From Vannielia litorea (GTDB lineage Bacteria; Pseudomonadota; Alphaproteobacteria; Rhodobacterales; Rhodobacteraceae), in contig NZ_QTNQ01000008.1 in assembly GCF_018424695.1 (NCBI RefSeq), forward strand, positions 34,199 to 98,198: a DNA stretch of 64,000 bases, in the 5' to 3' direction. The position numbers and the translations under genes are program-made. This document shows, in pieces, positions 1 through 64,000 of this stretch. Under the pieces are notes generated by a model. It made no database searches and had not been told where the DNA came from. It worked only from the letters and a program-made list of their open reading frames with translations. How positions within the stretch are numbered: position 1 is the first letter of the stretch; every line of letters starts with the position of its first letter.

Positions 1-1
1 G

Positions 2-256
2 CAGACCGGCCTCGACATCATGGTCTCGGCCTTCGACTTCTCGCCCGCCTCGCTGGAGCGCATCTCCGCCGGCACCCAGAAGATGGCCATCGACCAACAG
101 CCCTACCTTCAGGGCTTCCTGGCCACCTCGATGCTCTTCGCCAACCTGAAGTTTGGCACCGAGATCTCTACCGATCCGGTCCTGACCGGTCCGGCGATCA
201 TCGACGCCTCCAACGTCGACGCGGTGAAGGCTGGCGCAGAACTGGGCGCCCGCTGA
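2..256 (+). CDS. Sugar/cyclitol ABC transporter substrate-binding protein, C-terminal fragment
   Basis: The gene enters from the left edge; about 84 C-terminal residues are visible up to the TGA. The stretch QQPYLQGFLATSMLF is typical of the hinge/C-lobe of periplasmic binding proteins of the ribose/fructose/inositol class (Peripla_BP_4), where it closes over the bound sugar. The protein would act in the periplasm and deliver ligand to the permease encoded 102 bp downstream. Order binding protein-permease-ATPase matches frcBCA-type importers. The iol genes downstream make an inositol-like ligand likely, but this is inference; the ligand-binding N-lobe is outside the window. Confidence 0.85.
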   Translation, partial: QTGLDIMVSAFDFSPASLERISAGTQKMAIDQQPYLQGFLATSMLFANLKFGTEISTDPVLTGPAIIDASNVDAVKAGAELGAR

Positions 257-358
257 TCTGACCCAACCCGCTCCCGGCCGATCGATCCGGCCGGGGGCAA
301 CACTCACCCGCGCGGCAGCACCCGCGCCAGAGCAAGCCACCCTGGGGGAGCCATCAAA

Positions 359-1462
359 ATGGCGGACGCAACCAACACCGAAAGCAAGAGCACCGGGCCC
401 GACACAGCGTCGACGTCCGGCGGCGGCTTATCGCTTCTCAGCCTGTTCCGGCGCCCCGACGCGGGCGCGGCAGCGGGCTTCATCCTGATCTTCCTGTTCT
501 TCGCCTGGTTCGGCTGGGACAAGAACTTCCTCACCCCGCTCGGCTCCTCGACCTGGCTCAACTTCGCCTCCAAGGTCGGCATCATCGCCATCCCGATCGG
601 CTTCCTTATGATCGCAGGCGAGCTCGATATCTCCATCGGCGCGCTCATTCCCGCAGGCGGCATCGTGCTCGCCATGTCCACCGAGACCTTCGGGCTCAAC
701 ATCTGGCTCGGGGTGCTCATCAGCTTCGCCGTCGCCGGGGCCATCGGCTGGATGAACGGCATGCTGGTGACCCGCACCAACGTGCCCTCGCTCATCGTCA
801 CCCTGGCCACGCTCTTCGTGATCGCGGGTCTCAACGCCTACATCTCCAAACAGATCGCCGGCACCACCCAGCACAGCCTGCCCGATGCGGGCGTGGTCTC
901 CGAGTTCCTGATGGGCGACTATCATACGCTGAAGATCGGCTCCGAAGACAGCGCCTTCACCATCTTCCAGAGCCTGCAAAGCTCCTTCTTCATCTGGATC
1001 GCGGTTGCTGTGGGCTGTTTCTTCGTGCTGCATGTCAGCCCGTGGGGGAACTGGATCTTTGCCATGGGTGGTGACCAGGAAGCCGCGCGCAATGCGGGTA
1101 TCCCGACCAACCGCCTGAAGATCGCGCTGTTCATGCTGTCGGCCATGGCGGCTGCGCTTGTCGGCATGACCGAGGCTGTTCTGGCCAACACCGCCAGTAC
1201 AACGACGCAATTCGGCATGATCTTCAACACCATTATCTGTGTCGTCGTCGGCGGGGTTCTGTTGACCGGGGGCTTTGGCACGGTGACTGGCGTGGTCTTT
1301 GGCACGCTGACCTTTGGCATCGTGTTCCAGGGGATAAACTTCACTGCCTTCGACAAGGACCTGAATATGCTCTTCATCGGGGCGCTGCTGTTGGTGGCAG
1401 TTCTGATGAACGACACCTTCCGTAACCTGGCGACCAGCGCGTCGACCACCAAGAAAAAGTGA
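359..1462 (+). CDS. Sugar/cyclitol ABC transporter permease (RbsC/FrcC type)
   Basis: A 367-residue polytopic membrane protein. About 45 polar N-terminal residues are followed by roughly nine or ten hydrophobic segments. The conserved BPD_transp_2 motif GELDISIGA lies near residue 90, which places it with the ribose, fructose and inositol permeases. It would form the inner-membrane channel with the ATPase that begins 11 bp downstream. The ATG is preceded by a GGGGGAG ribosome-binding site. Family assignment is firm; the substrate (myo-inositol or a derivative) is inferred from the operon. Confidence 0.92.
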   Translation: MADATNTESKSTGPDTASTSGGGLSLLSLFRRPDAGAAAGFILIFLFFAWFGWDKNFLTPLGSSTWLNFASKVGIIAIPIGFLMIAGELDISIGALIPAGGIVLAMSTETFGLNIWLGVLISFAVAGAIGWMNGMLVTRTNVPSLIVTLATLFVIAGLNAYISKQIAGTTQHSLPDAGVVSEFLMGDYHTLKIGSEDSAFTIFQSLQSSFFIWIAVAVGCFFVLHVSPWGNWIFAMGGDQEAARNAGIPTNRLKIALFMLSAMAAALVGMTEAVLANTASTTTQFGMIFNTIICVVVGGVLLTGGFGTVTGVVFGTLTFGIVFQGINFTAFDKDLNMLFIGALLLVAVLMNDTFRNLATSASTTKKK

Positions 1463-1473
1463 GGGCTTGAACG

Positions 1474-2298
1474 ATGTCCGACAAAACCCCAGTTCTCGAA
1501 ATGCGCAAGGTCGACAAGAGCTTTGGCCCGATCGATGTGCTTCACGAAATCAGCCTGAAGGTCAACGAAGGCGAAGTGCTCTGCCTGCTCGGCGACAACG
1601 GTGCCGGCAAATCGACGCTGATCAAGACGATGTCCGGCGTGCACCAGCCCACCCGGGGCGAGATGCTGATGGATGGCAAGCCAGTCAGTTTCAATCGCCC
1701 ACGTGAAGCGCAGGATATGGGCATCGCGACGGTGCACCAGTTCGGCGGGACCTATCCGCTGATGTCCGTGGGGCGCAACTTCTTTGCCGGGAACGAGCCC
1801 ACCAAAGGTGTTGGCCCTTTCAAGGTCTTCGACCGCCAAAAGGCCAACCGCATCGCCGTGGATGAGGTCCAGAAGATGGGTATCACCCGCATCACCGATG
1901 GCGACCGTCTGGTCGGCGGCCTGTCGGGGGGCGAGCGTCAATCGCTGGCCATTGCCCGTGCTGTGTATTTCGGCGCACGCGTGCTGATCCTTGACGAACC
2001 GACCGCTGCTTTGGGTGTGAAACAGGCCGCCCACGTTCTGCGCATCGTGAACGAGGCCAAGAGGCGCGGGTTGGCGGTGATCTTCATCACCCACCAGGTC
2101 ATGCACGCGATGGCCGTGGGCGACCACTTTGCGGTTCTGATACGTGGCGCCATCGCCGCCGACTTCCGCAAGGGCGAAAAGACCCGCGAAGAGATTGCCG
2201 ACCTGATGGCGGGCGGTGAATCCATGGCCGATCTCGAAGCGAATATCGAAGGCTACATGGAAACCCATGACGGCCACGTGCCGGAACCGGCGCATTGA
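1474..2298 (+). CDS. Sugar/cyclitol ABC transporter ATP-binding protein, single-domain
   Basis: A 274-residue ABC ATPase with Walker [10 protein letters not shown] (residues 40-48), signature LSGGERQ (150-156), Walker B VLILDEP (170-176) and an H-loop FITHQ. Only one nucleotide-binding domain is present, unlike the duplicated ~500-residue RbsA/IatA proteins, so the transporter probably uses a homodimer as in FrcA systems. It powers import through the preceding permease. The last codons (coding VPEPAH) are followed by a near-repeat of the same bases just past the stop. A palindromic repeat then separates it from the enzyme genes. Confidence 0.93.
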
Positions 2299-2330
2299 GC
2301 ACGCAGCCGGAACCGGCCCACTGAAACACC

Positions 2331-2396
2331 CGTCCCGGGCTTGACCCGGGAGCTCTACCGCAATCCTCCCAGAGGCTCCGGATCAAGCCCGGGGCG
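2331..2396. repeat. Interspersed palindromic repeat, copy 1
   Basis: An inverted repeat of about 25-nt arms: CGTCCCGGGCTTGACCCGGG on the left, and the complement of CGCCCCGGGCTTGATCCGG on the right. A second, diverged copy lies at 5819-5884. Both sit between genes inside the operon, right after a stop codon. There is no U-tract, so it is more likely a REP-like mRNA-stability or processing element than a strong terminator. Function is inferred. Confidence 0.7.
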
Positions 2397-2453
2397 CGAT
2401 GAGAGGAAGTTGACCACCGCGCACATCTGCGCTTTCGGGAAAGACCTTGTAGA

Positions 2454-3455
2454 ATGACCCTTCGAATTGCCGTCATCGGCGCAGGCCTCATGGGCGCCGA
2501 TCATGCCCGTATCGTCGCCGAGGACCTGCCCGGCGCACACCTTCAGGTGGTTTGCGACATGGACGGCGCCCGCGCCAAATCCATCGCCGACCAATATGGC
2601 GCGGACTCTGCCACTGATCCCGAAGCGACCATCGCACGCAATGACGTTGACGCCGTGATTGTTGCATCTCCTGATTTCACACACGCGCCCCTGAGCCTTG
2701 CCTGTATCAAAGCAGGCAAGAAAGTGATGTGCGAAAAGCCCTTGTCGCAGTCCTCGCCCGAATGCCTAGAGGTGATGAAGGCCGAAGAGGCCGCAGGCGA
2801 GAAATTCATCATGCTGGGTTTCATGCGCCGCTATGACCCGGCCTACCTGCAGATGCGCGCCGCACTCAAGTCGGGAAAGATCGGCCGCGCGCTGATGCTG
2901 CACAACTGGCACCGCAACGTCGCAACACCTGCCGCCGATTTCACTGGCGCCATGGCGATCACCAACTCTGCCCCGCATGAATTTGACGTCATGCGCTACC
3001 TGCTGGACACCGAGGTGACGTCCATTGCTGCATCGCAGCCGAAACGCTCTGACACGCTGGTGGCCCCCGTCGTCATGGTCTTGACGACTGCCGATGATCA
3101 GATCGTCACCGTCGAGGTCAACAACAACGCCGCCTATGGCTATGACGTCAAGGCAGAGCTGGTGGGGGAGACCGGCACGATCTCGACCAACCATGTCAGC
3201 TATACCCGCATGGATCAGGACGCCGCAAAGTCGCTGGGCCACGACCCCGACTGGCGCGACCGTTATGCCGAGGCTTATCGCCAACAGAACCGCGCCTTTG
3301 TGAACTGGGCGCAGGGCGGCGACTACCCCGAAATCGCTTCGTCGGCATGGGACGGCTACGCTGCTGCCGTGATCGCCGAGGCCGGTGCGCGGGCACTGGC
3401 CGACGGCTCGCGCGAAGACATCACCCTCATCTCCAAGCCGGAGTTCTACCAATGA
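2454..3455 (+). CDS. Gfo/Idh/MocA family NAD(P)-dependent oxidoreductase (inositol dehydrogenase-like)
   Basis: A 333-residue protein with an N-terminal Rossmann motif GAGLMG (residues 9-14) and the family CEKPLS motif near residue 93, whose Lys is catalytic in inositol dehydrogenases. These enzymes oxidise a ring hydroxyl of cyclitols or sugars with NAD(P)+. It is the first of three paralogues in the operon and the one placed next to the moc-like block. It may therefore act on a modified inositol, as MocA does on rhizopine. Its stop overlaps the next start (ATGA). Exact substrate unknown. Confidence 0.9.
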   Translation: MTLRIAVIGAGLMGADHARIVAEDLPGAHLQVVCDMDGARAKSIADQYGADSATDPEATIARNDVDAVIVASPDFTHAPLSLACIKAGKKVMCEKPLSQSSPECLEVMKAEEAAGEKFIMLGFMRRYDPAYLQMRAALKSGKIGRALMLHNWHRNVATPAADFTGAMAITNSAPHEFDVMRYLLDTEVTSIAASQPKRSDTLVAPVVMVLTTADDQIVTVEVNNNAAYGYDVKAELVGETGTISTNHVSYTRMDQDAAKSLGHDPDWRDRYAEAYRQQNRAFVNWAQGGDYPEIASSAWDGYAAAVIAEAGARALADGSREDITLISKPEFYQ

Positions 3456-4411
3456 AGCTGGGTTTCGTATCCGATAGCCTCGGTGGCATGTCCTTTGCCG
3501 AAATGATGGACAACGCGCAGCGCATGGGCGTCAGCGGTATCGAGGTCAACACCTGTGGCTGGTCGACTGCCCCGCATTGCCGCATGGACGATCTGCTCGG
3601 CAATGGGTCCGCTCAGAAGGCGTTCATGGACGAATTCGACCGACGAGGGCTGGAGATTATCTCCTTCAACGCCAACGGCAACCCGCTGCACCCGACCGAT
3701 CCCAAGCAGGGCGAGGATCTGAAAAAGACCATTCGCCTGGCCGGTGAAATGGGCGTCAAGAAAGTCTGCACCATGTCGGGCCTGCCCGCAGGCTCGGCAA
3801 ATGACGTGATGCCGAACTGGGTTGTCAGCAGCTGGCCGCCGGAAACGCAGATCATGCTCAAATACCAGTGGGAAGAAAAGCTGATCCCGTTCTGGACCGA
3901 GATCGTTGCGCTCTGCAAAGAGCACGGCGTCGAGCAGATCGCGCTTGAACTGCACGGCAACCAGTGCGTCTACAACGTGCCCTCACTGTTCAAACTACGC
4001 GAGGCTGTTGGCCCGGTGATTGGCGCGAACCTCGACCCAAGTCACCTGTTCTGGATGGGCGCCGATCCCCTGATCGCTGCCGAGGTACTGGGCGAAGCCG
4101 TGTATCACGTCCATGCCAAGGACACCTTCCTGAACGCACCCAAGCAGGCGACTACGTCTCTTCTGGAAAATGGCTCGCTCATGGATATCCCGGCGCGCTC
4201 GTGGTCCTACATCACGCTGGGCTTTGGCCATGGCGAGGAATGGTGGCGGCAGTTCTGCTATCGGCTCAAGATGGGCGGTTACGACGGCTGGCTGTCGATC
4301 GAACACGAGGATGTGCTGCTGAACTCGCTCGAAGGCCTGGAGAAATCCGTGGACCTGCTGAAGGGCGTGATGCCGTCTGCCCCTGCCGATTTCAAACCGC
4401 AGGAGATCTGA
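3452..4411 (+). CDS. Sugar phosphate isomerase/epimerase TIM-barrel protein (MocC/IolE-like)
   Basis: A 319-residue xylose-isomerase-like TIM barrel. Visible metal/catalytic motifs are ALELHGN, NLDPSHLFW, HVHAKD and a C-terminal SIEHED. Relatives include IolE inosose dehydratase and the rhizopine-catabolism protein MocC. I chose the ATG at 3452, which overlaps the preceding stop, because similarity starts there with MKLGFVSDSLG. A reading frame extending further upstream only shadows the dehydrogenase gene. A canonical iolE is present later (15519), so this copy likely handles a different intermediate. Confidence 0.88.
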   Translation: MKLGFVSDSLGGMSFAEMMDNAQRMGVSGIEVNTCGWSTAPHCRMDDLLGNGSAQKAFMDEFDRRGLEIISFNANGNPLHPTDPKQGEDLKKTIRLAGEMGVKKVCTMSGLPAGSANDVMPNWVVSSWPPETQIMLKYQWEEKLIPFWTEIVALCKEHGVEQIALELHGNQCVYNVPSLFKLREAVGPVIGANLDPSHLFWMGADPLIAAEVLGEAVYHVHAKDTFLNAPKQATTSLLENGSLMDIPARSWSYITLGFGHGEEWWRQFCYRLKMGGYDGWLSIEHEDVLLNSLEGLEKSVDLLKGVMPSAPADFKPQEI

Positions 4412-4415
4412 TCCC

Positions 4416-5477
4416 GTGCCCCGTGACTATGATCTTCTGGGACCGGATGCGCAAAGCGCCGTGGCCAAAGGTTTGGTCACGGAGGACTGGTATCGCACAC
4501 CCATCGACCGAAAGGTCATGAAAGCGCTGATGAAGCGGGCCGACCAGCCCGCGATCCGCGACACGGGTGTCCTTTTCGGGCTGATGGCGGTGTTCGCCGC
4601 CACAGCCATTGCGCTGATGCCCAGCTGGTGGTCCGCGCCGTTCTGGCTGGCCTATGGCGTGCTCTATGGCTCGGCAATGGACAGCAGGTGGCATGAGTGC
4701 GGTCATGGGTCTGCCTTCAAGACCCGCTGGATGAACATGGTCGTCTACCAGGTCGCGTGCTTCTGCATGGTCCGCGATCCGTCCTGCTGGAAGTTCGGCC
4801 ATGCTCGGCACCATTCCGACACGGTCATCGTCGGCCGTGACCCCGAAGTGGCGATCATGCGGCCCGTCGACATGCTCAAGATGGCGGCGAATCTGGTGGG
4901 CATTCTGGATGTGATCGACGGTGTGAAACGGATGATCCGGCACGCCGCAGGTCATATCCTGCCGGATGAGGCAGATTACGTGGCCGAGTCGTTCCACGCC
5001 AAGACCATCCGCACCGCGCGCATCTGGCTGGCGATTTACGCTGCAACCATCGCCGCCGCGCTGGTCTTTCAAAGCTGGATTCCCGTGCTGCTGATCGGTC
5101 TGCCGCGTCTGTATGGTTGCTGGCACATGGTGCTGTGCGGCTGGCTGCAGCATGGCGGGCTGGCCGACAACGTGTTGGATCACCGCATGAACAGCCGGAC
5201 GGTCTATATGAACCCGGTCAGCCGCTTCATCTACTGGAACATGAACTACCACGTCGAACACCACATGTTCCCGCTCGTACCCTACTACAAGCTGCCCGAA
5301 CTGCACGAGATCTGCCGCCACGACTTCCCGGCACCGAACACCTCTTTCCTGGATGGCTACGCTCAGATGCTGCCCGCGCTCTGGCGGCAGCGCAAAGACC
5401 CCGATTTCTACCTCCGGCGCCCGCTGCCGGAGACCGCAAACCCCTATCACGAAGGGCCGGCCGCAAAGGCCGCCTGA
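4416..5477 (+). CDS. Fatty-acid-desaturase-fold membrane di-iron oxygenase (MocD-like)
   Basis: A 353-residue integral-membrane protein with three histidine boxes: HECGH (93-97), HARHH (129-133) and HVEHH (279-283). They are separated by hydrophobic helices around residues 51-85 and 200-240. This is the non-heme di-iron desaturase/AlkB fold. A Rieske ferredoxin gene follows directly and a ferredoxin reductase lies further on, so it is probably the terminal oxygenase of a three-component system like rhizobial MocDEF, known for demethylating 3-O-methyl-scyllo-inosamine. It starts with GTG, 4 bp after the previous stop. Calling it an O-demethylase is inference; a lipid desaturase role is less likely here. 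Confidence 0.85.
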   Translation: MPRDYDLLGPDAQSAVAKGLVTEDWYRTPIDRKVMKALMKRADQPAIRDTGVLFGLMAVFAATAIALMPSWWSAPFWLAYGVLYGSAMDSRWHECGHGSAFKTRWMNMVVYQVACFCMVRDPSCWKFGHARHHSDTVIVGRDPEVAIMRPVDMLKMAANLVGILDVIDGVKRMIRHAAGHILPDEADYVAESFHAKTIRTARIWLAIYAATIAAALVFQSWIPVLLIGLPRLYGCWHMVLCGWLQHGGLADNVLDHRMNSRTVYMNPVSRFIYWNMNYHVEHHMFPLVPYYKLPELHEICRHDFPAPNTSFLDGYAQMLPALWRQRKDPDFYLRRPLPETANPYHEGPAAKAA

Positions 5478-5498
5478 GACCACACGAGGAGACTTATC

Positions 5499-5810
5499 AT
5501 GGCAGAATGGGTAGACGCCTGCGCAACGGGTGATGTGGACGCCGAGGACGTGATCCGCTTCGATCACGGGGCGCGGACCTTCGTCATCATCCGCGATCAC
5601 GAGGATAATTACTACTGCACCGATGGGTTGTGCACCCACGAGGATGTGCACCTCGAGGATGGTCTGGTGGTCGAGGCGACCATCGAATGCCCCAAGCATT
5701 CCTCGATCTTCGACTGCACATCCGGTGAGGTCGAAACGCCCCCGGCCTGCGAAAACCTGTGTACCTATCCTGTCAAAGTCGATGGCGGTCGGGTCTTCGT
5801 CGAAATCTGA
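5499..5810 (+). CDS. Rieske [2Fe-2S] ferredoxin (MocE-like)
   Basis: A small soluble Rieske protein of 103 residues. Cluster ligands are Cys45-x-His47 (CTHEDVHLEDG) and Cys64-x2-His67 (ECPKHSS). Length and motif match bacterial ferredoxins of MocE/NirD-like oxygenase systems. It would pass electrons from the reductase at 6679 to the membrane oxygenase encoded 21 bp upstream. A good GAGGAG ribosome-binding site precedes the ATG. Confidence 0.92.
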   Translation: MAEWVDACATGDVDAEDVIRFDHGARTFVIIRDHEDNYYCTDGLCTHEDVHLEDGLVVEATIECPKHSSIFDCTSGEVETPPACENLCTYPVKVDGGRVFVEI

Positions 5811-5818
5811 GCGATTGG

Positions 5819-5884
5819 CGCCCCGGGCCTGACCCTCGGCCTCCACGTCTGGCCAAGAGGTCGCGGGTCAAGCCCGGGACAGGT
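5819..5884. repeat. Interspersed palindromic repeat, copy 2
   Basis: A second copy of the element at 2331-2396, with arms GCCCCGGGCCTGACCCTCGG and the complement of TGTCCCGGGCTTGACCCG. It again sits directly after a stop codon between two genes of the operon. Both copies look like a mobile or REP-type palindrome. Confidence 0.65.
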
Positions 5885-5902
5885 GTTACCAAGGATACCT
5901 CA

Positions 5903-6682
5903 ATGAGCTTTCAACTTGCCGCCTGCGCCGAAATGCTGTGGCGCGACAAACCCATCGAATGGCGGGCCTCACGCCTGAAAGAGATGGGGTTTGGCGTGGG
6001 TCTCTGGAACTGGCCGGATCACGATCTAGCCAAGCTGGAAGCCACGGGCGCCAATTTCACCATCATGAACGGCTACCTCGTCGGGCGTTTGTCCGATGCC
6101 GAGGGCGCGGAGGCGCTGTTGGCCAGCGCGCGAGAGACAGCACAGGTCGGCAAGCGGCTGGGTGTCGACCGGCTGAACCTGCATGGCACTGGATTGGGCG
6201 ATATGGGTGTGCCGATCCCGCTGATCGGGTCCTTTGCACCCGGTTACGAACAGCGCGCCCGTGACACACTGCACCGCATCTGCGACATGGCCGAGACCGT
6301 GGGGGTGACTTTCACGTTGGAAAACCTCAACCCCATCGACCATCCCGGTTGCCCGTTTGGCTCGACCGCGGATGTGCTGGCCTTGGTCAGCGCGGTGGGC
6401 CGCCCGCAGCTGCGCATCAACCTCGACCTCTATCACACGCAGATCGGCGAAGGTGACCTGATCCGCTGGTGTCAGGCGTGCTTGCCGTGGATTGGCGAGG
6501 TGCAAGTCGCCGACAACCCCGGCCGGTGTGAGCCGGGCACGGGCGAAATCAACTATGCGGGCATCGCCAGTGCGCTGAGCGAAATGGGCTATAGCGGCCC
6601 CGTCGGTATGGAGGCCTTTGCGGCAGGCGATCCCGAGGCCGCGCTGGAGTCCTTCCGCACTGCATTCACGGTGTCGTCATGA
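5903..6682 (+). CDS. Hydroxypyruvate isomerase-like TIM-barrel protein
   Basis: A 259-residue protein of the Hyi/OtnI branch of xylose-isomerase-like TIM barrels. Motifs visible are TLENLNP, NLDLYHTQIGEGD, VADNPGRCEPGTGEINY and a terminal GMEAF. Family members interconvert hydroxypyruvate and tartronate semialdehyde or isomerise related 2-/3-oxo acids. I chose the ATG at 5903 because family similarity begins at MSFQLAACAEM; the frame is open upstream but crosses the palindrome. It overlaps the next gene (ATGA) and splits the ferredoxin from its reductase. Substrate unknown. Confidence 0.82.
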   Translation: MSFQLAACAEMLWRDKPIEWRASRLKEMGFGVGLWNWPDHDLAKLEATGANFTIMNGYLVGRLSDAEGAEALLASARETAQVGKRLGVDRLNLHGTGLGDMGVPIPLIGSFAPGYEQRARDTLHRICDMAETVGVTFTLENLNPIDHPGCPFGSTADVLALVSAVGRPQLRINLDLYHTQIGEGDLIRWCQACLPWIGEVQVADNPGRCEPGTGEINYAGIASALSEMGYSGPVGMEAFAAGDPEAALESFRTAFTVSS

Positions 6683-7860
6683 GCGGCATGGTCATAATCG
6701 GGGCAGGGGAGTGCGGCGTCCGGGCCGCGTTTGCCCTGCGAATGCAAGGCTATGCGGGCGAGATCACGCTGATTGGGGCGGAGGCGGCGTTGCCTTATGA
6801 ACGTCCGCCGCTGTCCAAATTCGGCGAGACCAAACCGATCTGCGCGGTTGAAGCCTATCAGGACAAGGCGATCACCTTGCGTCTTGGCGAACCTGTCCGC
6901 GGTATTGATCGGGCCACTCGGAGCGTTTCCCTGGCAGGGGGTGAGACGCTGGACTATGACTGCCTCCTTTTGGCCACCGGCGCGCGGGCACGGCTGTTTC
7001 CTGGGATGGACGGTTGCCTGACCCTGCGCACTGACAAGGACGCGCAGTCCATTCTGTCTCAACTGCACCGAGATGCCCGGATTGGCATCGTTGGTGGCGG
7101 TTTTATCGGGCTGGAGCTTGCCGCTCTGGCACGGTCAGCCGGAGCCGAGGTGACGGTTTTCGAAGCAGCCCCCCGACTCTTGGGTCGTGCTGTACCGCCC
7201 CAGATCGCACAGGTCCTGCAAGATCGGCACTTGGCTGAAGGCGTGTCCATGATGCTGGGCACGGGTGTGTCGTCTGCCAATGCAACCCGCATCGTCCTGG
7301 CTGACGGCAAGGTATTGGACTTCGACGCCGTGATTGCCGGTGTTGGGGCGCTGCCGAATACCGATCTCGCTGAAACCGCAGGATTGGATGTGCAGAACGG
7401 TATCGTCGTTGACGGCGATTTCCGGACGTCGGACCCGCATGTCTTTGCCGCCGGGGATTGCTGCAATTTCGACTGGCGCGGCCAACGCGTCCGGCTGGAA
7501 AGCTGGAAGGCTGCGAAGGACCAGGGCGAACACGCTGCCAGTGCCATGTTGGGGCAGTCGGATGCCTATTCGAAAGGACCGTGGTTCTGGTCGGATCAAT
7601 ACGATCTGGGGCTGCAGGTGACTGGGATCTTCGATCTGGCGGCGCCGATCCGCCATCGCAACACTGGCGGTGGCACAACGGTCGTTTTCCAAATTGATAG
7701 CGTGGGAACGCTCCGCGCCGCGGCAGGGATAGGGCCAATGAACACCACGTCGAAGGACATTCGCATCTTCGAAAAACTCATTGAACGGGGCACTGCCGTC
7801 GATGCCGATGCGCTGGCCGATCCCGAACAGAACTTGAAGCGGCTGCTGAAAGCTGCCTGA
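6679..7860 (+). CDS. FAD/NAD-dependent ferredoxin reductase (MocF-like)
   Basis: A 393-residue flavoprotein with an N-terminal FAD motif VIIGAGECG, a central NAD-binding motif IGIVGGGFIGLELA, a VFAAGDC FAD-ribityl motif, and a C-terminal reductase domain. This is the architecture of rubredoxin/ferredoxin reductases such as BphA4 and MocF. It is the natural NADH-side partner of the Rieske ferredoxin at 5499 and the oxygenase at 4416. The ATG overlaps the previous stop, suggesting translational coupling. Confidence 0.88.
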   Translation: MSGMVIIGAGECGVRAAFALRMQGYAGEITLIGAEAALPYERPPLSKFGETKPICAVEAYQDKAITLRLGEPVRGIDRATRSVSLAGGETLDYDCLLLATGARARLFPGMDGCLTLRTDKDAQSILSQLHRDARIGIVGGGFIGLELAALARSAGAEVTVFEAAPRLLGRAVPPQIAQVLQDRHLAEGVSMMLGTGVSSANATRIVLADGKVLDFDAVIAGVGALPNTDLAETAGLDVQNGIVVDGDFRTSDPHVFAAGDCCNFDWRGQRVRLESWKAAKDQGEHAASAMLGQSDAYSKGPWFWSDQYDLGLQVTGIFDLAAPIRHRNTGGGTTVVFQIDSVGTLRAAAGIGPMNTTSKDIRIFEKLIERGTAVDADALADPEQNLKRLLKAA

Positions 7861-7879
7861 GCCACCAAAGGACAGACCC

Positions 7880-8698
7880 ATGTACCACAATCGTCCCCAT
7901 GTCGAAGACATCCGCGCCATGAAGAAGCGCGGCGAGAAAATCTCGATGCTGTTTGTCACCACCCCCGAAGAAGCCGCCGCAGCCAACGCTGCTGGCATCC
8001 ACATGCTGTCCATCGAGGGCAAGTTCTTTGACGCCGAAATGCGCGAAGCGGCGGGTGACTGCTTTGTGCAGGTCGGTCTGCCCTATGGCGGCTGGGGCCG
8101 GTTCGAGGGCCGCCCGATCGCCACCGGCGAGGACTACCTGCGCGCGGCGTTCCACTATGCGGGCATCGGCGGCGACGCCTATTACTGCTCGGCCAGCTAT
8201 GACATCCAGAAGCTGCTCTGCGACAACCATTTGCCCGTCGTCGGCCATATCGGCCTGATCCCGTCCTACATCACCTGGACCGGCTGGCGCGCCGTGGGCA
8301 AGACCGCAGATGAGGCCGAGGCGCTGTGGAAACACACGCAGATGCTCGAAAAGATCGGTGTCTTCGGTGCCGAGCTCGAGGTCGTGCCGGATCGCGTCGC
8401 CAAGTTCCTGACCGAGAATTCCTCGCTCATCATGCTGGGTATGGGCGCGGGCAAATACGCCGACGCGCAGTATCTGTTTACCGAGGATGTCTGCGGCTAC
8501 GGCAAGAACCACAAGCCGCGTCACGGCAAGGCCTATCGCAACTTCGCCCCCGAACTGGAGCGTCTGCAAAACGAACGCATCGCGGCCTTCAAGGAATTCA
8601 AGACCGACGTGGACAATGGCGGTTATCCCGAAGCCGGGCATTCCGTCGCCATCAAGGATGACGAGTTCGACGCCTTCATCAGCAAGGTGCAAGGCTGA
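7880..8698 (+). CDS. Divergent PanB-like (ketopantoate hydroxymethyltransferase superfamily) protein
   Basis: A 272-residue protein whose middle and C-terminal parts clearly follow PanB: VVGHIGLIPS (residues 121-130), AELEVVPDRVA with the equivalent of catalytic Glu at 167, and LGMGAG (186-191). PanB uses 5,10-methylene-THF to hydroxymethylate 2-oxoisovalerate. The metal-binding parts differ: PanB's GDS is IEG here (45-47), its DLPF Asp is replaced in VGLPYG (65-70), and no KLEGG-like strand is seen. The chemistry is therefore probably different. Its place between an oxygenase system and inositol dehydrogenases suggests a C1 or oxo-acid step of this pathway. Function unknown. Confidence 0.72.
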   Translation: MYHNRPHVEDIRAMKKRGEKISMLFVTTPEEAAAANAAGIHMLSIEGKFFDAEMREAAGDCFVQVGLPYGGWGRFEGRPIATGEDYLRAAFHYAGIGGDAYYCSASYDIQKLLCDNHLPVVGHIGLIPSYITWTGWRAVGKTADEAEALWKHTQMLEKIGVFGAELEVVPDRVAKFLTENSSLIMLGMGAGKYADAQYLFTEDVCGYGKNHKPRHGKAYRNFAPELERLQNERIAAFKEFKTDVDNGGYPEAGHSVAIKDDEFDAFISKVQG

Positions 8699-9726
8699 TG
8701 CTCAGGATCGGGGTTGTCGGATACGGAACCGGGGGGCAGCACTTCCACACGCCGTTCATCGAGGCGGCGGAGGGCTGTGCGCTGGCGGGCATCGTCGCAC
8801 GGGCCGAGGCCACCGTGGCCAAGGCACGTGCCGACTGGCCCGATACGCCGGTCTTTCCCAGCCTGACCGCGATGATCGAAGCGGGTGTCTGTGACGCGGT
8901 CACCGTCACCACGCCTCCCCAGACCCGACGCGCTTTGGTGTTGGAGGCGATCGAGGCCGGCTTGCACGTGATCGCCGACAAACCCTTTGCCCCCGATTAC
9001 GAGGGCGCGATGGAACTGGATGCGGCGGCCAAGGCCAAGGGCGTCACGCTGAGCGTGTTCCAGAACCGGCGTCTCGACGCGGATATCCAGACCTTGAAGA
9101 AGGTCATGGAGGAAGGTCGTCTGGGCCGGATCTGGCGCATTCACAATCGGATGGATTTCGACGATCCGGCGACGTTGGAACACGGCCCGGACGGTGGGCT
9201 GCTGCGCGATCTCGGCAGTCACCTTGTCGACCAGATGATCTATCTAAATGGCCCGGTTGCGCGGGTTTCGGGGCATCTGGATTTCATCAACCTGCCCGAG
9301 GGCCGCACGGACGCGTGCTTTTTCATCGTGATGTATCACGAAAATGGCCGTTTATCCGAGGTGTCGGCATCGAAACTCAACCGATACGACCTGCGCGAAT
9401 TGCGGGCCTATGGAGACAAAGGTGCTTTTGTCAGCCATTCGACTGACATTCAGGCCCAGTCGATCTTCGCGGGTAAGCGTCCGATTGATGATCCCGAAGG
9501 ATGGGGTTTTGAGCCGCAATCCAACTGGGGCACGCTTTACACCGAGGAGGGCGCCGTACCGGTGCCGTCCGAACAAGGGCGCTATCACGATTATTACACC
9601 ACCTTCGCTTCTGCGGTGCGGGCCGGCACTTCGCCGCCCGTTACCGCCGAACAAGGTGCAAAGACGCTGGCTGTCCTCGACGCCGCGCGCAAGAGCGCGG
9701 CAGACGGTATCACGATAACACTCTGA
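8698..9726 (+). CDS. Gfo/Idh/MocA family oxidoreductase (scyllo-inositol dehydrogenase-like)
   Basis: A 342-residue protein starting with the Rossmann stretch IGVVGYGTGGQHFHTPF, characteristic of the IolW/YdgJ branch, some members of which act as scyllo-inositol dehydrogenases. The catalytic region reads ADKPFAP in place of the more common EKP motif. Its start overlaps the preceding stop (TGATG). Three such dehydrogenases in one operon suggest oxidation or epimerisation between several inositol stereoisomers or derivatives. Substrate unproven. Confidence 0.85.
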   Translation: MLRIGVVGYGTGGQHFHTPFIEAAEGCALAGIVARAEATVAKARADWPDTPVFPSLTAMIEAGVCDAVTVTTPPQTRRALVLEAIEAGLHVIADKPFAPDYEGAMELDAAAKAKGVTLSVFQNRRLDADIQTLKKVMEEGRLGRIWRIHNRMDFDDPATLEHGPDGGLLRDLGSHLVDQMIYLNGPVARVSGHLDFINLPEGRTDACFFIVMYHENGRLSEVSASKLNRYDLRELRAYGDKGAFVSHSTDIQAQSIFAGKRPIDDPEGWGFEPQSNWGTLYTEEGAVPVPSEQGRYHDYYTTFASAVRAGTSPPVTAEQGAKTLAVLDAARKSAADGITITL

Positions 9727-9762
9727 ACTACGGGTCGACGACCCTACAAAAGGCAAAAGACA

Positions 9763-10758
9763 ATGCTCAAAGTCGGACTACTCGGCGCAGGCCGCATCGC
9801 CGGTGTTCACGCCACGGCGATTTCCTCTAACCCCGGCAGCACGCTGGTGGCGGTGTCGGATTATATCCCCGAAAACGCGGAAAAGCTCGCCGCGCAGTAT
9901 GGCTGCGAGGCGCGCACAACGGATGAGATCATCGCTGACCCGTCGATTGACGCGGTGCTGATCGCCACGTCGACCGACACCCATTCCGACCTGATCGAGG
10001 CGGCCACCGCAGCGGGCAAGGCGGTGCTGTGCGAAAAGCCGGTCGACCTGTCGCTGGAGCGCGCGCGCGCCTGCCAGAAAGTCGCGGCCAAGAACGGCAA
10101 GCCAGTGATGATCGGCTTCAACCGGCGGTTCGACCCGAATTTCGGTGCGCTCAAGACCGCGTTGCAAGCCGGTGAAATCGGCAAGGCCGAGCTGTTGTCT
10201 ATCACTTCTTTCGACCCGGCCCCCCCGCCGGTCGCGTACATCAAAGTCTCTGGCGGCTTGTTCCGCGACATGATGATTCACGACTTCGACATGGCGAACT
10301 TCATCATGGGTGAAGCACCCGTGACCGTAACCGCCGTTGGCACCTCGATTGTCGATCCGGAGATCGGCGCCGCGGGCGACGTGGATACCGCCGTGGTAAC
10401 GCTGACCTATGCTGATGGCCGCATCGCAGTGATCAAGAACTCGCGCCGCGCGGTCTATGGCTATGACCAGCGCGTGGAACTGCTCGGATCCGAAGGGCTC
10501 TTGCAGGCACAGAATATGCTGGAAAACACCCTGGTCAAATCTACTAGCGCAGGCGTAACCGGGGCCAAACCAACCTACTTCTTCCTCGAACGCTACATGC
10601 CCGCCTACGCGGCGGAATGGGCGGCGTTTGTGGAGGCGATAAACAGCGGCAGCGCCTTCCCGGTGACGCTGGCCGATGGCGTCTCGGCACTTGCAATGGC
10701 CGAGGCCGCGACCTTGTCGGTGAAAACTGGGGCGCCGGTGGCGCTCTCTTCGATCTAA
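9763..10758 (+). CDS. iolG: Inositol 2-dehydrogenase
   Basis: A 331-residue Gfo/Idh/MocA enzyme close to classical IolG: Rossmann motif GAGRIAGVHA, catalytic CEKPVDL near residue 91, and conserved IGFNRRFDPNF and DMMIHDFDMANF with the active-site His/Asp pair. IolG oxidises myo-inositol to scyllo-inosose with NAD+, the first Iol step. Flanked by another dehydrogenase upstream and purU downstream, all on the same strand. Confidence 0.9.
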   Translation: MLKVGLLGAGRIAGVHATAISSNPGSTLVAVSDYIPENAEKLAAQYGCEARTTDEIIADPSIDAVLIATSTDTHSDLIEAATAAGKAVLCEKPVDLSLERARACQKVAAKNGKPVMIGFNRRFDPNFGALKTALQAGEIGKAELLSITSFDPAPPPVAYIKVSGGLFRDMMIHDFDMANFIMGEAPVTVTAVGTSIVDPEIGAAGDVDTAVVTLTYADGRIAVIKNSRRAVYGYDQRVELLGSEGLLQAQNMLENTLVKSTSAGVTGAKPTYFFLERYMPAYAAEWAAFVEAINSGSAFPVTLADGVSALAMAEAATLSVKTGAPVALSSI

Positions 10759-10809
10759 TCCATCAAAAGGACCTGTCAGCCCAAACCGGGCTGGCCGGAA
10801 CATCAAACC

Positions 10810-11694
10810 ATGACCAAATTCGCCCTTCGCGTTCAATGCCAAAGCCGTCGCGGGATCGTGGCGGCCGTCTCTGCCTATTTGGCAGAGCAGGGCTGCAATA
10901 TCACGGACAGTGCCCAATTCGACGATACGGAAACCGGCAACTTCTTCATGCGGGTCAGCTTCCAGTCCGAAGAGGGCAGGGGCTTGGACGACCTGTATGC
11001 TGGCTTCGCTGACATTCGGGCGCAATTCGGCATGGACGCCGAATTCTTCGACGAGGCAGTCAAACACAAGGTCGTGATCATGGTTTCGCGCTTTGGCCAT
11101 TGTCTCAACGATCTGCTGTATCGCTGGCGGATCGGCGCTCTGCCGATCGACATCGTGGCGGTGATATCAAACCACATGGAGTATCAGAAAGTCGTGGTGA
11201 ACCACGACATTCCGTTCCACTGCATCAAGGTCACGAGGGAGAACAAGCCCGAGGCAGAAGCCCGGATCATGCAGGTCGTCGAAGACACGGGCGCAGAGCT
11301 GATCGTTCTCGCCCGCTACATGCAGATCCTGTCTGACGAGATGTGTCGCAAGATGTCGGGGCGGATCATCAACATCCACCACTCCTTCCTGCCCAGCTTC
11401 AAGGGGGCCAACCCCTACAAGCAAGCCTTTGAACGAGGCGTCAAACTGATCGGGGCTACGTCGCACTACGTGACCGCTGATCTAGATGAAGGCCCGATTA
11501 TCGAGCAGGACATCATTCGCGTGACGCATGCGCAGTCCCCCGATGATTATGTATCGCTGGGTCGCGACGTCGAGGCGCAGGTCTTTGCCCGCGCCATTCA
11601 TGCCCAAATTCATGGCCGCGTCTTCCTAAACGGGAACAAGACCGTGGTCTTCCCGCCCAGCCCCGGCTCTTACGCGTCGGAGCGCATGGGCTGA
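10810..11694 (+). CDS. purU: Formyltetrahydrofolate deformylase
   Basis: A 294-residue protein with an N-terminal ACT domain (about 1-80) and a formyltransferase-fold domain holding the catalytic triad Asn188, His190 (INIHHSFLP) and Asp226 (TADLDEGP). It hydrolyses 10-formyl-THF to formate and THF. PurU usually balances purine/glycine folate pools. Inside a catabolic operon with an oxygenase it more likely drains C1 units released by demethylation, as seen for purU next to other demethylation systems. The context argument is inference; the family call is firm. Confidence 0.95.
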   Translation: MTKFALRVQCQSRRGIVAAVSAYLAEQGCNITDSAQFDDTETGNFFMRVSFQSEEGRGLDDLYAGFADIRAQFGMDAEFFDEAVKHKVVIMVSRFGHCLNDLLYRWRIGALPIDIVAVISNHMEYQKVVVNHDIPFHCIKVTRENKPEAEARIMQVVEDTGAELIVLARYMQILSDEMCRKMSGRIINIHHSFLPSFKGANPYKQAFERGVKLIGATSHYVTADLDEGPIIEQDIIRVTHAQSPDDYVSLGRDVEAQVFARAIHAQIHGRVFLNGNKTVVFPPSPGSYASERMG

Positions 11695-11711
11695 TGACAG
11701 AGGATAGCAAA

Positions 11712-13637
11712 ATGACCAAACCCTTGGACGTAATCACGATTGGCCGTGCGGGCGTAGACTTGTATGGCGCGCAGATTGGCGGGCGGCTCGAGGATATGGC
11801 GTCCTTCGACAAGTATATCGGTGGGTCTCCGACGAATATCGCCTGCGGCACCGCCCGCCTTGGCCTGAAGTCGGCGCTGATCTCGCGCGTGGGCAACGAG
11901 CACATGGGGCGGTTCATCGTCGAGCAACTGGCGCGTGAGGGGGTTGAGACGAAAGGTGTTGTGACCGATCCGGAGCGGCTGACGGCCCTGGTGATCCTCG
12001 GCATCCGCGATCAGGAACAATTCCCGCTGATCTTCTATCGCGAGAATTGCGCTGATATGGCGCTGTGCGAAGATGACATCGATCCCGAGTTCATCAAATC
12101 CGCGCGTTCCGTCGTGCCCACCGGCACCCACCTGAGCCACGAACGCACCCGCGCTGCGGTGCTCAAGGCGCTGACCATTGCGCGCGAGAACGGCGTCAAG
12201 ACCGCGCTCGACATCGACTATCGCCCGAACCTCTGGGGCATTCTGGGGCATGGCGACGGCGAGAGCCGCTTTGCCGAAAGCGCCGAGGTGACCGCGCAGT
12301 TGATGAGCACGCTGCACCTGTTTGACCTGATCGTTGGCACCGAGGAAGAGTTCCACATCGCCGGGGGCTCGACGGATACCATCGCGGCGCTGCGCGCGGT
12401 GCGGGCCGTGTCAAACGCCACGCTGGTCTGCAAGCGCGGACCGATGGGGGCCGTGGCCTTCGAAGGCGATATCCCCGACAGCCTCGACGATGGCCAGACC
12501 GGACCGGGCTTTCCGATCGAGGTGTTCAACGTCTTGGGCGCGGGCGATGGCTTCATGTCGGGCCTGCTCAAGGGCTGGCTGGATGGCGAGCCTTGGCCCA
12601 CCGCGCTGAAATACGCCAACGCCTGCGGGGCCTTCGCGGTCAGTCGTCACGGCTGCACCCCGGCCTATCCGTCGTGGGAAGAGCTTCAGTTCTTCTTCGA
12701 GCGCGGCATCATCCAACCCGACCTGCGCAATGATGCAGAGTTGGAACAGGTCCATTGGGCGACGAACCGCCACACGCGCCCCGGCGCGCAGGCGGATGTT
12801 CTGCGGACCTTTGCCTTTGACCATCGCATGCAGCTGGAGGAAATGGACGGCTACTCCCTGGAAAAGGGTGGGGCCTTCAAAGAGTTGTGCCTTGAGGCCG
12901 CGCTGAAGGTTCAGAACGGTGAGACCGGGTATGGCATCCTGTGCGACAATCGCATCGGCCGCTCCGCGCTGCACCGCGCGTCCGGCTCTGGCCTGTGGAT
13001 CGGTCGCCCGACCGAGGACCCCGGCTCGCGCCCAATCCAGTTCGAAAAGGACCTTGGCATCGACTTTGGCCGGTTCAAGGAATGGGCGGTTGAGGACGTG
13101 GTGAAACTGCTCGTTTTCTGTCACCCCGACGACGACGCCACGACCCGCGCCCTGCAAGAAGAACGCGTCTTGCGCCTGTTCACCGCCGCCCGTCGGGCCG
13201 GGCTGGAGGTCCTGCTCGAGGTGATCCCGTCCAAGGTCGGCCCGGTCGATGACACAACCACCGCGACGCTGATCCAGCAATTCTACGATGCGGGCGTCTA
13301 TCCAGACTGGTGGAAGCTGGAGCCGTTCAAGACCGACGCGGCCTGGCAAAACGCCGTCAATGCCATCGAGCGCAACGATCCGCGCACCCGTGGCATCGTG
13401 GTGTTGGGGCTGGATGCGCCCGAGGCCGAACTGGCGGAAAGCTTTGCCATGGCCGCCAAGCAGCCACTGGTCAAAGGGTTTGCCGTGGGCCGGACAATCT
13501 TTGGCGACGCCGCCCGCGCATGGATGAAAGGCGACATGACCGACGCAGAGGCAGTTGCCCAGATGGCAGAGCGTTTCACTCGGCTGTGCAACGTCTGGGA
13601 CACGGCGCGCGCGGACGCACGCCTGAACGCCGCATGA
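11712..13637 (+). CDS. iolC: 5-dehydro-2-deoxygluconokinase with C-terminal DUF2090 domain
   Basis: A 641-residue fusion. Residues 1-310 form a PfkB/ribokinase-type kinase (GGSPTNIACGTARLG, and NVLGAGDGFMSG around 272-283 with the catalytic Asp). The rest is DUF2090, an aldolase-like TIM barrel. Known Iol pathway: IolC phosphorylates 2-deoxy-5-keto-gluconate, and an aldolase (IolJ) then cleaves it. No separate iolJ is seen here, so the fused domain may supply that step. I prefer the ATG at 11712, with AGAGGA seven bases upstream, over the ATG at 11694 that overlaps the purU stop. Confidence 0.93.
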   Translation: MTKPLDVITIGRAGVDLYGAQIGGRLEDMASFDKYIGGSPTNIACGTARLGLKSALISRVGNEHMGRFIVEQLAREGVETKGVVTDPERLTALVILGIRDQEQFPLIFYRENCADMALCEDDIDPEFIKSARSVVPTGTHLSHERTRAAVLKALTIARENGVKTALDIDYRPNLWGILGHGDGESRFAESAEVTAQLMSTLHLFDLIVGTEEEFHIAGGSTDTIAALRAVRAVSNATLVCKRGPMGAVAFEGDIPDSLDDGQTGPGFPIEVFNVLGAGDGFMSGLLKGWLDGEPWPTALKYANACGAFAVSRHGCTPAYPSWEELQFFFERGIIQPDLRNDAELEQVHWATNRHTRPGAQADVLRTFAFDHRMQLEEMDGYSLEKGGAFKELCLEAALKVQNGETGYGILCDNRIGRSALHRASGSGLWIGRPTEDPGSRPIQFEKDLGIDFGRFKEWAVEDVVKLLVFCHPDDDATTRALQEERVLRLFTAARRAGLEVLLEVIPSKVGPVDDTTTATLIQQFYDAGVYPDWWKLEPFKTDAAWQNAVNAIERNDPRTRGIVVLGLDAPEAELAESFAMAAKQPLVKGFAVGRTIFGDAARAWMKGDMTDAEAVAQMAERFTRLCNVWDTARADARLNAA

Positions 13638-13648
13638 AGGATACGATC

Positions 13649-15493
13649 ATGACCAAGACCATTCGATTGACTGCGGCTCAGGCCATGGTGCGATACATCG
13701 CGGCACAAAAGACCGAAAGCGGCGAACCCTTCATCGCGGGGTGCTGGGCGATCTTCGGACATGGTAACGTGGCCGGGCTGGGCGAGGCGCTGTATTCCGC
13801 GCAGGATGCCCTGCCGACCTGGCGCGGCCAGAACGAACAGACCATGGCGCATACGGCGATTGCCTTTGCCAAGGCGTCCAAGCGGCGCCGCGCGATGGCG
13901 GTGACCTCGTCGATTGGGCCGGGCGCGACGAACATGGTGACCGCCGCTGCGCTGGCGCATGTGAACCGCATTCCGTTGCTGCTGCTCCCCGGCGACGTGT
14001 TCGCCAACCGCCGCCCCGATCCGGTGCTGCAGCAGGTCGAGGATTTTGACGACGGGACGGTCTCGGCGAACGACTGTCTCCGGCCCGTCAGCCGGTATTT
14101 CGACCGGATCACCCGGCCCGAACACCTGCTCACCTGCCTGCCGCGCGCCATGTCGGTGATGACCGATCCGGCCAATTGCGGCCCGGTCACGCTGTCCTTC
14201 TGTCAGGACGTGCAGGCTGAAGCCTATGACTACCCACAAGCGTTCTTTGAGCCAAAGGTCTGGCGAATCCGCCGCCCCGAGCCGGATGCGGGGGAGTTGG
14301 CCGATGTAGTCGACCTGATCAAGGCCGCGAAGAACCCTGTAATCGTCTGTGGCGGAGGCGTGATCTACTCACAGGCCGAGGACGTGCTGGGCGATTTCGC
14401 GACCAAGCACAACATCCCTGTCGTGGAAACACAGGCGGGCAAATCGGCCTTGGCGCAGGCCCACTCGATGAACTTCGGCGCAAGCGGTGTCGATGGGTCC
14501 GCGGCGGCGAACGCCGTGTCGGAAAACGCCGATCTGGTGATCGGGGTCGGCACGCGCTTTCAGGACTTCACCACCGGATCGTGGGCCTTGTTCAAAAACC
14601 CTGTGCGGCGGTTGGTCTCAATCAACGTCGCCGCCTATGACGCCGTGAAACACGGCGCTGTGCCGATGGTCTCGGACGCGAAAGTGGCGTTGGAAAAGAT
14701 CGGCGCGGCCCTTGGCGATCATGCGGCCAGCGCCCCGGATGCCACGCTGCGAAGCGACTGGCTGGAGGCCGTCACCGCCCATGTCGCCCCGCGCGAGGGT
14801 GGCGAAGGCTACCGCCCGCTCGACGCCGAAGTGATCGGCGCGGTGCAACGCGCCACCGGCCCGGATGCGGTTGCGATGTGCGCCGCAGGCACCATGCCCG
14901 GCGCCTTGAAACTGCTGTGGCAACCGTCGCAGGGCGGGTATCACATGGAATACGGCTTTAGCTGCATGGGCTATGAAATCGCCGGAGCCATGGGCCTGAA
15001 GTTGGCCAGTCCCGAGCGCGAGGTGATCTGTTTTGTGGGCGACGGCAGCTATATGATGGCGAACTCGGAACTCGCCACGGCGGTGATGCGCCGCGTGCCC
15101 TTCACCGTCGTGTTGACCGACAACCGGGGCTATGGCTGCATCAATCGCCTGCAGACTTTGGGCTGTGGCGGCGCGCCGTTCAACAATCTCTATGAGCACT
15201 CGAATGTCGAGTTTCAGCCCGAGATCGACTACGTGGCGCACGCCGCGTCGATGGGGGCGCATGCGGTCAAGGCGGCCGACATCGCGGCGCTTGAGGCCGA
15301 GATCGCCAATGCACGCGGTCGCAACATCCCGACGGTGATCGTGATCGAAACCAACCCGGCCGAGGGACCGGGCTTTGGCGACGCGGGCCATTGGTGGGAT
15401 GTGGCCGTGCCTGCGGTCAGCGACCGCGAAGGTGTGAACGCGGCCTATGCCAGCTATCTTGAGAACATGGCCCAACAACGGCTGGTCAACTGA
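13649..15493 (+). CDS. iolD: 3D-(3,5/4)-trihydroxycyclohexane-1,2-dione hydrolase
   Basis: A 614-residue ThDP-dependent enzyme of the IolD family. The N-terminal part has GQNEQTMAH, with the Glu that activates thiamine. The C-terminal part has GDGSYMMANSELATAV followed by NRGYGCIN, the ThDP/Mg motif. It opens the cyclitol ring to 5-deoxy-glucuronate. The ATG at 13649 has AAGGA seven bases upstream; an ATG at 13634 overlapping the iolC stop would add five residues. The frame stays open upstream only as a shadow of iolC. Confidence 0.95.
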   Translation: MTKTIRLTAAQAMVRYIAAQKTESGEPFIAGCWAIFGHGNVAGLGEALYSAQDALPTWRGQNEQTMAHTAIAFAKASKRRRAMAVTSSIGPGATNMVTAAALAHVNRIPLLLLPGDVFANRRPDPVLQQVEDFDDGTVSANDCLRPVSRYFDRITRPEHLLTCLPRAMSVMTDPANCGPVTLSFCQDVQAEAYDYPQAFFEPKVWRIRRPEPDAGELADVVDLIKAAKNPVIVCGGGVIYSQAEDVLGDFATKHNIPVVETQAGKSALAQAHSMNFGASGVDGSAAANAVSENADLVIGVGTRFQDFTTGSWALFKNPVRRLVSINVAAYDAVKHGAVPMVSDAKVALEKIGAALGDHAASAPDATLRSDWLEAVTAHVAPREGGEGYRPLDAEVIGAVQRATGPDAVAMCAAGTMPGALKLLWQPSQGGYHMEYGFSCMGYEIAGAMGLKLASPEREVICFVGDGSYMMANSELATAVMRRVPFTVVLTDNRGYGCINRLQTLGCGGAPFNNLYEHSNVEFQPEIDYVAHAASMGAHAVKAADIAALEAEIANARGRNIPTVIVIETNPAEGPGFGDAGHWWDVAVPAVSDREGVNAAYASYLENMAQQRLVN

Positions 15494-15518
15494 CCGCCTC
15501 TTAGGAAAGTCGCCAAAA

Positions 15519-16424
15519 ATGAGTGTGAGAATCGGCATCTCGCTGATTGCCTGGCAGAATGACGACCTGCCCGAATTGACCGCCGCCTTTACCACCGAAG
15601 GCGCGATGGAGGATGCGGGCAAGATCGGCTACATGGGCGTAGAACGCGGACGTCGCATGCCCGCCGACACCGAGGGTTTGCGAGCCTATCTGGATCGCTA
15701 CTCCGTGTCGCTTTGTGGTGGCTGGTGCTCGGGCAACCTGATGGTCAATGACCTCGCGACCGAACAAGAAGCTATCCGCCAGCAGGTCGACCAGTTCGCG
15801 GCGCTGAACGCACCTTGCATCGTCTATGCGGAGTGTTCCAACACGATTCAGGGCGACATCGGCACGCCTGTGTCGCGCCGTCCCAAAATGAGCCGCGACG
15901 AGGTCATGGCCTATGCCGCAAAACTGTCGGAACTGGCGAAATGGTCGGCGGATCGGGGTACACCGCTGGCCTATCACCACCACATGGGCGCGATGGTGCA
16001 GGACGCCGAGGATATCGATTGGCTGATGGAGGGCTCGACCCGCGACCTGCATCTGCTTTACGACACTGGCCATCTGCATTTTGCCGGGGCTGATCCGCTG
16101 GCCATCTTGGACAAATGGGGTCACCGCGTGTGCCACGTTCACTTCAAGGACGTGCGCCAGAAGGTGCTGGACTGGGTCCGCGCGGAGGACAAAAGCTTTC
16201 TCGATGGCGTGGCAGCAGCCGTCTATTCCGTGCCGGGCGATCCAGAGGGATGCATCGACTTTCAGGCGATCACCGACCAGCTCAAGGCAATGGACTACAA
16301 AGGCTGGATCGTCGTCGAGGCCGAGCAGGACCCGGCCAAGGCCCCGCCCTTCGAGTATTCCAAGCTCGGCTTTGATCACATCACCCGGATCTGCGCCAAA
16401 TCCGGCCTGACCGTCGCGCGCTGA
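15519..16424 (+). CDS. iolE: Inosose dehydratase
   Basis: A 301-residue TIM-barrel enzyme with motifs AYHHHMGAMVQDAEDID, LLYDTGHLHFAG and HVHFKDVR, typical of IolE. It dehydrates scyllo-inosose to the trihydroxycyclohexane-dione used by IolD, whose gene ends 25 bp upstream. The start at 15519 (MSVRIGISLIAWQND) fits the family; an upstream extension would run into iolD. Confidence 0.93.
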   Translation: MSVRIGISLIAWQNDDLPELTAAFTTEGAMEDAGKIGYMGVERGRRMPADTEGLRAYLDRYSVSLCGGWCSGNLMVNDLATEQEAIRQQVDQFAALNAPCIVYAECSNTIQGDIGTPVSRRPKMSRDEVMAYAAKLSELAKWSADRGTPLAYHHHMGAMVQDAEDIDWLMEGSTRDLHLLYDTGHLHFAGADPLAILDKWGHRVCHVHFKDVRQKVLDWVRAEDKSFLDGVAAAVYSVPGDPEGCIDFQAITDQLKAMDYKGWIVVEAEQDPAKAPPFEYSKLGFDHITRICAKSGLTVAR

Positions 16425-16442
16425 CACAGACAAGAGGCCCGG

Positions 16443-17603
16443 ATGAGCGATACCGTCTATTTCACGCCCGAGGATTGCGATCTGGAAACGTTCCGCGCGC
16501 TGATCGGGCAATCGCTCGACGCGGCCTCCGTGCCCCTCGCGGCGGACATCGCGCAGAACGTGCCGGTCTATGACATGACAGTGCTGTGTGACCACCTGAC
16601 CGACCCGGCGGCGCGCCGCGCCCTGATGGCGGAATGGGCACAAGGTTTGGGGCAGGGGGCCGGCCTGCTGGTTCTGCGCGGTGCCTATGCCGATACCGCG
16701 CCGATCGATGCCGCCACCGCTGTTTACGAAGACATCATTGCGCAGGAAAAGGGCAAAGGCGGGGCGGATCATTTTGCCGCCTCGGGCGCGAATGATCGGA
16801 TCTGGAATTCGCTGCAAAAGCTTTGCCTCGCCGCACCTGAAACCTTTGCGTTGTATTTCGGAAACCTCGCCATCGACGCAGTCTGCGATGCGTGGCTGGG
16901 GCCGGGGTATCAGATGACAGCGCAGGTCAATTTGGTCCGTCCGGGGGGCAAGGCGCAGCAGGCGCATCGCGACTATCATCTGGGGTTCCAGACCGAGGAG
17001 ATGGCTATGCGCTTTCCCGCGCATGTTCATGACCTGTCCGCGGTGATGACCCTGCAAGGTGCGGTTGCCCATTGCGACATGCCGGTCGAGAGCGGCCCGA
17101 CCAAGCTCTTGCCCTTCTCGCAGCTGTTCCGCCCCGGGTACCTCGCCTATCGTCATGCGGATTTTGCTGCACTGTTCGAGGAGCGCTGCATCCAGCTGCC
17201 ACTGGCCAAGGGTGATGCGCTGTTCTTCAACCCGGCGCTGTTCCATGCGGCAGGCGAGAACCGCAGCGCGGATATCCAGCGCATGGCGAACCTGTTGCAG
17301 GTTTCTTCTCCCTTTGGCCGCGCGATGGAGGCGGTGGATCGCGATGCCATGAGCCGGGCGCTGTACCCGGCCTTGTTGGCCTTGCGTGAAACGGGCCGAC
17401 TGAACGCCGCGCAGACCCGCGCCGCGATTGCCGCCTGTGCCGAGGGCTATAGCTTCCCGACTAATCTCGACTCCGATCCGCCTGGTGGCGGACTGGCCCC
17501 CGAAACCCAGGCTGCTCTTGTCTGTCGCGCCATTGAGGCGGGAACGGATGCTGTCAGCCTTGCCGCAGAACTCGACGCGCTGGCCGCGCGCCGCATAGCC
17601 TGA
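16443..17603 (+). CDS. Phytanoyl-CoA dioxygenase (PhyH) family Fe(II)/2-oxoglutarate enzyme
   Basis: A 386-residue cupin-fold dioxygenase. The iron triad is visible as His175-x-Asp177 (AHRDYHLGFQ) and His268 (FHAAGENRS), with Arg280 placed to bind 2-oxoglutarate. PhyH enzymes hydroxylate or oxidatively demethylate small molecules in the cytoplasm. It sits between iolE and iolB with gaps of 18 and 12 bp, so it belongs to the same transcript although it is not part of the textbook Iol pathway. A second entry reaction for a substituted inositol is a reasonable guess. Confidence 0.83.
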   Translation: MSDTVYFTPEDCDLETFRALIGQSLDAASVPLAADIAQNVPVYDMTVLCDHLTDPAARRALMAEWAQGLGQGAGLLVLRGAYADTAPIDAATAVYEDIIAQEKGKGGADHFAASGANDRIWNSLQKLCLAAPETFALYFGNLAIDAVCDAWLGPGYQMTAQVNLVRPGGKAQQAHRDYHLGFQTEEMAMRFPAHVHDLSAVMTLQGAVAHCDMPVESGPTKLLPFSQLFRPGYLAYRHADFAALFEERCIQLPLAKGDALFFNPALFHAAGENRSADIQRMANLLQVSSPFGRAMEAVDRDAMSRALYPALLALRETGRLNAAQTRAAIAACAEGYSFPTNLDSDPPGGGLAPETQAALVCRAIEAGTDAVSLAAELDALAARRIA

Positions 17604-17615
17604 AAGGACAACCCG

Positions 17616-18422
17616 ATGCCCGATCTACTTCGAAAGCCGTTTGGCACTCATGGCAAGGTGCATGAGATCACGCCGCAAATCGCCGGGTGGCGCTATGTTG
17701 GCTTTTCCGTCTATCGGCTGCATCCCGGCGACACCGTTACAGAGGCGACAGGCGACCGCGAGGTGATCCTTGTCATGGTCGAGGGAAAGGCGCGGTTCAC
17801 CGGCGCGGGCCAAGACTGGGGCGAACTCGGCGACCGCATGAACCTCTTCGAAAAGACCCCACCGCATTGCCTGTATCTGCCGAATGGCAGCGACTGGACG
17901 GCCGAGGCCACGACCGAGTGCGTCATCGCCGTTTGCAGCGCCCCGGGCATGGGCGGGCATGAGGCGCGCCGCATCGGCCCCGACGGCATCACCCTGACGA
18001 CACGCGGCAAGGGCACCAATACCCGCCACATCAACAACATCGCCATGGAGAACGAGGACTATTGTGATAGCCTGCTGGTGACCGAGGTCTTTACCCCGGC
18101 TGGGCACTGGTCGTCCTATCCCAGCCATCGACACGACGAAGATGATTTTCCGCGCATCACCTACCTTGAGGAAACCTACTACCACCGGCTGAACCCCGCC
18201 GATGGCTTCGGAATCCAACGCGTCTATACCGACGATCTGCAACTGAACGAGACGATGGCCGTGCATGACGGCGATGTGGTGCTGGTCCCGCGCGGGCACC
18301 ACCCTTGCGGTGCTCCCTATGGCTTTGAGATGTACTACCTTAACGTGATGGCTGGCCCCCTGCGCAAATGGCGCTTCGTTCCCGCCCCAGAAGTCGAATG
18401 GATCATGCAGCGGGACGCATAG
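17616..18422 (+). CDS. iolB: 5-deoxy-glucuronate isomerase
   Basis: A 268-residue bicupin of the IolB/KduI family. The C-terminal cupin shows SHRHDEDDFPRITYLEETYY and VLVPRGHHPCGAPYG, holding the metal-binding histidines. It isomerises 5-deoxy-glucuronate to 2-deoxy-5-keto-gluconate, feeding IolC. With iolG, iolE, iolD and iolC this completes the route to the kinase product. iolA (methylmalonate semialdehyde dehydrogenase) is not in the window. Confidence 0.95.
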   Translation: MPDLLRKPFGTHGKVHEITPQIAGWRYVGFSVYRLHPGDTVTEATGDREVILVMVEGKARFTGAGQDWGELGDRMNLFEKTPPHCLYLPNGSDWTAEATTECVIAVCSAPGMGGHEARRIGPDGITLTTRGKGTNTRHINNIAMENEDYCDSLLVTEVFTPAGHWSSYPSHRHDEDDFPRITYLEETYYHRLNPADGFGIQRVYTDDLQLNETMAVHDGDVVLVPRGHHPCGAPYGFEMYYLNVMAGPLRKWRFVPAPEVEWIMQRDA

Positions 18423-18583
18423 GCAAATCGGTTTAAAGCCGCGTGGACAGCCCCAAACTTACAGGAGGCATCGCGCGTTCCGTTCCTCCGGCGCCTCATT
18501 TCTCTTCCATACGCATTTACTGGATCGCTGTCGACTGAGGCACTTTGGGAGATTAACCAGCAGCAATCAGATCGAGGTCGAAC

Positions 18584-19621
18584 TTGGACGATCAGAAATT
18601 CGGAACCCGCGACAAGCGCGGCAACTGGAAGCCGGATGCACCGTTGCAAGTTGGCCCCTTGCTCGACTTTCCTTGGAGCGCTTCGCGCGTGCTAAAATGG
18701 CTGCCCAGTTACTTCCTGCCGTGGAATATGCTGTTCATGGCTATTGCAGCCGTTTTTTGGGTCTTCCTGACGCCATCGCGCGAAACGCTGCAGACGCTGT
18801 CCTCTGGCTGGGTGGCGTGGGTTTTCCTGCGTAACTCGGCGCTGATCCTGATCCTCTACGGTTCGTTGGAAATGCGCCTATATCTCCGCCGCAGACAGGG
18901 GTCGCGGTTCAAGTACAATGGCAAGTTTCCGGCCGAGCATCCCTCGGACGTCTTCATGTTCCGTAGCCAGGCCGTCGACAGCCTGATCCGGACTTTCGGC
19001 ACAGGCCTGCCGATTTGGACTGCCTATGAGGTCGGCCTGCTTTGGGCCTGGGCCAATGGCCATGGCCCGTGGACAATCTTCGGCGACAACCCGTGGGCAT
19101 TGCTGGCGCTAGGACTAGTTCTGCCGCTGTTCCATGAATTGCACTTCTACTGCATCCACCGGCTGATCCATGTGCCGGTGCTTTATAAATGGGTGCACTC
19201 CGTGCACCACAACTCGATCAACCCCAGCCCGTGGTCCTCGCTGTCGATGCATCCGGTCGAGCATCTGCTCTATTGGTCCGGTACGCTGATCCACCTGTTG
19301 CTGCCATCGCATCCGCTTTTGGTACTCTACCATCTGCAAATCAGCGGCGCGGGGGCGGTTATCGGCCATATCGGTTTCGACAAGGTCGAGACGGGTAAGG
19401 GCATCGGAGTAGATACCCATGCCTATGCGCACTACCTGCATCACAAATATTTCGAGGTGAACTATGCCGACGGGATGCTGCCGATCGATAAATGGATGGG
19501 CACCTGGCACGACGGAACCAAAGCGGCCGACAAGCAGATGAAGGATCGTTTCAGTCGAAAGAAGGCGCGAGTGAATGGTCGCGTCGAGTCAAGGAAACTA
19601 AGTGACCCGGTGAGGAAGTGA
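18584..19621 (+). CDS. Sterol-desaturase/fatty-acid-hydroxylase superfamily membrane protein
   Basis: A 345-residue membrane protein with clustered histidines: HELHFYCIHR (184-193), HSVHH (205-209), HPVEH (223-227) and HAYAHYLHHK (279-288), the di-iron site of FA_hydroxylase proteins. Hydrophobic segments lie around 45-62, 75-95 and 172-190. The only usable start is TTG at 18584, with GAGG six bases upstream, since an in-frame TAA lies at 18554. It follows iolB by 161 bp and is the last intact gene before the mobile-element scar. Substrate unknown; it could hydroxylate a lipid or the imported compound. Confidence 0.8.
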   Translation: MDDQKFGTRDKRGNWKPDAPLQVGPLLDFPWSASRVLKWLPSYFLPWNMLFMAIAAVFWVFLTPSRETLQTLSSGWVAWVFLRNSALILILYGSLEMRLYLRRRQGSRFKYNGKFPAEHPSDVFMFRSQAVDSLIRTFGTGLPIWTAYEVGLLWAWANGHGPWTIFGDNPWALLALGLVLPLFHELHFYCIHRLIHVPVLYKWVHSVHHNSINPSPWSSLSMHPVEHLLYWSGTLIHLLLPSHPLLVLYHLQISGAGAVIGHIGFDKVETGKGIGVDTHAYAHYLHHKYFEVNYADGMLPIDKWMGTWHDGTKAADKQMKDRFSRKKARVNGRVESRKLSDPVRK

Positions 19622-19682
19622 ACTCACGGGCCTGTTGTAGGTGGCGGTGCCGCGCCTGCTTGTCTTGAAAGACACGTCCTTG

Positions 19683-19916
19683 TTAAGCTTTCGACTGGTC
19701 AAACTTGTCCAACAATTGTTCAAGTTTGGCCTCCAAATTCTTGCTCTTCCCAGCGTTTCGGATGGGCTCGCGTTGCCTAACCAGAGGTATCTGTCCATAG
19801 CTTGACAGGGTCGTGACGACGCTCTCGTGGCCGAGGTTTTGGCTGAAGACTTTGAACTCCTCAGGTGTCCGGCAAGTGAGGTACGCGTACTCGACGACGG
19901 TGTTGCGTACGTCTAG
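19683..19916 (-). pseudogene. Tyrosine recombinase (integrase) C-terminal fragment
   Basis: Translating the minus strand gives about 77 residues ending at a TAA (19683-19685). They include RTPEEFKVFSQNLGHESV followed by TTLSSYGQIP, the conserved C-terminal box of phage/island integrases: LGHE holds the catalytic His, and SYG the nucleophilic Tyr. The N-terminal and arm-binding domains are missing. Similarity stops where the transposase fragment begins (about 19913-19920), so an IS insertion or a deletion cut the gene. Its place beside a tRNA gene fits an island integrase. Confidence 0.7.
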
Positions 19917-20211
19917 CCCCCTACCTCAGAGCCACTGATTTGGGCTTTCTCTAATAGGGTTTCCGGGACGGGTGGAGGCATGTTCAGAGCTTGTTGCGGA
20001 CGGGTGTGGTTGTACTGCCTGAGCCAGTGAGTGATGACGATCTGGGCCTGCCTGGCTGTCGTGAACCACTCCGCATTGAGCACCTCCCGCCGCAATGTCC
20101 CGTTGAGCCGCTCATTGTAGCCGTTCTCCCAAGGCGATCCCGGATAGATGCGGATGGGCGGGTCAGCCGCACCCTCGAAGACAAAATCCGCAGGCTGAAG
20201 CCTAAAAGTTC
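19913..20211 (-). pseudogene. IS3-type transposase C-terminal fragment
   Basis: The minus strand reads RIYPGSPWENGYNERLNGTL, then the tail EWFTTARQAQIVITHWLR and NHTRPQQALNMPPP, the classic end of the IS3-family OrfB DDE domain containing the last catalytic Glu. Only about 90 residues remain; the upstream two thirds are absent. The frame ends at a TAG lying in the junction with the integrase fragment. No intact terminal inverted repeats were seen, so this is a dead remnant. Confidence 0.75.
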
Positions 20212-20284
20212 GACCTGATTACATACGAATTACACGTGCACTTGAGTGCCCCGAAGGAATGGGTGCCTAAGTCGTTGATTTTAA

Positions 20285-20359
20285 TGGTGCCCGGGGGCGG
20301 AATCGAACCACCGACACGAGGATTTTCAATCCACTGCTCTACCCCTGAGCTACCCGGGC
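20285..20359 (-). tRNA. tRNA-Phe (GAA)
   Basis: The minus strand folds as a complete cloverleaf: acceptor GCCCGGG/CCCGGGC, D-arm GCTC-GAGC, anticodon loop TTGAAAA giving GAA, T-arm GGTGG-TTCGATT-CCGCC, and an encoded CCA (20285-20287). The anticodon stem has one T-T mismatch. Its 3' end faces the integrase and transposase fragments, the usual layout when an island integrates at a tRNA 3' end. Confidence 0.95.
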
Positions 20360-20397
20360 ACGGGTGAAGCGGGCTGGCCGCTTCTCGAGGTCGCGCG

Positions 20398-20426
20398 TTT
20401 CTACGGCCCCTCCCGGGTGAAGGCAA
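20398..20426 (-). promoter_or_regulatory. Putative promoter of tRNA-Phe
   Basis: On the minus strand TTGCCT, a 17-nt spacer and TAGAAA form a sigma-70-like promoter. The expected transcription start lies about 30 nt before the tRNA 5' end. Confidence 0.6.
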
Positions 20427-20601
20427 GAGGGTCCGGTGAGAAATTTTGTGGTTCTGTCGCGCCGGGTCATGGGCCACCTGAACGGAGCAGATTGCATAGG
20501 TTTGATCATGTCCGCATCGACTCTGACGGCCATCGGGAAGCCGCACTGTTTGCGGGCCTACCCTCAGGCCAATCCGTGGTTAGGGCAGGGGCAACCGGGT
20601 G

Positions 20602-21585
20602 TCAGGCAGAGAGCACCTCGGCGGCGATCCCGAAGCTGCGCAGGCGCGCATCGTGGTCGTGGATCTGGCCGGTGAGGATCAGCTCATCTGGGGCATAGCG
20701 GGCGATCAGGGCTTCGAACTGCGCGGCCACGCGATCCTTGCTGCCCACCGCGCTCACCTTCAGCGCCTGGTCCACCATCTCCAGTTCCGCAGGGCTGGCG
20801 TGGTCGGCGATGTCGTCCACGGGCGGCGGCAGGTATCCAGGCGTGCCGCGCCGCAGCTTCAGGAAGGCCTGCTGCATCGAGCTGCGCAGCCGCGTTCCCT
20901 CCGCATCCGTTTCGGCGGCGAAGACATTGACCGCCAACATGAAATGAGGCTCGGGGTTGGCCTGCGACGGGCGATAGCTGCGGCGATAGGTGGCGAGCGC
21001 ATCATCGAGCGCAGCCGGGGCGAAATGCGAGGCAAAGGCATAGGGCAGGCCGAGGTGGGCCGCCAGTTGCGCGCCGAACAGCGAGGAGCCCAGCATCCAG
21101 AGCGGCACATGGGTGCCCGCGCCGGGCACCGCGCGCACCGGCTGGCCCTCTTCTGCGTCGGCCAGGAAACCCATCAGATCGACCACATCCTGCGGAAAGC
21201 TGTCGCCCCCCGAGAGGCCCCGGCGCAGGGCGCGGGCGGTGGCCATGTCGGTGCCCGGCGCGCGGCCGAGGCCCAGGTCGATCCGGTCGGGGTAGAGCGT
21301 GGCCAGCGTGCCGAAGGCCTCGGCCACCATCAGCGGCGAATGGTTGGGCAGCATGATGCCGCCCGCGCCGACGCGAATGCGCTCGGTCGCCCCGGCCACA
21401 TGGCCGATCAGCACTGCCGTCGCGGCGCTGGCGATGCCGACCATGTTGTGATGCTCGGCCAGCCAGTAGCGCCGGTAGCCCAGCGCCTCGGCCCGGCGGG
21501 CGAGCGACACGGTGTTGGCAAGGGCCTCCGCCGTCGAGGCACCTTGCGGCACCGGGGCGAGGTCGAGCACGGAATAGGGGATCAT
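20602..21585 (-). CDS. LLM-class flavin-dependent oxidoreductase
   Basis: A 327-residue luciferase-like monooxygenase (MsnO8/YhbW type) with [22 protein letters not shown] and [10 protein letters not shown], the FMN-binding landmarks of this family. Such enzymes use reduced flavin, but the substrate of this subgroup is usually unknown. I place the start at the ATG at 21585 ([12 protein letters not shown]), where family similarity begins; an ATG ten codons upstream is possible. It stands alone, downstream of the DUF882 gene terminator on the same strand. Confidence 0.88.
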
Positions 21586-21664
21586 GGCGGGTCTTTCTGT
21601 GGCAACGGCCGGCATCTAGCGCCTCGGCTGTCGCGGGCAACCACCGAATGTGGTCACCCGAACG

Positions 21665-21690
21665 AAAAGCGCCCGGGCAAAGCCGGGCGC
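21665..21690 (-). terminator. Rho-independent terminator after the DUF882 gene
   Basis: An 8-bp GC-rich stem (GCGCCCGG/CCGGGCGC) with a 6-nt loop, followed on the minus strand by four U. It lies 31 bp past the stop of the 21721-22290 gene. Confidence 0.75.
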
Positions 21691-21720
21691 CATTTCAGCA
21701 AAGCTGCGAGGGGATGTGAC

Positions 21721-22290
21721 TCAGCCCCAGGTGCGCACCGCGCCGCAATCCATGTGAACGAAGTTGGAGCCGTGGTACTTGCCAACGCCGCCCGCGCGGC
21801 AGGCAGCGGCGGCCCGGGCGATCTGGTTCACCGAGCGGGAATTGAGCCGAAGGTCGGCGGCCTGGCCCTTCAGGTGCAGCGAGTTCTTGGCCACACCCGA
21901 GGAGCGCGAGCGCAGCATCCGGTTCGTGGCCGGGCTGCGGTAGCCTGAAAGGAGCATGTAGGGCTCGTTCACGTCGAGCAGGTTGTGAGCGGCGGCGATG
22001 ATGTCGAGGGTGCGAATATCGATCGCCTTCACCTCGTCGCGGCGCCAGTCCCGCATGAAGTAGTTCACTTCCTTGATCGAGTCGCGAATATAGTCGCCCT
22101 CGATCCAGTAGATCGCATCCATGCTTTCGCCGGTCCGGCCGTTGTACATCTTCAGGCGGCGAATATCTCCGGCTCCCCGAAGGAACCCGGCGGCCTTGGT
22201 ATACGTTGGTGCAGCAACAAGGGCTGTGGCGGCAAACGCCCCAAGCAGCCCGCGCCGCGAGATTTTGGAAGATCCTGTCTCGATAGTCAT
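21721..22290 (-). CDS. DUF882 / YcbK-like murein endopeptidase (M15 family), Tat-exported
   Basis: A 189-residue protein with a twin-arginine signal (SRRGLLGAFAATALVAAPTY) and a C-terminal peptidase M15 domain with zinc-ligand motifs HLKGQAADL and FVHMDCG. Relatives such as E. coli MepK (YcbK) cleave peptidoglycan crosslinks made by L,D-transpeptidases. It is transcribed divergently from an L,D-transpeptidase gene, echoing the neighbouring ycbB-ycbK genes of E. coli. Specificity here is inferred. Confidence 0.87.
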   Translation of the reverse strand: MTIETGSSKISRRGLLGAFAATALVAAPTYTKAAGFLRGAGDIRRLKMYNGRTGESMDAIYWIEGDYIRDSIKEVNYFMRDWRRDEVKAIDIRTLDIIAAAHNLLDVNEPYMLLSGYRSPATNRMLRSRSSGVAKNSLHLKGQAADLRLNSRSVNQIARAAAACRAGGVGKYHGSNFVHMDCGAVRTWG

Positions 22291-22702
22291 GCCTGTCCCC
22301 GTGCCCGTTTATCGCGCATGGCCGCCGTTTTGGCGTGCCGCGGTGTCATCTCATCCCCAGATGCACGTTTTCTATGCCACAAAGCGATTCTCCGGCCAAG
22401 GCGCAATTCTGTCGCGGCGCATATTCAGGGGGCAGTAGGCAGGAAACTGCTTAAAATGTCGTTGCTTAAGCCGAAAAAATGTCCGGGCGGCGGCGCGACT
22501 TTGGCGCAACAGGCTGTTGCGGCAAGGTCCCGCCGCAATTGCTTGAACCGATTGGATTAATCCTGCTTGGTGGGTCAGACCACGCGGTCAGCGCACATCG
22601 AGTCGACTCAAATGTGAATCGACAATCATGGAAGGCTTGGCAATCTGTGAGTAACAATGCACGTAACAATATTGCCGAAACACGCTTAGTCCCGAGGACG
22701 AT
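22291..22702. other. Gene-free divergent intergenic region (412 bp)
   Basis: This stretch separates the divergent DUF882 and L,D-transpeptidase genes and must carry both promoters. It is poorer in GC than its flanks. It holds a GAGTCGACTC palindrome near 22600, containing two overlapping GANTC motifs (CcrM methylation sites), and further GAATC-type sequence. I see no convincing coding frame or RNA gene. Confidence 0.6.
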
Positions 22703-24334
22703 ATGACCCTTTGCAAGACGTTGCGCCCCGCGCACGCCGGCCTTACCGCCCTTCTCCTGTCCTGCGCTGCGCTGACCACCGTCCTGCCGCGGCCCGCGCT
22801 GGCCACCGAGGCCGCCACCTTCGAGGTGACTGCCTTCAAGCAGGCCGTGGCCGAGGCTGCGGCCCGTAACGAGGGCGTTGCCGCCTTCTACCGTGATCGC
22901 AACTATGCGCCGCTCTTCACCGGCGAGGCCGATGGCGCCCGCCGCGCGGCCCTTCTGCGCGCGCTGGAAATGGCAGATGACCACGGGTTGCCCTCCGCCC
23001 GCTACAATCCCGCCGAGCTGCGTGCGGCCTTCGGCGCCGCCCGCACCACCCGTGACAGGGGCCGGGTCGAGGTGATGGCCGCACAGATGCTGGTGCAGTT
23101 CTCCCGCGATCTGCAATCGGGCGCCACCGAGCCCCGAAAGATCGACAGCGGCATCGTCCGTGACATCCCGCGCCGCGCGCCCAAGGCGCTGCTCACCGCC
23201 TTTTCCAAGGCCGACCCGGTGCAGTATTTCCGCACGCTCATGCCGCGCACCCCGGAATACGTGCGCCTCATGCGCGGCAAGCTCCAGCTGGAGCACACCA
23301 TCGCGCACGGCGGCTGGGGCGCCGAGGTGCAGGCCAAGGCGCTGGAGCCCGGGCAGGAGGGGCCCGCCGTGGTGCAGCTGCGCAACCGGCTGATCGCAAT
23401 GGGCTACATGACCCGCTCCGCCTCGATGAGCTACGACGACGCCATCACCCGCGCCGTCCAGACCTTCCAGATCGACCATGGGCTCAACCCCGACGGCGTG
23501 GCCGGCCCGGGCACGATCTCGGCGCTCAACGTTTCGCCCGTCAAACGCCTTCAATCGGTGATCGTGGCCATGGAGCGCGAGCGCTGGCTCAACCGCCCGC
23601 GCGGCGAGCGCCATGTGCTGGTGAACATCCCCGATTTCAAGGCCCGGATCATCGACAACGGCAAGGTCACCTTCGAAACCCGCTCGGTGGTGGGCAAGAA
23701 CACCGGCGACCGGCGCACCCCCGAGTTCTCCGACACCATGGAGCACATGGTCATCAACCCCACCTGGCATGTGCCGCGCTCGATCACCACCAAGGAGTAT
23801 CTCCCCCAGCTCCAGCGCAATCCCAACGCTCAAAGCCAGCTCGACATCTACGACCGTCGCGGCCGCAAGGTGCCGCGCGGCGCGATCAACTTCCGCGCCT
23901 ACAACGCCTCCAACTTTCCCTTCACGATGAAGCAGCCGCCCTCCAACCGCAACGCGCTGGGGCTGGTCAAGTTCATGTTCCCAAACAAGTGGAACATCTA
24001 CCTGCACGACACGCCCGCCAAGAGCCTGTTCAACCGCGATGTCCGGGACTTCTCGCACGGCTGCATCCGCCTGGCGGACCCGTTCGACTTTGCCTATGCG
24101 CTGCTCGCAAAGCAGACCGACGATCCAAAGGGCACGTTCCACTCGCGCCTGCGCACCGGCTCCGAAACGACGGTCAAACTTGAAACCCAGGTGCCCGTGC
24201 ACCTGATCTACCGCACGGCCTTCACCCAGGCGAAGGGCCAGATGAACTATCGCAACGATATCTATGGCCGCGACGCCCGGATCTGGAACGCGCTCGCCGA
24301 CATGGGGGTGAAGCTGCGCGGGGTCGAAAGCTGA
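22703..24334 (+). CDS. L,D-transpeptidase (YcbB/LdtD-like)
   Basis: A 543-residue exported protein with an N-terminal signal peptide ending near ALATEA. An all-helical scaffold and a peptidoglycan-binding domain follow (VVQLRNRLIAMGYM and FQIDHGLNPDGVAGPGT, about 225-275). The YkuD catalytic domain carries FSHGCIRLADP, whose Cys lies near residue 453. It forms 3-3 crosslinks between meso-DAP residues in periplasmic murein. Size and domain order match E. coli LdtD. lpxD starts 4 bp downstream, so envelope genes are grouped here. Confidence 0.92.
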   Translation: MTLCKTLRPAHAGLTALLLSCAALTTVLPRPALATEAATFEVTAFKQAVAEAAARNEGVAAFYRDRNYAPLFTGEADGARRAALLRALEMADDHGLPSARYNPAELRAAFGAARTTRDRGRVEVMAAQMLVQFSRDLQSGATEPRKIDSGIVRDIPRRAPKALLTAFSKADPVQYFRTLMPRTPEYVRLMRGKLQLEHTIAHGGWGAEVQAKALEPGQEGPAVVQLRNRLIAMGYMTRSASMSYDDAITRAVQTFQIDHGLNPDGVAGPGTISALNVSPVKRLQSVIVAMERERWLNRPRGERHVLVNIPDFKARIIDNGKVTFETRSVVGKNTGDRRTPEFSDTMEHMVINPTWHVPRSITTKEYLPQLQRNPNAQSQLDIYDRRGRKVPRGAINFRAYNASNFPFTMKQPPSNRNALGLVKFMFPNKWNIYLHDTPAKSLFNRDVRDFSHGCIRLADPFDFAYALLAKQTDDPKGTFHSRLRTGSETTVKLETQVPVHLIYRTAFTQAKGQMNYRNDIYGRDARIWNALADMGVKLRGVES

Positions 24335-24338
24335 CACC

Positions 24339-25433
24339 GTGACATCCCTGAAGATAGAAGACATCGCCATCGCCCTCGGAGCCCGCTTCGAGGGCGATGG
24401 TGCATTTGAAGTCACCCGTGCCGCAGAACCGGCCCGCGCCGGGGCGGATGCTCTGGCGCTGGCGATGGACCCGAAGTTTGCCTCAGGTCTCTCCGAAGGC
24501 GCCGCGAAGGCGGCGATGGTCTGGGAGGGGGCCGACTGGCAGGCGATGAACCTGACCGCGGTCATATTCGCGCCACGCCCGCGTTACGCCATGGCCGGGC
24601 TGACCGCCATGCTCGACGCAGGCCCCCGAATTGCCCCGGGCATTCACCCCTCGGCGGTGATCGACGCCACCGCCATCCTCGGCGAAGGCGCGGCCATCGG
24701 CCCGCTCGCGGTGATCGGGGCAGGGGCCGTCATCGGCCCGGGCGCCCGCATTGCCGCACATGCCTCCATCGCCGAAGGCGCGCAGATCGGTGCCGATTGC
24801 CTGCTGCGCGAGGGCGTGCGCATCGGCCATTCCGTCACCATCGGAGACCGTTTCATCGCCCAGCCCGGCGCTGTGGTTGGCGGTGACGGCTTCTCCTTCG
24901 TCACGCCCGAAGCGGGTGCGGTGGAGGCCGTGCGCAGCACGCTGGGGGAGCGTGGCGACGCGCGCCAACAGGCCTATGCCCGCATCCACTCCCTCGGCGG
25001 CGTCACCATTGGCGACGACGTGGAACTCGGCGCCAATGCCTGCATCGACCAGGGCACCATCCACCCCACCGAAATCGGCTCCGGCACCAAGATCGACAAC
25101 CTCGTGCAGGTCGGCCACAACGTCCGCACCGGGCGCGATTGCCTGCTCTGCGGCCAGGTTGGCATCGCCGGCTCCACCCGCCTTGGGGATCGCGTGGTGC
25201 TGGGTGGGCAGGCCGGTGTCACCGACCACCTCGACATCGGCGACGATGTGATCGCAGGGGCCGGAACACTGCTGCGCACCAACCAGCCCGCGGGCCGGGT
25301 CATGCTGGGCAATCCGGCGATGGAGATGAAAGCCTCTATCGAAGCCTACAAGGGCCTGCGTCGCCTGCCCAAGCTTCATCGAGACGTTACAGAACTGCGA
25401 AAGAACCTTTCAAAACCCGGCCCGAAAGACTAA
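24339..25433 (+). CDS. lpxD: UDP-3-O-(3-hydroxyacyl)glucosamine N-acyltransferase
   Basis: A 364-residue protein with a short N-terminal uridine-binding domain and a long left-handed beta-helix of hexapeptide repeats (for example ILGEGAAIGPLAVIGAGAVI). HSLGGVTIGDDVELGANAC holds conserved LpxD residues. It adds the N-linked hydroxyacyl chain in lipid A synthesis from acyl-ACP. The start is GTG, 4 bp after the upstream stop. It normally clusters with bamA, fabZ and lpxA; here it is instead joined to a private ACP and ketoacyl synthase. Confidence 0.95.
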   Translation: MTSLKIEDIAIALGARFEGDGAFEVTRAAEPARAGADALALAMDPKFASGLSEGAAKAAMVWEGADWQAMNLTAVIFAPRPRYAMAGLTAMLDAGPRIAPGIHPSAVIDATAILGEGAAIGPLAVIGAGAVIGPGARIAAHASIAEGAQIGADCLLREGVRIGHSVTIGDRFIAQPGAVVGGDGFSFVTPEAGAVEAVRSTLGERGDARQQAYARIHSLGGVTIGDDVELGANACIDQGTIHPTEIGSGTKIDNLVQVGHNVRTGRDCLLCGQVGIAGSTRLGDRVVLGGQAGVTDHLDIGDDVIAGAGTLLRTNQPAGRVMLGNPAMEMKASIEAYKGLRRLPKLHRDVTELRKNLSKPGPKD

Positions 25434-25467
25434 ATGGGCAGCGGAGCGTAACAGACAGGTGGGCGGT

Positions 25468-25734
25468 ATGTCGGACGCAGTGAAAGACAAGGTCATCGAG
25501 ATCATCGCAGAGCAGGCCGTGCTCGAAAAATCCGATGTGAAGATGGACAGCACCCTCGAAAGCCTCGGCATCGACAGCCTCGGGCTGGTCGAAAGCATCT
25601 TTGCAATCGAAGAGGCCTTCGACATCCAGGTGCCCTTCAATGCGAACGAGCCCTCCGAAAGCGATTTCGATATCTCCTCGGTCGCCGCCATCGTCGCGGC
25701 GGTGCAGGGGCTGGTGAAGGAGCAGGCGGCCTGA
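25468..25734 (+). CDS. Acyl carrier protein, specialised
   Basis: An 88-residue acidic ACP with the phosphopantetheine attachment Ser37 in LGIDSLGLVES. It differs from both housekeeping AcpP and the long-chain AcpXL type. It lies between lpxD and a ketoacyl synthase gene (gaps 34 and 25 bp), so the ACP and synthase probably work as a pair making a particular acyl chain, perhaps for lipid A. I chose the ATG at 25468; a GTG at 25459 would add three residues. Confidence 0.85.
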   Translation: MSDAVKDKVIEIIAEQAVLEKSDVKMDSTLESLGIDSLGLVESIFAIEEAFDIQVPFNANEPSESDFDISSVAAIVAAVQGLVKEQAA

Positions 25735-25759
25735 CCGGGCGCGTCCACGGGCCAGCGGA

Positions 25760-26971
25760 ATGAAGCGCGTCGTCATCACCGGGACGGGCACGATCAACGC
25801 CCTGGGCAAAACCGTGCCCGAAACCCTCGCGGCCATGGCCGAGGGCAAGTGCGGAATCGCCCCCATCAACATCCGCGACGTGGAGCGGCTTTCGGTGCAG
25901 ATCGGCGGGCAGGTGCGCAACTTCGACCCCGAAGCGCACTTCAACCGCCAGCAGATCGCGCTCTATGACCGTTTCACCCAGTTCACCATGCTCGCCGCCA
26001 AGGAGGCGATTGGCCAGGCGGGGCTTGAGTTTCACGGGCTCCTGGCCGACGAGGCTGGGGCGATCTTCGGCACCGCCGGCGGCGGGGTGAACACCTGGGA
26101 CGAGAACTACCGCACCGTCTACGAAGACGGTAAAAACCGCGTGCACCCCTTCGTCGTCCCGAAGCTGATGAACAACGCCGCCGCCTCCCACGTCAGCATG
26201 GAATACAACCTCAAGGGCCCGAGCTATTCCGTCTCCACCGCCTGCGCCTCCTCCAACCACGCCATGGGGCAGGCGTTCCACATGGTCCGCTCCGGCGCGT
26301 CCCGCGCGATGGTCACCGGCGGGGCCGAAGCGATGCTCTCCTTCGGCGGGGTGAAGGCCTGGGAGGGGCTGCGGGTGATGAGCAAGGACGCCTGTCGCCC
26401 GTTCTCGGCCAACCGCAATGGCATGGTGCAGGGCGAGGGTGCAGCCGTCTTCGTGTTCGAGGAGCTGGAACACGCCAAGGCCCGCGGGGCCGACATCATT
26501 GCCGAGGTGGTGGGCTTCGCCATGTCCTCTGACGCCGCCGATATCGTCATGCCCTCCAAACAGGGCGCGGCGCGGGCGGTGCGCGGGGCTCTGCGTGACG
26601 GGCGGATCAACCCCGAAGAGGTGGGCTATATCAACGCCCATGGCACCGGCACCGCGGCCAATGACAAGACAGAATGCGCTGTGGTGGCCGATGTCTTCGG
26701 CTCCCACGCCGACAAGCTGATGATCTCCTCCACCAAGTCGATGCACGGCCACCTGATCGGCGGCACCGGCGCGGTGGAGCTGCTGGCCTGCATCATGGCC
26801 CTGCGCGACGGGGTAATCGCCCCCACCATCGGCTATGAAGAGCCCGACCCCGAATGCGCCCTCGACGTGGTGCCCAACGACGCCCGCGACGCCAAGGTCA
26901 AGACCGTGCTCTCCAACGCCTTCGCCTTCGGTGGCCTCAACGCTGTGCTCGCCCTGCGCCAGGCTCCCTGA
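25760..26971 (+). CDS. Beta-ketoacyl-ACP synthase (KAS II-like)
   Basis: A 403-residue thiolase-fold condensing enzyme with nucleophile Cys162 in STACASSNH and the two histidines in NAHGTGTAANDKTE and MHGHLIGGTGAVE. It elongates acyl-ACP by decarboxylative condensation with malonyl-ACP. The dedicated ACP gene just upstream and lpxD before it suggest a role in envelope lipid acyl-chain supply rather than bulk fatty acid synthesis. That role is inferred. Confidence 0.9.
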   Translation: MKRVVITGTGTINALGKTVPETLAAMAEGKCGIAPINIRDVERLSVQIGGQVRNFDPEAHFNRQQIALYDRFTQFTMLAAKEAIGQAGLEFHGLLADEAGAIFGTAGGGVNTWDENYRTVYEDGKNRVHPFVVPKLMNNAAASHVSMEYNLKGPSYSVSTACASSNHAMGQAFHMVRSGASRAMVTGGAEAMLSFGGVKAWEGLRVMSKDACRPFSANRNGMVQGEGAAVFVFEELEHAKARGADIIAEVVGFAMSSDAADIVMPSKQGAARAVRGALRDGRINPEEVGYINAHGTGTAANDKTECAVVADVFGSHADKLMISSTKSMHGHLIGGTGAVELLACIMALRDGVIAPTIGYEEPDPECALDVVPNDARDAKVKTVLSNAFAFGGLNAVLALRQAP

Positions 26972-27100
26972 AACGCCCCAGAAGCACTGCAGAACATGGG
27001 CCTCCCGCCGAACAGGCAAGCGCCAGCGCCGCCCACTCAGAACAGCTTGATTCAAATGCGCCGCTGTGCATTTTCTTGCCGCAAATATCTCCACGGGGGT

Positions 27101-27121
27101 GTGGGGGTGTGAAACCCCCAC
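27101..27121. repeat. Small intergenic palindrome
   Basis: GTGGGGGT and ACCCCCAC form an 8-bp stem with a 5-nt loop between the ketoacyl synthase and NUDIX genes. It has no clear U-tract. It could be a REP-like element or a weak terminator. Confidence 0.4.
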
Positions 27122-27163
27122 TCCGACCCTTGCAAACCGCGACACGCCCGCCAGACTCGCGCA

Positions 27164-27604
27164 ATGACAGCGCCCATCCCCAAGGCCCTCGCCGCCGTGC
27201 TGCGCGGCCCCGCCATCGCGCGTGAGCTGCTGATCTTCCGCCACCCGCTCACCGGCGACCAGCTCCCGAAAGGCACCATCGAGCCCGGAGAAGGCCCGGC
27301 CACGGCGGCCATCCGCGAGCTGCAGGAGGAATCCGGCCTCAGCCTTGCCGCCCCCACGGCAATCGGCACATGGCATCGACCCTGGGAAGAGGGCTACACC
27401 GCGCCCCAGCTCTGGCACCTCTTCACCTTCGAAGCCCCGCCCGGCCTCCCCGATACCTGGGACCACATGGCCGAAGGCAGCCCCGCCGAGGCCGGCCTCA
27501 TCTTCTCCTACCGCTGGGCACCGCTGACCCCGGCCCTCGCCGATGCCATGCGCCCGCTCTTCGCGCCCGTCGTCCGCCTGATCCTGCAGGCCGATGCGGG
27601 CTGA
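27164..27604 (+). CDS. NUDIX hydrolase
   Basis: A 146-residue protein with a Nudix box: GTIEPGEGPATAAIRELQEE followed by SGL, where the EL-x-EE residues bind Mg. It hydrolyses a nucleoside-diphosphate-linked compound; the substrate is not predictable. It stands alone between palindromic DNA upstream and a decayed gene on the opposite strand, whose 3' end it overlaps. Confidence 0.87.
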   Translation: MTAPIPKALAAVLRGPAIARELLIFRHPLTGDQLPKGTIEPGEGPATAAIRELQEESGLSLAAPTAIGTWHRPWEEGYTAPQLWHLFTFEAPPGLPDTWDHMAEGSPAEAGLIFSYRWAPLTPALADAMRPLFAPVVRLILQADAG

Positions 27605-27975
27605 TTGTCCCACGCGGCATTCTGCAGAACCACGCGATAGCCATCCGCGTCCTCGTAGGGGCGGCCTTGCCGGTCCCAGTAGGGGGTGAAGGCCTCCACC
27701 GGCGCATGGTCTGCCGCCTCCATCCGCGCGCAACGGCGGCGCCCCGCCTCCCGGTCGGGCAGGTAGAAAACAAGCAGGTTGTCCTGCCCCCGGGGCCCGA
27801 CCGGCGGAGTGGCCGGCCTTGCGGGTAAACTCCAGATCGTAGGGAAAGCCAGGGTGCCCGAGCATCACCCCGTCAGACCCGTCGTGGTCGGTGAACGCCG
27901 TCAGCACCTCAAGCCCCAGCCCGTCGCGCTAGAAGCCCAGCACGGCGGCCATGCCATCTGTCAGGCGCGCAACGC
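27596..27975 (-). pseudogene. VOC-family (glyoxalase/bleomycin-resistance-like) pseudogene
   Basis: Read on the minus strand, ILRVARLTDGMAAVLGF is followed by an in-frame TAG (27929-27931), then RDGLGLEVLTAFTDHDGSDG and FPYDLEFTRKAGH. The frame then slips, near 27790, to NLLVFYLPDREAG and finally PYWDRQGRPYEDADGYRVVL. Together these restore a full-length VOC protein. One nonsense codon, one frameshift, and no proper start or stop show that it is dead. The 3' end runs into the NUDIX gene. Confidence 0.75.
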
Positions 27976-28093
27976 GCAGAATCGGGGAAGGGCGGGTTGT
28001 GTTTGTTATCGGCGGGTCTCCGGGAGCGCCTGTTTCTCAAACCCTGCGCCCTTAAGCCCACTTCAGGGCAAGACCTTTTTCATTCCGAAACGC

Positions 28094-28117
28094 AAAACGC
28101 CGCCCCGGAGGGCGGCG
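28094..28117 (-). terminator. Rho-independent terminator after ialB-like gene
   Basis: The hairpin CGCCGCCCTCCGGGGCGGCG is followed on the minus strand by four U, 24 bp past the stop of the gene at 28142. Confidence 0.75.
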
Positions 28118-28141
28118 CATGCAAGGCCGAATGGCCAGAGG

Positions 28142-28825
28142 TCAGTTGTTCATCGCGGCCAGCGCGTTGAACCCGGCGGTGAAGCCGTTGAGCGAAACCT
28201 TCACCTGCACCTTTTGGTCGGGCGCTCTCGCCGGCACCACAGTCAGCGTGGCCGCGTTCCCGGCCTTGAACGCATTGACATCGGCTTGGCTCATGCCAAA
28301 GCGGGCGACGCAACCGATGGCAGCGCAAAAGGTATACGGGTAACGGCGGCCCTGGCTGCCGTCCACCGCGAGAACGACCTGTTCCGTCAGGAGGGTTTCA
28401 AGCGGTGTCACCACGCTCACTCCGGCAGCGGCCTGGCCGCCGGAGGGCAATGGAATGACCGTAATCTCGGCAACCGAGTTGCCATTGCCGTCGCCGAGAA
28501 GTTGATAGAGCTGACATTGCTCTGGCTGATCTTCCGACAGCTTGGCGCAACGCAACTGCCAATCGCCATGGACCTCTCTGACATTCTCCGAACCCGGCGC
28601 ATTGCCGGAGGTCTCCTCGCCGACCGGCGTGCCCATGTTCAGATCGGAGCCGGGGGCCGGCGTCTGGGCGGTGCCCTCTTCCCCGGCAGCCTCGGCGGCG
28701 GTGTCAGCCGGCGCCTCGGTCGTGGCCTCCTCGGCGGGGGCCTCCTCGGTGGCGGTGTCCTGTGCCCAGAGGGGCGTGGCGGCGATCATCAGCGCCAGGA
28801 AACTCGCTTTCGTCAGGTTCTGCAT
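28142..28825 (-). CDS. Invasion-associated locus B (IalB) family protein
   Basis: A 227-residue exported protein: signal peptide to about residue 22 (PLWAQ), an Ala/Glu/Thr-rich low-complexity linker to about residue 80, then an IalB domain with HGDWQLRCAKL, EQCQLYQLL and CAAIGCVARFG. The paired cysteines probably form disulfides. IalB proteins are widespread periplasmic proteins in alphaproteobacteria with no settled biochemical role. Starting at 28825 (GAGGAT ribosome-binding site) removes an unconvincing upstream extension. Confidence 0.85.
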   Translation of the reverse strand: MQNLTKASFLALMIAATPLWAQDTATEEAPAEEATTEAPADTAAEAAGEEGTAQTPAPGSDLNMGTPVGEETSGNAPGSENVREVHGDWQLRCAKLSEDQPEQCQLYQLLGDGNGNSVAEITVIPLPSGGQAAAGVSVVTPLETLLTEQVVLAVDGSQGRRYPYTFCAAIGCVARFGMSQADVNAFKAGNAATLTVVPARAPDQKVQVKVSLNGFTAGFNALAAMNN

Positions 28826-28865
28826 ATCCTCAACAACCTTTTTCGGCTTCTCGAATTCGTGGGGC

Positions 28866-28894
28866 CGTCTAGCACAGGGCGCAGGGGATGTCAG
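28866..28894 (-). promoter_or_regulatory. Putative promoter of the IalB-family gene
   Basis: On the minus strand CTGACA, a 17-nt spacer and TAGACG form a sigma-70-like promoter about 40 nt before the chosen start codon. Confidence 0.5.
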
Positions 28895-28970
28895 GGAGAA
28901 AAGCCGGGGCGCTGACGGGGCTGTGAACGCATCCGCCCCGCGCCGTACTCCCCCGAAATCCGGACCTGAA

Positions 28971-28992
28971 AAAGGGCCCCGAAAGGCCCTTT
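28971..28992. terminator. Bidirectional terminator-like hairpin
   Basis: AAAGGGCC and GGCCCTTT form an 8-bp stem with A- and T-runs on its two sides. It lies in the gene-free stretch between the IalB gene and the candidate small RNA, and would insulate one from the other. Confidence 0.5.
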
Positions 28993-29147
28993 TGCGCGGG
29001 TCCGATTTTCGGCCCGGGCGGCTGTTGTCAGCCGCTATTTTAGGTTCTCCCTGCCGGACTGGCCGACTTGATGCCCGGACGCTATGGCAACTTGCCGCAG
29101 CCGTCAACAGGTAAAAGAACACCCCTCAAGAATTTGAACACGCTAAG

Positions 29148-29250
29148 AAAAAAGCCGCGTCACCAAGGTGACGCGGCCAGTCTGACAGGGAGGAAGTCAA
29201 TCCGGGCCAAGAGGACGGAGGCCCGAACAAGATGGAGACTGGCAGATAAA
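29148..29250 (-). ncRNA. Candidate trans-acting small RNA with anti-Shine-Dalgarno motifs
   Basis: About 100 nt on the minus strand end in a very strong terminator: an 11-bp GCCGCGTCACC/GGTGACGCGGC inverted repeat (29154-29177) followed by six U. No minus-strand gene lies upstream, so the terminator needs its own transcript. The preceding sequence folds: outer stem CAGTCT/AGACTG and inner stem CGGGCC/GGCCCG. Unpaired segments TCCGTCCTCTT and CTTCCTCCC could pair with ribosome-binding sites. A TATTAA -10-like box lies at 29253-29258; no good -35 was found. It resembles the CCUCC-bearing sRNA families of alphaproteobacteria (CcsR, alpha-r14), but identity is inferred. Confidence 0.6.
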
Positions 29251-29294
29251 GGTTAATACTTTATGTTGGGTCCGAAACATTGGTGGAGGGCCAT

Positions 29295-30848
29295 ATGAGC
29301 GGTTCGATTTTCGTAGGCGGCGGCGGCGAGGGATATGGCACGCCGCAGGAGCTCTTGCTGAACTATGCCAACCGCCACGGCCTCATCGCCGGGGCCACCG
29401 GCACGGGCAAGACCGTCACCCTCCAGATTCTTGCCGAGAGCTTTTCGGCCAATGGCGTGCCGGTCTTCCTGTCGGATGTGAAGGGCGACCTCTCGGGCCT
29501 TGCCAAATCGGGCAGCGCAGAGGCCAAGCTGCATGGCCCCTTCATGGAACGCGCCGCGAAAATCGGCTTCACCGATTATGCCTACTCCGGTTTCCCGGTC
29601 ACCTTCTGGGACATGTACGGCCAGCAAGGCCACCCCGTGCGCACCACCGTTGCCGAAATGGGGCCGCTCCTGCTCGCCCGCCTGCTTGAACTCTCCGAAG
29701 CGCAGGAAGGCATCCTCAACATCGCCTTCCGGGTGGCCGATGAGCAGGGCCTGCCGCTGCTCGACCTGAAAGACCTGCAATCGCTGCTCGTCTGGGTCGG
29801 CGAAAACCGCTCCGAGCTGTCCCTGCGCTACGGCAACGTCTCCACGGCCTCCATCGGCGCCATCCAGCGCCGCCTTCTGGTGCTCGAAAATCAGGGCGCC
29901 ACCCAGTTCTTCGGTGAGCCGGCGCTCTCGCTGGATGATCTCTTCCTGACTGACGCAGAGGGCAGGGGCCGCATCAATATCCTCGCCGCCGACAAGCTGA
30001 TGGGCGCGCCCCGGCTCTACGCCACCTTCCTGCTCTGGATGCTTTCCGAACTCTTCGAGATGCTCCCCGAGGTCGGAGACCCGGAAAAGCCCAAGCTGGT
30101 GTTCTTCTTCGACGAGGCGCACCTGCTGTTCGACGACGCGCCCAAGGCGCTTGTCGACAAGGTCGAGCAGGTCGCGCGGCTGATCCGCTCCAAGGGTGTC
30201 GGCGTCTATTTCTGCACCCAGAACCCCGCCGACGTGCCGGAGGATATCCTCGGCCAGCTCGGCAACCGGGTGCAACACGCGCTCCGCGCCTTCACTGCCA
30301 AGGACCGGCGCGAGCTGAAACAGGCCGCCGAAACCTACCGCGACAACCCGCGCTTCGAAACCGAAGAGGCGATCCGCGAGGTGGGCACCGGCGAGGCCGT
30401 GACCTCCTTCCTCATCCGCAAGGGCGCCCCCGGCGTCGTCGAGCGCACGCTCATCCGCCCGCCCTCATCGCAACTCGGCCCGATCACCGCCGCCGAGCGC
30501 GGTGGTGTCATCGGCGCCTCGCCCATCGCCGGCAAGTATGACACCAGACTGGACCGGGAAAGCGCCTACGAGATGCTTGCCAAACGGGCCGAGGCCGCCG
30601 CAAGGGAGGCGGAAGAGGCCGAGGCGCAGGAAGAAGAGGCAGAAATGGCCGAACGCGAGTTCAAGGCCGGGCGCCGCTACTCCGGCAGCCGTGTGTCCCG
30701 CTCCACGTCAAAGCCAACCCGCGCGCGGTCGTCCCGCTCCGACTCCGTGGGCCAGGCCTTCGCCAAGAGCTTCGCCCGCCAGCTCGGCACCCGCTCCGGC
30801 AAGGCGCTGGTGCGCGGCATCTTCGGCACGCTGTTCTCGGGGCGGTAA
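29295..30848 (+). CDS. HerA-like ATPase, DUF853 (YjgR) family
   Basis: A 517-residue P-loop ATPase with Walker A GATGTGKT near residue 35 and Walker B LVFFFDEAHLLF near 272. STQ/CTQNPADVPEDILGQLGNR-type sensor sequence follows, and the tail is basic and Ser-rich. DUF853 proteins resemble HerA/FtsK hexameric motors but their role is unknown. I use the ATG at 29295, which has GGTGGAGGG just upstream. Its 5' untranslated region lies back-to-back with the candidate small RNA. Confidence 0.88.
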   Translation: MSGSIFVGGGGEGYGTPQELLLNYANRHGLIAGATGTGKTVTLQILAESFSANGVPVFLSDVKGDLSGLAKSGSAEAKLHGPFMERAAKIGFTDYAYSGFPVTFWDMYGQQGHPVRTTVAEMGPLLLARLLELSEAQEGILNIAFRVADEQGLPLLDLKDLQSLLVWVGENRSELSLRYGNVSTASIGAIQRRLLVLENQGATQFFGEPALSLDDLFLTDAEGRGRINILAADKLMGAPRLYATFLLWMLSELFEMLPEVGDPEKPKLVFFFDEAHLLFDDAPKALVDKVEQVARLIRSKGVGVYFCTQNPADVPEDILGQLGNRVQHALRAFTAKDRRELKQAAETYRDNPRFETEEAIREVGTGEAVTSFLIRKGAPGVVERTLIRPPSSQLGPITAAERGGVIGASPIAGKYDTRLDRESAYEMLAKRAEAAAREAEEAEAQEEEAEMAEREFKAGRRYSGSRVSRSTSKPTRARSSRSDSVGQAFAKSFARQLGTRSGKALVRGIFGTLFSGR

Positions 30849-30904
30849 CCCAGCGCGAAGACGCCTCGAAGGGCGGATGAGCGCACACCGGGGCAGCTCA
30901 TCAA

Positions 30905-30949
30905 GGCCCTTCGGCCTTTCTTCGCATATGCGATGAGGGCCGAAGGGCC
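30905..30949. terminator. Bidirectional terminator between convergent genes
   Basis: A perfect 12-bp stem (GGCCCTTCGGCC/GGCCGAAGGGCC) with a 21-nt loop lies between the convergent DUF853 and dienelactone hydrolase genes. Confidence 0.6.
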
Positions 30950-30960
30950 GAAGAGCTGCT

Positions 30961-31860
30961 TCAGGTCAGATATTTCGTAAACCACTCCACCGTCCGCTCC
31001 CAGGCCAGCGTTGCGGCATCCTCGTCATACCGAGGCGTGGTGTCGTTGTGGAACCCGTGGTTCGCACCGGCATAGATATGCCCCTCGTAGGTCTTGCCAT
31101 GCTCTTTCAGCGCCGCCTCATAGGCTGGCCAACCCGCGTTGATCCGCTCGTCCAGCTCGCCGTAGTGCAGCAGCAGCGGCGCCTCGATCTTCGGCACATC
31201 CTCCACCGCCGCCTGACGGCCATAGAAGGGCACGCTCGCGCCCATTTCCGGATAGGCCACAGCCAGCGCGTTGCACACGCCCCCGCCATAGCAGAAGCCC
31301 ACGGCCCCGACCTTCCCGGTCGAGCCCTCGTGGCCCATCAGGTGCTCGAACCCTGCAAAGAAGTCGTTCATCAGCTTGGCCCCGTCCAGCTCCCGCTGCA
31401 TCGTGCGCCCGTCGTCGTCATTGCCCGGATAGCCGCCCGCCGGGGTCAGCCCATCGGGGCCGAGCGCGAGGAAGCCGGCTTTGGCGGTGCGCCGCACCAC
31501 ATCCTCGATATAGGGGTTCAGCCCCCGGTTCTCATGGATCACCAGAACCGCAGGCAGCTTGCCCTCCACCCCCGCAGGCTTTGCCATGAGGCCGCGAATG
31601 GTCCCATGCCCGTCCGGGCTGTCATACTCCACCCAGTCGGTCTCGATGTCGGGGTCGTCCGGCGCGACCTGCTGCGCCAATGCATAGTTCGGTTGCAGGC
31701 TCTCCAGCACCGCGGCGGCGGTTACACCCGCGGCCACGTATTTGCCCGCCCCGGCAAGAAAATCGCGCTTGCTCATCTTGCCGTGCACGTAACCGTCGTA
31801 CATCTCCAAAAGCCTCGGGTGAAAGTCCTTTGCCGTCATGCTGCGGGTCGGCTTGTTCAT
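30961..31860 (-). CDS. Dienelactone hydrolase family protein, exported
   Basis: A 299-residue alpha/beta hydrolase. The triad is Cys in GFCYGGG, Asp in GELDERIN and His in GANHGFHND. The N-terminus (about 1-63) has [20 protein letters not shown], a Tat-like membrane/signal segment with Lys in place of the first Arg. Export to the periplasm is therefore likely but not certain. The family hydrolyses dienelactones and related esters. No aromatic-degradation genes lie nearby. Confidence 0.87.
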
Positions 31861-32000
31861 CGGTCGTCTCCCTGTTCACGAGTGTGCGCGTCATCCCGCA
31901 CAAGGGCTACCACGGCTGCGCCGCACCGCCCCCTCACGAACCCGAGAGGCGGAACCCGGGCCATGCACCGCTCGTTGTTCCTTTGAAGGAGGTCCAACCG

Positions 32001-32369
32001 ATGACCGAGATGACCGAAGCAGACTTCTGGCAGATGGAAGAGCACTCCTGGACCGGCGGTGCCGATTATGCGCGCACCGTGACCCGCGACGATGCGGTGT
32101 TCGTGTTTCCCTACCCGGTGGGGATTCAGAGTGCCGAGGCCTCGATGAAAGGGCTGGAGGCGGGGGACCGCTGGCGGTCGGTGACCTTCCATGACCGCAG
32201 TTTCACCCGGCAGGGTCCAGTCGCCGTTCTCGCCTACAAGGCTGAGGCCGAGCGCGGCACCGAGCCGGGCTACACCGCGCTCTGCGCCTCGACCTATGTC
32301 GATGATGGCGAGGGTTGGCGGCTGATCAGCCACCAGCAAACACCCGCCGACGCGGGCGCCGTCGCCTGA
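32001..32369 (+). CDS. DUF4440/SnoaL-like small protein
   Basis: A 122-residue protein starting MTEMTEADFWQMEEHSW, with a cone-shaped NTF2-like pattern (SVTFHDRSF, VAVLAYKAEA, YVDDGEGWRLISHQQTP). These proteins are small-molecule-binding folds or enzymes of unknown substrate. The ATG at 32001 has a perfect AAGGAGG nine bases upstream, so longer upstream frames are rejected. It converges on the CorC-like gene, whose stop is 2 bp away. Confidence 0.82.
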   Translation: MTEMTEADFWQMEEHSWTGGADYARTVTRDDAVFVFPYPVGIQSAEASMKGLEAGDRWRSVTFHDRSFTRQGPVAVLAYKAEAERGTEPGYTALCASTYVDDGEGWRLISHQQTPADAGAVA

Positions 32370-32370
32370 G

Positions 32371-33675
32371 TTAGTCGACCAGCGTCATCAACGGGCGCAT
32401 CTTGAGCCGGGTCAGCCGGTTGTCCTTGCGCGCGATCACCTCGAAGCGGAACCCGTGGAACGAAAACACCTGCCCAACGGTCGGGATCGCCTGCGCTTCG
32501 TGAATCACCAGCCCGGCGACGGTGTTGGCCTCATCGTCGGGCAGGGCCCAGTCGTTCGCCCGGTTCAGGTCGCGGATCGTCATCGCGCCATCCACGATCC
32601 AGTCGCCCGCATCCGTCTTGCGCAGCGGATGGTCCTCGTCGATGTCGAACTCGTCGGTGATCTCGCCCACGATCTCCTCGAGGATGTCCTCCAGCGTGAT
32701 GAGGCCCTGCAATGTGCCGTATTCATCCACCACCAGCGCAAAATGCGTGTTCCGCCGCAGGAACTGGCGCATCTGGTCGTCCAGCGTGGTCGTCTCCGGC
32801 ACGAAGTAGGGCTCCATCGCCACGTCCATCACGTCCAGCGCGCCCAGCGCCTCCGGGGCGCCGCCCGAGGCAATGGCAGCGCGATGAATGGCGCGCAGCA
32901 GATCCTTTGCGTGGATCACGCCGACAATGTTTTCCTTGTCGTCCTTGTAGAGCGGCAGGCGGGTGTGGCGGCTCTCCAGCGCCTGGGCCAAGACCTCGTC
33001 GGGCGGCGCATCCACGTCGATCATCTCGATCTGGGAGCGGTGGAGCATGATCTCTTCCACCGTCCGATCGCCCAGGTCGAGCGCCCCCAAAAGCCGGTCC
33101 CGGTCTTCCTTGTGCACCACGCCCTCGGAGTGCCCCAGCGCCAACGCGCCGGCGATTTCCTCGTGCACCGAGAACATCTGGCTCTCCGGATCGATCTGCA
33201 CGCCGAAAAGCCGCAGCAGAAGCCGCACAAGGGCCTGGATCGCCCGCACGAAGGGCGCCAGCAGCGCCACGAGCAGGCTGATCGGCCGGGCCACCCGGCT
33301 GGCGGCGGTTTCGGCGTTGGAGATCGCGTAGGTCTTCGGCAGCACCTCGGCGAAGATCAACACCAGCAGCGTCATCACCAGCGTCGCCAGCGCCACGCCC
33401 CCATCGCCGAAGAGCCGGGTGAACACCGAGGTCGCCAGCGAGGCCGCGAGGATGTTCACCACATTGTTGCCCAGCAGAACCGCGCCGATCAGGCGCTCGT
33501 TGTCTTCGGTCACCTCCAATGCCACCTCGGCGCCACGCTCACCCTTGTCGGCCTTGGCGCGCAGCTTGCCGCGCGAGGCAGCCGTAAGGGCCGTCTCGGA
33601 GCCTGAGAAGAAGGCCGAGCAGACGAGAAGCAGCAGGATGGCGCCGGCGGTCAGCCAGAATGCGGTATCAATCAC
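32371..33675 (-). CDS. CNNM/CorC (HlyC) family membrane transporter-like protein
   Basis: A 434-residue protein. An N-terminal DUF21/CNNM domain has three or four membrane segments (SAFFSGSETALTAASRGKL at its start). A pair of CBS domains follows (RHTRLPLYKDD, VVDEYGTLQGLITLEDI), and the C-terminal CorC_HlyC domain begins near 350. The family is linked to Mg2+/Co2+ export and resistance. It faces the small DUF4440 gene tail to tail. Confidence 0.9.
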   Translation of the reverse strand: MIDTAFWLTAGAILLLLVCSAFFSGSETALTAASRGKLRAKADKGERGAEVALEVTEDNERLIGAVLLGNNVVNILAASLATSVFTRLFGDGGVALATLVMTLLVLIFAEVLPKTYAISNAETAASRVARPISLLVALLAPFVRAIQALVRLLLRLFGVQIDPESQMFSVHEEIAGALALGHSEGVVHKEDRDRLLGALDLGDRTVEEIMLHRSQIEMIDVDAPPDEVLAQALESRHTRLPLYKDDKENIVGVIHAKDLLRAIHRAAIASGGAPEALGALDVMDVAMEPYFVPETTTLDDQMRQFLRRNTHFALVVDEYGTLQGLITLEDILEEIVGEITDEFDIDEDHPLRKTDAGDWIVDGAMTIRDLNRANDWALPDDEANTVAGLVIHEAQAIPTVGQVFSFHGFRFEVIARKDNRLTRLKMRPLMTLVD

Positions 33676-33784
33676 GGAAGGGGGCCGGGTTGCCTCATGG
33701 TGGCTCTGTTATGGGGTGCGGGCGCGGCAGGTTCAAGATGGGGCGGCACTTCCCGAAGCGGCCGTGCCGGCATAACGTTTCGCC

Positions 33785-34267
33785 ATGCCCCGCCGCTACG
33801 GCTTTCGCGCCGCCTCGCTCGATGATCTGCCCATGCTGCGCCGCTGGCTTGCGGTGCCCGAAGTTGCGCGCTGGTGGGGCGCGGATGACCCCTTCGATGC
33901 CGAGGCGCTTGCAGGGACCCGCCACTGGCCCCATATCGTCTCGCTGGACGGCACGCCCTTCGCCTACATTCAGCACTACGATCCCCAGGGCTGGCCCGAC
34001 CACCCGTTTCGCCATCTGCCGCCCGGATCACGCGGGATCGACCAGTTCATCGGCCTGCCCGACCTTCTGGGGCAGGGGCACGGGCCGGGCTTCATCCGCC
34101 AGCACATGGCGACGCTCTACGCCGCCGGGGCCCCCGTCATCTGCACCGATCCGCACCCGGACAACGCCCGTGCCATCGCGGCCTACCGCAAGTGCGGCTT
34201 CGAAGTGGTCGGTGCGCCGCGTGACACGCCCTGGGGCCGCATCCTTCCGATGGAAGCGCCCGCGTAG
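33785..34267 (+). CDS. GNAT acetyltransferase (AAC(6')/RimJ-like)
   Basis: A 160-residue GNAT protein with acetyl-CoA loop LLGQGHGPGFIRQH and motif CTDPHPDNARAIAAYRKCGF, as in AAC(6')-type aminoglycoside acetyltransferases and lysine N-acyltransferase relatives. Whether it confers resistance cannot be told from sequence. Its stop codon lies inside a palindromic repeat. Confidence 0.83.
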   Translation: MPRRYGFRAASLDDLPMLRRWLAVPEVARWWGADDPFDAEALAGTRHWPHIVSLDGTPFAYIQHYDPQGWPDHPFRHLPPGSRGIDQFIGLPDLLGQGHGPGFIRQHMATLYAAGAPVICTDPHPDNARAIAAYRKCGFEVVGAPRDTPWGRILPMEAPA

Positions 34268-34292
34268 GGTGCGCATTCATGGCGCACCCTAC
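34264..34292. repeat. GTAGGGTGCGC palindrome, copy 1
   Basis: A perfect 11-bp inverted repeat (GTAGGGTGCGC/GCGCACCCTAC) with loop ATTCATG. It overlaps the stop of the GNAT gene. Related copies lie at 45116-45187. It looks like a dispersed REP-type element. Confidence 0.75.
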
Positions 34293-34320
34293 ACCCGACC
34301 CCCAAAACCCGCGCCGAAAC

Positions 34321-34345
34321 AAAAACGGCGGCCCGAAGGCCGCCG
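34321..34345 (-). terminator. Rho-independent terminator after the PotD-like gene
   Basis: An 8-bp stem (CGGCGGCC/GGCCGCCG) with a 4-nt loop, followed on the minus strand by five U, 23 bp past the stop of the gene at 34369. Confidence 0.8.
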
Positions 34346-34368
34346 CTCGCATCCAAAGCTGACCGCGG

Positions 34369-35415
34369 TCAGAACCCGGCCTTGATCTTCTCGAACTCGG
34401 CAATCATCTGCTCGCGCAGCGCGTTGTCCATCGGCAGCTGGGCCAGTACCGGCGCGCTCACCTGGCCAAGGCCCACCTCGTCCAGCGTATCCGACGAGAT
34501 TTTTGCCATCTCCTCGGTGTTGGAGTTGCCGTAGCCCCATTCGTTGACGATGTATTCCACCGAGGAGGGCGAGAGCCAGGCGTTGATGAAGTCATGCGCC
34601 TTCTCCTCGCTGCCGGGCCCGTCCACGAGGTTCACGTAGCCGCAGAACCAGACGGAAGAACCTTCTTCGGCCTCGCGCTGAAAGCCGATGTTGTGGCCGT
34701 CCCCGTTCATCGAAGCGGGCGTCTCGCTCCAGGCCCAGGAAAACAGCACTTCGCCGGTGCTCATCAGCTGGGCCAGCTCTGCCCCGTCGGCCCAATAGGC
34801 GCGCACATTGGGGTGCACCTCGCGCAGCCAGGCGCTGGCGGCCTCGAAATCTTCCTGCGTGGCCTTGGTCCAGTCGCTCACACCTGTGGCCAGATAGGCC
34901 AGCGCATAGATGTCATCCACGTTGTCGGGCAGCGAGATCCGGCCCGCGTATTGCGGATCCTTGAACACCTGAAGCGTGGTCAGGTCCTCCGCGCTCATCT
35001 CGTCGGCGTTATAGGCAATCGCGGTCGAGCCGTTGTCGGCGGGGATGAAATACACATCCTCACCATCGGTGAAGATCGGATCGGTCTTGTATTGCTGCGC
35101 AACCGTCTCGTAGCGCGGGATCTTCGAAATGTCCCAAGGCTCCACCAGCCCGGCCTGCCGCCACTTGTCCACCGACTGCGAGCAGGGGTGGGCGATGTCG
35201 GCCTTGAAGCCCGAACGCAGCTTCTGGAAGGCTTCCTCCTCTTCCCCAAAGAAGGTGAAGCTGGGATGGTCCCCGTATTTCTCGATGTATTCCCCGAAGA
35301 AGCCGGGGTCTTCGAAGCCCGACCAATCGAAAATCAGCAGCTCCTCGTCAGCCGCATGGGCAGTCAGTGTCGTGGAAAGCAGAAGCGCCGCAGCAGCAGA
35401 CAGATATCGCGCCAT
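34369..35415 (-). CDS. Polyamine-type ABC transporter substrate-binding protein (PotD/PotF family)
   Basis: A 348-residue periplasmic protein with a signal peptide ending TLTAHA-A. The mature start is LLIFDWSGFEDPGFF, with FIPADNGSTAIAYNAD and AYWADGAELAQLMSTGEV as in spermidine/putrescine binding proteins. No transporter genes adjoin it. A matching permease-permease-ATPase set without its own binding protein lies at 50099-52885, so the two may form one system. Ligand could be a polyamine or another small cation. Confidence 0.87.
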   Translation of the reverse strand: MARYLSAAAALLLSTTLTAHAADEELLIFDWSGFEDPGFFGEYIEKYGDHPSFTFFGEEEEAFQKLRSGFKADIAHPCSQSVDKWRQAGLVEPWDISKIPRYETVAQQYKTDPIFTDGEDVYFIPADNGSTAIAYNADEMSAEDLTTLQVFKDPQYAGRISLPDNVDDIYALAYLATGVSDWTKATQEDFEAASAWLREVHPNVRAYWADGAELAQLMSTGEVLFSWAWSETPASMNGDGHNIGFQREAEEGSSVWFCGYVNLVDGPGSEEKAHDFINAWLSPSSVEYIVNEWGYGNSNTEEMAKISSDTLDEVGLGQVSAPVLAQLPMDNALREQMIAEFEKIKAGF

Positions 35416-35457
35416 GATGTGGTGGTCCTTTGGTTCGCGTTGGTCTCTCGGGGAGGA

Positions 35458-35486
35458 ACGCTAGCGGTGGACCGCCTTGCCCACAA
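35458..35486 (-). promoter_or_regulatory. Putative promoter of the PotD-like gene
   Basis: On the minus strand TTGTGG, a 17-nt spacer and TAGCGT. The spacer contains the short palindrome GCGGTCCACCGC, a possible regulator site. Confidence 0.45.
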
Positions 35487-35580
35487 GGGGAAATCCGTTG
35501 CTGTGCAGGGGCGTGAGGCCTGCTGATTGACAGGCAGGCAGGCCCCGGCAAAACTTGCGCAAAATTGCAAAGAGGTTGGC

Positions 35581-36084
35581 ATGATCGGTGTCGAATGGGT
35601 CCGCATGATGGCCCGCTACAATGCCTGGCAGAACGAGCAGGTGATGGTCGCGGTGCGCCGCCTGCCGCCCCAGGAGCTGACGCAGGATCGCGGGGCCTTC
35701 TTCGGCTCGATCCTCGGCACGCTGAACCACCTCGTCTGGGGTGACATGATGTGGACCAGCCGGTTCGATGGCGGCCCCGAACCGGAGGTTTCGATGAAGG
35801 AGGCGCCCGGCTGGTTTCCCACCGCCGGCGCGTGGGAGGCTGCCCGCTTCCAACTCGACGGGCGCATCAAGATCTGGGCCGCGGCGCTGCGTGAGATCGA
35901 CCTCGTGGGCGACCTCGAATGGTATTCAAAGGCTTATGACGCTACCTACCGCAAGCCGATGGGGGTCTGCGTCATGCAACTCTTCAACCACCAGACCCAC
36001 CACCGCGGGCAGGTCCACGCCATGCTCACCTCCATCGGTGCCGATCCGGGGGTGACAGACCTGCCGTTCCTGCCCGGCAATTGA
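35581..36084 (+). CDS. DinB family protein
   Basis: A 167-residue four-helix-bundle protein. The metal-binding histidines are visible in TLNHLVWGD and [14 protein letters not shown], the DinB/YfiT signature. Such proteins are often thiol-dependent transferases or hydrolases; the DNA-damage link is historical. The ATG at 35581 has AAGAGG upstream and starts family similarity (MARYNAWQN). It precedes proA by 103 bp. Confidence 0.87.
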
Positions 36085-36187
36085 ATTTGGATGCAGACGC
36101 AGGCTGCGCATCGTCTCTCGGCTCCAAGACCCATTGAGCCACGCCCCCCTTCACGCTACATCCCTCCTCACACATGGAGATCCCGCG

Positions 36188-37441
36188 ATGAAAGACGTCG
36201 AGCATAACATCCCCGCCCTCGTGACCGAGATGGGCGAGCGCGCCCGCGCCGCCGCGACGGAGCTCGCCTTTTCGCCGCCCGAGGCCCGCAACGCCGCGCT
36301 CCGCGCCGCCGGCGAGGCGCTCGTGGCCGCCACGCCCGCGATCCTCGAGGCCAATGCGCGCGACATGGACTATGGCCGCGAGAAGGGCCTGACCCCCGCG
36401 ATGATGGACCGGCTGATGCTCGACGAGGCCCGCATCAAGGGCATGGTCGACGGGCTCGAGGCCATCGCCGCGCAGCCCGATCCGCTGGGCGAGATCATCG
36501 AGGAATGGGATCAGCCCTCCGGCCTGCACATCCGCAAGGTTCGCACGCCCCTCGGCGTGATCGGCGTGATCTACGAAAGCCGCCCCAACGTGACGGCGGA
36601 TGCCGGTGCGCTCTGCCTGAAGTCCGGCAACGCAGTGATCCTGCGTGGCGGCTCCGAGAGTTTCCACAGCTCCCGCGCCATCCATGCGGCACTCGTCGAG
36701 GGCCTGCGCGCGGCTGGCCTGCCCGAAGACGCGATCCAGCTCATGCCCACCCGCGACCGCGAGGCCGTGGCCGAGATGCTGCGCGCCACCGCCCATATCG
36801 ACGTGATCGTGCCGCGCGGTGGCAAGGGCCTCGTCGGGCTGGTGCAGCGCGAGGCCCGTGTGCCCGTCTTCGCCCATCTCGAAGGCATCTGCCACGTCTA
36901 TGTCGATGCCGCCGCCGACCCTGAAAAGGCCATGCGCGTGGTGCTCAACGCCAAGACCCGCCGCACCGGCATCTGTGGCTCGGCGGAATGCCTGCTGGTC
37001 CACCGCAGTCAAATTGACCTCGGTCAGAATATCGTCGATGCGCTGATGGAGAAGGGTGTCGAGGTCTACGCCGAGGGCCTCACCGGCACCCGCCCCGCCA
37101 CCGAGGAGGACTTCGGCAAGGAGTTCCTCGACATGAAGATCGCCGCCCGCGTGGTCGATGACGTCGACGCCGCCATCGCCCATATCCGGCAGTATGGCTC
37201 GCAGCACACCGAGGCGATCCTCACCGAGGATCAGGCCGCCGCCGACCGCTTCTTCCAGCGGCTCGACAGCGCGATCCTGATGCACAACGCCTCCACCCAG
37301 TTCGCCGATGGTGGCGAGTTCGGCATGGGCGCCGAGATCGGCATCGCCACCGGCAAGATGCACGCCCGCGGCCCGGTGGGGGCCAAGCAGCTGACCAGCT
37401 TCAAGTATCTGGTAAGCGGCGACGGCACCACGCGCCCCTAG
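36188..37441 (+). CDS. proA: Gamma-glutamyl phosphate reductase
   Basis: A 417-residue member of the aldehyde dehydrogenase fold. Visible are [23 protein letters not shown] and the catalytic-Cys segment [14 protein letters not shown]. It reduces glutamyl-5-phosphate with NADPH in proline synthesis. Usually proB precedes proA; here proB is not in the window. The ATG at 36188 fits the usual N-terminus, and an upstream TTG frame is rejected. Confidence 0.95.
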
Positions 37442-37503
37442 GCCGCGCGCCACGGCATCCCAACGGCACCGGGCGCCCTCACCGGCGTCCGGCCTGCCAG
37501 CGC

Positions 37504-38094
37504 TCAGAACCGCAACGAAATCTCGCCCACTGCGCGCTGCACCTTGACGGAACGTCCAAGCGCCGCCACCGCGCGGGGCAGGAGCGCAAACTGCACCTGC
37601 TCCGGCCCAAGCCCGTCGCCGTCACCACGCGCCAGCGCGGCCCAGGCCGCCGCATCGTCGCGCAGCCTCTCGGCCCGCGCCGTCACCTCCCAGCCGGGCC
37701 GCACCTCTATGGTGCCGCCAAAGGCCAGCTCGGTCTCAAGGCAGTTGATCGCAAGAAACACCGCACGCAGCTCCGCGCGCGAAACCGTACCGGGCTGCGG
37801 CCAGTTCAGCCGCACACGCCCGCCCCCGAGGTACTCCTTCAGCGTAGTCACGATTTCTGCTTCGCCCACGCCCTGTCCATCTTCCGCCCGGCCAAAGGCC
37901 ACCCGGAAAAACTTGATCCGCCCCTGCGCATCCTTCACGCTTTCATCCACCAGCCCAAGTTCGGGGCTGTTCTGCAACCCGGCCATGCCCAAAAGCTCCA
38001 CGCCATTGCCGATTGCGCCCACGGGGCTTATCAGATCATGACAGATGCGCGAGGCGATCCGCGTCGCCAGGTCAAATTCCTCATCCATCGCCAT
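37504..38094 (-). CDS. chpT: Histidine phosphotransferase ChpT
   Basis: A 196-residue protein with the phospho-accepting His19 in SRICHDLISPVGAIGNG, followed by a degenerate HATPase-like domain, as in Caulobacter ChpT. ChpT relays phosphate from CckA to CtrA (and CpdR), controlling the cell cycle, motility or gene-transfer agents depending on the species. It is convergent with proA and divergent from a DUF3553 gene. A CtrA-type site lies 220 bp from its start. Confidence 0.92.
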   Translation of the reverse strand: MAMDEEFDLATRIASRICHDLISPVGAIGNGVELLGMAGLQNSPELGLVDESVKDAQGRIKFFRVAFGRAEDGQGVGEAEIVTTLKEYLGGGRVRLNWPQPGTVSRAELRAVFLAINCLETELAFGGTIEVRPGWEVTARAERLRDDAAAWAALARGDGDGLGPEQVQFALLPRAVAALGRSVKVQRAVGEISLRF

Positions 38095-38111
38095 CCCTCC
38101 GGGAGCCTTTC

Positions 38112-38297
38112 ATGTCCGCCGACCTCAACGCCATCCTCGAGCCCGGAATGCTGGTGCGCCACCCCAGCGAGCCAGATTGGGGGCTGGGGCAGGTGCAATC
38201 CAACATCGGCGGGCGCATCACCGTGAACTTCGAAAACGCGGGCAAGGTAACAATTGACGGCAAGCGCATCCTCCTGGAGCTGGTCTTTGAGGCCTGA
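38112..38297 (+). CDS. DUF3553 small protein
   Basis: A 61-residue protein (RHPSEPDWGLGQVQSN, then ITVNFENAGKVTIDG) with an SH3-like pattern similar to the KOW/CarD-type beta barrel of DUF3553. Such proteins are common beside chpT in this group; the function is unknown. The ATG at 38112 is only 17 bp from the chpT start on the other strand, so both share a very short promoter region. Confidence 0.82.
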   Translation: MSADLNAILEPGMLVRHPSEPDWGLGQVQSNIGGRITVNFENAGKVTIDGKRILLELVFEA

Positions 38298-38313
38298 CCT
38301 ACGTGGCCTGTGG

Positions 38314-38328
38314 TTAACATGGCATTAA
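38314..38328. promoter_or_regulatory. Canonical CtrA-binding box
   Basis: TTAACATGGCATTAA is an exact match to the TTAA-N7-TTAA consensus of the response regulator CtrA. It lies 103 bp upstream of the olsB start and just past the DUF3553 gene. Binding is predicted, not shown. Confidence 0.6.
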
Positions 38329-38430
38329 TACGACCCCCGGGCCAGCAACACTGCGCCCGGGTTGCGCCGTGGCGGTCCGCTGCCTAAAACCGCCCCGAGG
38401 GTGGCAAACGGGAGCCGGAGGGCACGCGGG

Positions 38431-39207
38431 ATGGACGCCGAAGCGCCGAAATTCGAGCTCCGGCTTGCGGAGGGCGAGGCCGATCTGCGGGCGGCCCAGC
38501 GGCTGCGCTACGAGGTCTTCGTGGCCGAGTTAGGCGGCGATGGCGATATGGTCGATCATGACGCCCGGCTGGAGGCCGACCGCTTCGATGAACATTGCGA
38601 TCACCTGCTGCTGATCGACCATGCCGCCAAGGCCGGGTCGGGCGCGGTGGTTGGTGTCTACCGCCTGCTTCCGGGAGAGCGCGCCGCCGCCGCCGGCGGG
38701 TTCTACACCGAGGGCGAGTATGATCTGGCCCCGCTCAAATCCTCGGGCCGCCGCCTGCTGGAGCTGGGCCGTTCCTGCCTCGCGCCCGACTATCGCGGCG
38801 GCATGGCCATGTTCCACCTCTGGGGCGCCCTTTGGGATTACGTCGAGGAGCGCGGCGTCGATGTGCTCTTCGGCACGGCCTCCTTCCATGGCACCGACCT
38901 TGACGCGCTGGCCGCCCCGCTCTCGCTGCTTCATCACGGCCACCTCGCCCCCGAGGCTCTGCGCCCCGCCGTGCTGCCGCCCCATGGCCGCGCGATGGAT
39001 CTGCTGCCCGAAGCCGAGATCAACCGCCCCGCGGCCATGCGCGCTGTGCCCGCGCTCATCAAGGCCTACCTCCGCCTCGGCGGCTGGGTGGGGCAGGGCG
39101 CCTACCTCGATCACGCCTTCAACACCACCGATGTCTGCCTTGTGCTCGATGCGCGCGAAGTCTCGCCACGGCAGGTGGCGATCTACCGCAAGGGCCGCAG
39201 CGGGTGA
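38431..39207 (+). CDS. olsB: Ornithine N-acyltransferase (OlsB)
   Basis: A 258-residue GNAT-like acyltransferase with AAQRLRYEVFVAELGGDG near the start and LELGRSCLAPDYRGGMAM. OlsB transfers a 3-hydroxyacyl chain from ACP to ornithine, making lyso-ornithine lipid. The gene for the second acyltransferase overlaps its stop. I chose the ATG at 38431, behind GGAGCCGGAGGG. A CtrA box upstream suggests cell-cycle or stress control. Confidence 0.9.
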   Translation: MDAEAPKFELRLAEGEADLRAAQRLRYEVFVAELGGDGDMVDHDARLEADRFDEHCDHLLLIDHAAKAGSGAVVGVYRLLPGERAAAAGGFYTEGEYDLAPLKSSGRRLLELGRSCLAPDYRGGMAMFHLWGALWDYVEERGVDVLFGTASFHGTDLDALAAPLSLLHHGHLAPEALRPAVLPPHGRAMDLLPEAEINRPAAMRAVPALIKAYLRLGGWVGQGAYLDHAFNTTDVCLVLDAREVSPRQVAIYRKGRSG

Positions 39208-40076
39208 CGCGCTTCGCCGGCCGTGATGCCGAAGGCGCGCCAGCGTCCACCGCGCTCTGGCACGGGGCTTCGCCCCTGCCGCCCGCGCGCATCGGCCCGG
39301 CGGGCTGGCTGCGGGTTGTCCTGCGCGGCGTCCCGCTCGGCCTCATCACCTTCGGCTGCCTTGCCCTCTTGCTGCTCGTCCGGTTGGTCGAGCGCCCGCT
39401 TTGCGGCCACCACCGCCCGGTGACCCCCTTCATCACCCAGTTCGTCTGCAAATCGGCCTTTCTCTGCCTCGGCATGCGGCATCGCAGCTTCGGCACGCCC
39501 ATGGCCCATCGCGGCGCCATAGTCGCCAATCACGCCAGCTGGCTCGACATCTACGCGCTGAACGCGCCCCAGCGGATATACTATGTCGCCAAGGCCGAGG
39601 TGGCGGGCTGGCCCGGCATCGGCTGGCTCGCGCGGGCAACCGGCACCGTCTTCATCCGCCGCGACCGGCGCGAGGCAAAGGCGCAGCAGGAGGTCTTCGA
39701 AGAGCGCCTGCGGATGAACCACCGCCTGCTCTTCTTCCCTGAGGGCACCAGCACCGACGGGCTCCGCGTGCTGCCCTTCAAGCCGACGCTCTTCCAGGCC
39801 TTCCACGCTCACGACATGCCCGAGATCCTCCACATCCAGCCAGTGACCGTGGCCTACCACGCGCCGCCCGGCGAGGATGCGCGCTTCTACGGCTGGTGGG
39901 GCGACATGGATTTCAGCTCTGGCCTCTTGCGGGTGCTCAGCGCGCGGCGGCAGGGCGCGGTGGACATCGTCTTTCACGAGCCGATCCCGGTGGCAGGAGC
40001 CGGGGGGCGAAAGGCGCTCGCGGCAGCCTGCGAGGCGGCGGTGCGCGCCGGGCTGGAGGCGCGACTGCGCGCCTAG
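39204..40076 (+). CDS. olsA: Lyso-ornithine lipid O-acyltransferase (OlsA/PlsC family)
   Basis: A 290-residue membrane-associated acyltransferase with the HX4D motif NHASWLD (catalytic His/Asp) and substrate motif FPEGTSTDG, plus a hydrophobic helix near residue 45. In this position after olsB it should add the second acyl chain of ornithine lipid; some OlsA proteins also act as 1-acylglycerol-3-phosphate acyltransferases. It starts with GTG, overlapping the olsB stop. Confidence 0.9.
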   Translation: MTRFAGRDAEGAPASTALWHGASPLPPARIGPAGWLRVVLRGVPLGLITFGCLALLLLVRLVERPLCGHHRPVTPFITQFVCKSAFLCLGMRHRSFGTPMAHRGAIVANHASWLDIYALNAPQRIYYVAKAEVAGWPGIGWLARATGTVFIRRDRREAKAQQEVFEERLRMNHRLLFFPEGTSTDGLRVLPFKPTLFQAFHAHDMPEILHIQPVTVAYHAPPGEDARFYGWWGDMDFSSGLLRVLSARRQGAVDIVFHEPIPVAGAGGRKALAAACEAAVRAGLEARLRA

Positions 40077-40595
40077 GCCTGAGCAGGTAGCCGTAACGTC
40101 CTGCGCATGCAGCAGCCACCGCCTTCACACGCATGTGAAAGGTCCGCTTTGAGCCCGTTTTGCCGCCTGGACCCGCGCGGAATCAAGGCGAAGCCGCCGC
40201 GCAGCGCCGTCCCGCCCCCCGGGGCGGCGCTTGGCTGCCGTTGGCGCTGAGCTCCAAGGGAAGAAGGTGCTTGGCTACCATAAAGCGCGCCGCTCACCAG
40301 GTCGGGCGCCACCCCGCGTGACGGCGCTGCACGGCTTGCGGATCAATGTCTGCTTCGTCCCGCAGAGCGGGCGCTCGCGTGCCAAGCAATCTGCCTTCCC
40401 GGTGTTCGGGCTGGTGGACCGGGTTGTGCGCCCTGGATCTCTGGCAACCCTTGCCGACCGCCCCGTTAACCCAACCCCGTTGTGCAAAAATCGCGTATGC
40501 ATGGGATGTGCATAGGATGTGCATCACTTGTGGCTGTGATGTTTTTGCAGTTAACGCAGGTTGTCATTTCTGTTGTGCGTTGCTGCACAGATGTT
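40077..40595. other. Gene-free region (519 bp) between convergent genes
   Basis: No convincing coding frame: the open frames here lack ribosome-binding sites and family-like features. The right part is less GC-rich and holds two 11-bp direct repeats, GGGATGTGCAT and AGGATGTGCAT (40503-40524), preceded by ATGCAT. A C/G-rich palindrome (around 40208-40230) may act as terminator for olsBA. Otherwise nothing identifiable. Confidence 0.5.
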
Positions 40596-41225
40596 TCAGG
40601 CGCCTGCCATCAAGCTCTTCAGCGCCGCCGCCGCGTCGTCCTCGCCCCAGATTTCCGGCCCGATTCCGAAGAAGTCCGTGACCCCGGCAAGCGCCGTCAC
40701 GCGGCCTGCGCTGAGCCCGCCCTCGGCCACCACCGGCACCTCGATCATCTCGCTCCACCAGCCAAAGAGCTCGTCCTCCGCCACCGTGCCATCGCCCAGC
40801 GAAGTCATTGAAACCGGGCCGAAACTCACGTAATCTGCGCCCGCCTCACCGGCGCTCATCCCCTCGTGGCGCGAGGCCCCGCAGAAGCTGCCGACGATGG
40901 CATCTTCGCCCAGCGCCTTGCGGGCATTGCGGACGCTGCGCGCGCCGTCGGTCAGGTGCACCCCGTCCAGCCCCAGCCGCTCCACCATGTTCAGGTGCGC
41001 CTCAATCACCAGTGCCACGTCATGGGCATGGGCCACCTCGCGCAGCGCATCGGCGGCGCGGGCAATCTCCTGCTCGTCGCTCGAAGCCAGCGCCAACCGG
41101 ATACAGGCCACGTCCACGGCCTCCATCACCTCTGACAAGCGCTTGGGAAAGCTCGACAATTCGAGGGTCGGCGGGGTGATGAGGTAGATCTGCGGCGCCT
41201 CCGGCGCGCCAGTCTCGTCGGCCAT
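40596..41225 (-). CDS. Thiamine-phosphate synthase-like protein
   Basis: A 209-residue TIM-barrel protein of the ThiE/TenI family (DGVHLTDGARSVRNARKALG, GADYVSFGPVSMTS, and VVAEGGLSAGRV near the end). ThiE joins HMP-PP and THZ-P. Here the phosphate-binding stretch reads GSFCGASRHEG rather than the usual VSCH-type sequence. It may be a TenI-like paralogue, and no other thiamine genes are nearby. The start may be the ATG at 41225 or at 41237. Confidence 0.8.
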   Translation of the reverse strand: MADETGAPEAPQIYLITPPTLELSSFPKRLSEVMEAVDVACIRLALASSDEQEIARAADALREVAHAHDVALVIEAHLNMVERLGLDGVHLTDGARSVRNARKALGEDAIVGSFCGASRHEGMSAGEAGADYVSFGPVSMTSLGDGTVAEDELFGWWSEMIEVPVVAEGGLSAGRVTALAGVTDFFGIGPEIWGEDDAAAALKSLMAGA

Positions 41226-41281
41226 TCTCGGCTCCATCGGCTGGGGTTTCCGGCCCTCTTAGCCGGGTTTTGCGGCCTTGG

Positions 41282-41614
41282 CTACTTCGGCGGCAACGGC
41301 TCCACGAAGCCGAGACAGAGCCGCATCATCGGCGTGAAGATCTCAACTTCCTCAAGGCTGCCGCCATCGAAGTGGATGAACCCGGGTTTCTCCCGGCCCG
41401 CCATCACCATCCGCGCCGCGCCGGGCAGGGCGAGCGCTTCCGCCTCCCGGTCCTTGCCCACCCGGAAGAATGCCCCGCCCCGGCCCGAGGCCACGCAGGC
41501 CATGTTGCCCCGGACCAGAAAGCACAGGCCCCCGAACATCCGTTTCTCTTCAACGCCTTCCACCGCGAGGAGCCCCTCGCGCAAGCGTTCTGCCACCGTC
41601 TCGTCCCAGGCCAT
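41282..41614 (-). CDS. TfoX N-terminal-domain protein
   Basis: A 110-residue protein beginning MAWDETVAERLREGL, with EKRMFGGLCFLVRGNMACV, the TfoX N-terminal domain. Stand-alone versions are common and their role is unclear; full-length TfoX controls competence in gammaproteobacteria. The ATG at 41614 has AGGAGGG ideally placed upstream, so longer starts are rejected. It is divergent from trmJ, with an 88-bp gap. Confidence 0.85.
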   Translation of the reverse strand: MAWDETVAERLREGLLAVEGVEEKRMFGGLCFLVRGNMACVASGRGGAFFRVGKDREAEALALPGAARMVMAGREKPGFIHFDGGSLEEVEIFTPMMRLCLGFVEPLPPK

Positions 41615-41702
41615 CTCTCTGCCCTCCTGCTGCATGGCTTGTGCCAATGCCCGCCCCATCGTATCACCCGCGCCAATCCGCATGGCAACAAAGGTGGTGA
41701 CA

Positions 41703-42428
41703 ATGGCAGAGCCGGTCTTCGTGCTCGTGCGTCCGCAGATGGGCGAGAACATCGGGGCCGCGGCCCGCGCGATGTGGAATTTCGGGCTCGACCGGATGCG
41801 CCTCGTCAGCCCACGCGACGGCTGGCCCAACCCGCGTGCTGCCGCCCTTGCCAGCGGCGCGGGGCGGGTGCTCGACAACGCCCAGCTCTGCGACAGTGTC
41901 GCCGAGGCGGTGGCCGATTGCCGCACGGTCTATGCCACCACGGCGCGCGGGCGCGGGCTGACAAAGCCGGTTCTCACCCCCGAGGAAGCGATGATTGACG
42001 CCCGCCGCCGCACCGCCGCCGGGCAGAAGGTGGCCGTGCTCTTCGGCCCCGAACGAGCGGGGCTGGAAAACGAGGATGTGGCCCGCGCAAGCGCCATCAT
42101 CACCGTGCCCGTCAACCCCGAGTTCTTCTCGCTGAACCTTGGCCAGGCCGTGCTTCTTATGGCTTACGAATATGGCCGCCATGCCCTTCCGAGGGGCGAG
42201 GAAGCGCCCGCCGAACCGGCCTCGGCGATGGAGCTGGAGAAGTTGGGCGACCACTGGGAAGACCGGCTCGAGGAGGCGGGGTTCTTCTTCCCGCCTGAGA
42301 AGGCACCGGGCATGAAACTGGTGCTTCGGAACATGTGGCCACGGCTCATGCTGACGCGCTCCGACGTGCAGATGCTTCACGGCGCGCTGCGCCAGCTCCT
42401 GCGCAGAAGCTCGGGCGGCGGCTCTTGA
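41703..42428 (+). CDS. trmJ: tRNA (cytidine/uridine-2'-O-)-methyltransferase TrmJ
   Basis: A 241-residue SPOUT methyltransferase: VLVRPQMGENIGAAARAMWN, VLFGPERAGLENED, and VPVNPEFFSLNLGQAVLLM at the SAM knot. TrmJ methylates the ribose of position 32 in tRNAs. A C-terminal extension of about 80 residues matches TrmJ rather than TrmL. The start at 41703 follows the AAGGTGG ribosome-binding site. Confidence 0.9.
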   Translation: MAEPVFVLVRPQMGENIGAAARAMWNFGLDRMRLVSPRDGWPNPRAAALASGAGRVLDNAQLCDSVAEAVADCRTVYATTARGRGLTKPVLTPEEAMIDARRRTAAGQKVAVLFGPERAGLENEDVARASAIITVPVNPEFFSLNLGQAVLLMAYEYGRHALPRGEEAPAEPASAMELEKLGDHWEDRLEEAGFFFPPEKAPGMKLVLRNMWPRLMLTRSDVQMLHGALRQLLRRSSGGGS

Positions 42429-42488
42429 GGCCGCGCGCCGCCCGCGCTACCTGAGAGCGCGAAAGAGCGCCCGAGCACAGGAACGAAC

Positions 42489-43640
42489 ATGGCCGGAAAA
42501 CGCAGTATCTTTGAAGAGGTCGGCGAGGGCGAAAGCCCCCGCGGCGCGCCGCGCGAGACGGGGCTGATCGACAAGGGCAGCCGATCTGGCGCGCGCCTCG
42601 CCATTCGCGGCTGGCTGGTGCTGCTCTTTGCCCTCGTGGTGGTGATGATCCTCGTCGGCGGCCTGACCCGGCTCACCGACAGTGGCCTGTCGATCACCGA
42701 GTGGAACGTGGTCAAGGGCGCCATCCCGCCGCTGAACGAGGCTGACTGGAACCTCGCCTTCGAGAAGTACAAGACCATCCCCGAGTACGAGTTGCAAAAC
42801 AAGGGCATGACCCTTGCCGAGTTCAAGACGATCTACTGGTGGGAATGGGGCCATCGCCAGCTCGGCCGCCTGATCGGCCTCGTCTGGGCTGTGGGTTACC
42901 TCTATTTCTTCGCGCGTGGCCAGATTCCAACCGGCTGGAAAACCCGCCTGTTGATCCCGGGTGTTCTCGGCGGCCTGCAAGGTGCCATCGGCTGGTGGAT
43001 GGTCTACTCCGGCCTGTCCGGCGAGATGACCGATGTCGCCTCTTACCGCCTTGCCACCCACCTCGGGCTGGCCTTCGCCATTCTCGGCTTGCTGGCCTGG
43101 TATATCCTGCTGCTGTCGCGTCCCGAGCGCGAGATCATGCAGGCCCGGCGGGCGCGGGAGCGCCGTGTCTGGGGGCTCGGCACCGGGCTGATGCACTTTG
43201 CCTTCCTGCAAATCCTCATCGGCGCGCTGGTGGCGGGGATCGACGCGGGCCGCAACTACATCGACTGGCCGTTGATGGCCGGCGGGTTCACCCCGCCGGG
43301 GATGTGGGAGATCACACCGTGGTGGCGCAACCTCTTCGAGAATGACGGCACCGTGCAGTTCATCCACCGGATGGTCGCCTATGCGCTCTTCGCCTTCGGT
43401 ATCTTCGCCTGGGTGCGCTCGCGCCGCTCGGCCTATGCGGCCACCCGGCGCGCGTTCGACTGGATGCTGGTGCTGATGTTCGGACAGGTGGTCATGGGCA
43501 TCGTCACCGTGATGCACTCCGCCCCCTGGCACATCGCGATTACGCACCAGGCCGTGGGCATCGCGCTCTGGGTCGCCATCCTCAGGGCCCGTTTCATGGC
43601 GGGCTACCCCAAGGCCGGAACGCTCCGGGAAGGACTTTAA
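42489..43640 (+). CDS. ctaA: Heme A synthase (CtaA/COX15)
   Basis: A 383-residue eight-helix membrane protein. Heme-ligand histidines are visible in WEWGHRQLGRLIG, ATHLGLAFAI, FIHRMVAYALF and THQAVGIAL. It oxidises the C8 methyl of heme O to make heme A for cytochrome aa3 oxidase. It stands away from the oxidase subunit genes and is followed 3 bp later by a peptidase gene. Confidence 0.95.
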   Translation: MAGKRSIFEEVGEGESPRGAPRETGLIDKGSRSGARLAIRGWLVLLFALVVVMILVGGLTRLTDSGLSITEWNVVKGAIPPLNEADWNLAFEKYKTIPEYELQNKGMTLAEFKTIYWWEWGHRQLGRLIGLVWAVGYLYFFARGQIPTGWKTRLLIPGVLGGLQGAIGWWMVYSGLSGEMTDVASYRLATHLGLAFAILGLLAWYILLLSRPEREIMQARRARERRVWGLGTGLMHFAFLQILIGALVAGIDAGRNYIDWPLMAGGFTPPGMWEITPWWRNLFENDGTVQFIHRMVAYALFAFGIFAWVRSRRSAYAATRRAFDWMLVLMFGQVVMGIVTVMHSAPWHIAITHQAVGIALWVAILRARFMAGYPKAGTLREGL

Positions 43641-43643
43641 GAC

Positions 43644-45113
43644 ATGACTGCTTTCAATGACCTGATGGCCCACAGCCGCGAGACCGAGGCCCTGGGCCAG
43701 GTCATGGGCCGCCTTGGCTGGGACCAGGAAACCATGATGCCGCGCGGCTCCGCCGAGCAGCGGGGCGACGAGATGGCCGCGCTCTCCGGCGTGCTCCACG
43801 CCCGCCGGGTCGACCCGCGCGTGGGTGATTGGCTGGAGGCGGCAGAGGCCCCTGACGAGGCCGGAAAGGCCGCGCTCCGTCTCATCCGCCGCAGCTTCGA
43901 GCGCACCACCAAGGTTCCGGCCAGGCTGGCCGCAGCACTGGCCAAGACGACCTCTATCGCACAGGGCAAATGGGCCGAGGCCCGCAAGGCGCAGGATGTG
44001 GCCGCCTTCGTGCCCGTCCTCGACGAGGTGTTGAAGCTCAAGCGCGAGGAGGCCGCCGCGCTGGCCTCGGGCGGCGATCTCTACGACGCGCTGCTCGATG
44101 ACTATGAGCCCGGCGCCAAGGCCTCCGATCTTGAAGCGATGTTCGGCGCCCTCCGCCCCCGGCTTGTTGCGTTGCGCGAGGCGGTGCTCGGGTCGGAACA
44201 CCAGCCTGCCGAGCTCACCGGCACTTACACCGAGCAATCCCAGTTGGCGCTGTCAAGGAAGCTGGCAGAGGCCTTCGGCTACGACTTCACCCGGGGCCGG
44301 ATCGACAAGGCGGTGCACCCCTTCAGCTCGGGCTCGGGCAACGATGTCCGCATCACCACCCGCGTAGCCGAGGACGACCCCTTCAACTGCTTCTACTCCA
44401 CCATCCACGAGGTCGGCCACGCCTGCTACGAGCAGAACATCTCGCCAGACTACCTGCTGACCCCGATGGGGCAGGGGGTGTCGATGGGGGTGCATGAGAG
44501 CCAGAGCCGGATCTACGAGAACCAGATGGGCCGGGGGCGGGCCTTCACCGGATGGCTGCATAGCCGGATGGAAGAGGCCTTCGGCCCGCTTGGGCTCGAT
44601 GCGGGGGCCTTCTATGCGACCGTGAACAAGGTGAAGCCGGGCTACATCCGGACCGAGGCGGACGAGGTGCAGTATAACCTACATGTGCTGCTGCGCTTTG
44701 ATATCGAGCGTGATCTGGTGTCAGGCAAGCTGGAGGCGGCAGACCTTGAAGAGGCCTGGAATGCGCGCTTCGAAAAGGATTTCGGATACCCGGTCGACAA
44801 ACCCTCCAACGGCTGCCTGCAGGATGTGCACTGGTCCGTCGGCCTCTTCGGCTACTTCCCGACCTACTCGCTCGGCAACGTCTACGCGGGCTGCCTGATG
44901 AAGGCGCTGCGGGAGGCCGTGCCGGGCATTGATGCGGCTCTGGCCGCTGGCGATGCCACCCCCGCCACCGCTTGGCTGAAGCAGAACCTCCAGCAGCATG
45001 GCGGGTTGCGCACACCGCGCGAGACGATCTCCAACGCCTGCGGTTTCGAGCCGTCGGAAGCGCCGTTGCTTGACTATCTGGAAGAGAAGTTCGGGGCGAT
45101 CTACAAGCTCTGA
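43644..45113 (+). CDS. Carboxypeptidase M32 (thermostable carboxypeptidase 1 family)
   Basis: A 489-residue cytosolic metallopeptidase. Zinc motif His255-Glu256-x-x-His259 (HEVGHACYEQ) and family sequences HPFSSGSGNDVRITTR and MGVHESQSRIYENQ are present. It removes C-terminal residues from peptides. The length is usual for the family. It is probably cotranscribed with ctaA. A palindromic repeat begins right after its stop. Confidence 0.93.
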   Translation: MTAFNDLMAHSRETEALGQVMGRLGWDQETMMPRGSAEQRGDEMAALSGVLHARRVDPRVGDWLEAAEAPDEAGKAALRLIRRSFERTTKVPARLAAALAKTTSIAQGKWAEARKAQDVAAFVPVLDEVLKLKREEAAALASGGDLYDALLDDYEPGAKASDLEAMFGALRPRLVALREAVLGSEHQPAELTGTYTEQSQLALSRKLAEAFGYDFTRGRIDKAVHPFSSGSGNDVRITTRVAEDDPFNCFYSTIHEVGHACYEQNISPDYLLTPMGQGVSMGVHESQSRIYENQMGRGRAFTGWLHSRMEEAFGPLGLDAGAFYATVNKVKPGYIRTEADEVQYNLHVLLRFDIERDLVSGKLEAADLEEAWNARFEKDFGYPVDKPSNGCLQDVHWSVGLFGYFPTYSLGNVYAGCLMKALREAVPGIDAALAAGDATPATAWLKQNLQQHGGLRTPRETISNACGFEPSEAPLLDYLEEKFGAIYKL

Positions 45114-45115
45114 CG

Positions 45116-45187
45116 GTAGCGGTGCGCCATGAATGCGCACCCTACGGTCGGCCCGCAGGTGTTGGCTGCGCATTCATGGCGCACCAT
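45116..45187. repeat. GTAGGGTGCGC palindromes, copies 2 and 3
   Basis: GTAGCGGTGCGC/GCGCACCCTAC (45116-45145), then a partial copy CTGCGCATTCATGGCGCACC (45166-45185) in the opposite sense. They share core and loop with the element at 34264-34292. Both sites lie directly past a stop codon. Confidence 0.7.
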
Positions 45188-45296
45188 CCGCCCGACCGCT
45201 TAAACCATTTGTAAATCTTCTGCGGCATCATCCGATCAAGCAAAGGGGCAGGGCCGCTAGCCGGCCCCGCCACCAAGATCTGAAAATCAGGCCACG

Positions 45297-46019
45297 TTAG
45301 AAGAACGGATTGTAGTTGAACATCCGGTCGCCGGTTTCGGCTCCACCAAAGCGCCAGGTCGCGCCAATGGCGATCTGCCGCCCATCGTAGCGATCAATCG
45401 GCGTGCCGAAATCATTCATGGTCTTGCCGTAGTTGGCATAGATGTCGAGGTCCGGCGCCACCTCGTAGCTGGCACCGATCGAGGTGTATTCAAAGTAGCC
45501 GAAGCCTCCTTCGTAGCTCACCTTCTGATATCCGGCCCGCAGGTTCAGCGCATCGGTTGCATCATAGCGCCCGAAGATCTCGAACAGGCGTGCTGGCTCG
45601 ATCTCGGAGTCATAGCGCGCAATACGCGCCTCCACCTCGGCCCGCCCGAAGCTGTGCAGAACTTCGAGGCCGTAAGTAAAGTCATCGTCTTCATAGGTGT
45701 CGTCGCCCAGCATCAGGCCAATCCGGGTCTGCTCGCTGAGGTCATGGTAGATGTGGAACATGAAGGAGTTGACCGAGTCGGTTGCCAGCCAATCCTGCGA
45801 GTAATCGGTGTTTACCGAGCGGCCGATGCCGAACTGAACGCCCACCGTCCCGAAGCTGTAAGCCACATCGGCCAAACCGGTGACAAAAGTCAGGTCGATC
45901 CCGTCGCCCTCGTCGTACTTGTAGGTTTCGAGCGTCAGCCGCGCTCCTTCAAATCCGTCGGCTGCCACCGCGCTGCCGGCACACAACAGGACCACGCATG
46001 TCGAAATCTTCCCGATCAT
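45297..46019 (-). CDS. Outer-membrane beta-barrel protein, function unknown
   Basis: A 240-residue protein with a signal peptide (ending GSAVA-AD) and alternating hydrophobic/polar beta-strands rich in Tyr, Gly and Asp. It ends in ...NYNPFF with a C-terminal Phe, typical of outer-membrane barrels. It resembles small porin-like proteins, but I cannot name a family. I chose the ATG at 46019, where the signal peptide begins. No obvious partner genes. Confidence 0.7.
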   Translation of the reverse strand: MIGKISTCVVLLCAGSAVAADGFEGARLTLETYKYDEGDGIDLTFVTGLADVAYSFGTVGVQFGIGRSVNTDYSQDWLATDSVNSFMFHIYHDLSEQTRIGLMLGDDTYEDDDFTYGLEVLHSFGRAEVEARIARYDSEIEPARLFEIFGRYDATDALNLRAGYQKVSYEGGFGYFEYTSIGASYEVAPDLDIYANYGKTMNDFGTPIDRYDGRQIAIGATWRFGGAETGDRMFNYNPFF

Positions 46020-46114
46020 CGGCCTGTTTCCTTCCCTTGGGTCATGAAAGGTGGACCCTAGAAAACTGAGCAGGGATAACAATGCGCTCCGGCCAAGAGG
46101 TCAGAAGTGTTGCC

Positions 46115-46903
46115 CTATTGCCAATCCGGCGGGCGCTTTTCGATGAAGGCGCGGATCCCCTCGTCGGTGTCGCGCCAGAGCATGTTCTCGACCATCACCT
46201 CCGCCGCATGGGCATAGGCCTCGGCTGTTGTCAGAGGAAGCTGATCATAAAACGCCCGCTTGCCGATCTTCACCGCCGCGCCGAGCTTGCTGGCCACCAC
46301 ATCGGCCAGCGCGCGGGTCTCGGCCTCCAGCGCCGCCTCCGGCACGACCCGGTTTACCAGCCCCACCTCGCGGGCGCGCGACGCCTCGATGAACTCACCC
46401 GTGGTCAGCATCTCGAAGGCCACCTTGGGTGCCACGTTGCGGGTGAGCGCCACCATTGGCGTGGAGCAGAAAAGGCCGATGTTGACCCCGTTGACCCCAA
46501 AGCGCGTGCCCTCCGCCGCCACAGCCATGTCGCAACTCGCCACCAGCTGGCACCCGGCGGCGGTGGCGATGCCGTGGACCTGGGCAATCACCGGCTGGGG
46601 CAGGCGTTGCAGGCCCATCATGACCGCCGAGCAGCGCGCGAAGAGATCTTCGAAATACGCGCGGCCCCGGTCCTCGGCCTGTCGCCCGGCCTGCATCTCC
46701 TTCAGATCGTGCCCGGCGCAGAACACCTTGCCCGCACCGCGCAGAATCACCGCGCGGATCTGCCCGTCGCCCTCCAGCGCGGCAATCTCGCGCGACAGCG
46801 CCGCCAGCAGCTCATCTGACAGTGCGTTCAGCGCTGCCGGGCGGTTCAGTGTCAGTTCCGCAACGTTCTCCCGGTCCACCCGGGTCAACACAGGCTCGGT
46901 CAT
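46115..46903 (-). CDS. Enoyl-CoA hydratase/isomerase family protein
   Basis: A 262-residue crotonase with RGAGKVFCAGHDLKEM, whose backbone amides form the oxyanion hole, and IAQVHGIATAAGCQLVASC. The HDL-type motif resembles ECHDC3-like crotonases. Reaction on the acyl-CoA is not certain. The ATG at 46903 has GGAGGAATGG upstream. It is divergent from a hotdog thioesterase gene 65 bp away, hinting at joint acyl-CoA metabolism. Confidence 0.88.
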   Translation of the reverse strand: MTEPVLTRVDRENVAELTLNRPAALNALSDELLAALSREIAALEGDGQIRAVILRGAGKVFCAGHDLKEMQAGRQAEDRGRAYFEDLFARCSAVMMGLQRLPQPVIAQVHGIATAAGCQLVASCDMAVAAEGTRFGVNGVNIGLFCSTPMVALTRNVAPKVAFEMLTTGEFIEASRAREVGLVNRVVPEAALEAETRALADVVASKLGAAVKIGKRAFYDQLPLTTAEAYAHAAEVMVENMLWRDTDEGIRAFIEKRPPDWQ

Positions 46904-46968
46904 CTTGCCATTCCTCCCATTGGCGGAAACTCTGGGCCGCAGCCCGGCAATGCGCAAGGGGAGGGGGC

Positions 46969-47412
46969 ATGTTTGAAGAGACGGTGATGGACAAGGCCGC
47001 GCTGGAGCGCTTTGTCGAAACGGAGTTTCCGCAGGTCAGCGGCGAGTTCGCAGTGGATGAGATCACGCCCGAGGGCGTGGTGATGCGGCTGATCACGACG
47101 GAGCGGCACCTGCGGCCCGGCGGCACAATCTCCGGCCCCTCCATGTTCGGGCTTGTCGACGTGGGCATGTATTTCGCCGTCCTGTCCCGCATTGGCCCGG
47201 TGGCGCTCGCCGTCACCACCAACTGCTCGATCGACTTCATGCGCAAACCTGAAGCCGGGCGCGATCTGATCTGCGAGGCCCGGCTGCTGAAACTCGGTCG
47301 AACGCTGGCCGTGGGGGAGTGCCACCTGCGCTCCGAGGGACGGCCCGAGGTCGTGGCGCGGGCCAGCCTGACCTACGCGATCCCGCCCAAACGGCCCGAA
47401 GACGTGGGGTAA
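46969..47412 (+). CDS. PaaI-like hotdog thioesterase
   Basis: A 147-residue hotdog-fold protein with HLRPGGTISGPSMFGLVDVG, the Asn/Asp-helix region of PaaI-type thioesterases, and NCSIDFMRKPEAG. It probably hydrolyses an acyl- or aryl-CoA. The ATG at 46969 follows GGGGAGGGGG; an ATG six codons later is possible. It is divergent from the enoyl-CoA hydratase. Confidence 0.85.
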   Translation: MFEETVMDKAALERFVETEFPQVSGEFAVDEITPEGVVMRLITTERHLRPGGTISGPSMFGLVDVGMYFAVLSRIGPVALAVTTNCSIDFMRKPEAGRDLICEARLLKLGRTLAVGECHLRSEGRPEVVARASLTYAIPPKRPEDVG

Positions 47413-47469
47413 AATAATACCGTATTTTTAACCTTTTGATTTTGCGTAATTAATACCGTGTAACGCCCC

Positions 47470-47497
47470 TTGACCTGACGCGCCGAATGCTTAGAAC
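47470..47497 (+). promoter_or_regulatory. Putative promoter of rplM-rpsI
   Basis: TTGACC, a 16-nt spacer and TAGAAC follow an AT-rich stretch (47410-47462) that could act as an UP element. The leader then contains a GGCTCC-CCGT-GGAGCC hairpin just before the ribosome-binding site AAGAGGA. Confidence 0.6.
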
Positions 47498-47550
47498 GGC
47501 GCAATCGAATGTCAGCGGCTCCCCGTGGAGCCTGCCAAGAGGACCGACAC

Positions 47551-48009
47551 ATGAAAACCTTTACTGCCACCCCGGCAGACATCGACAAGAAGTGGATCCT
47601 GATCGACGCCGAAGGCGTGGTTCTCGGCCGCCTCGCCTCGATCGTCGCCAACCGCCTTCGCGGCAAGCACAAGGCCACTTTCACCCCGTCGCAGGACATG
47701 GGTGACAATGTAATCATCATCAACGCTGACAAGGTGCAGCTCACCGGCGCCAAGCGTGACAAGCCGAACTACTGGCACACTGGCTACCCGGGCGGCATCA
47801 AGTCCCGCACCACCGGCCAGATCCTCGAGGGTGCCCACCCCGAGCGCGTGGTGATGCAGGCCGTCAAGCGCATGCTCCCCGGCAACAAACTGAGCCGTCA
47901 GCAGATGACCAACCTGCGCGTCTACGCAGGCGCTGAGCACCCTCACGAGGCCCAGAGCCCCGAGGTGCTGGACGTCAAATCCATGAACAAAAAGAACACG
48001 AGGGTCTAA
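47551..48009 (+). CDS. rplM: 50S ribosomal protein L13
   Basis: A 152-residue L13 with [16 protein letters not shown] and [16 protein letters not shown]. It binds 23S rRNA early in large-subunit assembly. The usual partner rpsI follows after 3 bp. The ATG at 47551 has AAGAGGA upstream; the frame open further upstream is leader. Confidence 0.98.
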
Positions 48010-48012
48010 CCG

Positions 48013-48501
48013 ATGGCCGACCAAGTGAATTCGCTCGAAGAGCTGGGCACCGTCGCCGAAGGCGCCGCCCCCGTGACCGAAGAGGTCATCAACCGTGAGC
48101 CCCAGCGCGACGAGCTGGGCCGTGCCTATGCCACCGGCAAGCGGAAGGACGCGGTTGCCCGTGTCTGGATCAAGCCGGGCTCCGGCAAGGTGGTGGTGAA
48201 CGGCAAGGACCAGGACGTGTACTTTGCCCGCCCCGTGCTGCAACTCATCCTGCGCCAGCCCTTCCAGGTCGCCGGCGTTGAAGGCGAGTTCGACGTGCAC
48301 GCCACCGTCAAGGGCGGCGGTCTGACCGGTCAGGCCGGCGCGGTGAAGCACGGCATCTCCAAGGCCCTGCAGCTCTACGAACCCTCGCTCCGTGGCGCCC
48401 TCAAGGCCGCCGGCTTCCTCACCCGCGACAGCCGCGTGGTCGAGCGGAAGAAGTACGGTAAGCCGAAGGCCCGCAAGAGCTTCCAGTTCTCCAAGCGCTG
48501 A
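48013..48501 (+). CDS. rpsI: 30S ribosomal protein S9
   Basis: A 162-residue S9 with the conserved core [18 protein letters not shown] and terminal KSFQFSKR, whose last Arg reaches the P-site tRNA. An acidic N-terminal extension of about 30 residues is typical for alphaproteobacteria. Confidence 0.98.
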
Positions 48502-48522
48502 TCGCAGCTATTACAGACATGG

Positions 48523-48556
48523 AAAGGGCCGCCGTTTGGGCGGCCCTTTTCCTTTT
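48523..48556 (+). terminator. Rho-independent terminator of rplM-rpsI
   Basis: An 11-bp stem AAAGGGCCGCC/GGCGGCCCTTT with a short loop and a T-rich tail (TTTTCCTTTT), 21 bp after the rpsI stop and just before the convergent gene at 48558. Confidence 0.85.
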
Positions 48557-48557
48557 G

Positions 48558-49172
48558 CTAGACCGGGATTGGGCGGAACTCGAAGGCCAGGGCAAGCAGC
48601 AAAATCGCAGCGCACCAGGAGGCGACGGTGCGCCAGGTGATCGAGAGCCATTTGGCCTCGCCCCAACGGTCAAAGCTCATCATGGCCAGCGCCGTCGTGG
48701 CCACTGCGAGCACGCCGGCGCCGAAACAGATACCGACATAGACAGATAGCGGAATGGCCCCAAGCGGGTGCCCGTCCAGCGTGCCGGCGATGGCAGCGGC
48801 TCCCGTCAGAAACCCTGCGGCGGCGTCCAGCGGTTTGGAAGGGGAAAGCCCCGACGCGGCAAGGGCGGCAACGCACAGACCAACCACATGGGGCGCCAGC
48901 GCCGATGCCGGCAGTTGAAGCCCAGAGAGCCCTATGCCGCAGGCGCCGCCCAGCACGAGGGCCGCTAATGGCCTGCCCGGACCGACATTGCGCCACAGGC
49001 CCGCAAGGATGCCGAAGGCGATGAGGCAGACAAGGGCAGGGGGCCACGAAAGCGGAACCGCTACGCCCTCGACGAAGCCGGCATAAACATCAGCACCTGC
49101 CGTGAACTCGTGACCCGCCGCAGGTGCCGCCGCAAGAATGAGGAGGCCCGCGGCTGGCCCTTTCAGGCGCAT
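48558..49172 (-). CDS. HupE/UreJ-like membrane protein (second copy)
   Basis: A 204-residue membrane protein with a cleavable N-terminus (PAAGHEF...) and five or six hydrophobic segments. It ends in a segment rich in Leu/Ala before EFRPIPV. It is related in pattern to the HupE/UreJ protein encoded just upstream on the same strand, but lacks the clear HPxxGxDH motif. A nickel/cobalt-permease role is suggested only by the neighbour. Confidence 0.65.
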   Translation of the reverse strand: MRLKGPAAGLLILAAAPAAGHEFTAGADVYAGFVEGVAVPLSWPPALVCLIAFGILAGLWRNVGPGRPLAALVLGGACGIGLSGLQLPASALAPHVVGLCVAALAASGLSPSKPLDAAAGFLTGAAAIAGTLDGHPLGAIPLSVYVGICFGAGVLAVATTALAMMSFDRWGEAKWLSITWRTVASWCAAILLLALAFEFRPIPV

Positions 49173-49177
49173 CGCGC

Positions 49178-49771
49178 TCAGGCCAACCCAGCCAGGAAGA
49201 GCCCGCCGACGGCGGCAATTACCACGCCGGCGACCCGCACGGCGGCGCGGCCTGCGGCATGGCCGGTGAAGAGACCGAGCCCGATGCCAATCGCATGGAG
49301 CAGCCCGGTGCCCACCACGAAGCCGACACCATAGGCCAGCGGGTTCGCGGCCTCCGGCAGTTCGGTGCCGTGGGCATGGCCGTGGAAGATGGCAAAGGCC
49401 CCCACGATCACCGCCGCCACCGACAGCGGCGCCTTCACGAAGAAGGCCACGAGCAGGCCAAGCACTACGCCAGACAGGGCTATGCCGGTTTCAATGGCGG
49501 GCACGGGCACGCCCATGACACCCAGCGCACCACCGAAGGCCATGACGAGTGGAAAGACCACCGGCAGAAGCCACATTGCAGGCGCGCCGAGAACTGCGCC
49601 CCACAGGCCAACCGCAACCATGGCGACGACGTGATCCCAGCCGAGGATAGGGTGGAGGAAGCCCGACATCAGGCCGCCTGCAAGCCCTTCGCCGGTGTGT
49701 GCAAAGGCAGGGCCCGCCATGAAGGCCGCCGCCGCGGTGAGACACAAGTAAAGAATGGCATGACGCTGCAT
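49178..49771 (-). CDS. HupE/UreJ family protein
   Basis: A 197-residue membrane protein: signal-like N-terminus ending AFAHTGEG, then the signature HPILGWDHVVAMVAVGLWG, and later FAIFHGHAHGTELPE. HupE/UreJ proteins are nickel (or cobalt) permeases associated with hydrogenases or ureases. No urease or hydrogenase genes are in the window. I prefer the ATG at 49771 because the signal peptide starts there; one at 49801 is possible. Confidence 0.85.
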   Translation of the reverse strand: MQRHAILYLCLTAAAAFMAGPAFAHTGEGLAGGLMSGFLHPILGWDHVVAMVAVGLWGAVLGAPAMWLLPVVFPLVMAFGGALGVMGVPVPAIETGIALSGVVLGLLVAFFVKAPLSVAAVIVGAFAIFHGHAHGTELPEAANPLAYGVGFVVGTGLLHAIGIGLGLFTGHAAGRAAVRVAGVVIAAVGGLFLAGLA

Positions 49772-49914
49772 GAGAACCCCCAATATGAACTTTCTCCGCA
49801 TTGGTATATGACTTTGCTTGGTTCACAAGCTCTTCTCTCGCGCTTCGCCCCTGAATGTGGGTTGGCAGTAAGGCGCCTTTGGCTCTGTCTGACGCTGCGT
49901 CACGTGACGATCCC

Positions 49915-49943
49915 TTGACAGGACTGGACTGCTGACCTATATC
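49915..49943 (+). promoter_or_regulatory. Near-consensus sigma-70 promoter of the polyamine-type importer operon
   Basis: TTGACA, a 17-nt spacer, then TATATC: the best housekeeping promoter I see in the window. Transcription should start near 49950. The leader of about 150 nt contains an 8-bp hairpin (GGGGCGTG/CACGCCCC, 49959-49986). The rest of the gene-free stretch 49772-50098 shows nothing else clear. Confidence 0.75.
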
Positions 49944-50098
49944 TCAAAATGATCTCCTGGGGCGTGTTTCATTGGAAGCACGCCCCATTTGAATCTCCCC
50001 CCAAGCTTCTGCCGCAGTGCCGCAAATCTCCCCTTGAGCGTGCCGGTGTTTCGCATAACCTCGGGCGAACGACGGAGCATGTCTCGGGGGACGTAGGA

Positions 50099-50971
50099 TT
50101 GAGCGCAGGCCATGGTCTGAGCGACGCGAAGAAGGGGCTGCTGCTGGCCGCCCCGCCCGGACTTTATGCCGTGCTGCTCCTGGCCGTCCCACTTGGCGCC
50201 GTCTTGCTCCTATCGTTCTGGTCTCAGGATTTTCTGACGCTCGATCGCACCTTCACCCTCAAGAACTATCGCGAGGCCTTCACCGAGCCGCTCTACATGC
50301 TGCTCCTGGGCCGCTCGTTGCTGATCGCGGGCGCCGTGACCATCGCAACCGTGGTCTTGGCCTTCCCGATTGCCTATTTCGTTTCGTTCTACGTTCGGCC
50401 CGAACGAAAGTCACTCTGGATCTTCCTCATCACCATACCCTTCTGGACCAGCTACCTGATCCGGGTGTTTCTCTGGAAGGTCATCCTCGGCTATAACGGT
50501 GTGCTCAACTCTTCGTTGCAAGGCCTTGGGATCATTGAGGAACCGCTGACCTTCATCCTTTACAACGCCAATGCGGTGGTGATTACCCTGGCCCATGCCT
50601 TCGCGCCCTTCGCGATCCTCCCGATCTTCGTGGCGCTGGAGAAGATCGACCGTTCGTTGCTGGAGGCCTCGCGCGACCTTGGCGAAGGCAAATTTCGCAC
50701 CTTTACCCGTGTCACCCTGCCGCTGGCGATGCCCGGCGTGGTTGCGGCGATCCTCATCGTCTTCATCCCCACCATCGGCGATTACGTCACGCCCCGGCTG
50801 GTCGGCGGGCCGGACGGGCTGATGATCGCCAACATGATCCAGACCCAGTTCCTCAAGCTCAATAACGCGCCGTTGGGGGCCGCGCTGGCCGTCATCGCCA
50901 TGCTCTCTGTCTCGTTGATCTCGCTCGGTATCGTGCTCGCCACGATGCGCTGGATGAAGGGGGGCAAATGA
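50099..50971 (+). CDS. Polyamine-type ABC transporter permease (PotB/PotH)
   Basis: A 290-residue permease with six membrane helices and the EAA-type loop LLEASRDLGEGKFRTFTRVTLPLAMPG. It pairs with PotC/PotI and the ATPase encoded downstream. The frame stays open up to an ATG at 49949. A strong promoter at 49915-49943 puts the transcript start right there, so I use the TTG at 50099 (GGGGG eight bases upstream). The start is therefore tentative. Substrate probably polyamine-like. Confidence 0.88.
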   Translation: MSAGHGLSDAKKGLLLAAPPGLYAVLLLAVPLGAVLLLSFWSQDFLTLDRTFTLKNYREAFTEPLYMLLLGRSLLIAGAVTIATVVLAFPIAYFVSFYVRPERKSLWIFLITIPFWTSYLIRVFLWKVILGYNGVLNSSLQGLGIIEEPLTFILYNANAVVITLAHAFAPFAILPIFVALEKIDRSLLEASRDLGEGKFRTFTRVTLPLAMPGVVAAILIVFIPTIGDYVTPRLVGGPDGLMIANMIQTQFLKLNNAPLGAALAVIAMLSVSLISLGIVLATMRWMKGGK

Positions 50972-51795
50972 GCGCCTGGCTGGCCAAACGGGGCGGCTGG
51001 CTCTGGGCCTATGCGGTGGCTTACCTGGTGTTTCTCTACGCGCCGATCTTTCTGCTGCCGCTTTTTGCTTTCAATGACAGCACGGTGATTGCCTTTCCGC
51101 TCCAGGGATTCACCACCGAATGGTTCAAGGGGCTCACCGGCGTTCCGGCCCTGACAGGCTCGGTGAAGACGTCTCTGATCATCGCCGTCACCTCTTCGGT
51201 TCTGGCCACGCTGCTTGGCCTCTGCGCGGCGCGGGCCGGCGTGCGCTATCGCTTCCCGGGCAAGGGGCCGATCCTTGGCCTCATCATGGTGCCACTGGTG
51301 CTGCCCGAGATAATCGTCGGCGTGTCGCTGCTGGTGGTGATCGTCTCGATCCTCGGCGCGCCGCTCTCCAGCTGGACGGTGATCCTGGGCCACACGCTCA
51401 TCTGCACGCCTTTCGCCGTGGCGATCCTCAACGCCTCCTACCAGTCGCTCGACACCTCGCTGGAAGAGGCCGCCATCGACCTTGGCGAAACACCGGCCAG
51501 CACCTTCCGGCTGGTCACGCTGCCGCTGATCATGCCCGGCATCGTCGCCTCGCTGCTGATTTCCTTCACCATCTCGCTCGACGAGTTCATCATCGCCTTC
51601 TTCCTCACCGGCGCCGAGCCAACGCTGCCGGTTTATATCTGGTCGCAACTCCGCTTTCCGCAAAAGCTCCCCATCATCATGGCCCTCGGCACCATCCTGG
51701 TGGCGGCCTCGGTGGTGCTGCTGACGCTGGCCGAAATCATGCGGCGGCGCGGATTGAGGCGGGCAGGAGCCAAGGACACCGGGGGATTCCTCTGA
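50968..51795 (+). CDS. Polyamine-type ABC transporter permease (PotC/PotI)
   Basis: A 275-residue six-helix permease with the EAA loop LEEAAIDLGETPASTFRLVTLPLIMPG and a helix ending FTISLDEFIIAFFL. It forms the heterodimeric channel with the upstream permease, whose stop it overlaps by 4 bp (ATGA). No binding-protein gene adjoins; a candidate lies at 34369. Confidence 0.92.
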   Translation: MSAWLAKRGGWLWAYAVAYLVFLYAPIFLLPLFAFNDSTVIAFPLQGFTTEWFKGLTGVPALTGSVKTSLIIAVTSSVLATLLGLCAARAGVRYRFPGKGPILGLIMVPLVLPEIIVGVSLLVVIVSILGAPLSSWTVILGHTLICTPFAVAILNASYQSLDTSLEEAAIDLGETPASTFRLVTLPLIMPGIVASLLISFTISLDEFIIAFFLTGAEPTLPVYIWSQLRFPQKLPIIMALGTILVAASVVLLTLAEIMRRRGLRRAGAKDTGGFL

Positions 51796-51796
51796 C

Positions 51797-52885
51797 ATGA
51801 AACCACTCATCAGCCTGTCGGGCCTCACCAAGAGCTTCGGTGACGTCGAGGTGCTCAAGGGCATCGAGGCCGAAATCGGGGAGGGTGAGTTCTTCTCGCT
51901 TTTGGGGCCGTCGGGCTGTGGCAAGACCACACTGCTGCGAATCATCGCGGGCTTCGAGACCCCAACCTCGGGCGCGTTACTTTTGGGCGGGCAGAACATG
52001 GCGGGGGTTCCGGCCAACAAGCGGCCCACCAATATGGTGTTCCAGTCTTACGCCGTCTTCCCGCATCTCTCGGTGGCCCAGAACGTTGGCTTTGGCCTCC
52101 GACGGTCAGGGCTTTCGCAAACGGAGAAGGGCAAGAAGATCGAAGAGGCGCTCGGCATGGTGGGCCTTGCGGGCTACGGCGGACGGGCGGCGCATGCACT
52201 CTCAGGCGGTCAGCGTCAGCGGGTGGCGCTGGCGCGCGCGCTCATTCTGGAGCCCAAGGTGCTGCTGCTCGACGAGCCGCTCTCGGCACTCGACAAAAAG
52301 CTGCGGGAGCAGATGCAGAGCGAGTTGCGCCGCCTTCAGCGGCAGGTGGGCATCACCTTCATCCTTGTCACCCACGACCAGGAAGAAGCTCTCATCATGT
52401 CTGACAGGATCGCGGTGATGTTTGACGGGCAGATCGCACAACTGGCCGCGCCGCAAGAGCTCTATCGTCGCCCGGTCAGCCGCCGGGTGGGTGACTTCAT
52501 CGGGGTGATGAATTTCCTCCCAGCCGATGGCAGGCTGGAAGAGGGCCGCGATATCGTGCTCGACATCGCTGGCCTCGGGCGCACTGTGGTGGAGCAGGAT
52601 CAGTGCCCGGCAGGCTTCGTCAACGGCTCCGGCGCGGTCGGCGTACGCCCCGAGAGCCTTCAGATCCTGTTCGAAGGAGAGCAGGCGCGGGGTGAGGTCG
52701 CCAAGGGTGAGGTGGCCGAGGTGATCTATTACGGCGACATGACCTACTACGAAATCGCCCTTCCCGGCGCGCCCGAGCGCCTCACGGTTTCAATGAAGAA
52801 CCGCGCCGGGCGGCCCGTGCTGGAGCGCGGGGTGGCGGCCCGGCTGGAGTGGGATGCCTCGTCCCTGATCTACTTTCCGGCGTGA
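51797..52885 (+). CDS. Polyamine-type ABC transporter ATP-binding protein (PotA/PotG)
   Basis: A 362-residue ABC ATPase: Walker A GPSGCGKTTLL, signature LSGGQRQRVALARAL, Walker B VLLLDEPLSALD, H-loop VTHDQEEAL, and a C-terminal TOBE domain from about residue 280 (VGVRPESLQIL). It energises the two permeases upstream, whose last stop is 1 bp before this start. The TOBE domain may sense substrate or regulators. Confidence 0.94.
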   Translation: MKPLISLSGLTKSFGDVEVLKGIEAEIGEGEFFSLLGPSGCGKTTLLRIIAGFETPTSGALLLGGQNMAGVPANKRPTNMVFQSYAVFPHLSVAQNVGFGLRRSGLSQTEKGKKIEEALGMVGLAGYGGRAAHALSGGQRQRVALARALILEPKVLLLDEPLSALDKKLREQMQSELRRLQRQVGITFILVTHDQEEALIMSDRIAVMFDGQIAQLAAPQELYRRPVSRRVGDFIGVMNFLPADGRLEEGRDIVLDIAGLGRTVVEQDQCPAGFVNGSGAVGVRPESLQILFEGEQARGEVAKGEVAEVIYYGDMTYYEIALPGAPERLTVSMKNRAGRPVLERGVAARLEWDASSLIYFPA

Positions 52886-52929
52886 TGGCATAAGGGGACG
52901 GCCCCTGCGGCAATGGGAGCGGCGCCGCC

Positions 52930-53862
52930 TTAGTCTTTTGCCAGCGGATGATGCTCCAACACGAGCGCCTTGAGCCGTTCTTCCAGCACATGCGTGTAAA
53001 TCTCCGTTGTCGAGATATCGGCGTGCCCAAGCAGCACCTGGATCGACCGAAGGTCCGCGCCGCCCGCGAGGAGGTGGGTGGCAAAGGCATGGCGCAGCCT
53101 GTGGGGCGTGACGCGCGAGGGCATGACACCGGCGGCGACCGCGATCTCCTTTATCAGCGCGTAGAAGCGGTGGCGCGTCAGGTGCCCCTCTTTGGAGGAA
53201 GAGGGAAAGAGGAACTTCGACGGGGGCAGGCCCCTTTCGGTCTTCGCCTTGTCCTGCGCTGCATCGAGGGCTGACAGCCAGTCCGACAGTGCAGCGCGGG
53301 CCGGGGGAGAGAGCGGTACCATGCGTTCCTTGTTGCCCTTGCCGGTGACGAGCAGCATCCGCGGATCCCCGCGCGCCGCTTGCACCGGCAGCGAGACCAG
53401 CTCGGAGACTCGCATGCCAGTGGCGTAAAGCAGTTGCATCAGGCAGGCATTGCGCAGCCGGTCGTTGCCGCGGCCCGTCTGCGGTGCGGTGGCGAGCAGG
53501 CGCTCCACCTCTTCGGGCGACAGGGTCTTGGGCAGGGCCTTGGACCGGCCCGGCCCCTTGATCTGGATGGCCGGGTTGTCGGCCCGGTAGCCCTCTTCAA
53601 AGGCGAAACGATAAAGCTGCTTGATCGCCGAGAGCCGGCGGGCCCGTGTGGATTTGGCGAGGCCCTGCGCCTCGCAATCGACAAGATAGGCCTCGACCAC
53701 GGCCCGATCTGCCGCGGCAATATCGGTGCCCTTGCGGGCAAGAAAATCTGCAAAATCAGTCAGATCCCGGCCATAGGCAAGCTGGGTGTTCCGGGCGGCA
53801 TCCAGTTCGGCGGCCTGCGCGGCGATGAAGGCGCTGATCCAGCGGTGTGCCGTGGCCTCCAA
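52930..53862 (-). CDS. xerD: Tyrosine recombinase XerD
   Basis: A 310-residue recombinase with an N-terminal SAM-like core-binding domain and the C-terminal catalytic domain. Catalytic residues are seen in TGMRVSEL (Arg), TGKGNKER (Lys), HRLRHAFATHLLAGG (His, Arg), LGHADISTTEIYTHV (His, Tyr). With XerC it resolves chromosome dimers at dif. Core gene, last of a three-gene minus-strand unit. Confidence 0.93.
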   Translation of the reverse strand: MEATAHRWISAFIAAQAAELDAARNTQLAYGRDLTDFADFLARKGTDIAAADRAVVEAYLVDCEAQGLAKSTRARRLSAIKQLYRFAFEEGYRADNPAIQIKGPGRSKALPKTLSPEEVERLLATAPQTGRGNDRLRNACLMQLLYATGMRVSELVSLPVQAARGDPRMLLVTGKGNKERMVPLSPPARAALSDWLSALDAAQDKAKTERGLPPSKFLFPSSSKEGHLTRHRFYALIKEIAVAAGVMPSRVTPHRLRHAFATHLLAGGADLRSIQVLLGHADISTTEIYTHVLEERLKALVLEHHPLAKD

Positions 53863-53868
53863 CGCGCC

Positions 53869-55425
53869 TCAACCCCGACCGTCGAGCAGCATGAGTTGCA
53901 GCGCATAGCGGCGGGCGACGTCTTCGAGGTTCAGGCGGCGGAGGAAGGCCACCGCCGTTGTCACGTCGTCCAGGTCTCCTTCCGCGCCGCTCTCGAGGGC
54001 TTCCATCGCCAGAAGGATCGCCTCGCCGATCCGGCCATCTGCAACCGGGCTGGCCAGGTTGCGCGGCAGGGCGGGCGATGCGAAGCCTTCGGCAATCGCT
54101 TCGGCCAGTGCATTCGGAGCGGGGGCGTCTTCGGGCAGGCCGCGGGCGAGGGCTGTCAGGAAGGCATTCATATCGTCCGTGGGCGCCTCTCGCGCCAGCG
54201 CCAGAGCTTCGTAGCCCTCCGTCAGCAGGCCGATGCGATAGGCGAGGTCTGCAGCCCCACCGCTCAGGTCTTGCGTTTGAAGGCGTTGGCCGAAGAGAGC
54301 CGCAAAGGGCACCTCCAGGTGGGTGCTCTGCGCCTGTGCCCATGCGTCTGGCAACAGGCGGGCGACGGCCGCGGCATTGGCCTGTTCCAGAGCGGCGTTC
54401 AGGCCCTGCATCAGCGCGACCCTGTCCCAGACACCGCCCGAGGCCGCGGGTTGGCGCTCTGACCAGATTTCGAGCAATTGCTCGGGCGGGAGGCTGCCCA
54501 CCCGCGCCAACCGCTCGGCGGCCCCGATCCGGGCGCGCCAGCCGGCGGTGTTGCGCAGGTCGGCGTGGGCGAAGGCGAGCGGCAGCTGTGCGGTTGGCAC
54601 CGGCTCCCCGATGGCCTCCAGCATCCTGTAAACCAGTGGTGATGGGCGTTTGAACGCGGGCAAGGGGGCCGCGCCATCGGCCAGTTCCGGATCAAGAAAG
54701 CGGGCCAGCAGAGCATCTTCCTCGGCATCGAGGTGGCCAAGCGCCTTGGCTGTATCAAGCGTCAGCGCCGCCGTTTGCCATTCGCCGGTGCGGGCAAGGC
54801 AAAAGATGCGGGTTGCATAGCTGGGCGAAATGCCCGGCGTTGCGCGCAATTGCCGACAGCCTGCATCCTCGTGCCCCTGCAGCAGCGCCACATCAAAGCT
54901 GCGCTGGAAGATCGCGGGGGCCTTGGAGCCGGTGCGCCCCAGCATCTCGGCGGCTTCATCCACCGCGCCGCGTGCCAGAAGCGCATCGATCCGTGCCTGA
55001 AACAGCAGGCCCTCTGGCCCGGCACCGATGGGCGGATCAAGCTCGGTCAGCAGGAGAAGGCGGATCAGATCCTGCTGTGCCGGAATCGGCTCTACGGGGA
55101 GATCTGCAATCAGCCGGCGCAAGCGGTCCAGCTCTGAGCTGCCCCAGAGGTTACCCGGAAAGCCAGCCTCGCGCCGCCCGATGAGCCCGATGCCATCGGG
55201 CGAGGGTGCGCCAAGGGGGGTGACGGTGACGGTCTCGATGCTGGCGGAATTGGCCACCGGCGGCTCATCCCGGGGCGCAACGGCCACAACGGGTGTGGCG
55301 AGGCTGTCAGAGAGCCAGTCGATCGACGAAATCGGCGCCTCCTGGGCAAGCAGAACCGTGCCGGAGCTCATCGCCCCAACTGCCCCAATTCCCAAAGCCC
55401 GCGCCAGTTTCCCCGCCAGTTTCAT
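53869..55425 (-). CDS. Exported helical-repeat protein, function unknown
   Basis: A 518-residue protein with an N-terminal signal-like segment (LGIGAVGAMSSGTVLLAQ). A long Ala/Leu-rich helical body follows, with repeated hydrophobic patterns resembling TPR or HEAT arrays (for example EEDALLARFLDPELAD). I do not recognise a named family. It lies between a small membrane protein and xerD, gap 6 bp, so probably one operon. The start is ATG at 55425, or TTG at 55429-55431, which would overlap the upstream stop. Confidence 0.7.
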   Translation of the reverse strand: MKLAGKLARALGIGAVGAMSSGTVLLAQEAPISSIDWLSDSLATPVVAVAPRDEPPVANSASIETVTVTPLGAPSPDGIGLIGRREAGFPGNLWGSSELDRLRRLIADLPVEPIPAQQDLIRLLLLTELDPPIGAGPEGLLFQARIDALLARGAVDEAAEMLGRTGSKAPAIFQRSFDVALLQGHEDAGCRQLRATPGISPSYATRIFCLARTGEWQTAALTLDTAKALGHLDAEEDALLARFLDPELADGAAPLPAFKRPSPLVYRMLEAIGEPVPTAQLPLAFAHADLRNTAGWRARIGAAERLARVGSLPPEQLLEIWSERQPAASGGVWDRVALMQGLNAALEQANAAAVARLLPDAWAQAQSTHLEVPFAALFGQRLQTQDLSGGAADLAYRIGLLTEGYEALALAREAPTDDMNAFLTALARGLPEDAPAPNALAEAIAEGFASPALPRNLASPVADGRIGEAILLAMEALESGAEGDLDDVTTAVAFLRRLNLEDVARRYALQLMLLDGRG

Positions 55426-55427
55426 TG

Positions 55428-55562
55428 TCAATTCACGTCGAGCTCCACGGGCTCGCGCACCTCTTCCATTTCGGGGCTCAGATCGCCCAGGTAGGCAAAC
55501 CCTACCAGCCCGATGAAGGCGAGCACCAGTAACACCACGATGAGTTTGAGAATTCGGACCAT
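55428..55562 (-). CDS. Small single-span membrane protein
   Basis: A 44-residue protein (MVRILKLIVVLLVLAFIGLV at the start): one hydrophobic helix, then an acidic tail LSPEMEEVREPVELDVN. The ATG at 55562 is one base from the plus-strand aroK upstream region. The stop overlaps a TTG of the next gene (TTGA), suggesting coupling. It looks like a membrane-anchored accessory or leader protein of the xerD operon. Function unknown. Confidence 0.65.
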   Translation of the reverse strand: MVRILKLIVVLLVLAFIGLVGFAYLGDLSPEMEEVREPVELDVN

Positions 55563-55691
55563 ATGCCCCGTTGTCCTGCCCTTGTTATTTTGTCTCATCC
55601 CCCGATGCGCACGATTATATATGGCAATCTGCCCAAGTTCACGCCATTGAGGGCGACAAATTTTTTTGACCGGCAGGAAGGTGCCAAGAGT

Positions 55692-56237
55692 TTGGCGGAA
55701 CGGCTGAAAAAGACGGTGGCGCTCGTGGGCATGATGGGCTCGGGCAAGACGGCGGTCGGCACGGCTCTGGCCAAACGGCTGGGCGTGCCGTTTCTCGATA
55801 GCGACGCGGCGATCGTGGAAGCCGCCAACATGAGCATTGCCGAGATCTTCGAGCGCGACGGAGAGGCCTTTTTCCGGGCGCGGGAGGCGGAGGTGCTTTC
55901 CCGGCTGCTGGAGGGGCAGGTGGGCATCCTTTCGACCGGTGGCGGGGCCTATCTTTCGGCCGCGAACCGTGAGGTAATTCACCAGAAGGGCGTGGCGCTC
56001 TGGCTGAAGGCGGATACCGACCTTCTGTGGAACCGGGTGAAGCACAAGACCACCCGCCCGCTGCTGCGCACCGCCAATCCCCGCGCCACGCTGGAAGAGC
56101 TGGTGGCCAACCGTGAGCCCTCTTATGCGCTGGCGGAGTTGACCGCACAGGCGCGGCCTGACTACTCCATCGACGAGATGGTCGAGGAGGTGGTGCGGGT
56201 TCTGAAAACACGTGAGGATGTTCTTGCATCTGTCTGA
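55692..56237 (+). CDS. aroK: Shikimate kinase
   Basis: A 181-residue P-loop kinase: Walker A GMMGSGKTAVG, shikimate-binding DSDAAIVEAANMSIAEIFE and STGGGAYLSAANRE. It phosphorylates shikimate in the chorismate pathway; aroB follows after 18 bp. The frame is open from 55563, but homology begins at LAERLKKTVALVG. The segment 55605-55690 is AT-rich with a TATATA box, so I prefer the TTG at 55692 (GGAAGG upstream) to the ATG at 55605. Confidence 0.9.
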   Translation: MAERLKKTVALVGMMGSGKTAVGTALAKRLGVPFLDSDAAIVEAANMSIAEIFERDGEAFFRAREAEVLSRLLEGQVGILSTGGGAYLSAANREVIHQKGVALWLKADTDLLWNRVKHKTTRPLLRTANPRATLEELVANREPSYALAELTAQARPDYSIDEMVEEVVRVLKTREDVLASV

Positions 56238-56255
56238 ACTGATGAGGAAAAGCCG

Positions 56256-57377
56256 ATGACCCAGACCGTGCCTGTCGCCCTCCCGGGCCGCGCGTATGAC
56301 GTGCGCATCGGGGAGGGGCTGATTGCCGGCGCGGGGGCCGAGATTGCCCCTCTGCTCGCGCGCCAGCGCGTCGCGGTCGTGACCGATGCTCACGTGGCTG
56401 ACGCTCACCTCGCGGCCTTCGAGGCGGGCCTTCGGGCGGAGGGCATCGAGCCGGTTGCGCTGGTTCTTCCCGCCGGGGAGGCGACCAAGAGCTGGGAGAA
56501 GTTCGGGCAAACCGTCGAGTGGCTCATTGCCCAGAAGGTCGAGCGGCGTGACGTGGTGGTGGCCCTCGGTGGCGGCGTGATCGGTGATCTGGTGGGTTTT
56601 GCCGCTGCGGTGCTGAGGCGGGGAGTGCGGTTTGTGCAGGTGCCAACCTCTCTGCTGGCCCAGGTCGACAGTTCGGTGGGCGGCAAGACGGGCATCAACT
56701 CGCCCCTCGGCAAGAACCTGATCGGGGCCTTCCATCAGCCGTCTTTGGTGCTGGCGGACATTCTCGCGCTGGAAAGCCTGACCGAAAGGGACTTTCTGGC
56801 GGGCTACGGCGAAGTGCAGAAGTACGGGCTGCTCGGTGATGCGCAATTCTTTGATTGGCTTGAGAAAAACGGTCCCGCCCTCGCCGCCGGTGACCGCGGA
56901 GCGCGGGCCTATGCGGTGCGTCGTTCGGTGGAGATGAAGGCCGAGATCGTACTGCGGGACGAGACCGAGCAGGGCGACCGGGCGCTGCTGAACCTCGGCC
57001 ACACCTTCTGCCACGCGCTCGAAGCGGCGACCGGCTACAGCGACCGGCTGCTGCATGGCGAGGGCGTGGCGATCGGCTGTGCCTTGGCCTTCGAGCTTTC
57101 GGCCCGCATGGGGCTGTGTGCACAGGAAGCCCCGAGCCGGGTCCGGGCACATCTGGCGGCGATGGGTATGAAGAATGATCTGGCCGACATTCCCGGCGAT
57201 CTGCCTTCCGCCGAGGCGTTGTTGGAACTGATGGGGCAAGACAAGAAGGTGGTGGACGGAAAGCTGCGGTTCATCCTGGCGCGCGGGATCGGGGAGGCCT
57301 TCGTTACATCCGATGTGCCACATGAGGCCGTGCTTGGAGTGCTGCAAGACGCGCTGGCGGGCCAGAAAGCGGGTTGA
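56256..57377 (+). CDS. aroB: 3-dehydroquinate synthase
   Basis: A 373-residue enzyme with GGGVIGDLVGFAAAVLRRG, PTSLLAQVDSSVGGKTGIN and the zinc-binding NLGHTFCHALE and HGEGVAIG. It cyclises DAHP with NAD and Zn. The aroK-aroB order is the usual one in proteobacteria. Confidence 0.96.
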   Translation: MTQTVPVALPGRAYDVRIGEGLIAGAGAEIAPLLARQRVAVVTDAHVADAHLAAFEAGLRAEGIEPVALVLPAGEATKSWEKFGQTVEWLIAQKVERRDVVVALGGGVIGDLVGFAAAVLRRGVRFVQVPTSLLAQVDSSVGGKTGINSPLGKNLIGAFHQPSLVLADILALESLTERDFLAGYGEVQKYGLLGDAQFFDWLEKNGPALAAGDRGARAYAVRRSVEMKAEIVLRDETEQGDRALLNLGHTFCHALEAATGYSDRLLHGEGVAIGCALAFELSARMGLCAQEAPSRVRAHLAAMGMKNDLADIPGDLPSAEALLELMGQDKKVVDGKLRFILARGIGEAFVTSDVPHEAVLGVLQDALAGQKAG

Positions 57378-57584
57378 CCGCAGGTCATCACACCTGCAGG
57401 TTGAACTGACTGTGAGTCAGGAAGCGCGCGCCGCATTTCGGTGCAGGGTAACCTGAGCCCGGCATTGCGTGCCGGGTGCCGACGTACAGTCGGGCGCAAG
57501 CGTGGGGCCTGCAATTACGTGGCCGGCGCAACATTCCCCCAAAGCGGCGACCATGCCGCCCACCCCTTTTATTGAGGAGTATCA

Positions 57585-58214
57585 ATGCCTTTCCCCTATG
57601 AATTCGTCGGACGTTATACGTCCGGCCATGACCTGCTTGTGCCGCGGCGCGACGGAGCTGCTGTTGGCGTCAGCGAGAACGCCTTTGACGATATCACGGT
57701 GGCCATACAGCCGACGCCGGGGGCCCCGGCCATGGCGACCCGGCAGTTCCGCCTGTTGGGCTATTGGACCCGACGCGTGACGATTGCGCCCTTGGTCAAC
57801 CGTATCATCACCGGGCCGATGTCGGGCTGTTACATAATGGCGTTCGATCGGGGCGGCGTGACCCACGTGGCACATGTCGGCACGACGACAATCCCGGGGG
57901 ACAGCCTTGCCGTGAAGAACGAGTGGCGCAATTTCATCGCCCAGCCGGGCATCACGAACGTGCGGGGCTACAAGCCGACGACGACTCTTGCACCTGCGGA
58001 TGTGGTGGTGCCCCCGGAGCGGCAGGGATGGAACACCTTTGCCCGGGTCTATACGGTGATCGAACCGACCGGGGCGATCTGGTGCATCGGCTTCGTTAAC
58101 CAGCCCGACGAGATGACGGGCGGGAATGGTCAGGCGTTTTATTGTGCCGAGGTCGCGCCCGTGCCGGGATGGCGCCCTTGGGCCGCCATCGAGCTGGATG
58201 CGCAATGGCAGTAA
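57585..58214 (+). CDS. Hypothetical protein with conserved-looking Cys/His core
   Basis: A 209-residue soluble protein that I do not recognise. It has no signal peptide or membrane segment. The central segment GPMSGCYIMAFDRGGVTHVA continues HVGTTTIP, giving Cys82, His94 and His97. VKNEWRNFIAQPG and RQGWNTFARVYTV follow. The Cys/His spacing could suit a cysteine-based catalytic fold, but this is speculation. A good GAGGAG ribosome-binding site and clean frame support it as a gene. It stands alone, 207 bp after aroB. Confidence 0.65.
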   Translation: MPFPYEFVGRYTSGHDLLVPRRDGAAVGVSENAFDDITVAIQPTPGAPAMATRQFRLLGYWTRRVTIAPLVNRIITGPMSGCYIMAFDRGGVTHVAHVGTTTIPGDSLAVKNEWRNFIAQPGITNVRGYKPTTTLAPADVVVPPERQGWNTFARVYTVIEPTGAIWCIGFVNQPDEMTGGNGQAFYCAEVAPVPGWRPWAAIELDAQWQ

Positions 58215-58242
58215 GCGCGCGAGTCTGCCGAGGCTGAAGGTG

Positions 58243-58274
58243 TTGGGCGCGAAAGAAGGTTTCTTCGCGCCCAA
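58243..58274. terminator. Bidirectional terminator between convergent genes
   Basis: A stem of about 14 bp with one bulge (TTGGGCGCGA-AGAA/TTCT-TCGCGCCCAA) lies between the hypothetical gene at 57585 and ssb. Confidence 0.65.
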
Positions 58275-58283
58275 GGCTTTGAA

Positions 58284-58799
58284 TCAGAACGGGATCTCGT
58301 CGTCGATGTCGCCGCCAGCCGGGGCATTGCCGCCGCCGTAGCCGCCGGAGCTGCCGCCCCGGTCGTCATAGCCGCCGCGGTCATCGTAACCGCCACCCGA
58401 GGACGAGCCGCCGCCGTAGCTGCCGCCGCCACCTCCGCCGCCGCCTTCGCGGCTGTCGAGGAAGGTCAGCTCGCCGGCATAGGGGCGCAGCACGACCTCG
58501 GTCGAATACCGGTCCTGGCCGTTCTGGTCCTGCCATTTGCGGGTTTCCAGCTTGCCCTCGATATAGACCTTGGAGCCCTTGCGCAGATATTGCTCGGCCA
58601 GGCGCGCGAGGTTTTCGTTGAAGATCGCGACCGAGTGCCACTCGGTCCGCTCGCGGCGTTCGCCTGTGTTACGGTCTTTCCAGTTTTCGGAGGTGGCGAT
58701 GCGCAGGTTGCACACCTTGCCGCCGTTCTGGAACGTGCGTGTCTCGGGATCACGGCCCAGATTGCCGATCAGGATCACCTTGTTGACGGAACCGGCCAT
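58284..58799 (-). CDS. ssb: Single-stranded DNA-binding protein
   Basis: A 171-residue SSB: N-terminal OB fold ([30 protein letters not shown]), a glycine/serine/tyrosine-rich linker, and the acidic C-terminal tip DDEIPF that binds partner proteins. It is essential for replication and repair. Confidence 0.97.
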
Positions 58800-58989
58800 G
58801 CTGCCGCCCTCCCCATATCTTGTGGTTCGAATCTTTTGCCGACGCTACACCACCAGATCATGGTTAAAAACCGATTTACGGCCCTGACGCGGTTGTGCGG
58901 AATTGCGGGGTGGCAGCGGGAGGCATTTTTTGATTAGAGTGCGGGCAGCAAGGGGGCCGGAGGGCCTGCAAGAGACGGGGCCGAGGGGC

Positions 58990-59568
58990 ATGAAGCGAGC
59001 GGTAGCGGCGGTGGTCTGCCTGTGCATGGCAACGCCAGTGATGGGAGACAGCGCGTCTTCGAAATCACGCAAGAAGCTTTTCCTGAACCAGACCAAGTTG
59101 CTCGACAGCCGGGCGGCGAGCCAGTACGCGGCCTCGGTGCGGCTGCAACCGCCCACGGTGAACACCCCCTCGAAATACGACAGCCCGCGTTATTCCGGCT
59201 CCTACCGGGGCGTTTACCTGCCGATGGCCAAGGCCGCCGCGGCAAAGCATGGGGTGCCGGAAGACCTTTTCCTGCGGCTCATCCAGCAGGAAAGCGGGTG
59301 GAAGCCCAAGGCCAAGAGCCACAAGGGTGCGATCGGGCTGGCGCAGCTGATGCCGTTCACCGCGCGCAAGATGGGCGTGGACCCGCATGACCCCAAGCAG
59401 AACCTCGATGGCGGCGCCAAGTACCTGCGGCTCATGTACAACCGCTACAAGAGCTGGCGGCTCGCACTGGCGGCCTATAACGCGGGCCCCGGCGCGGTGG
59501 ACAAGTATGGCGGCGTGCCGCCCTACAAGGAAACCAAGAATTACGTGAAGGTCATCTGGGGCTCCTGA
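58990..59568 (+). CDS. Lytic transglycosylase, SLT domain
   Basis: A 192-residue exported protein (signal peptide ending CMATPVMGD). The SLT/GEWL domain occupies about 85-190: [20 protein letters not shown] with catalytic Glu, [16 protein letters not shown], and [10 protein letters not shown]. It cleaves murein glycan strands to 1,6-anhydro ends. The start at 58990 fits the signal peptide; the frame open upstream is untranslated leader. Confidence 0.92.
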
Positions 59569-59578
59569 GCCGACCGTC

Positions 59579-60025
59579 ATGCGCAAGTGGTTCATCATCA
59601 TCGTCGTGGCTGTGATCCTTGTCGGGATCGGCAGTCTTGCATGGCTGGGTTATCGCGGCGTTACCGGCCTGGTCGGGATTTTCACCGAGGTGGACGACCC
59701 GGTGATCGCGATGCACGTCGCGATGGGCGAAAACCGGGACGAGGCGGCTTACGGCTACCTCGCGCAGGATCTGCAAGAGACGGTCTCGCAGCAGGAGTTC
59801 GAGCGCGAATTCCGGGCCCAGAGGATCTGGGGTGACGATGGCAAATTCAACTTCACCAGTCGGAACATCGCGGGCAACGTGGCGCGCATCAAGGGCAGCT
59901 ACACCCGCGAGGACGGATCGGTGCTGCCGGTCTTCGTGCAACTGGTGAAGGAACGCGAGGCGTGGAAGATCTCGCGCTTCCACTTCGGCGCGCCGCCGCC
60001 GGGGCAGGAAGAGTGGGAAATCTGA
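59579..60025 (+). CDS. Membrane-anchored NTF2-like hypothetical protein
   Basis: A 148-residue protein with an N-terminal membrane helix (WFIIIVVAVILVGIGSLAWL). A periplasmic domain follows with the pattern of DUF4864/NTF2-like proteins (SQQEFEREFRAQRIWGDDGK, SYTREDGSVLPVFVQL). No function can be assigned. It begins 10 bp after the transglycosylase gene and ends in a terminator, so the two form one transcript. Confidence 0.75.
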   Translation: MRKWFIIIVVAVILVGIGSLAWLGYRGVTGLVGIFTEVDDPVIAMHVAMGENRDEAAYGYLAQDLQETVSQQEFEREFRAQRIWGDDGKFNFTSRNIAGNVARIKGSYTREDGSVLPVFVQLVKEREAWKISRFHFGAPPPGQEEWEI

Positions 60026-60060
60026 GGCCGGACGACGTAGCCCGGCCTCTGGGTTTTTCT
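60024..60060 (+). terminator. Rho-independent terminator
   Basis: An 8-bp stem GAGGCCGG/CCGGCCTC followed within a few bases by five T, starting at the stop codon of the gene at 59579. Confidence 0.8.
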
Positions 60061-60082
60061 GCGTCCTAACAGTGACTTGCGC

Positions 60083-60502
60083 TCAGACGTGCTGGCCTGA
60101 CACGTAGTAGTACTCGATCGTGGCTGTCGAGTGTTGGGCCTGGATCAGGAAGGCTTCCATTTTGTCTCCACGGTCAAACGCCTGCTGCGCGTCAGGCACC
60201 AGCTGCTTGAGGCCGACCGGCGGGCGCACCAGCCGGTCTGTCACGGTGTCGATGACCATACGGGCCTTGCCGCAGGCATCGTCAGGCGGGTTCTTGATGT
60301 GGATATAGGCGTGCGAGGGCATCTTCTCGCGGGTGATGCCGGTGTCGCCGGACATCGCCTTTTGCAGCTCTGACTGGGTCTCGGTATTCCAGACGTGCGG
60401 ATCGGCGTTGACGAAGCCTTGTTGCATCGCGGCGCCGAAGATGGTCTGCAAGGAAACCTGATCCTGAACCTTCAGATCCCAAACGACAAAATGGCCTGAC
60501 AT
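60083..60502 (-). CDS. Hypothetical protein
   Basis: A 139-residue soluble protein (MSGHFVVWDLKVQDQVSLQT; KMPSHAYIHIKNPPDDACG; TATIEYYYVSGQHV). No family recognised and no signal or membrane segment. I start at 60502, preceded by a CGGGAG ribosome-binding site on the minus strand. The 293-bp region upstream is AT-rich and contains the repeat CATGCACTGGGGATGCACATG, split as two half-sites. Function unknown. Confidence 0.65.
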   Translation of the reverse strand: MSGHFVVWDLKVQDQVSLQTIFGAAMQQGFVNADPHVWNTETQSELQKAMSGDTGITREKMPSHAYIHIKNPPDDACGKARMVIDTVTDRLVRPPVGLKQLVPDAQQAFDRGDKMEAFLIQAQHSTATIEYYYVSGQHV

Positions 60503-60795
60503 GGTGATACTCCCGTGGTGTGAATAACTTGGTGCTGGGAAATGTAATTGCTTCCCGGCACAGAGATAGGCACCCAAGTGCCGCAACGTAAGGTTGAGCG
60601 AAAAATTTTTTCAGATTGGGACGTTTGGGGGCGTGTGGTCGCGCAGGGAACACTTTTTCGCGTGCCGCGCCGGGCGGCGTTAAGTGGTTTTCAGTTCACA
60701 GGCACAAGTGATGCAGAATCCATGCACTGGGGATGCACATGTCGGATGACATAGGCTGAAGCCCTTAACCCAACGCGCGCCGGGGGTTGACCGGC

Positions 60796-62487
60796 TCAGC
60801 CGCCGTTGTCGCCGATCTGTCCCTCCGTGGGTTGCCCGGTCTCCGGCTCGATCCACCACTTGTAATGGTGCATCTCAAGCGTCGGGTGCACCTCGGCGCC
60901 ATGGACGGCTGGCTTGTAGTGGCGGAAGAGCGAACGCCAGTAGGGCTGAATGACGACGCCCTCATCGACCATGATCTTCTCGATCTGCGCCATGACCTTC
61001 GAGCGCGCCTTGGCGTCGCCGATGGACATGGCCTCGGCGAGCAGGCTGTCGAAGGCCTCGTTGGAAAAGGCGGTTTCGTTCCATGCGGCGCCGGACCTGT
61101 AGGCCAGAGAAAGCACCTGCACGCCGAGGGGGCGCATGTTCCACTCAGTCGCGGACCAGGGATAGCTGCGCCAGTTGGGCCGGAACTCAGCGCCTGGAAG
61201 GACCGTGCGTTTGACCTTGATGCCCGCGTCGATGCACTGCACCGCCACGGCTTCGCAGGTCAGGGCTTGCCAGGCGTCGTCGAGGGAGATGAGCTCGAAC
61301 TCGGTCTCCGCGTGGCCGGCGGCCTCCAGTAGGGCGCGTGCCTCGGAAGCGTTGGGCGCCGGGGTGCTGATTTTGGCGTACTCGGGGTGCAGGGGGCTGA
61401 CGTGAAAGTTTTCGGCCACGGTGCCGAGGCCGGCATAGCCCAGCTCCAGCACGATGGCGTTGTCGGTGGCGCGTTGCAGGGCGAGGCGGACATCGCGGTT
61501 GTCATAGGGAGGTTTGGACTGGTTGAACCGCACGCAGACGGTGGCGGCGGTGAAGGACTCGGACTTGGTGTAGTCGAGATCGTCCAGCAGGGTGATGAAG
61601 TCGCCGGTGGATTGGTCGATCAGGTCAACCTCGTCCGCGACGAGCGCATCGACCCATGAGGCCATGTCGGTGCCGAAATCGAGAAACTCGATGCGGTCGA
61701 GGTAGGGCGCACCGCCCCACCATTCATGCGCGGTATTGCGCACCAGCACCTGCCGCGTGCCGGGCTCGTTGACTTCGGGGAGGTAGGGGCCGGTGCCGAT
61801 GGGGCGCTCTGCCGGATCGCCGCCGTCGTAGCTGGGGTGGAGGATGGCGGAGGGGTAGTCGGCCATGCCGGGGATCAGGGTGATGTCAGGCGTGGCGCAG
61901 ATGAGGCGCAGGTTGTGCTCGCCCGTCACCGTGATTGCACCGTCCCGGGCCTTTCCCGTGTCGGGGTCGATCAGGGCAGACATGCGGGTGGCCATGGAGT
62001 TGCCGGGCTCGGAGGTGTCGCACCAGCGGGCGAGGTTGAAAGCCACGTCTTCGGCGGTGAAGGGATCGCCGTTGTTCCAGGTTACCCCGGTGCGGAGGCT
62101 GAGGGTGTATTCGGTGGCGTCCTCGTTGGCCTCCCAGCTCTCCAACAGGCGGCCCTCGAAGGTGCCGTCGCGGTTGTACTGGACGAGATACTCCAGCCAG
62201 CCGCGGGAGAAGTTGGCCATCTGGGGCCAGTCGTAGTTGCGCGGGTCTTTCAGGGCCTTGGTTTCGAGCTGGACGCGGAGGGTGCCGCCCATCTGCGGCG
62301 TCTTGCCGTGGCTTTCCGCCTGCGCCGGGGCGGTGCCGATGAGGCCGTAGGCTGTGGCCGTGCTGACGCCGAGGGCCGTGGCGCGTGTGAGAAACTCGCG
62401 GCGGCCCATCTGGCCTGCGAGGTGCTCGCGGGCATACATCCGCGCCGCCTTGTGCAGGGGCTGTGCGGTGCGGGCGGCGTGCGTCAT
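60796..62487 (-). CDS. Peptide/nickel-type ABC transporter substrate-binding protein (SBP family 5)
   Basis: A 563-residue periplasmic protein with a twin-arginine-type signal ([19 protein letters not shown], mature from about residue 58). The family-5 fold shows [20 protein letters not shown] and the conserved AISALI-like [14 protein letters not shown]. Such proteins bind oligopeptides, nickel chelates or glycosides. No permease or ATPase genes adjoin, so it is an orphan or serves a distant importer. An AraC regulator gene lies just upstream on the same strand. Confidence 0.88.
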
Positions 62488-62621
62488 ATTGGTCTCCCTG
62501 TCGTGCGGATCGGTGCCATTGGGCCCGCTGGGAGCCTCGTGGTCAACGCCGGGCCGGGGGCTCGGCGGTCACCTTTGCGGGATAGCATGGGCCCGCCCTG
62601 CGCGGACACCTCAAAAGGCGA

Positions 62622-63461
62622 TCATGCGCGGCGGCTGGTGCGGAACTCGGTCGGCGTTTGGCCGGTGCGCTCGTGGAAGACCCTGGAGAAGTAGGCCGAA
62701 GAGCGATAGCCCAGCATTTCGGCCACCCGGCGCACGGGCATCTCGGTTTCCACCAGAAGGCGCCGGGCCTCGTAGCCCAGCCGGTCAGCGAGGATGGAAG
62801 AGGCGGGGCGGCCGCAGCTTTCCCGGCACGCGCGGGAAAGATGGGTGGAGGTCACGCCAAGAGTTTCGGCGTAATCAGAGACCGACTGGCCTGTGTAGAG
62901 ACCGCGCTCCACCGCATCGGTGTAACGTCGGGCCAGACGCCGCGCGGCGGTGTCGGCGGCACTGTCACGCGCCTCGGCATGCTGACGCTCGATCCAGACC
63001 GAGAGCAGGCCGCCGTGGTGGGTGAGGGCCTTGTCACGGGCCGCGCGATCGCCATCAATCTCGCGCTGCATGTTTTCGAGGATCGTGGTGACCTCACCCT
63101 GCGAGAGCGCATCCCGCACCCGCAGGTGGCAGGGGCCTTCGGGCAGGGAGATTTCAGCGTTTTCGTGAAAGAAGACGGCGGTGCCGTAGGCCTGGGCGGT
63201 GACCTCGAAGCCGAACATGGTGCGTGCGGGAATGAAGATGGCGTTATGCGATCCGTAACCGCGTGTCAGCCCGGCCACGGTGATGCGGCCCTGACCCCGG
63301 GTGAACCAGAGCATGAGCGGTGTGCGGTAGCTGCGCATCGCCTCGGTGCGCCACTTGCCGCCCGAGGCCAACCGCGCGAGCGGCATCAGTTCGATCGGCG
63401 CCTTGGGCATGGCGGGCGTGAGGGGCCCGGCTACGGGGCGTGGCGTGGTACGTGGCAGCAT
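62622..63461 (-). CDS. AraC family transcriptional regulator
   Basis: A 279-residue regulator. The N-terminal half is a cupin-like sensing domain (FTRGQGRITVAGLTRGYG). The C-terminal AraC double HTH occupies about 180-275 (VSDYAETLGVTSTHLSRAC; RRVAEMLGYRSSAYFSRVFH; RTGQTPTEFR). It may control the downstream binding-protein gene (134 bp away). The start at 63461 matches family length; the longer open frame to 63680 is rejected. Confidence 0.87.
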   Translation of the reverse strand: MLPRTTPRPVAGPLTPAMPKAPIELMPLARLASGGKWRTEAMRSYRTPLMLWFTRGQGRITVAGLTRGYGSHNAIFIPARTMFGFEVTAQAYGTAVFFHENAEISLPEGPCHLRVRDALSQGEVTTILENMQREIDGDRAARDKALTHHGGLLSVWIERQHAEARDSAADTAARRLARRYTDAVERGLYTGQSVSDYAETLGVTSTHLSRACRESCGRPASSILADRLGYEARRLLVETEMPVRRVAEMLGYRSSAYFSRVFHERTGQTPTEFRTSRRA

Positions 63462-63692
63462 GGCAGCAGCATCTGTTGGGGCGAGAGCAAACGAGACTGT
63501 GGCACGAGTATGGCGAGCAGAGGGCAGACAGGTGGCGCGATGATTGCAGGGGCTTTTGCCTGCGATCAAGGGGGGATGTCGAATTAGTGCAAATCCGCCC
63601 AGTTGCGCAGGATTGTTCAGAATCGGGGCAACAACCTTGGGTTCGCCGCGACATCTGGCGGGACGGTGCTGGCGCCCCACAGGATGCAGCGG

Positions 63693-64000
63693 TCAGAGGG
63701 TGGCGGCAGGAATGACCGGCCAGTCCTTCATGCGGGCGCGAAACCAGCTGCGTTGCCGTTTTGCGTAGCGACGTGTTGAAATTTTGGCACGTTCTGCCGC
63801 CTCGGCCAGCGAGATATCGCCCTTGAGATGGGCGATCAGCTCGGGCGCGCCGATGGCCTTTGCGGAGGGCAGGGCGGGAGCCCAGCCGGGGAGATTCGCT
63901 TCTGCTTCCTCCAGCGCGCCGCGCTCCAGCATCAGGGAAAAGCGGCGCTCGATGCGGGGGGTGAGCCAGTCTTTCGGGGCGTCGACGAGGAGGGGTTGGG
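63693..64000 (-). CDS. miaA: tRNA dimethylallyltransferase, C-terminal fragment
   Basis: About 100 C-terminal residues of MiaA continue past the right edge: DAPKDWLTPRIERRFSLMLE, AIGAPELIAHLKGDISLAEA, and the tail RRYAKRQRSWFRARM. MiaA adds the dimethylallyl group to A37 of tRNAs reading U-starting codons, which include the tRNA-Phe type encoded at 20285. The ATP-binding N-terminus is outside the window. Confidence 0.93.
   Translation of the reverse strand, partial: QPLLVDAPKDWLTPRIERRFSLMLERGALEEAEANLPGWAPALPSAKAIGAPELIAHLKGDISLAEAAERAKISTRRYAKRQRSWFRARMKDWPVIPAATL

Follow-up and report, generated by a model that had tools for sequence, protein, structure and literature searches.

Which compound does an inositol operon degrade when it also encodes an oxygenase chain of the rhizopine type, and where would carbon removed by that chain go? 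We addressed this in a window of 64,000 nucleotides from Vannielia litorea (Rhodobacteraceae), where an earlier note had described an operon probably dedicated to a substituted, for example O-methylated, cyclitol. The genes it named are all present, on the plus strand and where it had placed them, but the operon does not start at position 2, because five further genes and a divergent LacI gene precede the window on the same contig (Table 1). The run consists of 23 tandem genes separated by gaps of -4 to 161 bp, starting 5 kb to the left of the window and ending at 19621; the LacI gene adjoins its left end, and the five left-hand genes are, in order, a PF04116 hydroxylase, a binding protein, two permeases and a second binding protein ending at window position 256. 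Fifteen of the 22 gaps are 50 bp or shorter, including four overlaps of 1-4 bp when the IolC start is set at 11712; the open reading frame start at 11694 gives a fifth. The last gene, another PF04116 hydroxylase and a possible member of the transcript, begins 161 bp past iolB, and a promoter and terminator scan of this gap found 5 terminator-like sites, against 2.9 +/- 1.7 in shuffled sequences.

Table 1. Genes of the run and its neighbouring regulator. Positions are those of the window; negative values lie to its left.
Gene	Product	Position	Strand	Family match
LacI	regulator	-6184 to -5138	divergent	PF00356
FAH1	PF04116 hydroxylase	-4981 to -3941	+	PF04116 62.4 bits (cut-off 31)
SBP1	binding protein	-3855 to -2887	+	
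	permease	-2805 to -1777	+	
	permease	-1773 to -745	+	
SBP2	second periplasmic binding protein, 3' end in window at 1..256	-697 to 256 (whole gene, L009 14502-15455)	+	
	ABC sugar-type permease	359..1462	+	PF02653
	ABC ATP-binding protein	1474..2298	+	PF00005
Gfo1	Gfo/Idh/MocA dehydrogenase	2454..3455	+	NF052679 268 bits (cut-off 540)
TIM1	AP_endonuc_2 TIM-barrel isomerase-like protein, paired with Gfo1	3452..4411	+	PF01261
MocD	MocD-type membrane di-iron oxygenase	4416..5477	+	PF00487; HECGH, HARHH, HVEHH boxes
MocE	Rieske-type [2Fe-2S] ferredoxin	5499..5810	+	TIGR02377 146.6 bits (cut-off 136.15); C-x-H...C-x2-H
TIM2	hydroxypyruvate-isomerase-like TIM barrel	5903..6682	+	PF01261; TIGR03234 118 bits (cut-off 353)
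MocF	MocF-type FAD ferredoxin reductase	6679..7860	+	PF07992, PF14759
PBL	PanB-like protein, tentatively predicted C1-capture enzyme (hydroxymethyl/formaldehyde to THF)	7880..8698	+	PF02548, C-terminal half only
Gfo2	Gfo/Idh/MocA dehydrogenase, generic	8698..9726	+	PF01408
IolG	inositol 2-dehydrogenase	9763..10758	+	TIGR04380 426 bits (cut-off 355)
PurU	10-formyl-THF hydrolase	10810..11694	+	TIGR00655 331.7 bits (cut-off 285.95)
IolC	kinase fused to DUF2090 aldolase	11694..13637	+	NF047869 689.6 bits (cut-off 600)
IolD		13634..15493	+	TIGR04377 867 bits (cut-off 715)
IolE	inosose dehydratase	15519..16424	+	TIGR04379 368 bits (cut-off 290)
PhyH	PhyH-family Fe(II)/2-oxoglutarate dioxygenase	16443..17603	+	PF05721 92.8 bits
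IolB	5-deoxyglucuronate isomerase	17616..18422	+	TIGR04378 345 bits (cut-off 205)
FAH2	PF04116 membrane hydroxylase	18584..19621	+	PF04116 67.1 bits (cut-off 31)

By gene content the run is modular: an ordinary iol core, in which IolG, C, D, E and B each exceed curated cut-offs, is combined with membrane di-iron oxygenases, MocE, MocF, the PanB-like protein PBL and PurU. IolA (methylmalonate-semialdehyde dehydrogenase) is encoded outside the operon (G000:C226, 672 bits; cut-off 448.5). All three Gfo/Idh dehydrogenases that had been listed are there, but only IolG passes the IolG cut-off; the nearest family of Gfo1 is inositol/D-chiro-inositol dehydrogenase, though far under the cut-off, and its PDB matches include 3ec7 (1.3e-60) and 3mz0 (inositol 2-dehydrogenase/D-chiro-inositol 3-dehydrogenase; 1.6e-59). 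TIM1 exists as a gene, but the label MocC/IolE-like isomerase suits it poorly: its IolE-model score is only 27 bits (cut-off 290), against 395 bits for the IolE-type gene of a rhizopine cluster, which we take to be mocC, so that TIM1 is probably not MocC. The iol operon of Phaeobacter inhibens pP24_b has the common order LacI-ABC-Gfo1-TIM1-TIM2-iolG-C-D-E-B and is without oxygenases, MocE/F, PBL and PurU, as is the shorter inositol core of A. tumefaciens pAt15955. The Gfo1-TIM1 pair is retained in operons that lack the cassette, and the 20 loci with a TIM1 homologue in the order sample divide into six with MocE and PBL, two with MocE only, none with PBL only and 12 with neither. In five loci (L019, L020, L027, L051, L133) the cassette (FAH1, MocE, PBL, Gfo2 and mostly MocF) and the core form separate units, and Gfo2 accompanies the cassette. 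Inositol operons lacking the whole block are what a substituent-removing add-on leads one to expect, and chance assembly of the gene set is excluded by its recurrence at many related loci.

This modularity bears on whether the operon serves plain myo-, scyllo- or chiro-inositol, with the oxygenase block working on some side substrate or on a lipid, and with PBL and PurU along as passengers. The genome's only iolD above cut-off lies here, so plain inositols must use the run too and the word “dedicated” is not supported, and the core exists without the block. However, many genera carry the block, as does a rhizopine cluster, and in the present run it sits between Gfo1-TIM1 and Gfo2-IolG, the spacings being -4 to 92 bp; we regard a plain-inositol operon as improbable.

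The oxygenase-ferredoxin-reductase trio described previously is confirmed as a Moc-type chain, but the PF04116 oxygenases at both ends of the run had been missed. FAH1 and FAH2 are 49% identical and carry H-x4-H and HSxHH motifs, and in Shinella and R. binae PF04116 genes accompany MocE and MocF where MocD is absent. With the cassette, PF04116 joins Moc-type chains as a second oxygenase family. Alkylglycerol monooxygenase belongs to the same fatty acid hydroxylase (PF04116) family. As described, that enzyme is ether-cleaving, a precedent for the proposed cleavage of a methyl ether by FAH1 or FAH2, but depends on tetrahydrobiopterin (PMC3617469), whereas the FAH genes here sit with MocE and MocF. 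Marine bacteria are reported to demethylate 6-O-methyl-D-galactose oxidatively (PMC10033563), a comparable loss of a sugar O-methyl group that yields formaldehyde, but there the catalyst is a cytochrome P450 and not a membrane di-iron oxygenase.

The rhizopine clusters themselves supply the closest comparison. MocD and MocF are 60% and 48% identical to mocD and mocF of the S. meliloti BL225C cluster, which is recognised by its MocR (NF052281, 764 bits; cut-off 650) and reads mocR-mocD-mocE-mocF-PBL-purU. PBL and purU also lie directly past mocF in S. kummerowiae, and S. terangae has LacI|mocDEF-PBL-purU; the order mocDEF-PBL-purU is found in three Sinorhizobium records, and in two Sinorhizobium rhizopine clusters mocDEF is followed by this pair of C1 genes. 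Rhizopine carries, by its name, an O-methyl group and no C-methyl (PMC6668481), and the placement of PBL and purU behind mocDEF in a MocR cluster ties them to a known methyl-ether substrate. As in mocCABRDEF of Sinorhizobium/Rhizobium, MocD, MocE and MocF are here coupled to inositol catabolism; unlike it, the run has LacI in place of MocR, its own ABC importer, a full iol set and, in addition to MocD, a PhyH protein and two PF04116 oxygenases.

We propose, with about even confidence, that the run is an O-methyl-cyclitol demethylation cassette joined to an iol set, in which PBL would move the released C1 unit onto tetrahydrofolate (THF). Sugars and cyclitols with methyl ether groups are common constituents of plants and algae, and oxidation of such ethers yields formaldehyde, which is toxic. 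The importer, with its two binding proteins, would take up plain and O-methyl inositols; FAH1, MocD or FAH2, receiving electrons via MocF and MocE as their linkage suggests, would hydroxylate the O-methyl carbon, and the oxygenases may divide the ring positions among them. PBL would transfer the C1 unit to THF, either in the form of formaldehyde or directly from the hemiacetal, to give 5,10-methylene-THF, which FolD would oxidise; PurU would hydrolyse 10-formyl-THF to formate and THF, the families being assigned and the flux predicted. The bare ring would be oxidised and re-isomerised by Gfo1, Gfo2, IolG and the two TIM-barrel proteins, and would enter the assigned IolE-D-B-C route. The earlier suggestion of methyl removal, C1 disposal via folate and entry into the Iol pathway gains partial support from the presence of a Moc chain, PurU and a complete iol core in one run, and from a MocR-recognised cluster with mocDEF, the same PanB-like gene and purU in succession.

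PBL had been called PanB-like, after the vitamin B5 enzyme ketopantoate hydroxymethyltransferase; the gene is present, but it scores 80.6 bits with TIGR00222, well under the PanB cut-off of 207.55. Its identity to PanB is 29% and spans only 98 residues, and the genome encodes a separate true PanB (350 bits). Its AlphaFold2 model (pLDDT 86.6) gave Foldseek matches of which the top 28 are all PanB (best E 4.5e-17; TM about 0.6-0.7, full-length rmsd mostly 14-15 A and 3.6-5.1 A in three), followed by isocitrate-lyase/PEP-mutase proteins. Residues D49, D88 and E120 of the genome's PanB, which we take from PanB structures to be its metal site, are kept in 8, 2 and 1 of 76 PBL sequences, and in 3, 0 and 0 of the 69 with at least 33% identity; H142 and E187 of the C-terminal half are conserved in 76/76. 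As modelled, PBL has the PanB fold, with the PanB metal-site residues replaced in nearly all sequences, and shares with PanB the fold, a C-terminal motif and the His and Glu.

We know of no established enzyme for the reaction of formaldehyde with tetrahydrofolate. The uncatalysed reaction is described as too slow for growth, and PanB was named one of two possible E. coli catalysts, although removal of candidate enzymes including PanB left formaldehyde-THF growth unchanged (PMC7073904). Tentatively, and at less than even confidence, we suggest that PBL may be the missing loader of formaldehyde or hemiacetal hydroxymethyl onto THF, a former PanB without metal and keto-acid partner, which would act as the shared C1 trap of a large family of substrate-agnostic oxidative O-demethylation cassettes (MocD or PF04116 oxygenase, MocE and PBL) that extends from the rhizopine clusters of rhizobia to Rhodobacterales and genomes resembling SAR11. 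The cassette is a concrete, widely spread candidate for this step.

The distribution of PBL, judged from gene neighbourhoods, follows oxygenases more than inositol genes, a tie that the earlier note had missed. Among 390 order-level genomes PBL occurs in 42, MocE in 65 and both in 39; MocD, PF04116, MocE or MocF lies within 3 kb on the same strand at 42 of the 45 PBL places, against IolG-like genes within 6 kb at only 15, and the surroundings hold varied sugar or cyclitol genes. Of the three places with no such gene within 3 kb, G705 has no oxygenase-chain gene nearby, and in G395 and G494, of the window's genus, five opposite-strand genes part PBL-iolG from FAH1...MocE, 7.4 kb off. In a set of 48 PBL loci, 42 carry at least one of the four genes and the remaining six are short stretches of 4.5-11.7 kb. 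More distant relatives (about 30-37%, class sample) often stand by themselves or have Rieske or PhyH genes as neighbours. Moc-type chains can do without PBL, since 26/65 MocE genomes lack it and no PBL accompanies the MocE runs in plasmid stretches from Fuscovulum, Shinella and R. binae.

These data also weigh on PBL as an enzyme of the PEP-mutase/isocitrate-lyase superfamily, either a lyase or an isomerase, acting on an inosose or sugar intermediate with no C1 role. The Foldseek matches ranked after PanB, the lost metal site and the seldom adjacent FolD and PurU would suit such an enzyme, which we nevertheless think unlikely, as PBL follows oxygenases and not one ring chemistry and occurs as PBL-FolD-PurU and PBL-Gfo2-FolD-PurU in two relatives, besides the Sinorhizobium order. 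We find it quite unlikely that PBL reverses the PanB reaction on the ring of a substrate with a C-methyl or C-hydroxymethyl group (laminitol, mytilitol or the gadusol core of mycosporine-like amino acids), an oxygenase making C-CH2OH, a Gfo/Idh enzyme the neighbouring ketone, and PBL taking the CH2OH as methylene-THF. Compounds of this kind occur in algae, and the PanB fold, oxygenase linkage, three dehydrogenases and PurU fit a retro-hydroxymethyl transfer; yet the residues presumed to bind metal and keto acid for PanB chemistry are absent, PBL adjoins genes for quite different sugars, and behind mocDEF it meets an O-methyl substrate. An operon for rhizopine itself (3-O-methyl-scyllo-inosamine) was rejected as very improbable: the MocE family and MocD and MocF homologues are present and the rhizopine binding-protein model NF052284 is the only NCBIfam match at 1e-10 for each SBP, but the regulator is LacI-type, the matches listed for the operon and LacI proteins do not include MocR model NF052281, no aminotransferase family was found among the operon proteins scanned, and SBP1 and SBP2 score 155.8 and 126.6 bits, far below the 420-bit cut-off, a weak test in that the binding protein encoded in the BL225C cluster itself reaches just 46 bits.

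For the demethylation cassette that we favour, the folate link appears recurrent, not general, since on the same strand PurU is near only 2 and FolD near none of the 45 PBL places. FolD is encoded immediately before PurU in two relatives, as PBL-FolD-PurU-iolG in Neotabrizicola and PBL-Gfo2-FolD-PurU in L045. The genome has two PurU over cut-off, one being the operon copy, and a glutathione-dependent formaldehyde dehydrogenase (604 bits; cut-off 544), which could serve as the formaldehyde sink in place of PBL. Within the core, the iolE-PhyH-iolB arrangement is shared with L181, from a different genome of the order.

Behind a divergent LacI gene, 23 genes run in tandem: FAH1 (a PF04116 membrane hydroxylase), the binding protein SBP1, two permeases, a second binding protein (SBP2), a permease, an ATPase, the dehydrogenase Gfo1, the TIM-barrel protein TIM1, MocD, MocE, TIM2, MocF, the PanB-like protein (PBL), Gfo2, IolG, PurU, IolC, IolD, IolE, PhyH, IolB and FAH2 (PF04116). 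Gaps are at most 50 bp at 15 of 22 junctions, the largest being 161 bp, and FAH1 and FAH2 are 49% identical. The gene run described in the earlier note is thus borne out, but reading the contig to the left of the window moved its onset about 5 kb further left. As an inositol-degradation set the core is unremarkable: IolG, IolC, IolD, IolE and IolB all exceed curated cut-offs, and IolA is encoded on a different contig. Because the genome has no second above-cut-off IolD, the operon must also serve plain inositols, and the proposal that it is dedicated to a methylated cyclitol was therefore too strong and is rejected. A pure rhizopine operon was rejected as well (no MocR, low binding-protein scores), as was the identification of TIM1 as MocC.

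Positions of the features discussed, in the window unless another stretch is named
Feature	Position	Remark
Window	G000:C220:34199-98198	G000 is the window's genome
PBL gene	7880-8698	
PhyH-family dioxygenase gene	16443-17603	Between iolE and iolB, a position common to another genome (L181)
tRNA-Phe gene	20285-20359	Between the operon and the MsnO8-family gene
MsnO8-family luciferase-like monooxygenase gene	20602-21615	Opposite strand, downstream of operon; TIGR03558, 444 bits
Second PurU of the window genome	G000:C158:32752-33582	Above cut-off
PBL gene of S. meliloti BL225C	L123 12740-13566	Two overlapping pieces
Four PBL genes of a small genome (G161)	L089 8232-11559; L090 5033-9044	

Comparable inositol operons occur with and without the oxygenase genes. 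Tropicibacter naphthalenivorans (L048), a relative that can be grown in culture, also has the operon. Phaeobacter inhibens plasmid pP24_b carries LacI-SBP-permease-ATPase-Gfo1-TIM1-TIM2-iolG-iolC-iolD-iolE-iolB, without oxygenase, MocE, MocF, PBL or PurU, and A. tumefaciens pAt15955 carries LacI-ABC-Gfo1-TIM1-iolC-iolD-iolB. TIM1 homologues from the order sample were used to pick out 20 loci (of 21 listed places, the window's own excluded; identity 42-86%): six hold MocE and PBL, two MocE alone, none PBL alone and 12 neither; one MocE-only genome (G690) has PBL on another contig, and in the second (G538) no PBL was found. In five stretches (L019, L020, L027, L051, L133) FAH1, MocE, PBL and Gfo2 form a separate unit that adjoins either the inositol core or ABC/Gfo1 genes, and in four of the five this unit includes MocF.

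PBL is closely linked to these oxygenase genes. The order sample comprises 390 genomes. PBL occurs in 42 of them, at 45 places (E up to 1e-40); these 42 belong to 27 genera and so are not independent observations. MocE occurs in 65, at 76 places (E up to 1e-30), with 59 genomes above the curated cut-off, and 39 genomes have both. All 45 PBL places were read, and at 42 of them at least one of MocD, PF04116, MocE and MocF is encoded within 3 kb in the same orientation (MocD or PF04116 at 37, MocE at 34-35). Only 15 of the 45 places have an IolG-like gene within 6 kb in that orientation; other places have LacI, ABC importers and, at two, a dihydroxy-acid-dehydratase-type gene. In two genomes of the window's genus (G395, G494) PBL-iolG and FAH1...MocE are 7.4 kb apart, separated by five genes on the opposite strand, and at one further place (G705) none of MocD, PF04116, MocE or MocF is nearby. 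PBL is absent from 26 of the 65 MocE genomes of this sample, which counts against a strict MocE-PBL partnership.

MocD carries all three His boxes typical of its family. On plasmids of Shinella and R. binae its place next to MocE and MocF is taken by a gene of the sterol-desaturase type (56-57% to FAH2). In annotated loci, where ORF choice was heuristic, with some ORFs surely wrong, and counts use BLAST-labelled genes only, a MocD- or FAH-labelled gene is present in 34 of 48 (FAH1 label 24, FAH2 7, MocD 11), and at least one of MocD, FAH, MocE and MocF in 42, the remaining six being stretches only 4.5 to 11.7 kb long. The PF04116 and MocD proteins would thus be interchangeable terminal oxygenases of a single electron chain. 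Alkylglycerol monooxygenase belongs to PF04116. Because that enzyme cleaves ethers, according to a portion of PMC3617469, methyl-ether cleavage by FAH is plausible by analogy.

Rhizopine clusters show the same association. On S. meliloti BL225C pSINMEB01, a gene scoring 764 bits against the curated MocR model (cut-off 650) accompanies iolE-type, iolG-like and binding-protein genes at the positions expected for mocC, mocA and mocB, then mocD, mocE, mocF, an interrupted PBL and purU; the interruption reflects gene decay or else an error in the sequence. In S. kummerowiae this run recurs with PBL whole (276 aa). LacI stands beside mocDEF-PBL-purU in S. terangae, and beside mocDEF-PBL, without purU, on S. 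meliloti pSymB and R. etli p42e. In S. meliloti 1021, too, a PBL homologue adjoins mocDEF (SM_b20818-20820). Bahar and colleagues reportedly found in 1998 that MocDEF demethylates 3-O-methyl-scyllo-inosamine. In an excerpt of PMC11387232, mocDEF and the accompanying LacI gene figure as a group of expressed neighbours. Neither panB nor purU is named in the main text of PMC10107442 or PMC6668481, both of which deal with rhizopine.

PBL resembles PanB in predicted fold and differs from it in key residues. It scores 80.6 bits against the PanB model (cut-off 207.55), the Pfam PanB model matches only its C-terminal half, and it aligns at 29% over 98 residues to a genuine PanB encoded separately in the genome (350 bits). 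In a Foldseek search with an AlphaFold2 model of PBL (27 sequences, pLDDT 86.6, residues 128-134 poor), the first 28 matches were PanB (lowest E-value 4.5e-17; TM scores about 0.6-0.7; full-length rmsd mostly 14-15 A), with isocitrate-lyase/PEP-mutase proteins ranking after them. Across 76 aligned PBL-type sequences (77 found, one fragment left out; those that diverge most, at 25-30%, could instead be PanB), the PanB residues D49, D88, K118 and E120 are retained in 8, 2, 4 and 1, and H142 and E187 in all 76. In PanB itself, the Asp/Glu positions largely lost here are metal ligands, and the retained Glu handles the C1 unit.

Gene content and order, protein families, predicted fold, residue loss and linkage are what the analysis shows; as to reactions, substrate and C1 transfer to tetrahydrofolate (THF), we infer a plug-in oxidative O-demethylation cassette, in which interchangeable membrane di-iron oxygenases would be served by a shared ferredoxin and reductase, and PBL would act as C1 trap, the THF-type formaldehyde-activating enzyme discussed in part of PMC7073904. 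Because the cassette here feeds the inositol core, its substrates are most likely one or more O-methyl inositols. C-hydroxymethyl or C-methyl cyclitols and mycosporine cores are less likely substrates, as both the rhizopine linkage and the lost PBL metal site speak against them. In the literature covered, chiefly open-access papers, we found no description of PBL with Moc-type oxygenases; the pinitol, methylinositol and S. meliloti locus-tag literature yielded no substrate test of mocDEF-PBL, and the portions of the homarine and SAR11 desaturase literature seen held nothing on the cassette, a gene in PMC4433239 aside. Table 1 of that paper lists, in the vicinity of methanesulfonate genes, a GcvT gene and a gene named '3-methyl-2-oxobutanoate hydroxymethyltransferase', which may or may not be PBL.

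The predicted C1-to-folate role of PBL draws on its fold, the residues it retains, its linkage to oxygenases and a handful of suggestive gene orders, and not on a universal PurU link, because PurU lies on the same strand within 6 kb at 2 of 45 PBL places in the order sample and FolD at none. PurU is labelled in four of the 48 loci and FolD in one, with tblastn adding PurU matches in two (L016, L039); PurU is also present in the window and in the S. meliloti BL225C, S. kummerowiae and S. terangae clusters. In Neotabrizicola and one other stretch (L045), FolD immediately precedes PurU, behind PBL or PBL-Gfo2. The window genome also encodes glutathione formaldehyde dehydrogenase, and the neighbourhood of its second PurU is possibly another C1-releasing pathway. 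According to sections of PMC7073904, methylene-THF arises spontaneously too slowly to sustain growth; the authors raise two possibilities, promiscuous catalysis by PanB and a THF-type formaldehyde-activating enzyme. Deleting candidates including PanB changed nothing in E. coli (same sections), so ordinary PanB is not the catalyst in that strain, a result uninformative on PBL; a folate-cleaving side activity of PanB is described in part of PMC4814558.

More distant relatives often have other neighbours. The class-wide sample has PBL in 24 of its 385 genomes (E up to 1e-20; the weakest may be PanB). One genome carries MocD-MocF-MocE-PBL-MocD-PF04116 and, behind this set, genes for a lactonase and a sugar-acid dehydratase, while other distant copies are solitary or adjoin Rieske or PhyH genes. 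In three small genomes (L087, L091, L106), which we would guess from size and sequence to be SAR11-like, PBL is paired with a MocD-like gene as a unit of two, and no gene labelled MocE or iol stands within about 5 kb; a Rieske oxygenase gene is close by in L087 (Pfam) and L106 (68% identical). Of the four PBL genes in another small genome, G161, two stand in tandem next to a PhyH dioxygenase gene and a further gene resembling it, and one comes behind PhyH, a MocD-like gene and a glycosidase of family 4; 2-oxoglutarate dioxygenases may likewise be partners of PBL. A separate subfamily (L073-L077, 33-37% to PBL), with a longer N-terminus starting near MASHATGDGG, possibly has a different function; it is spread over several other families of the class, and no Moc genes adjoin it in the stretches read (L099-L102, L104).
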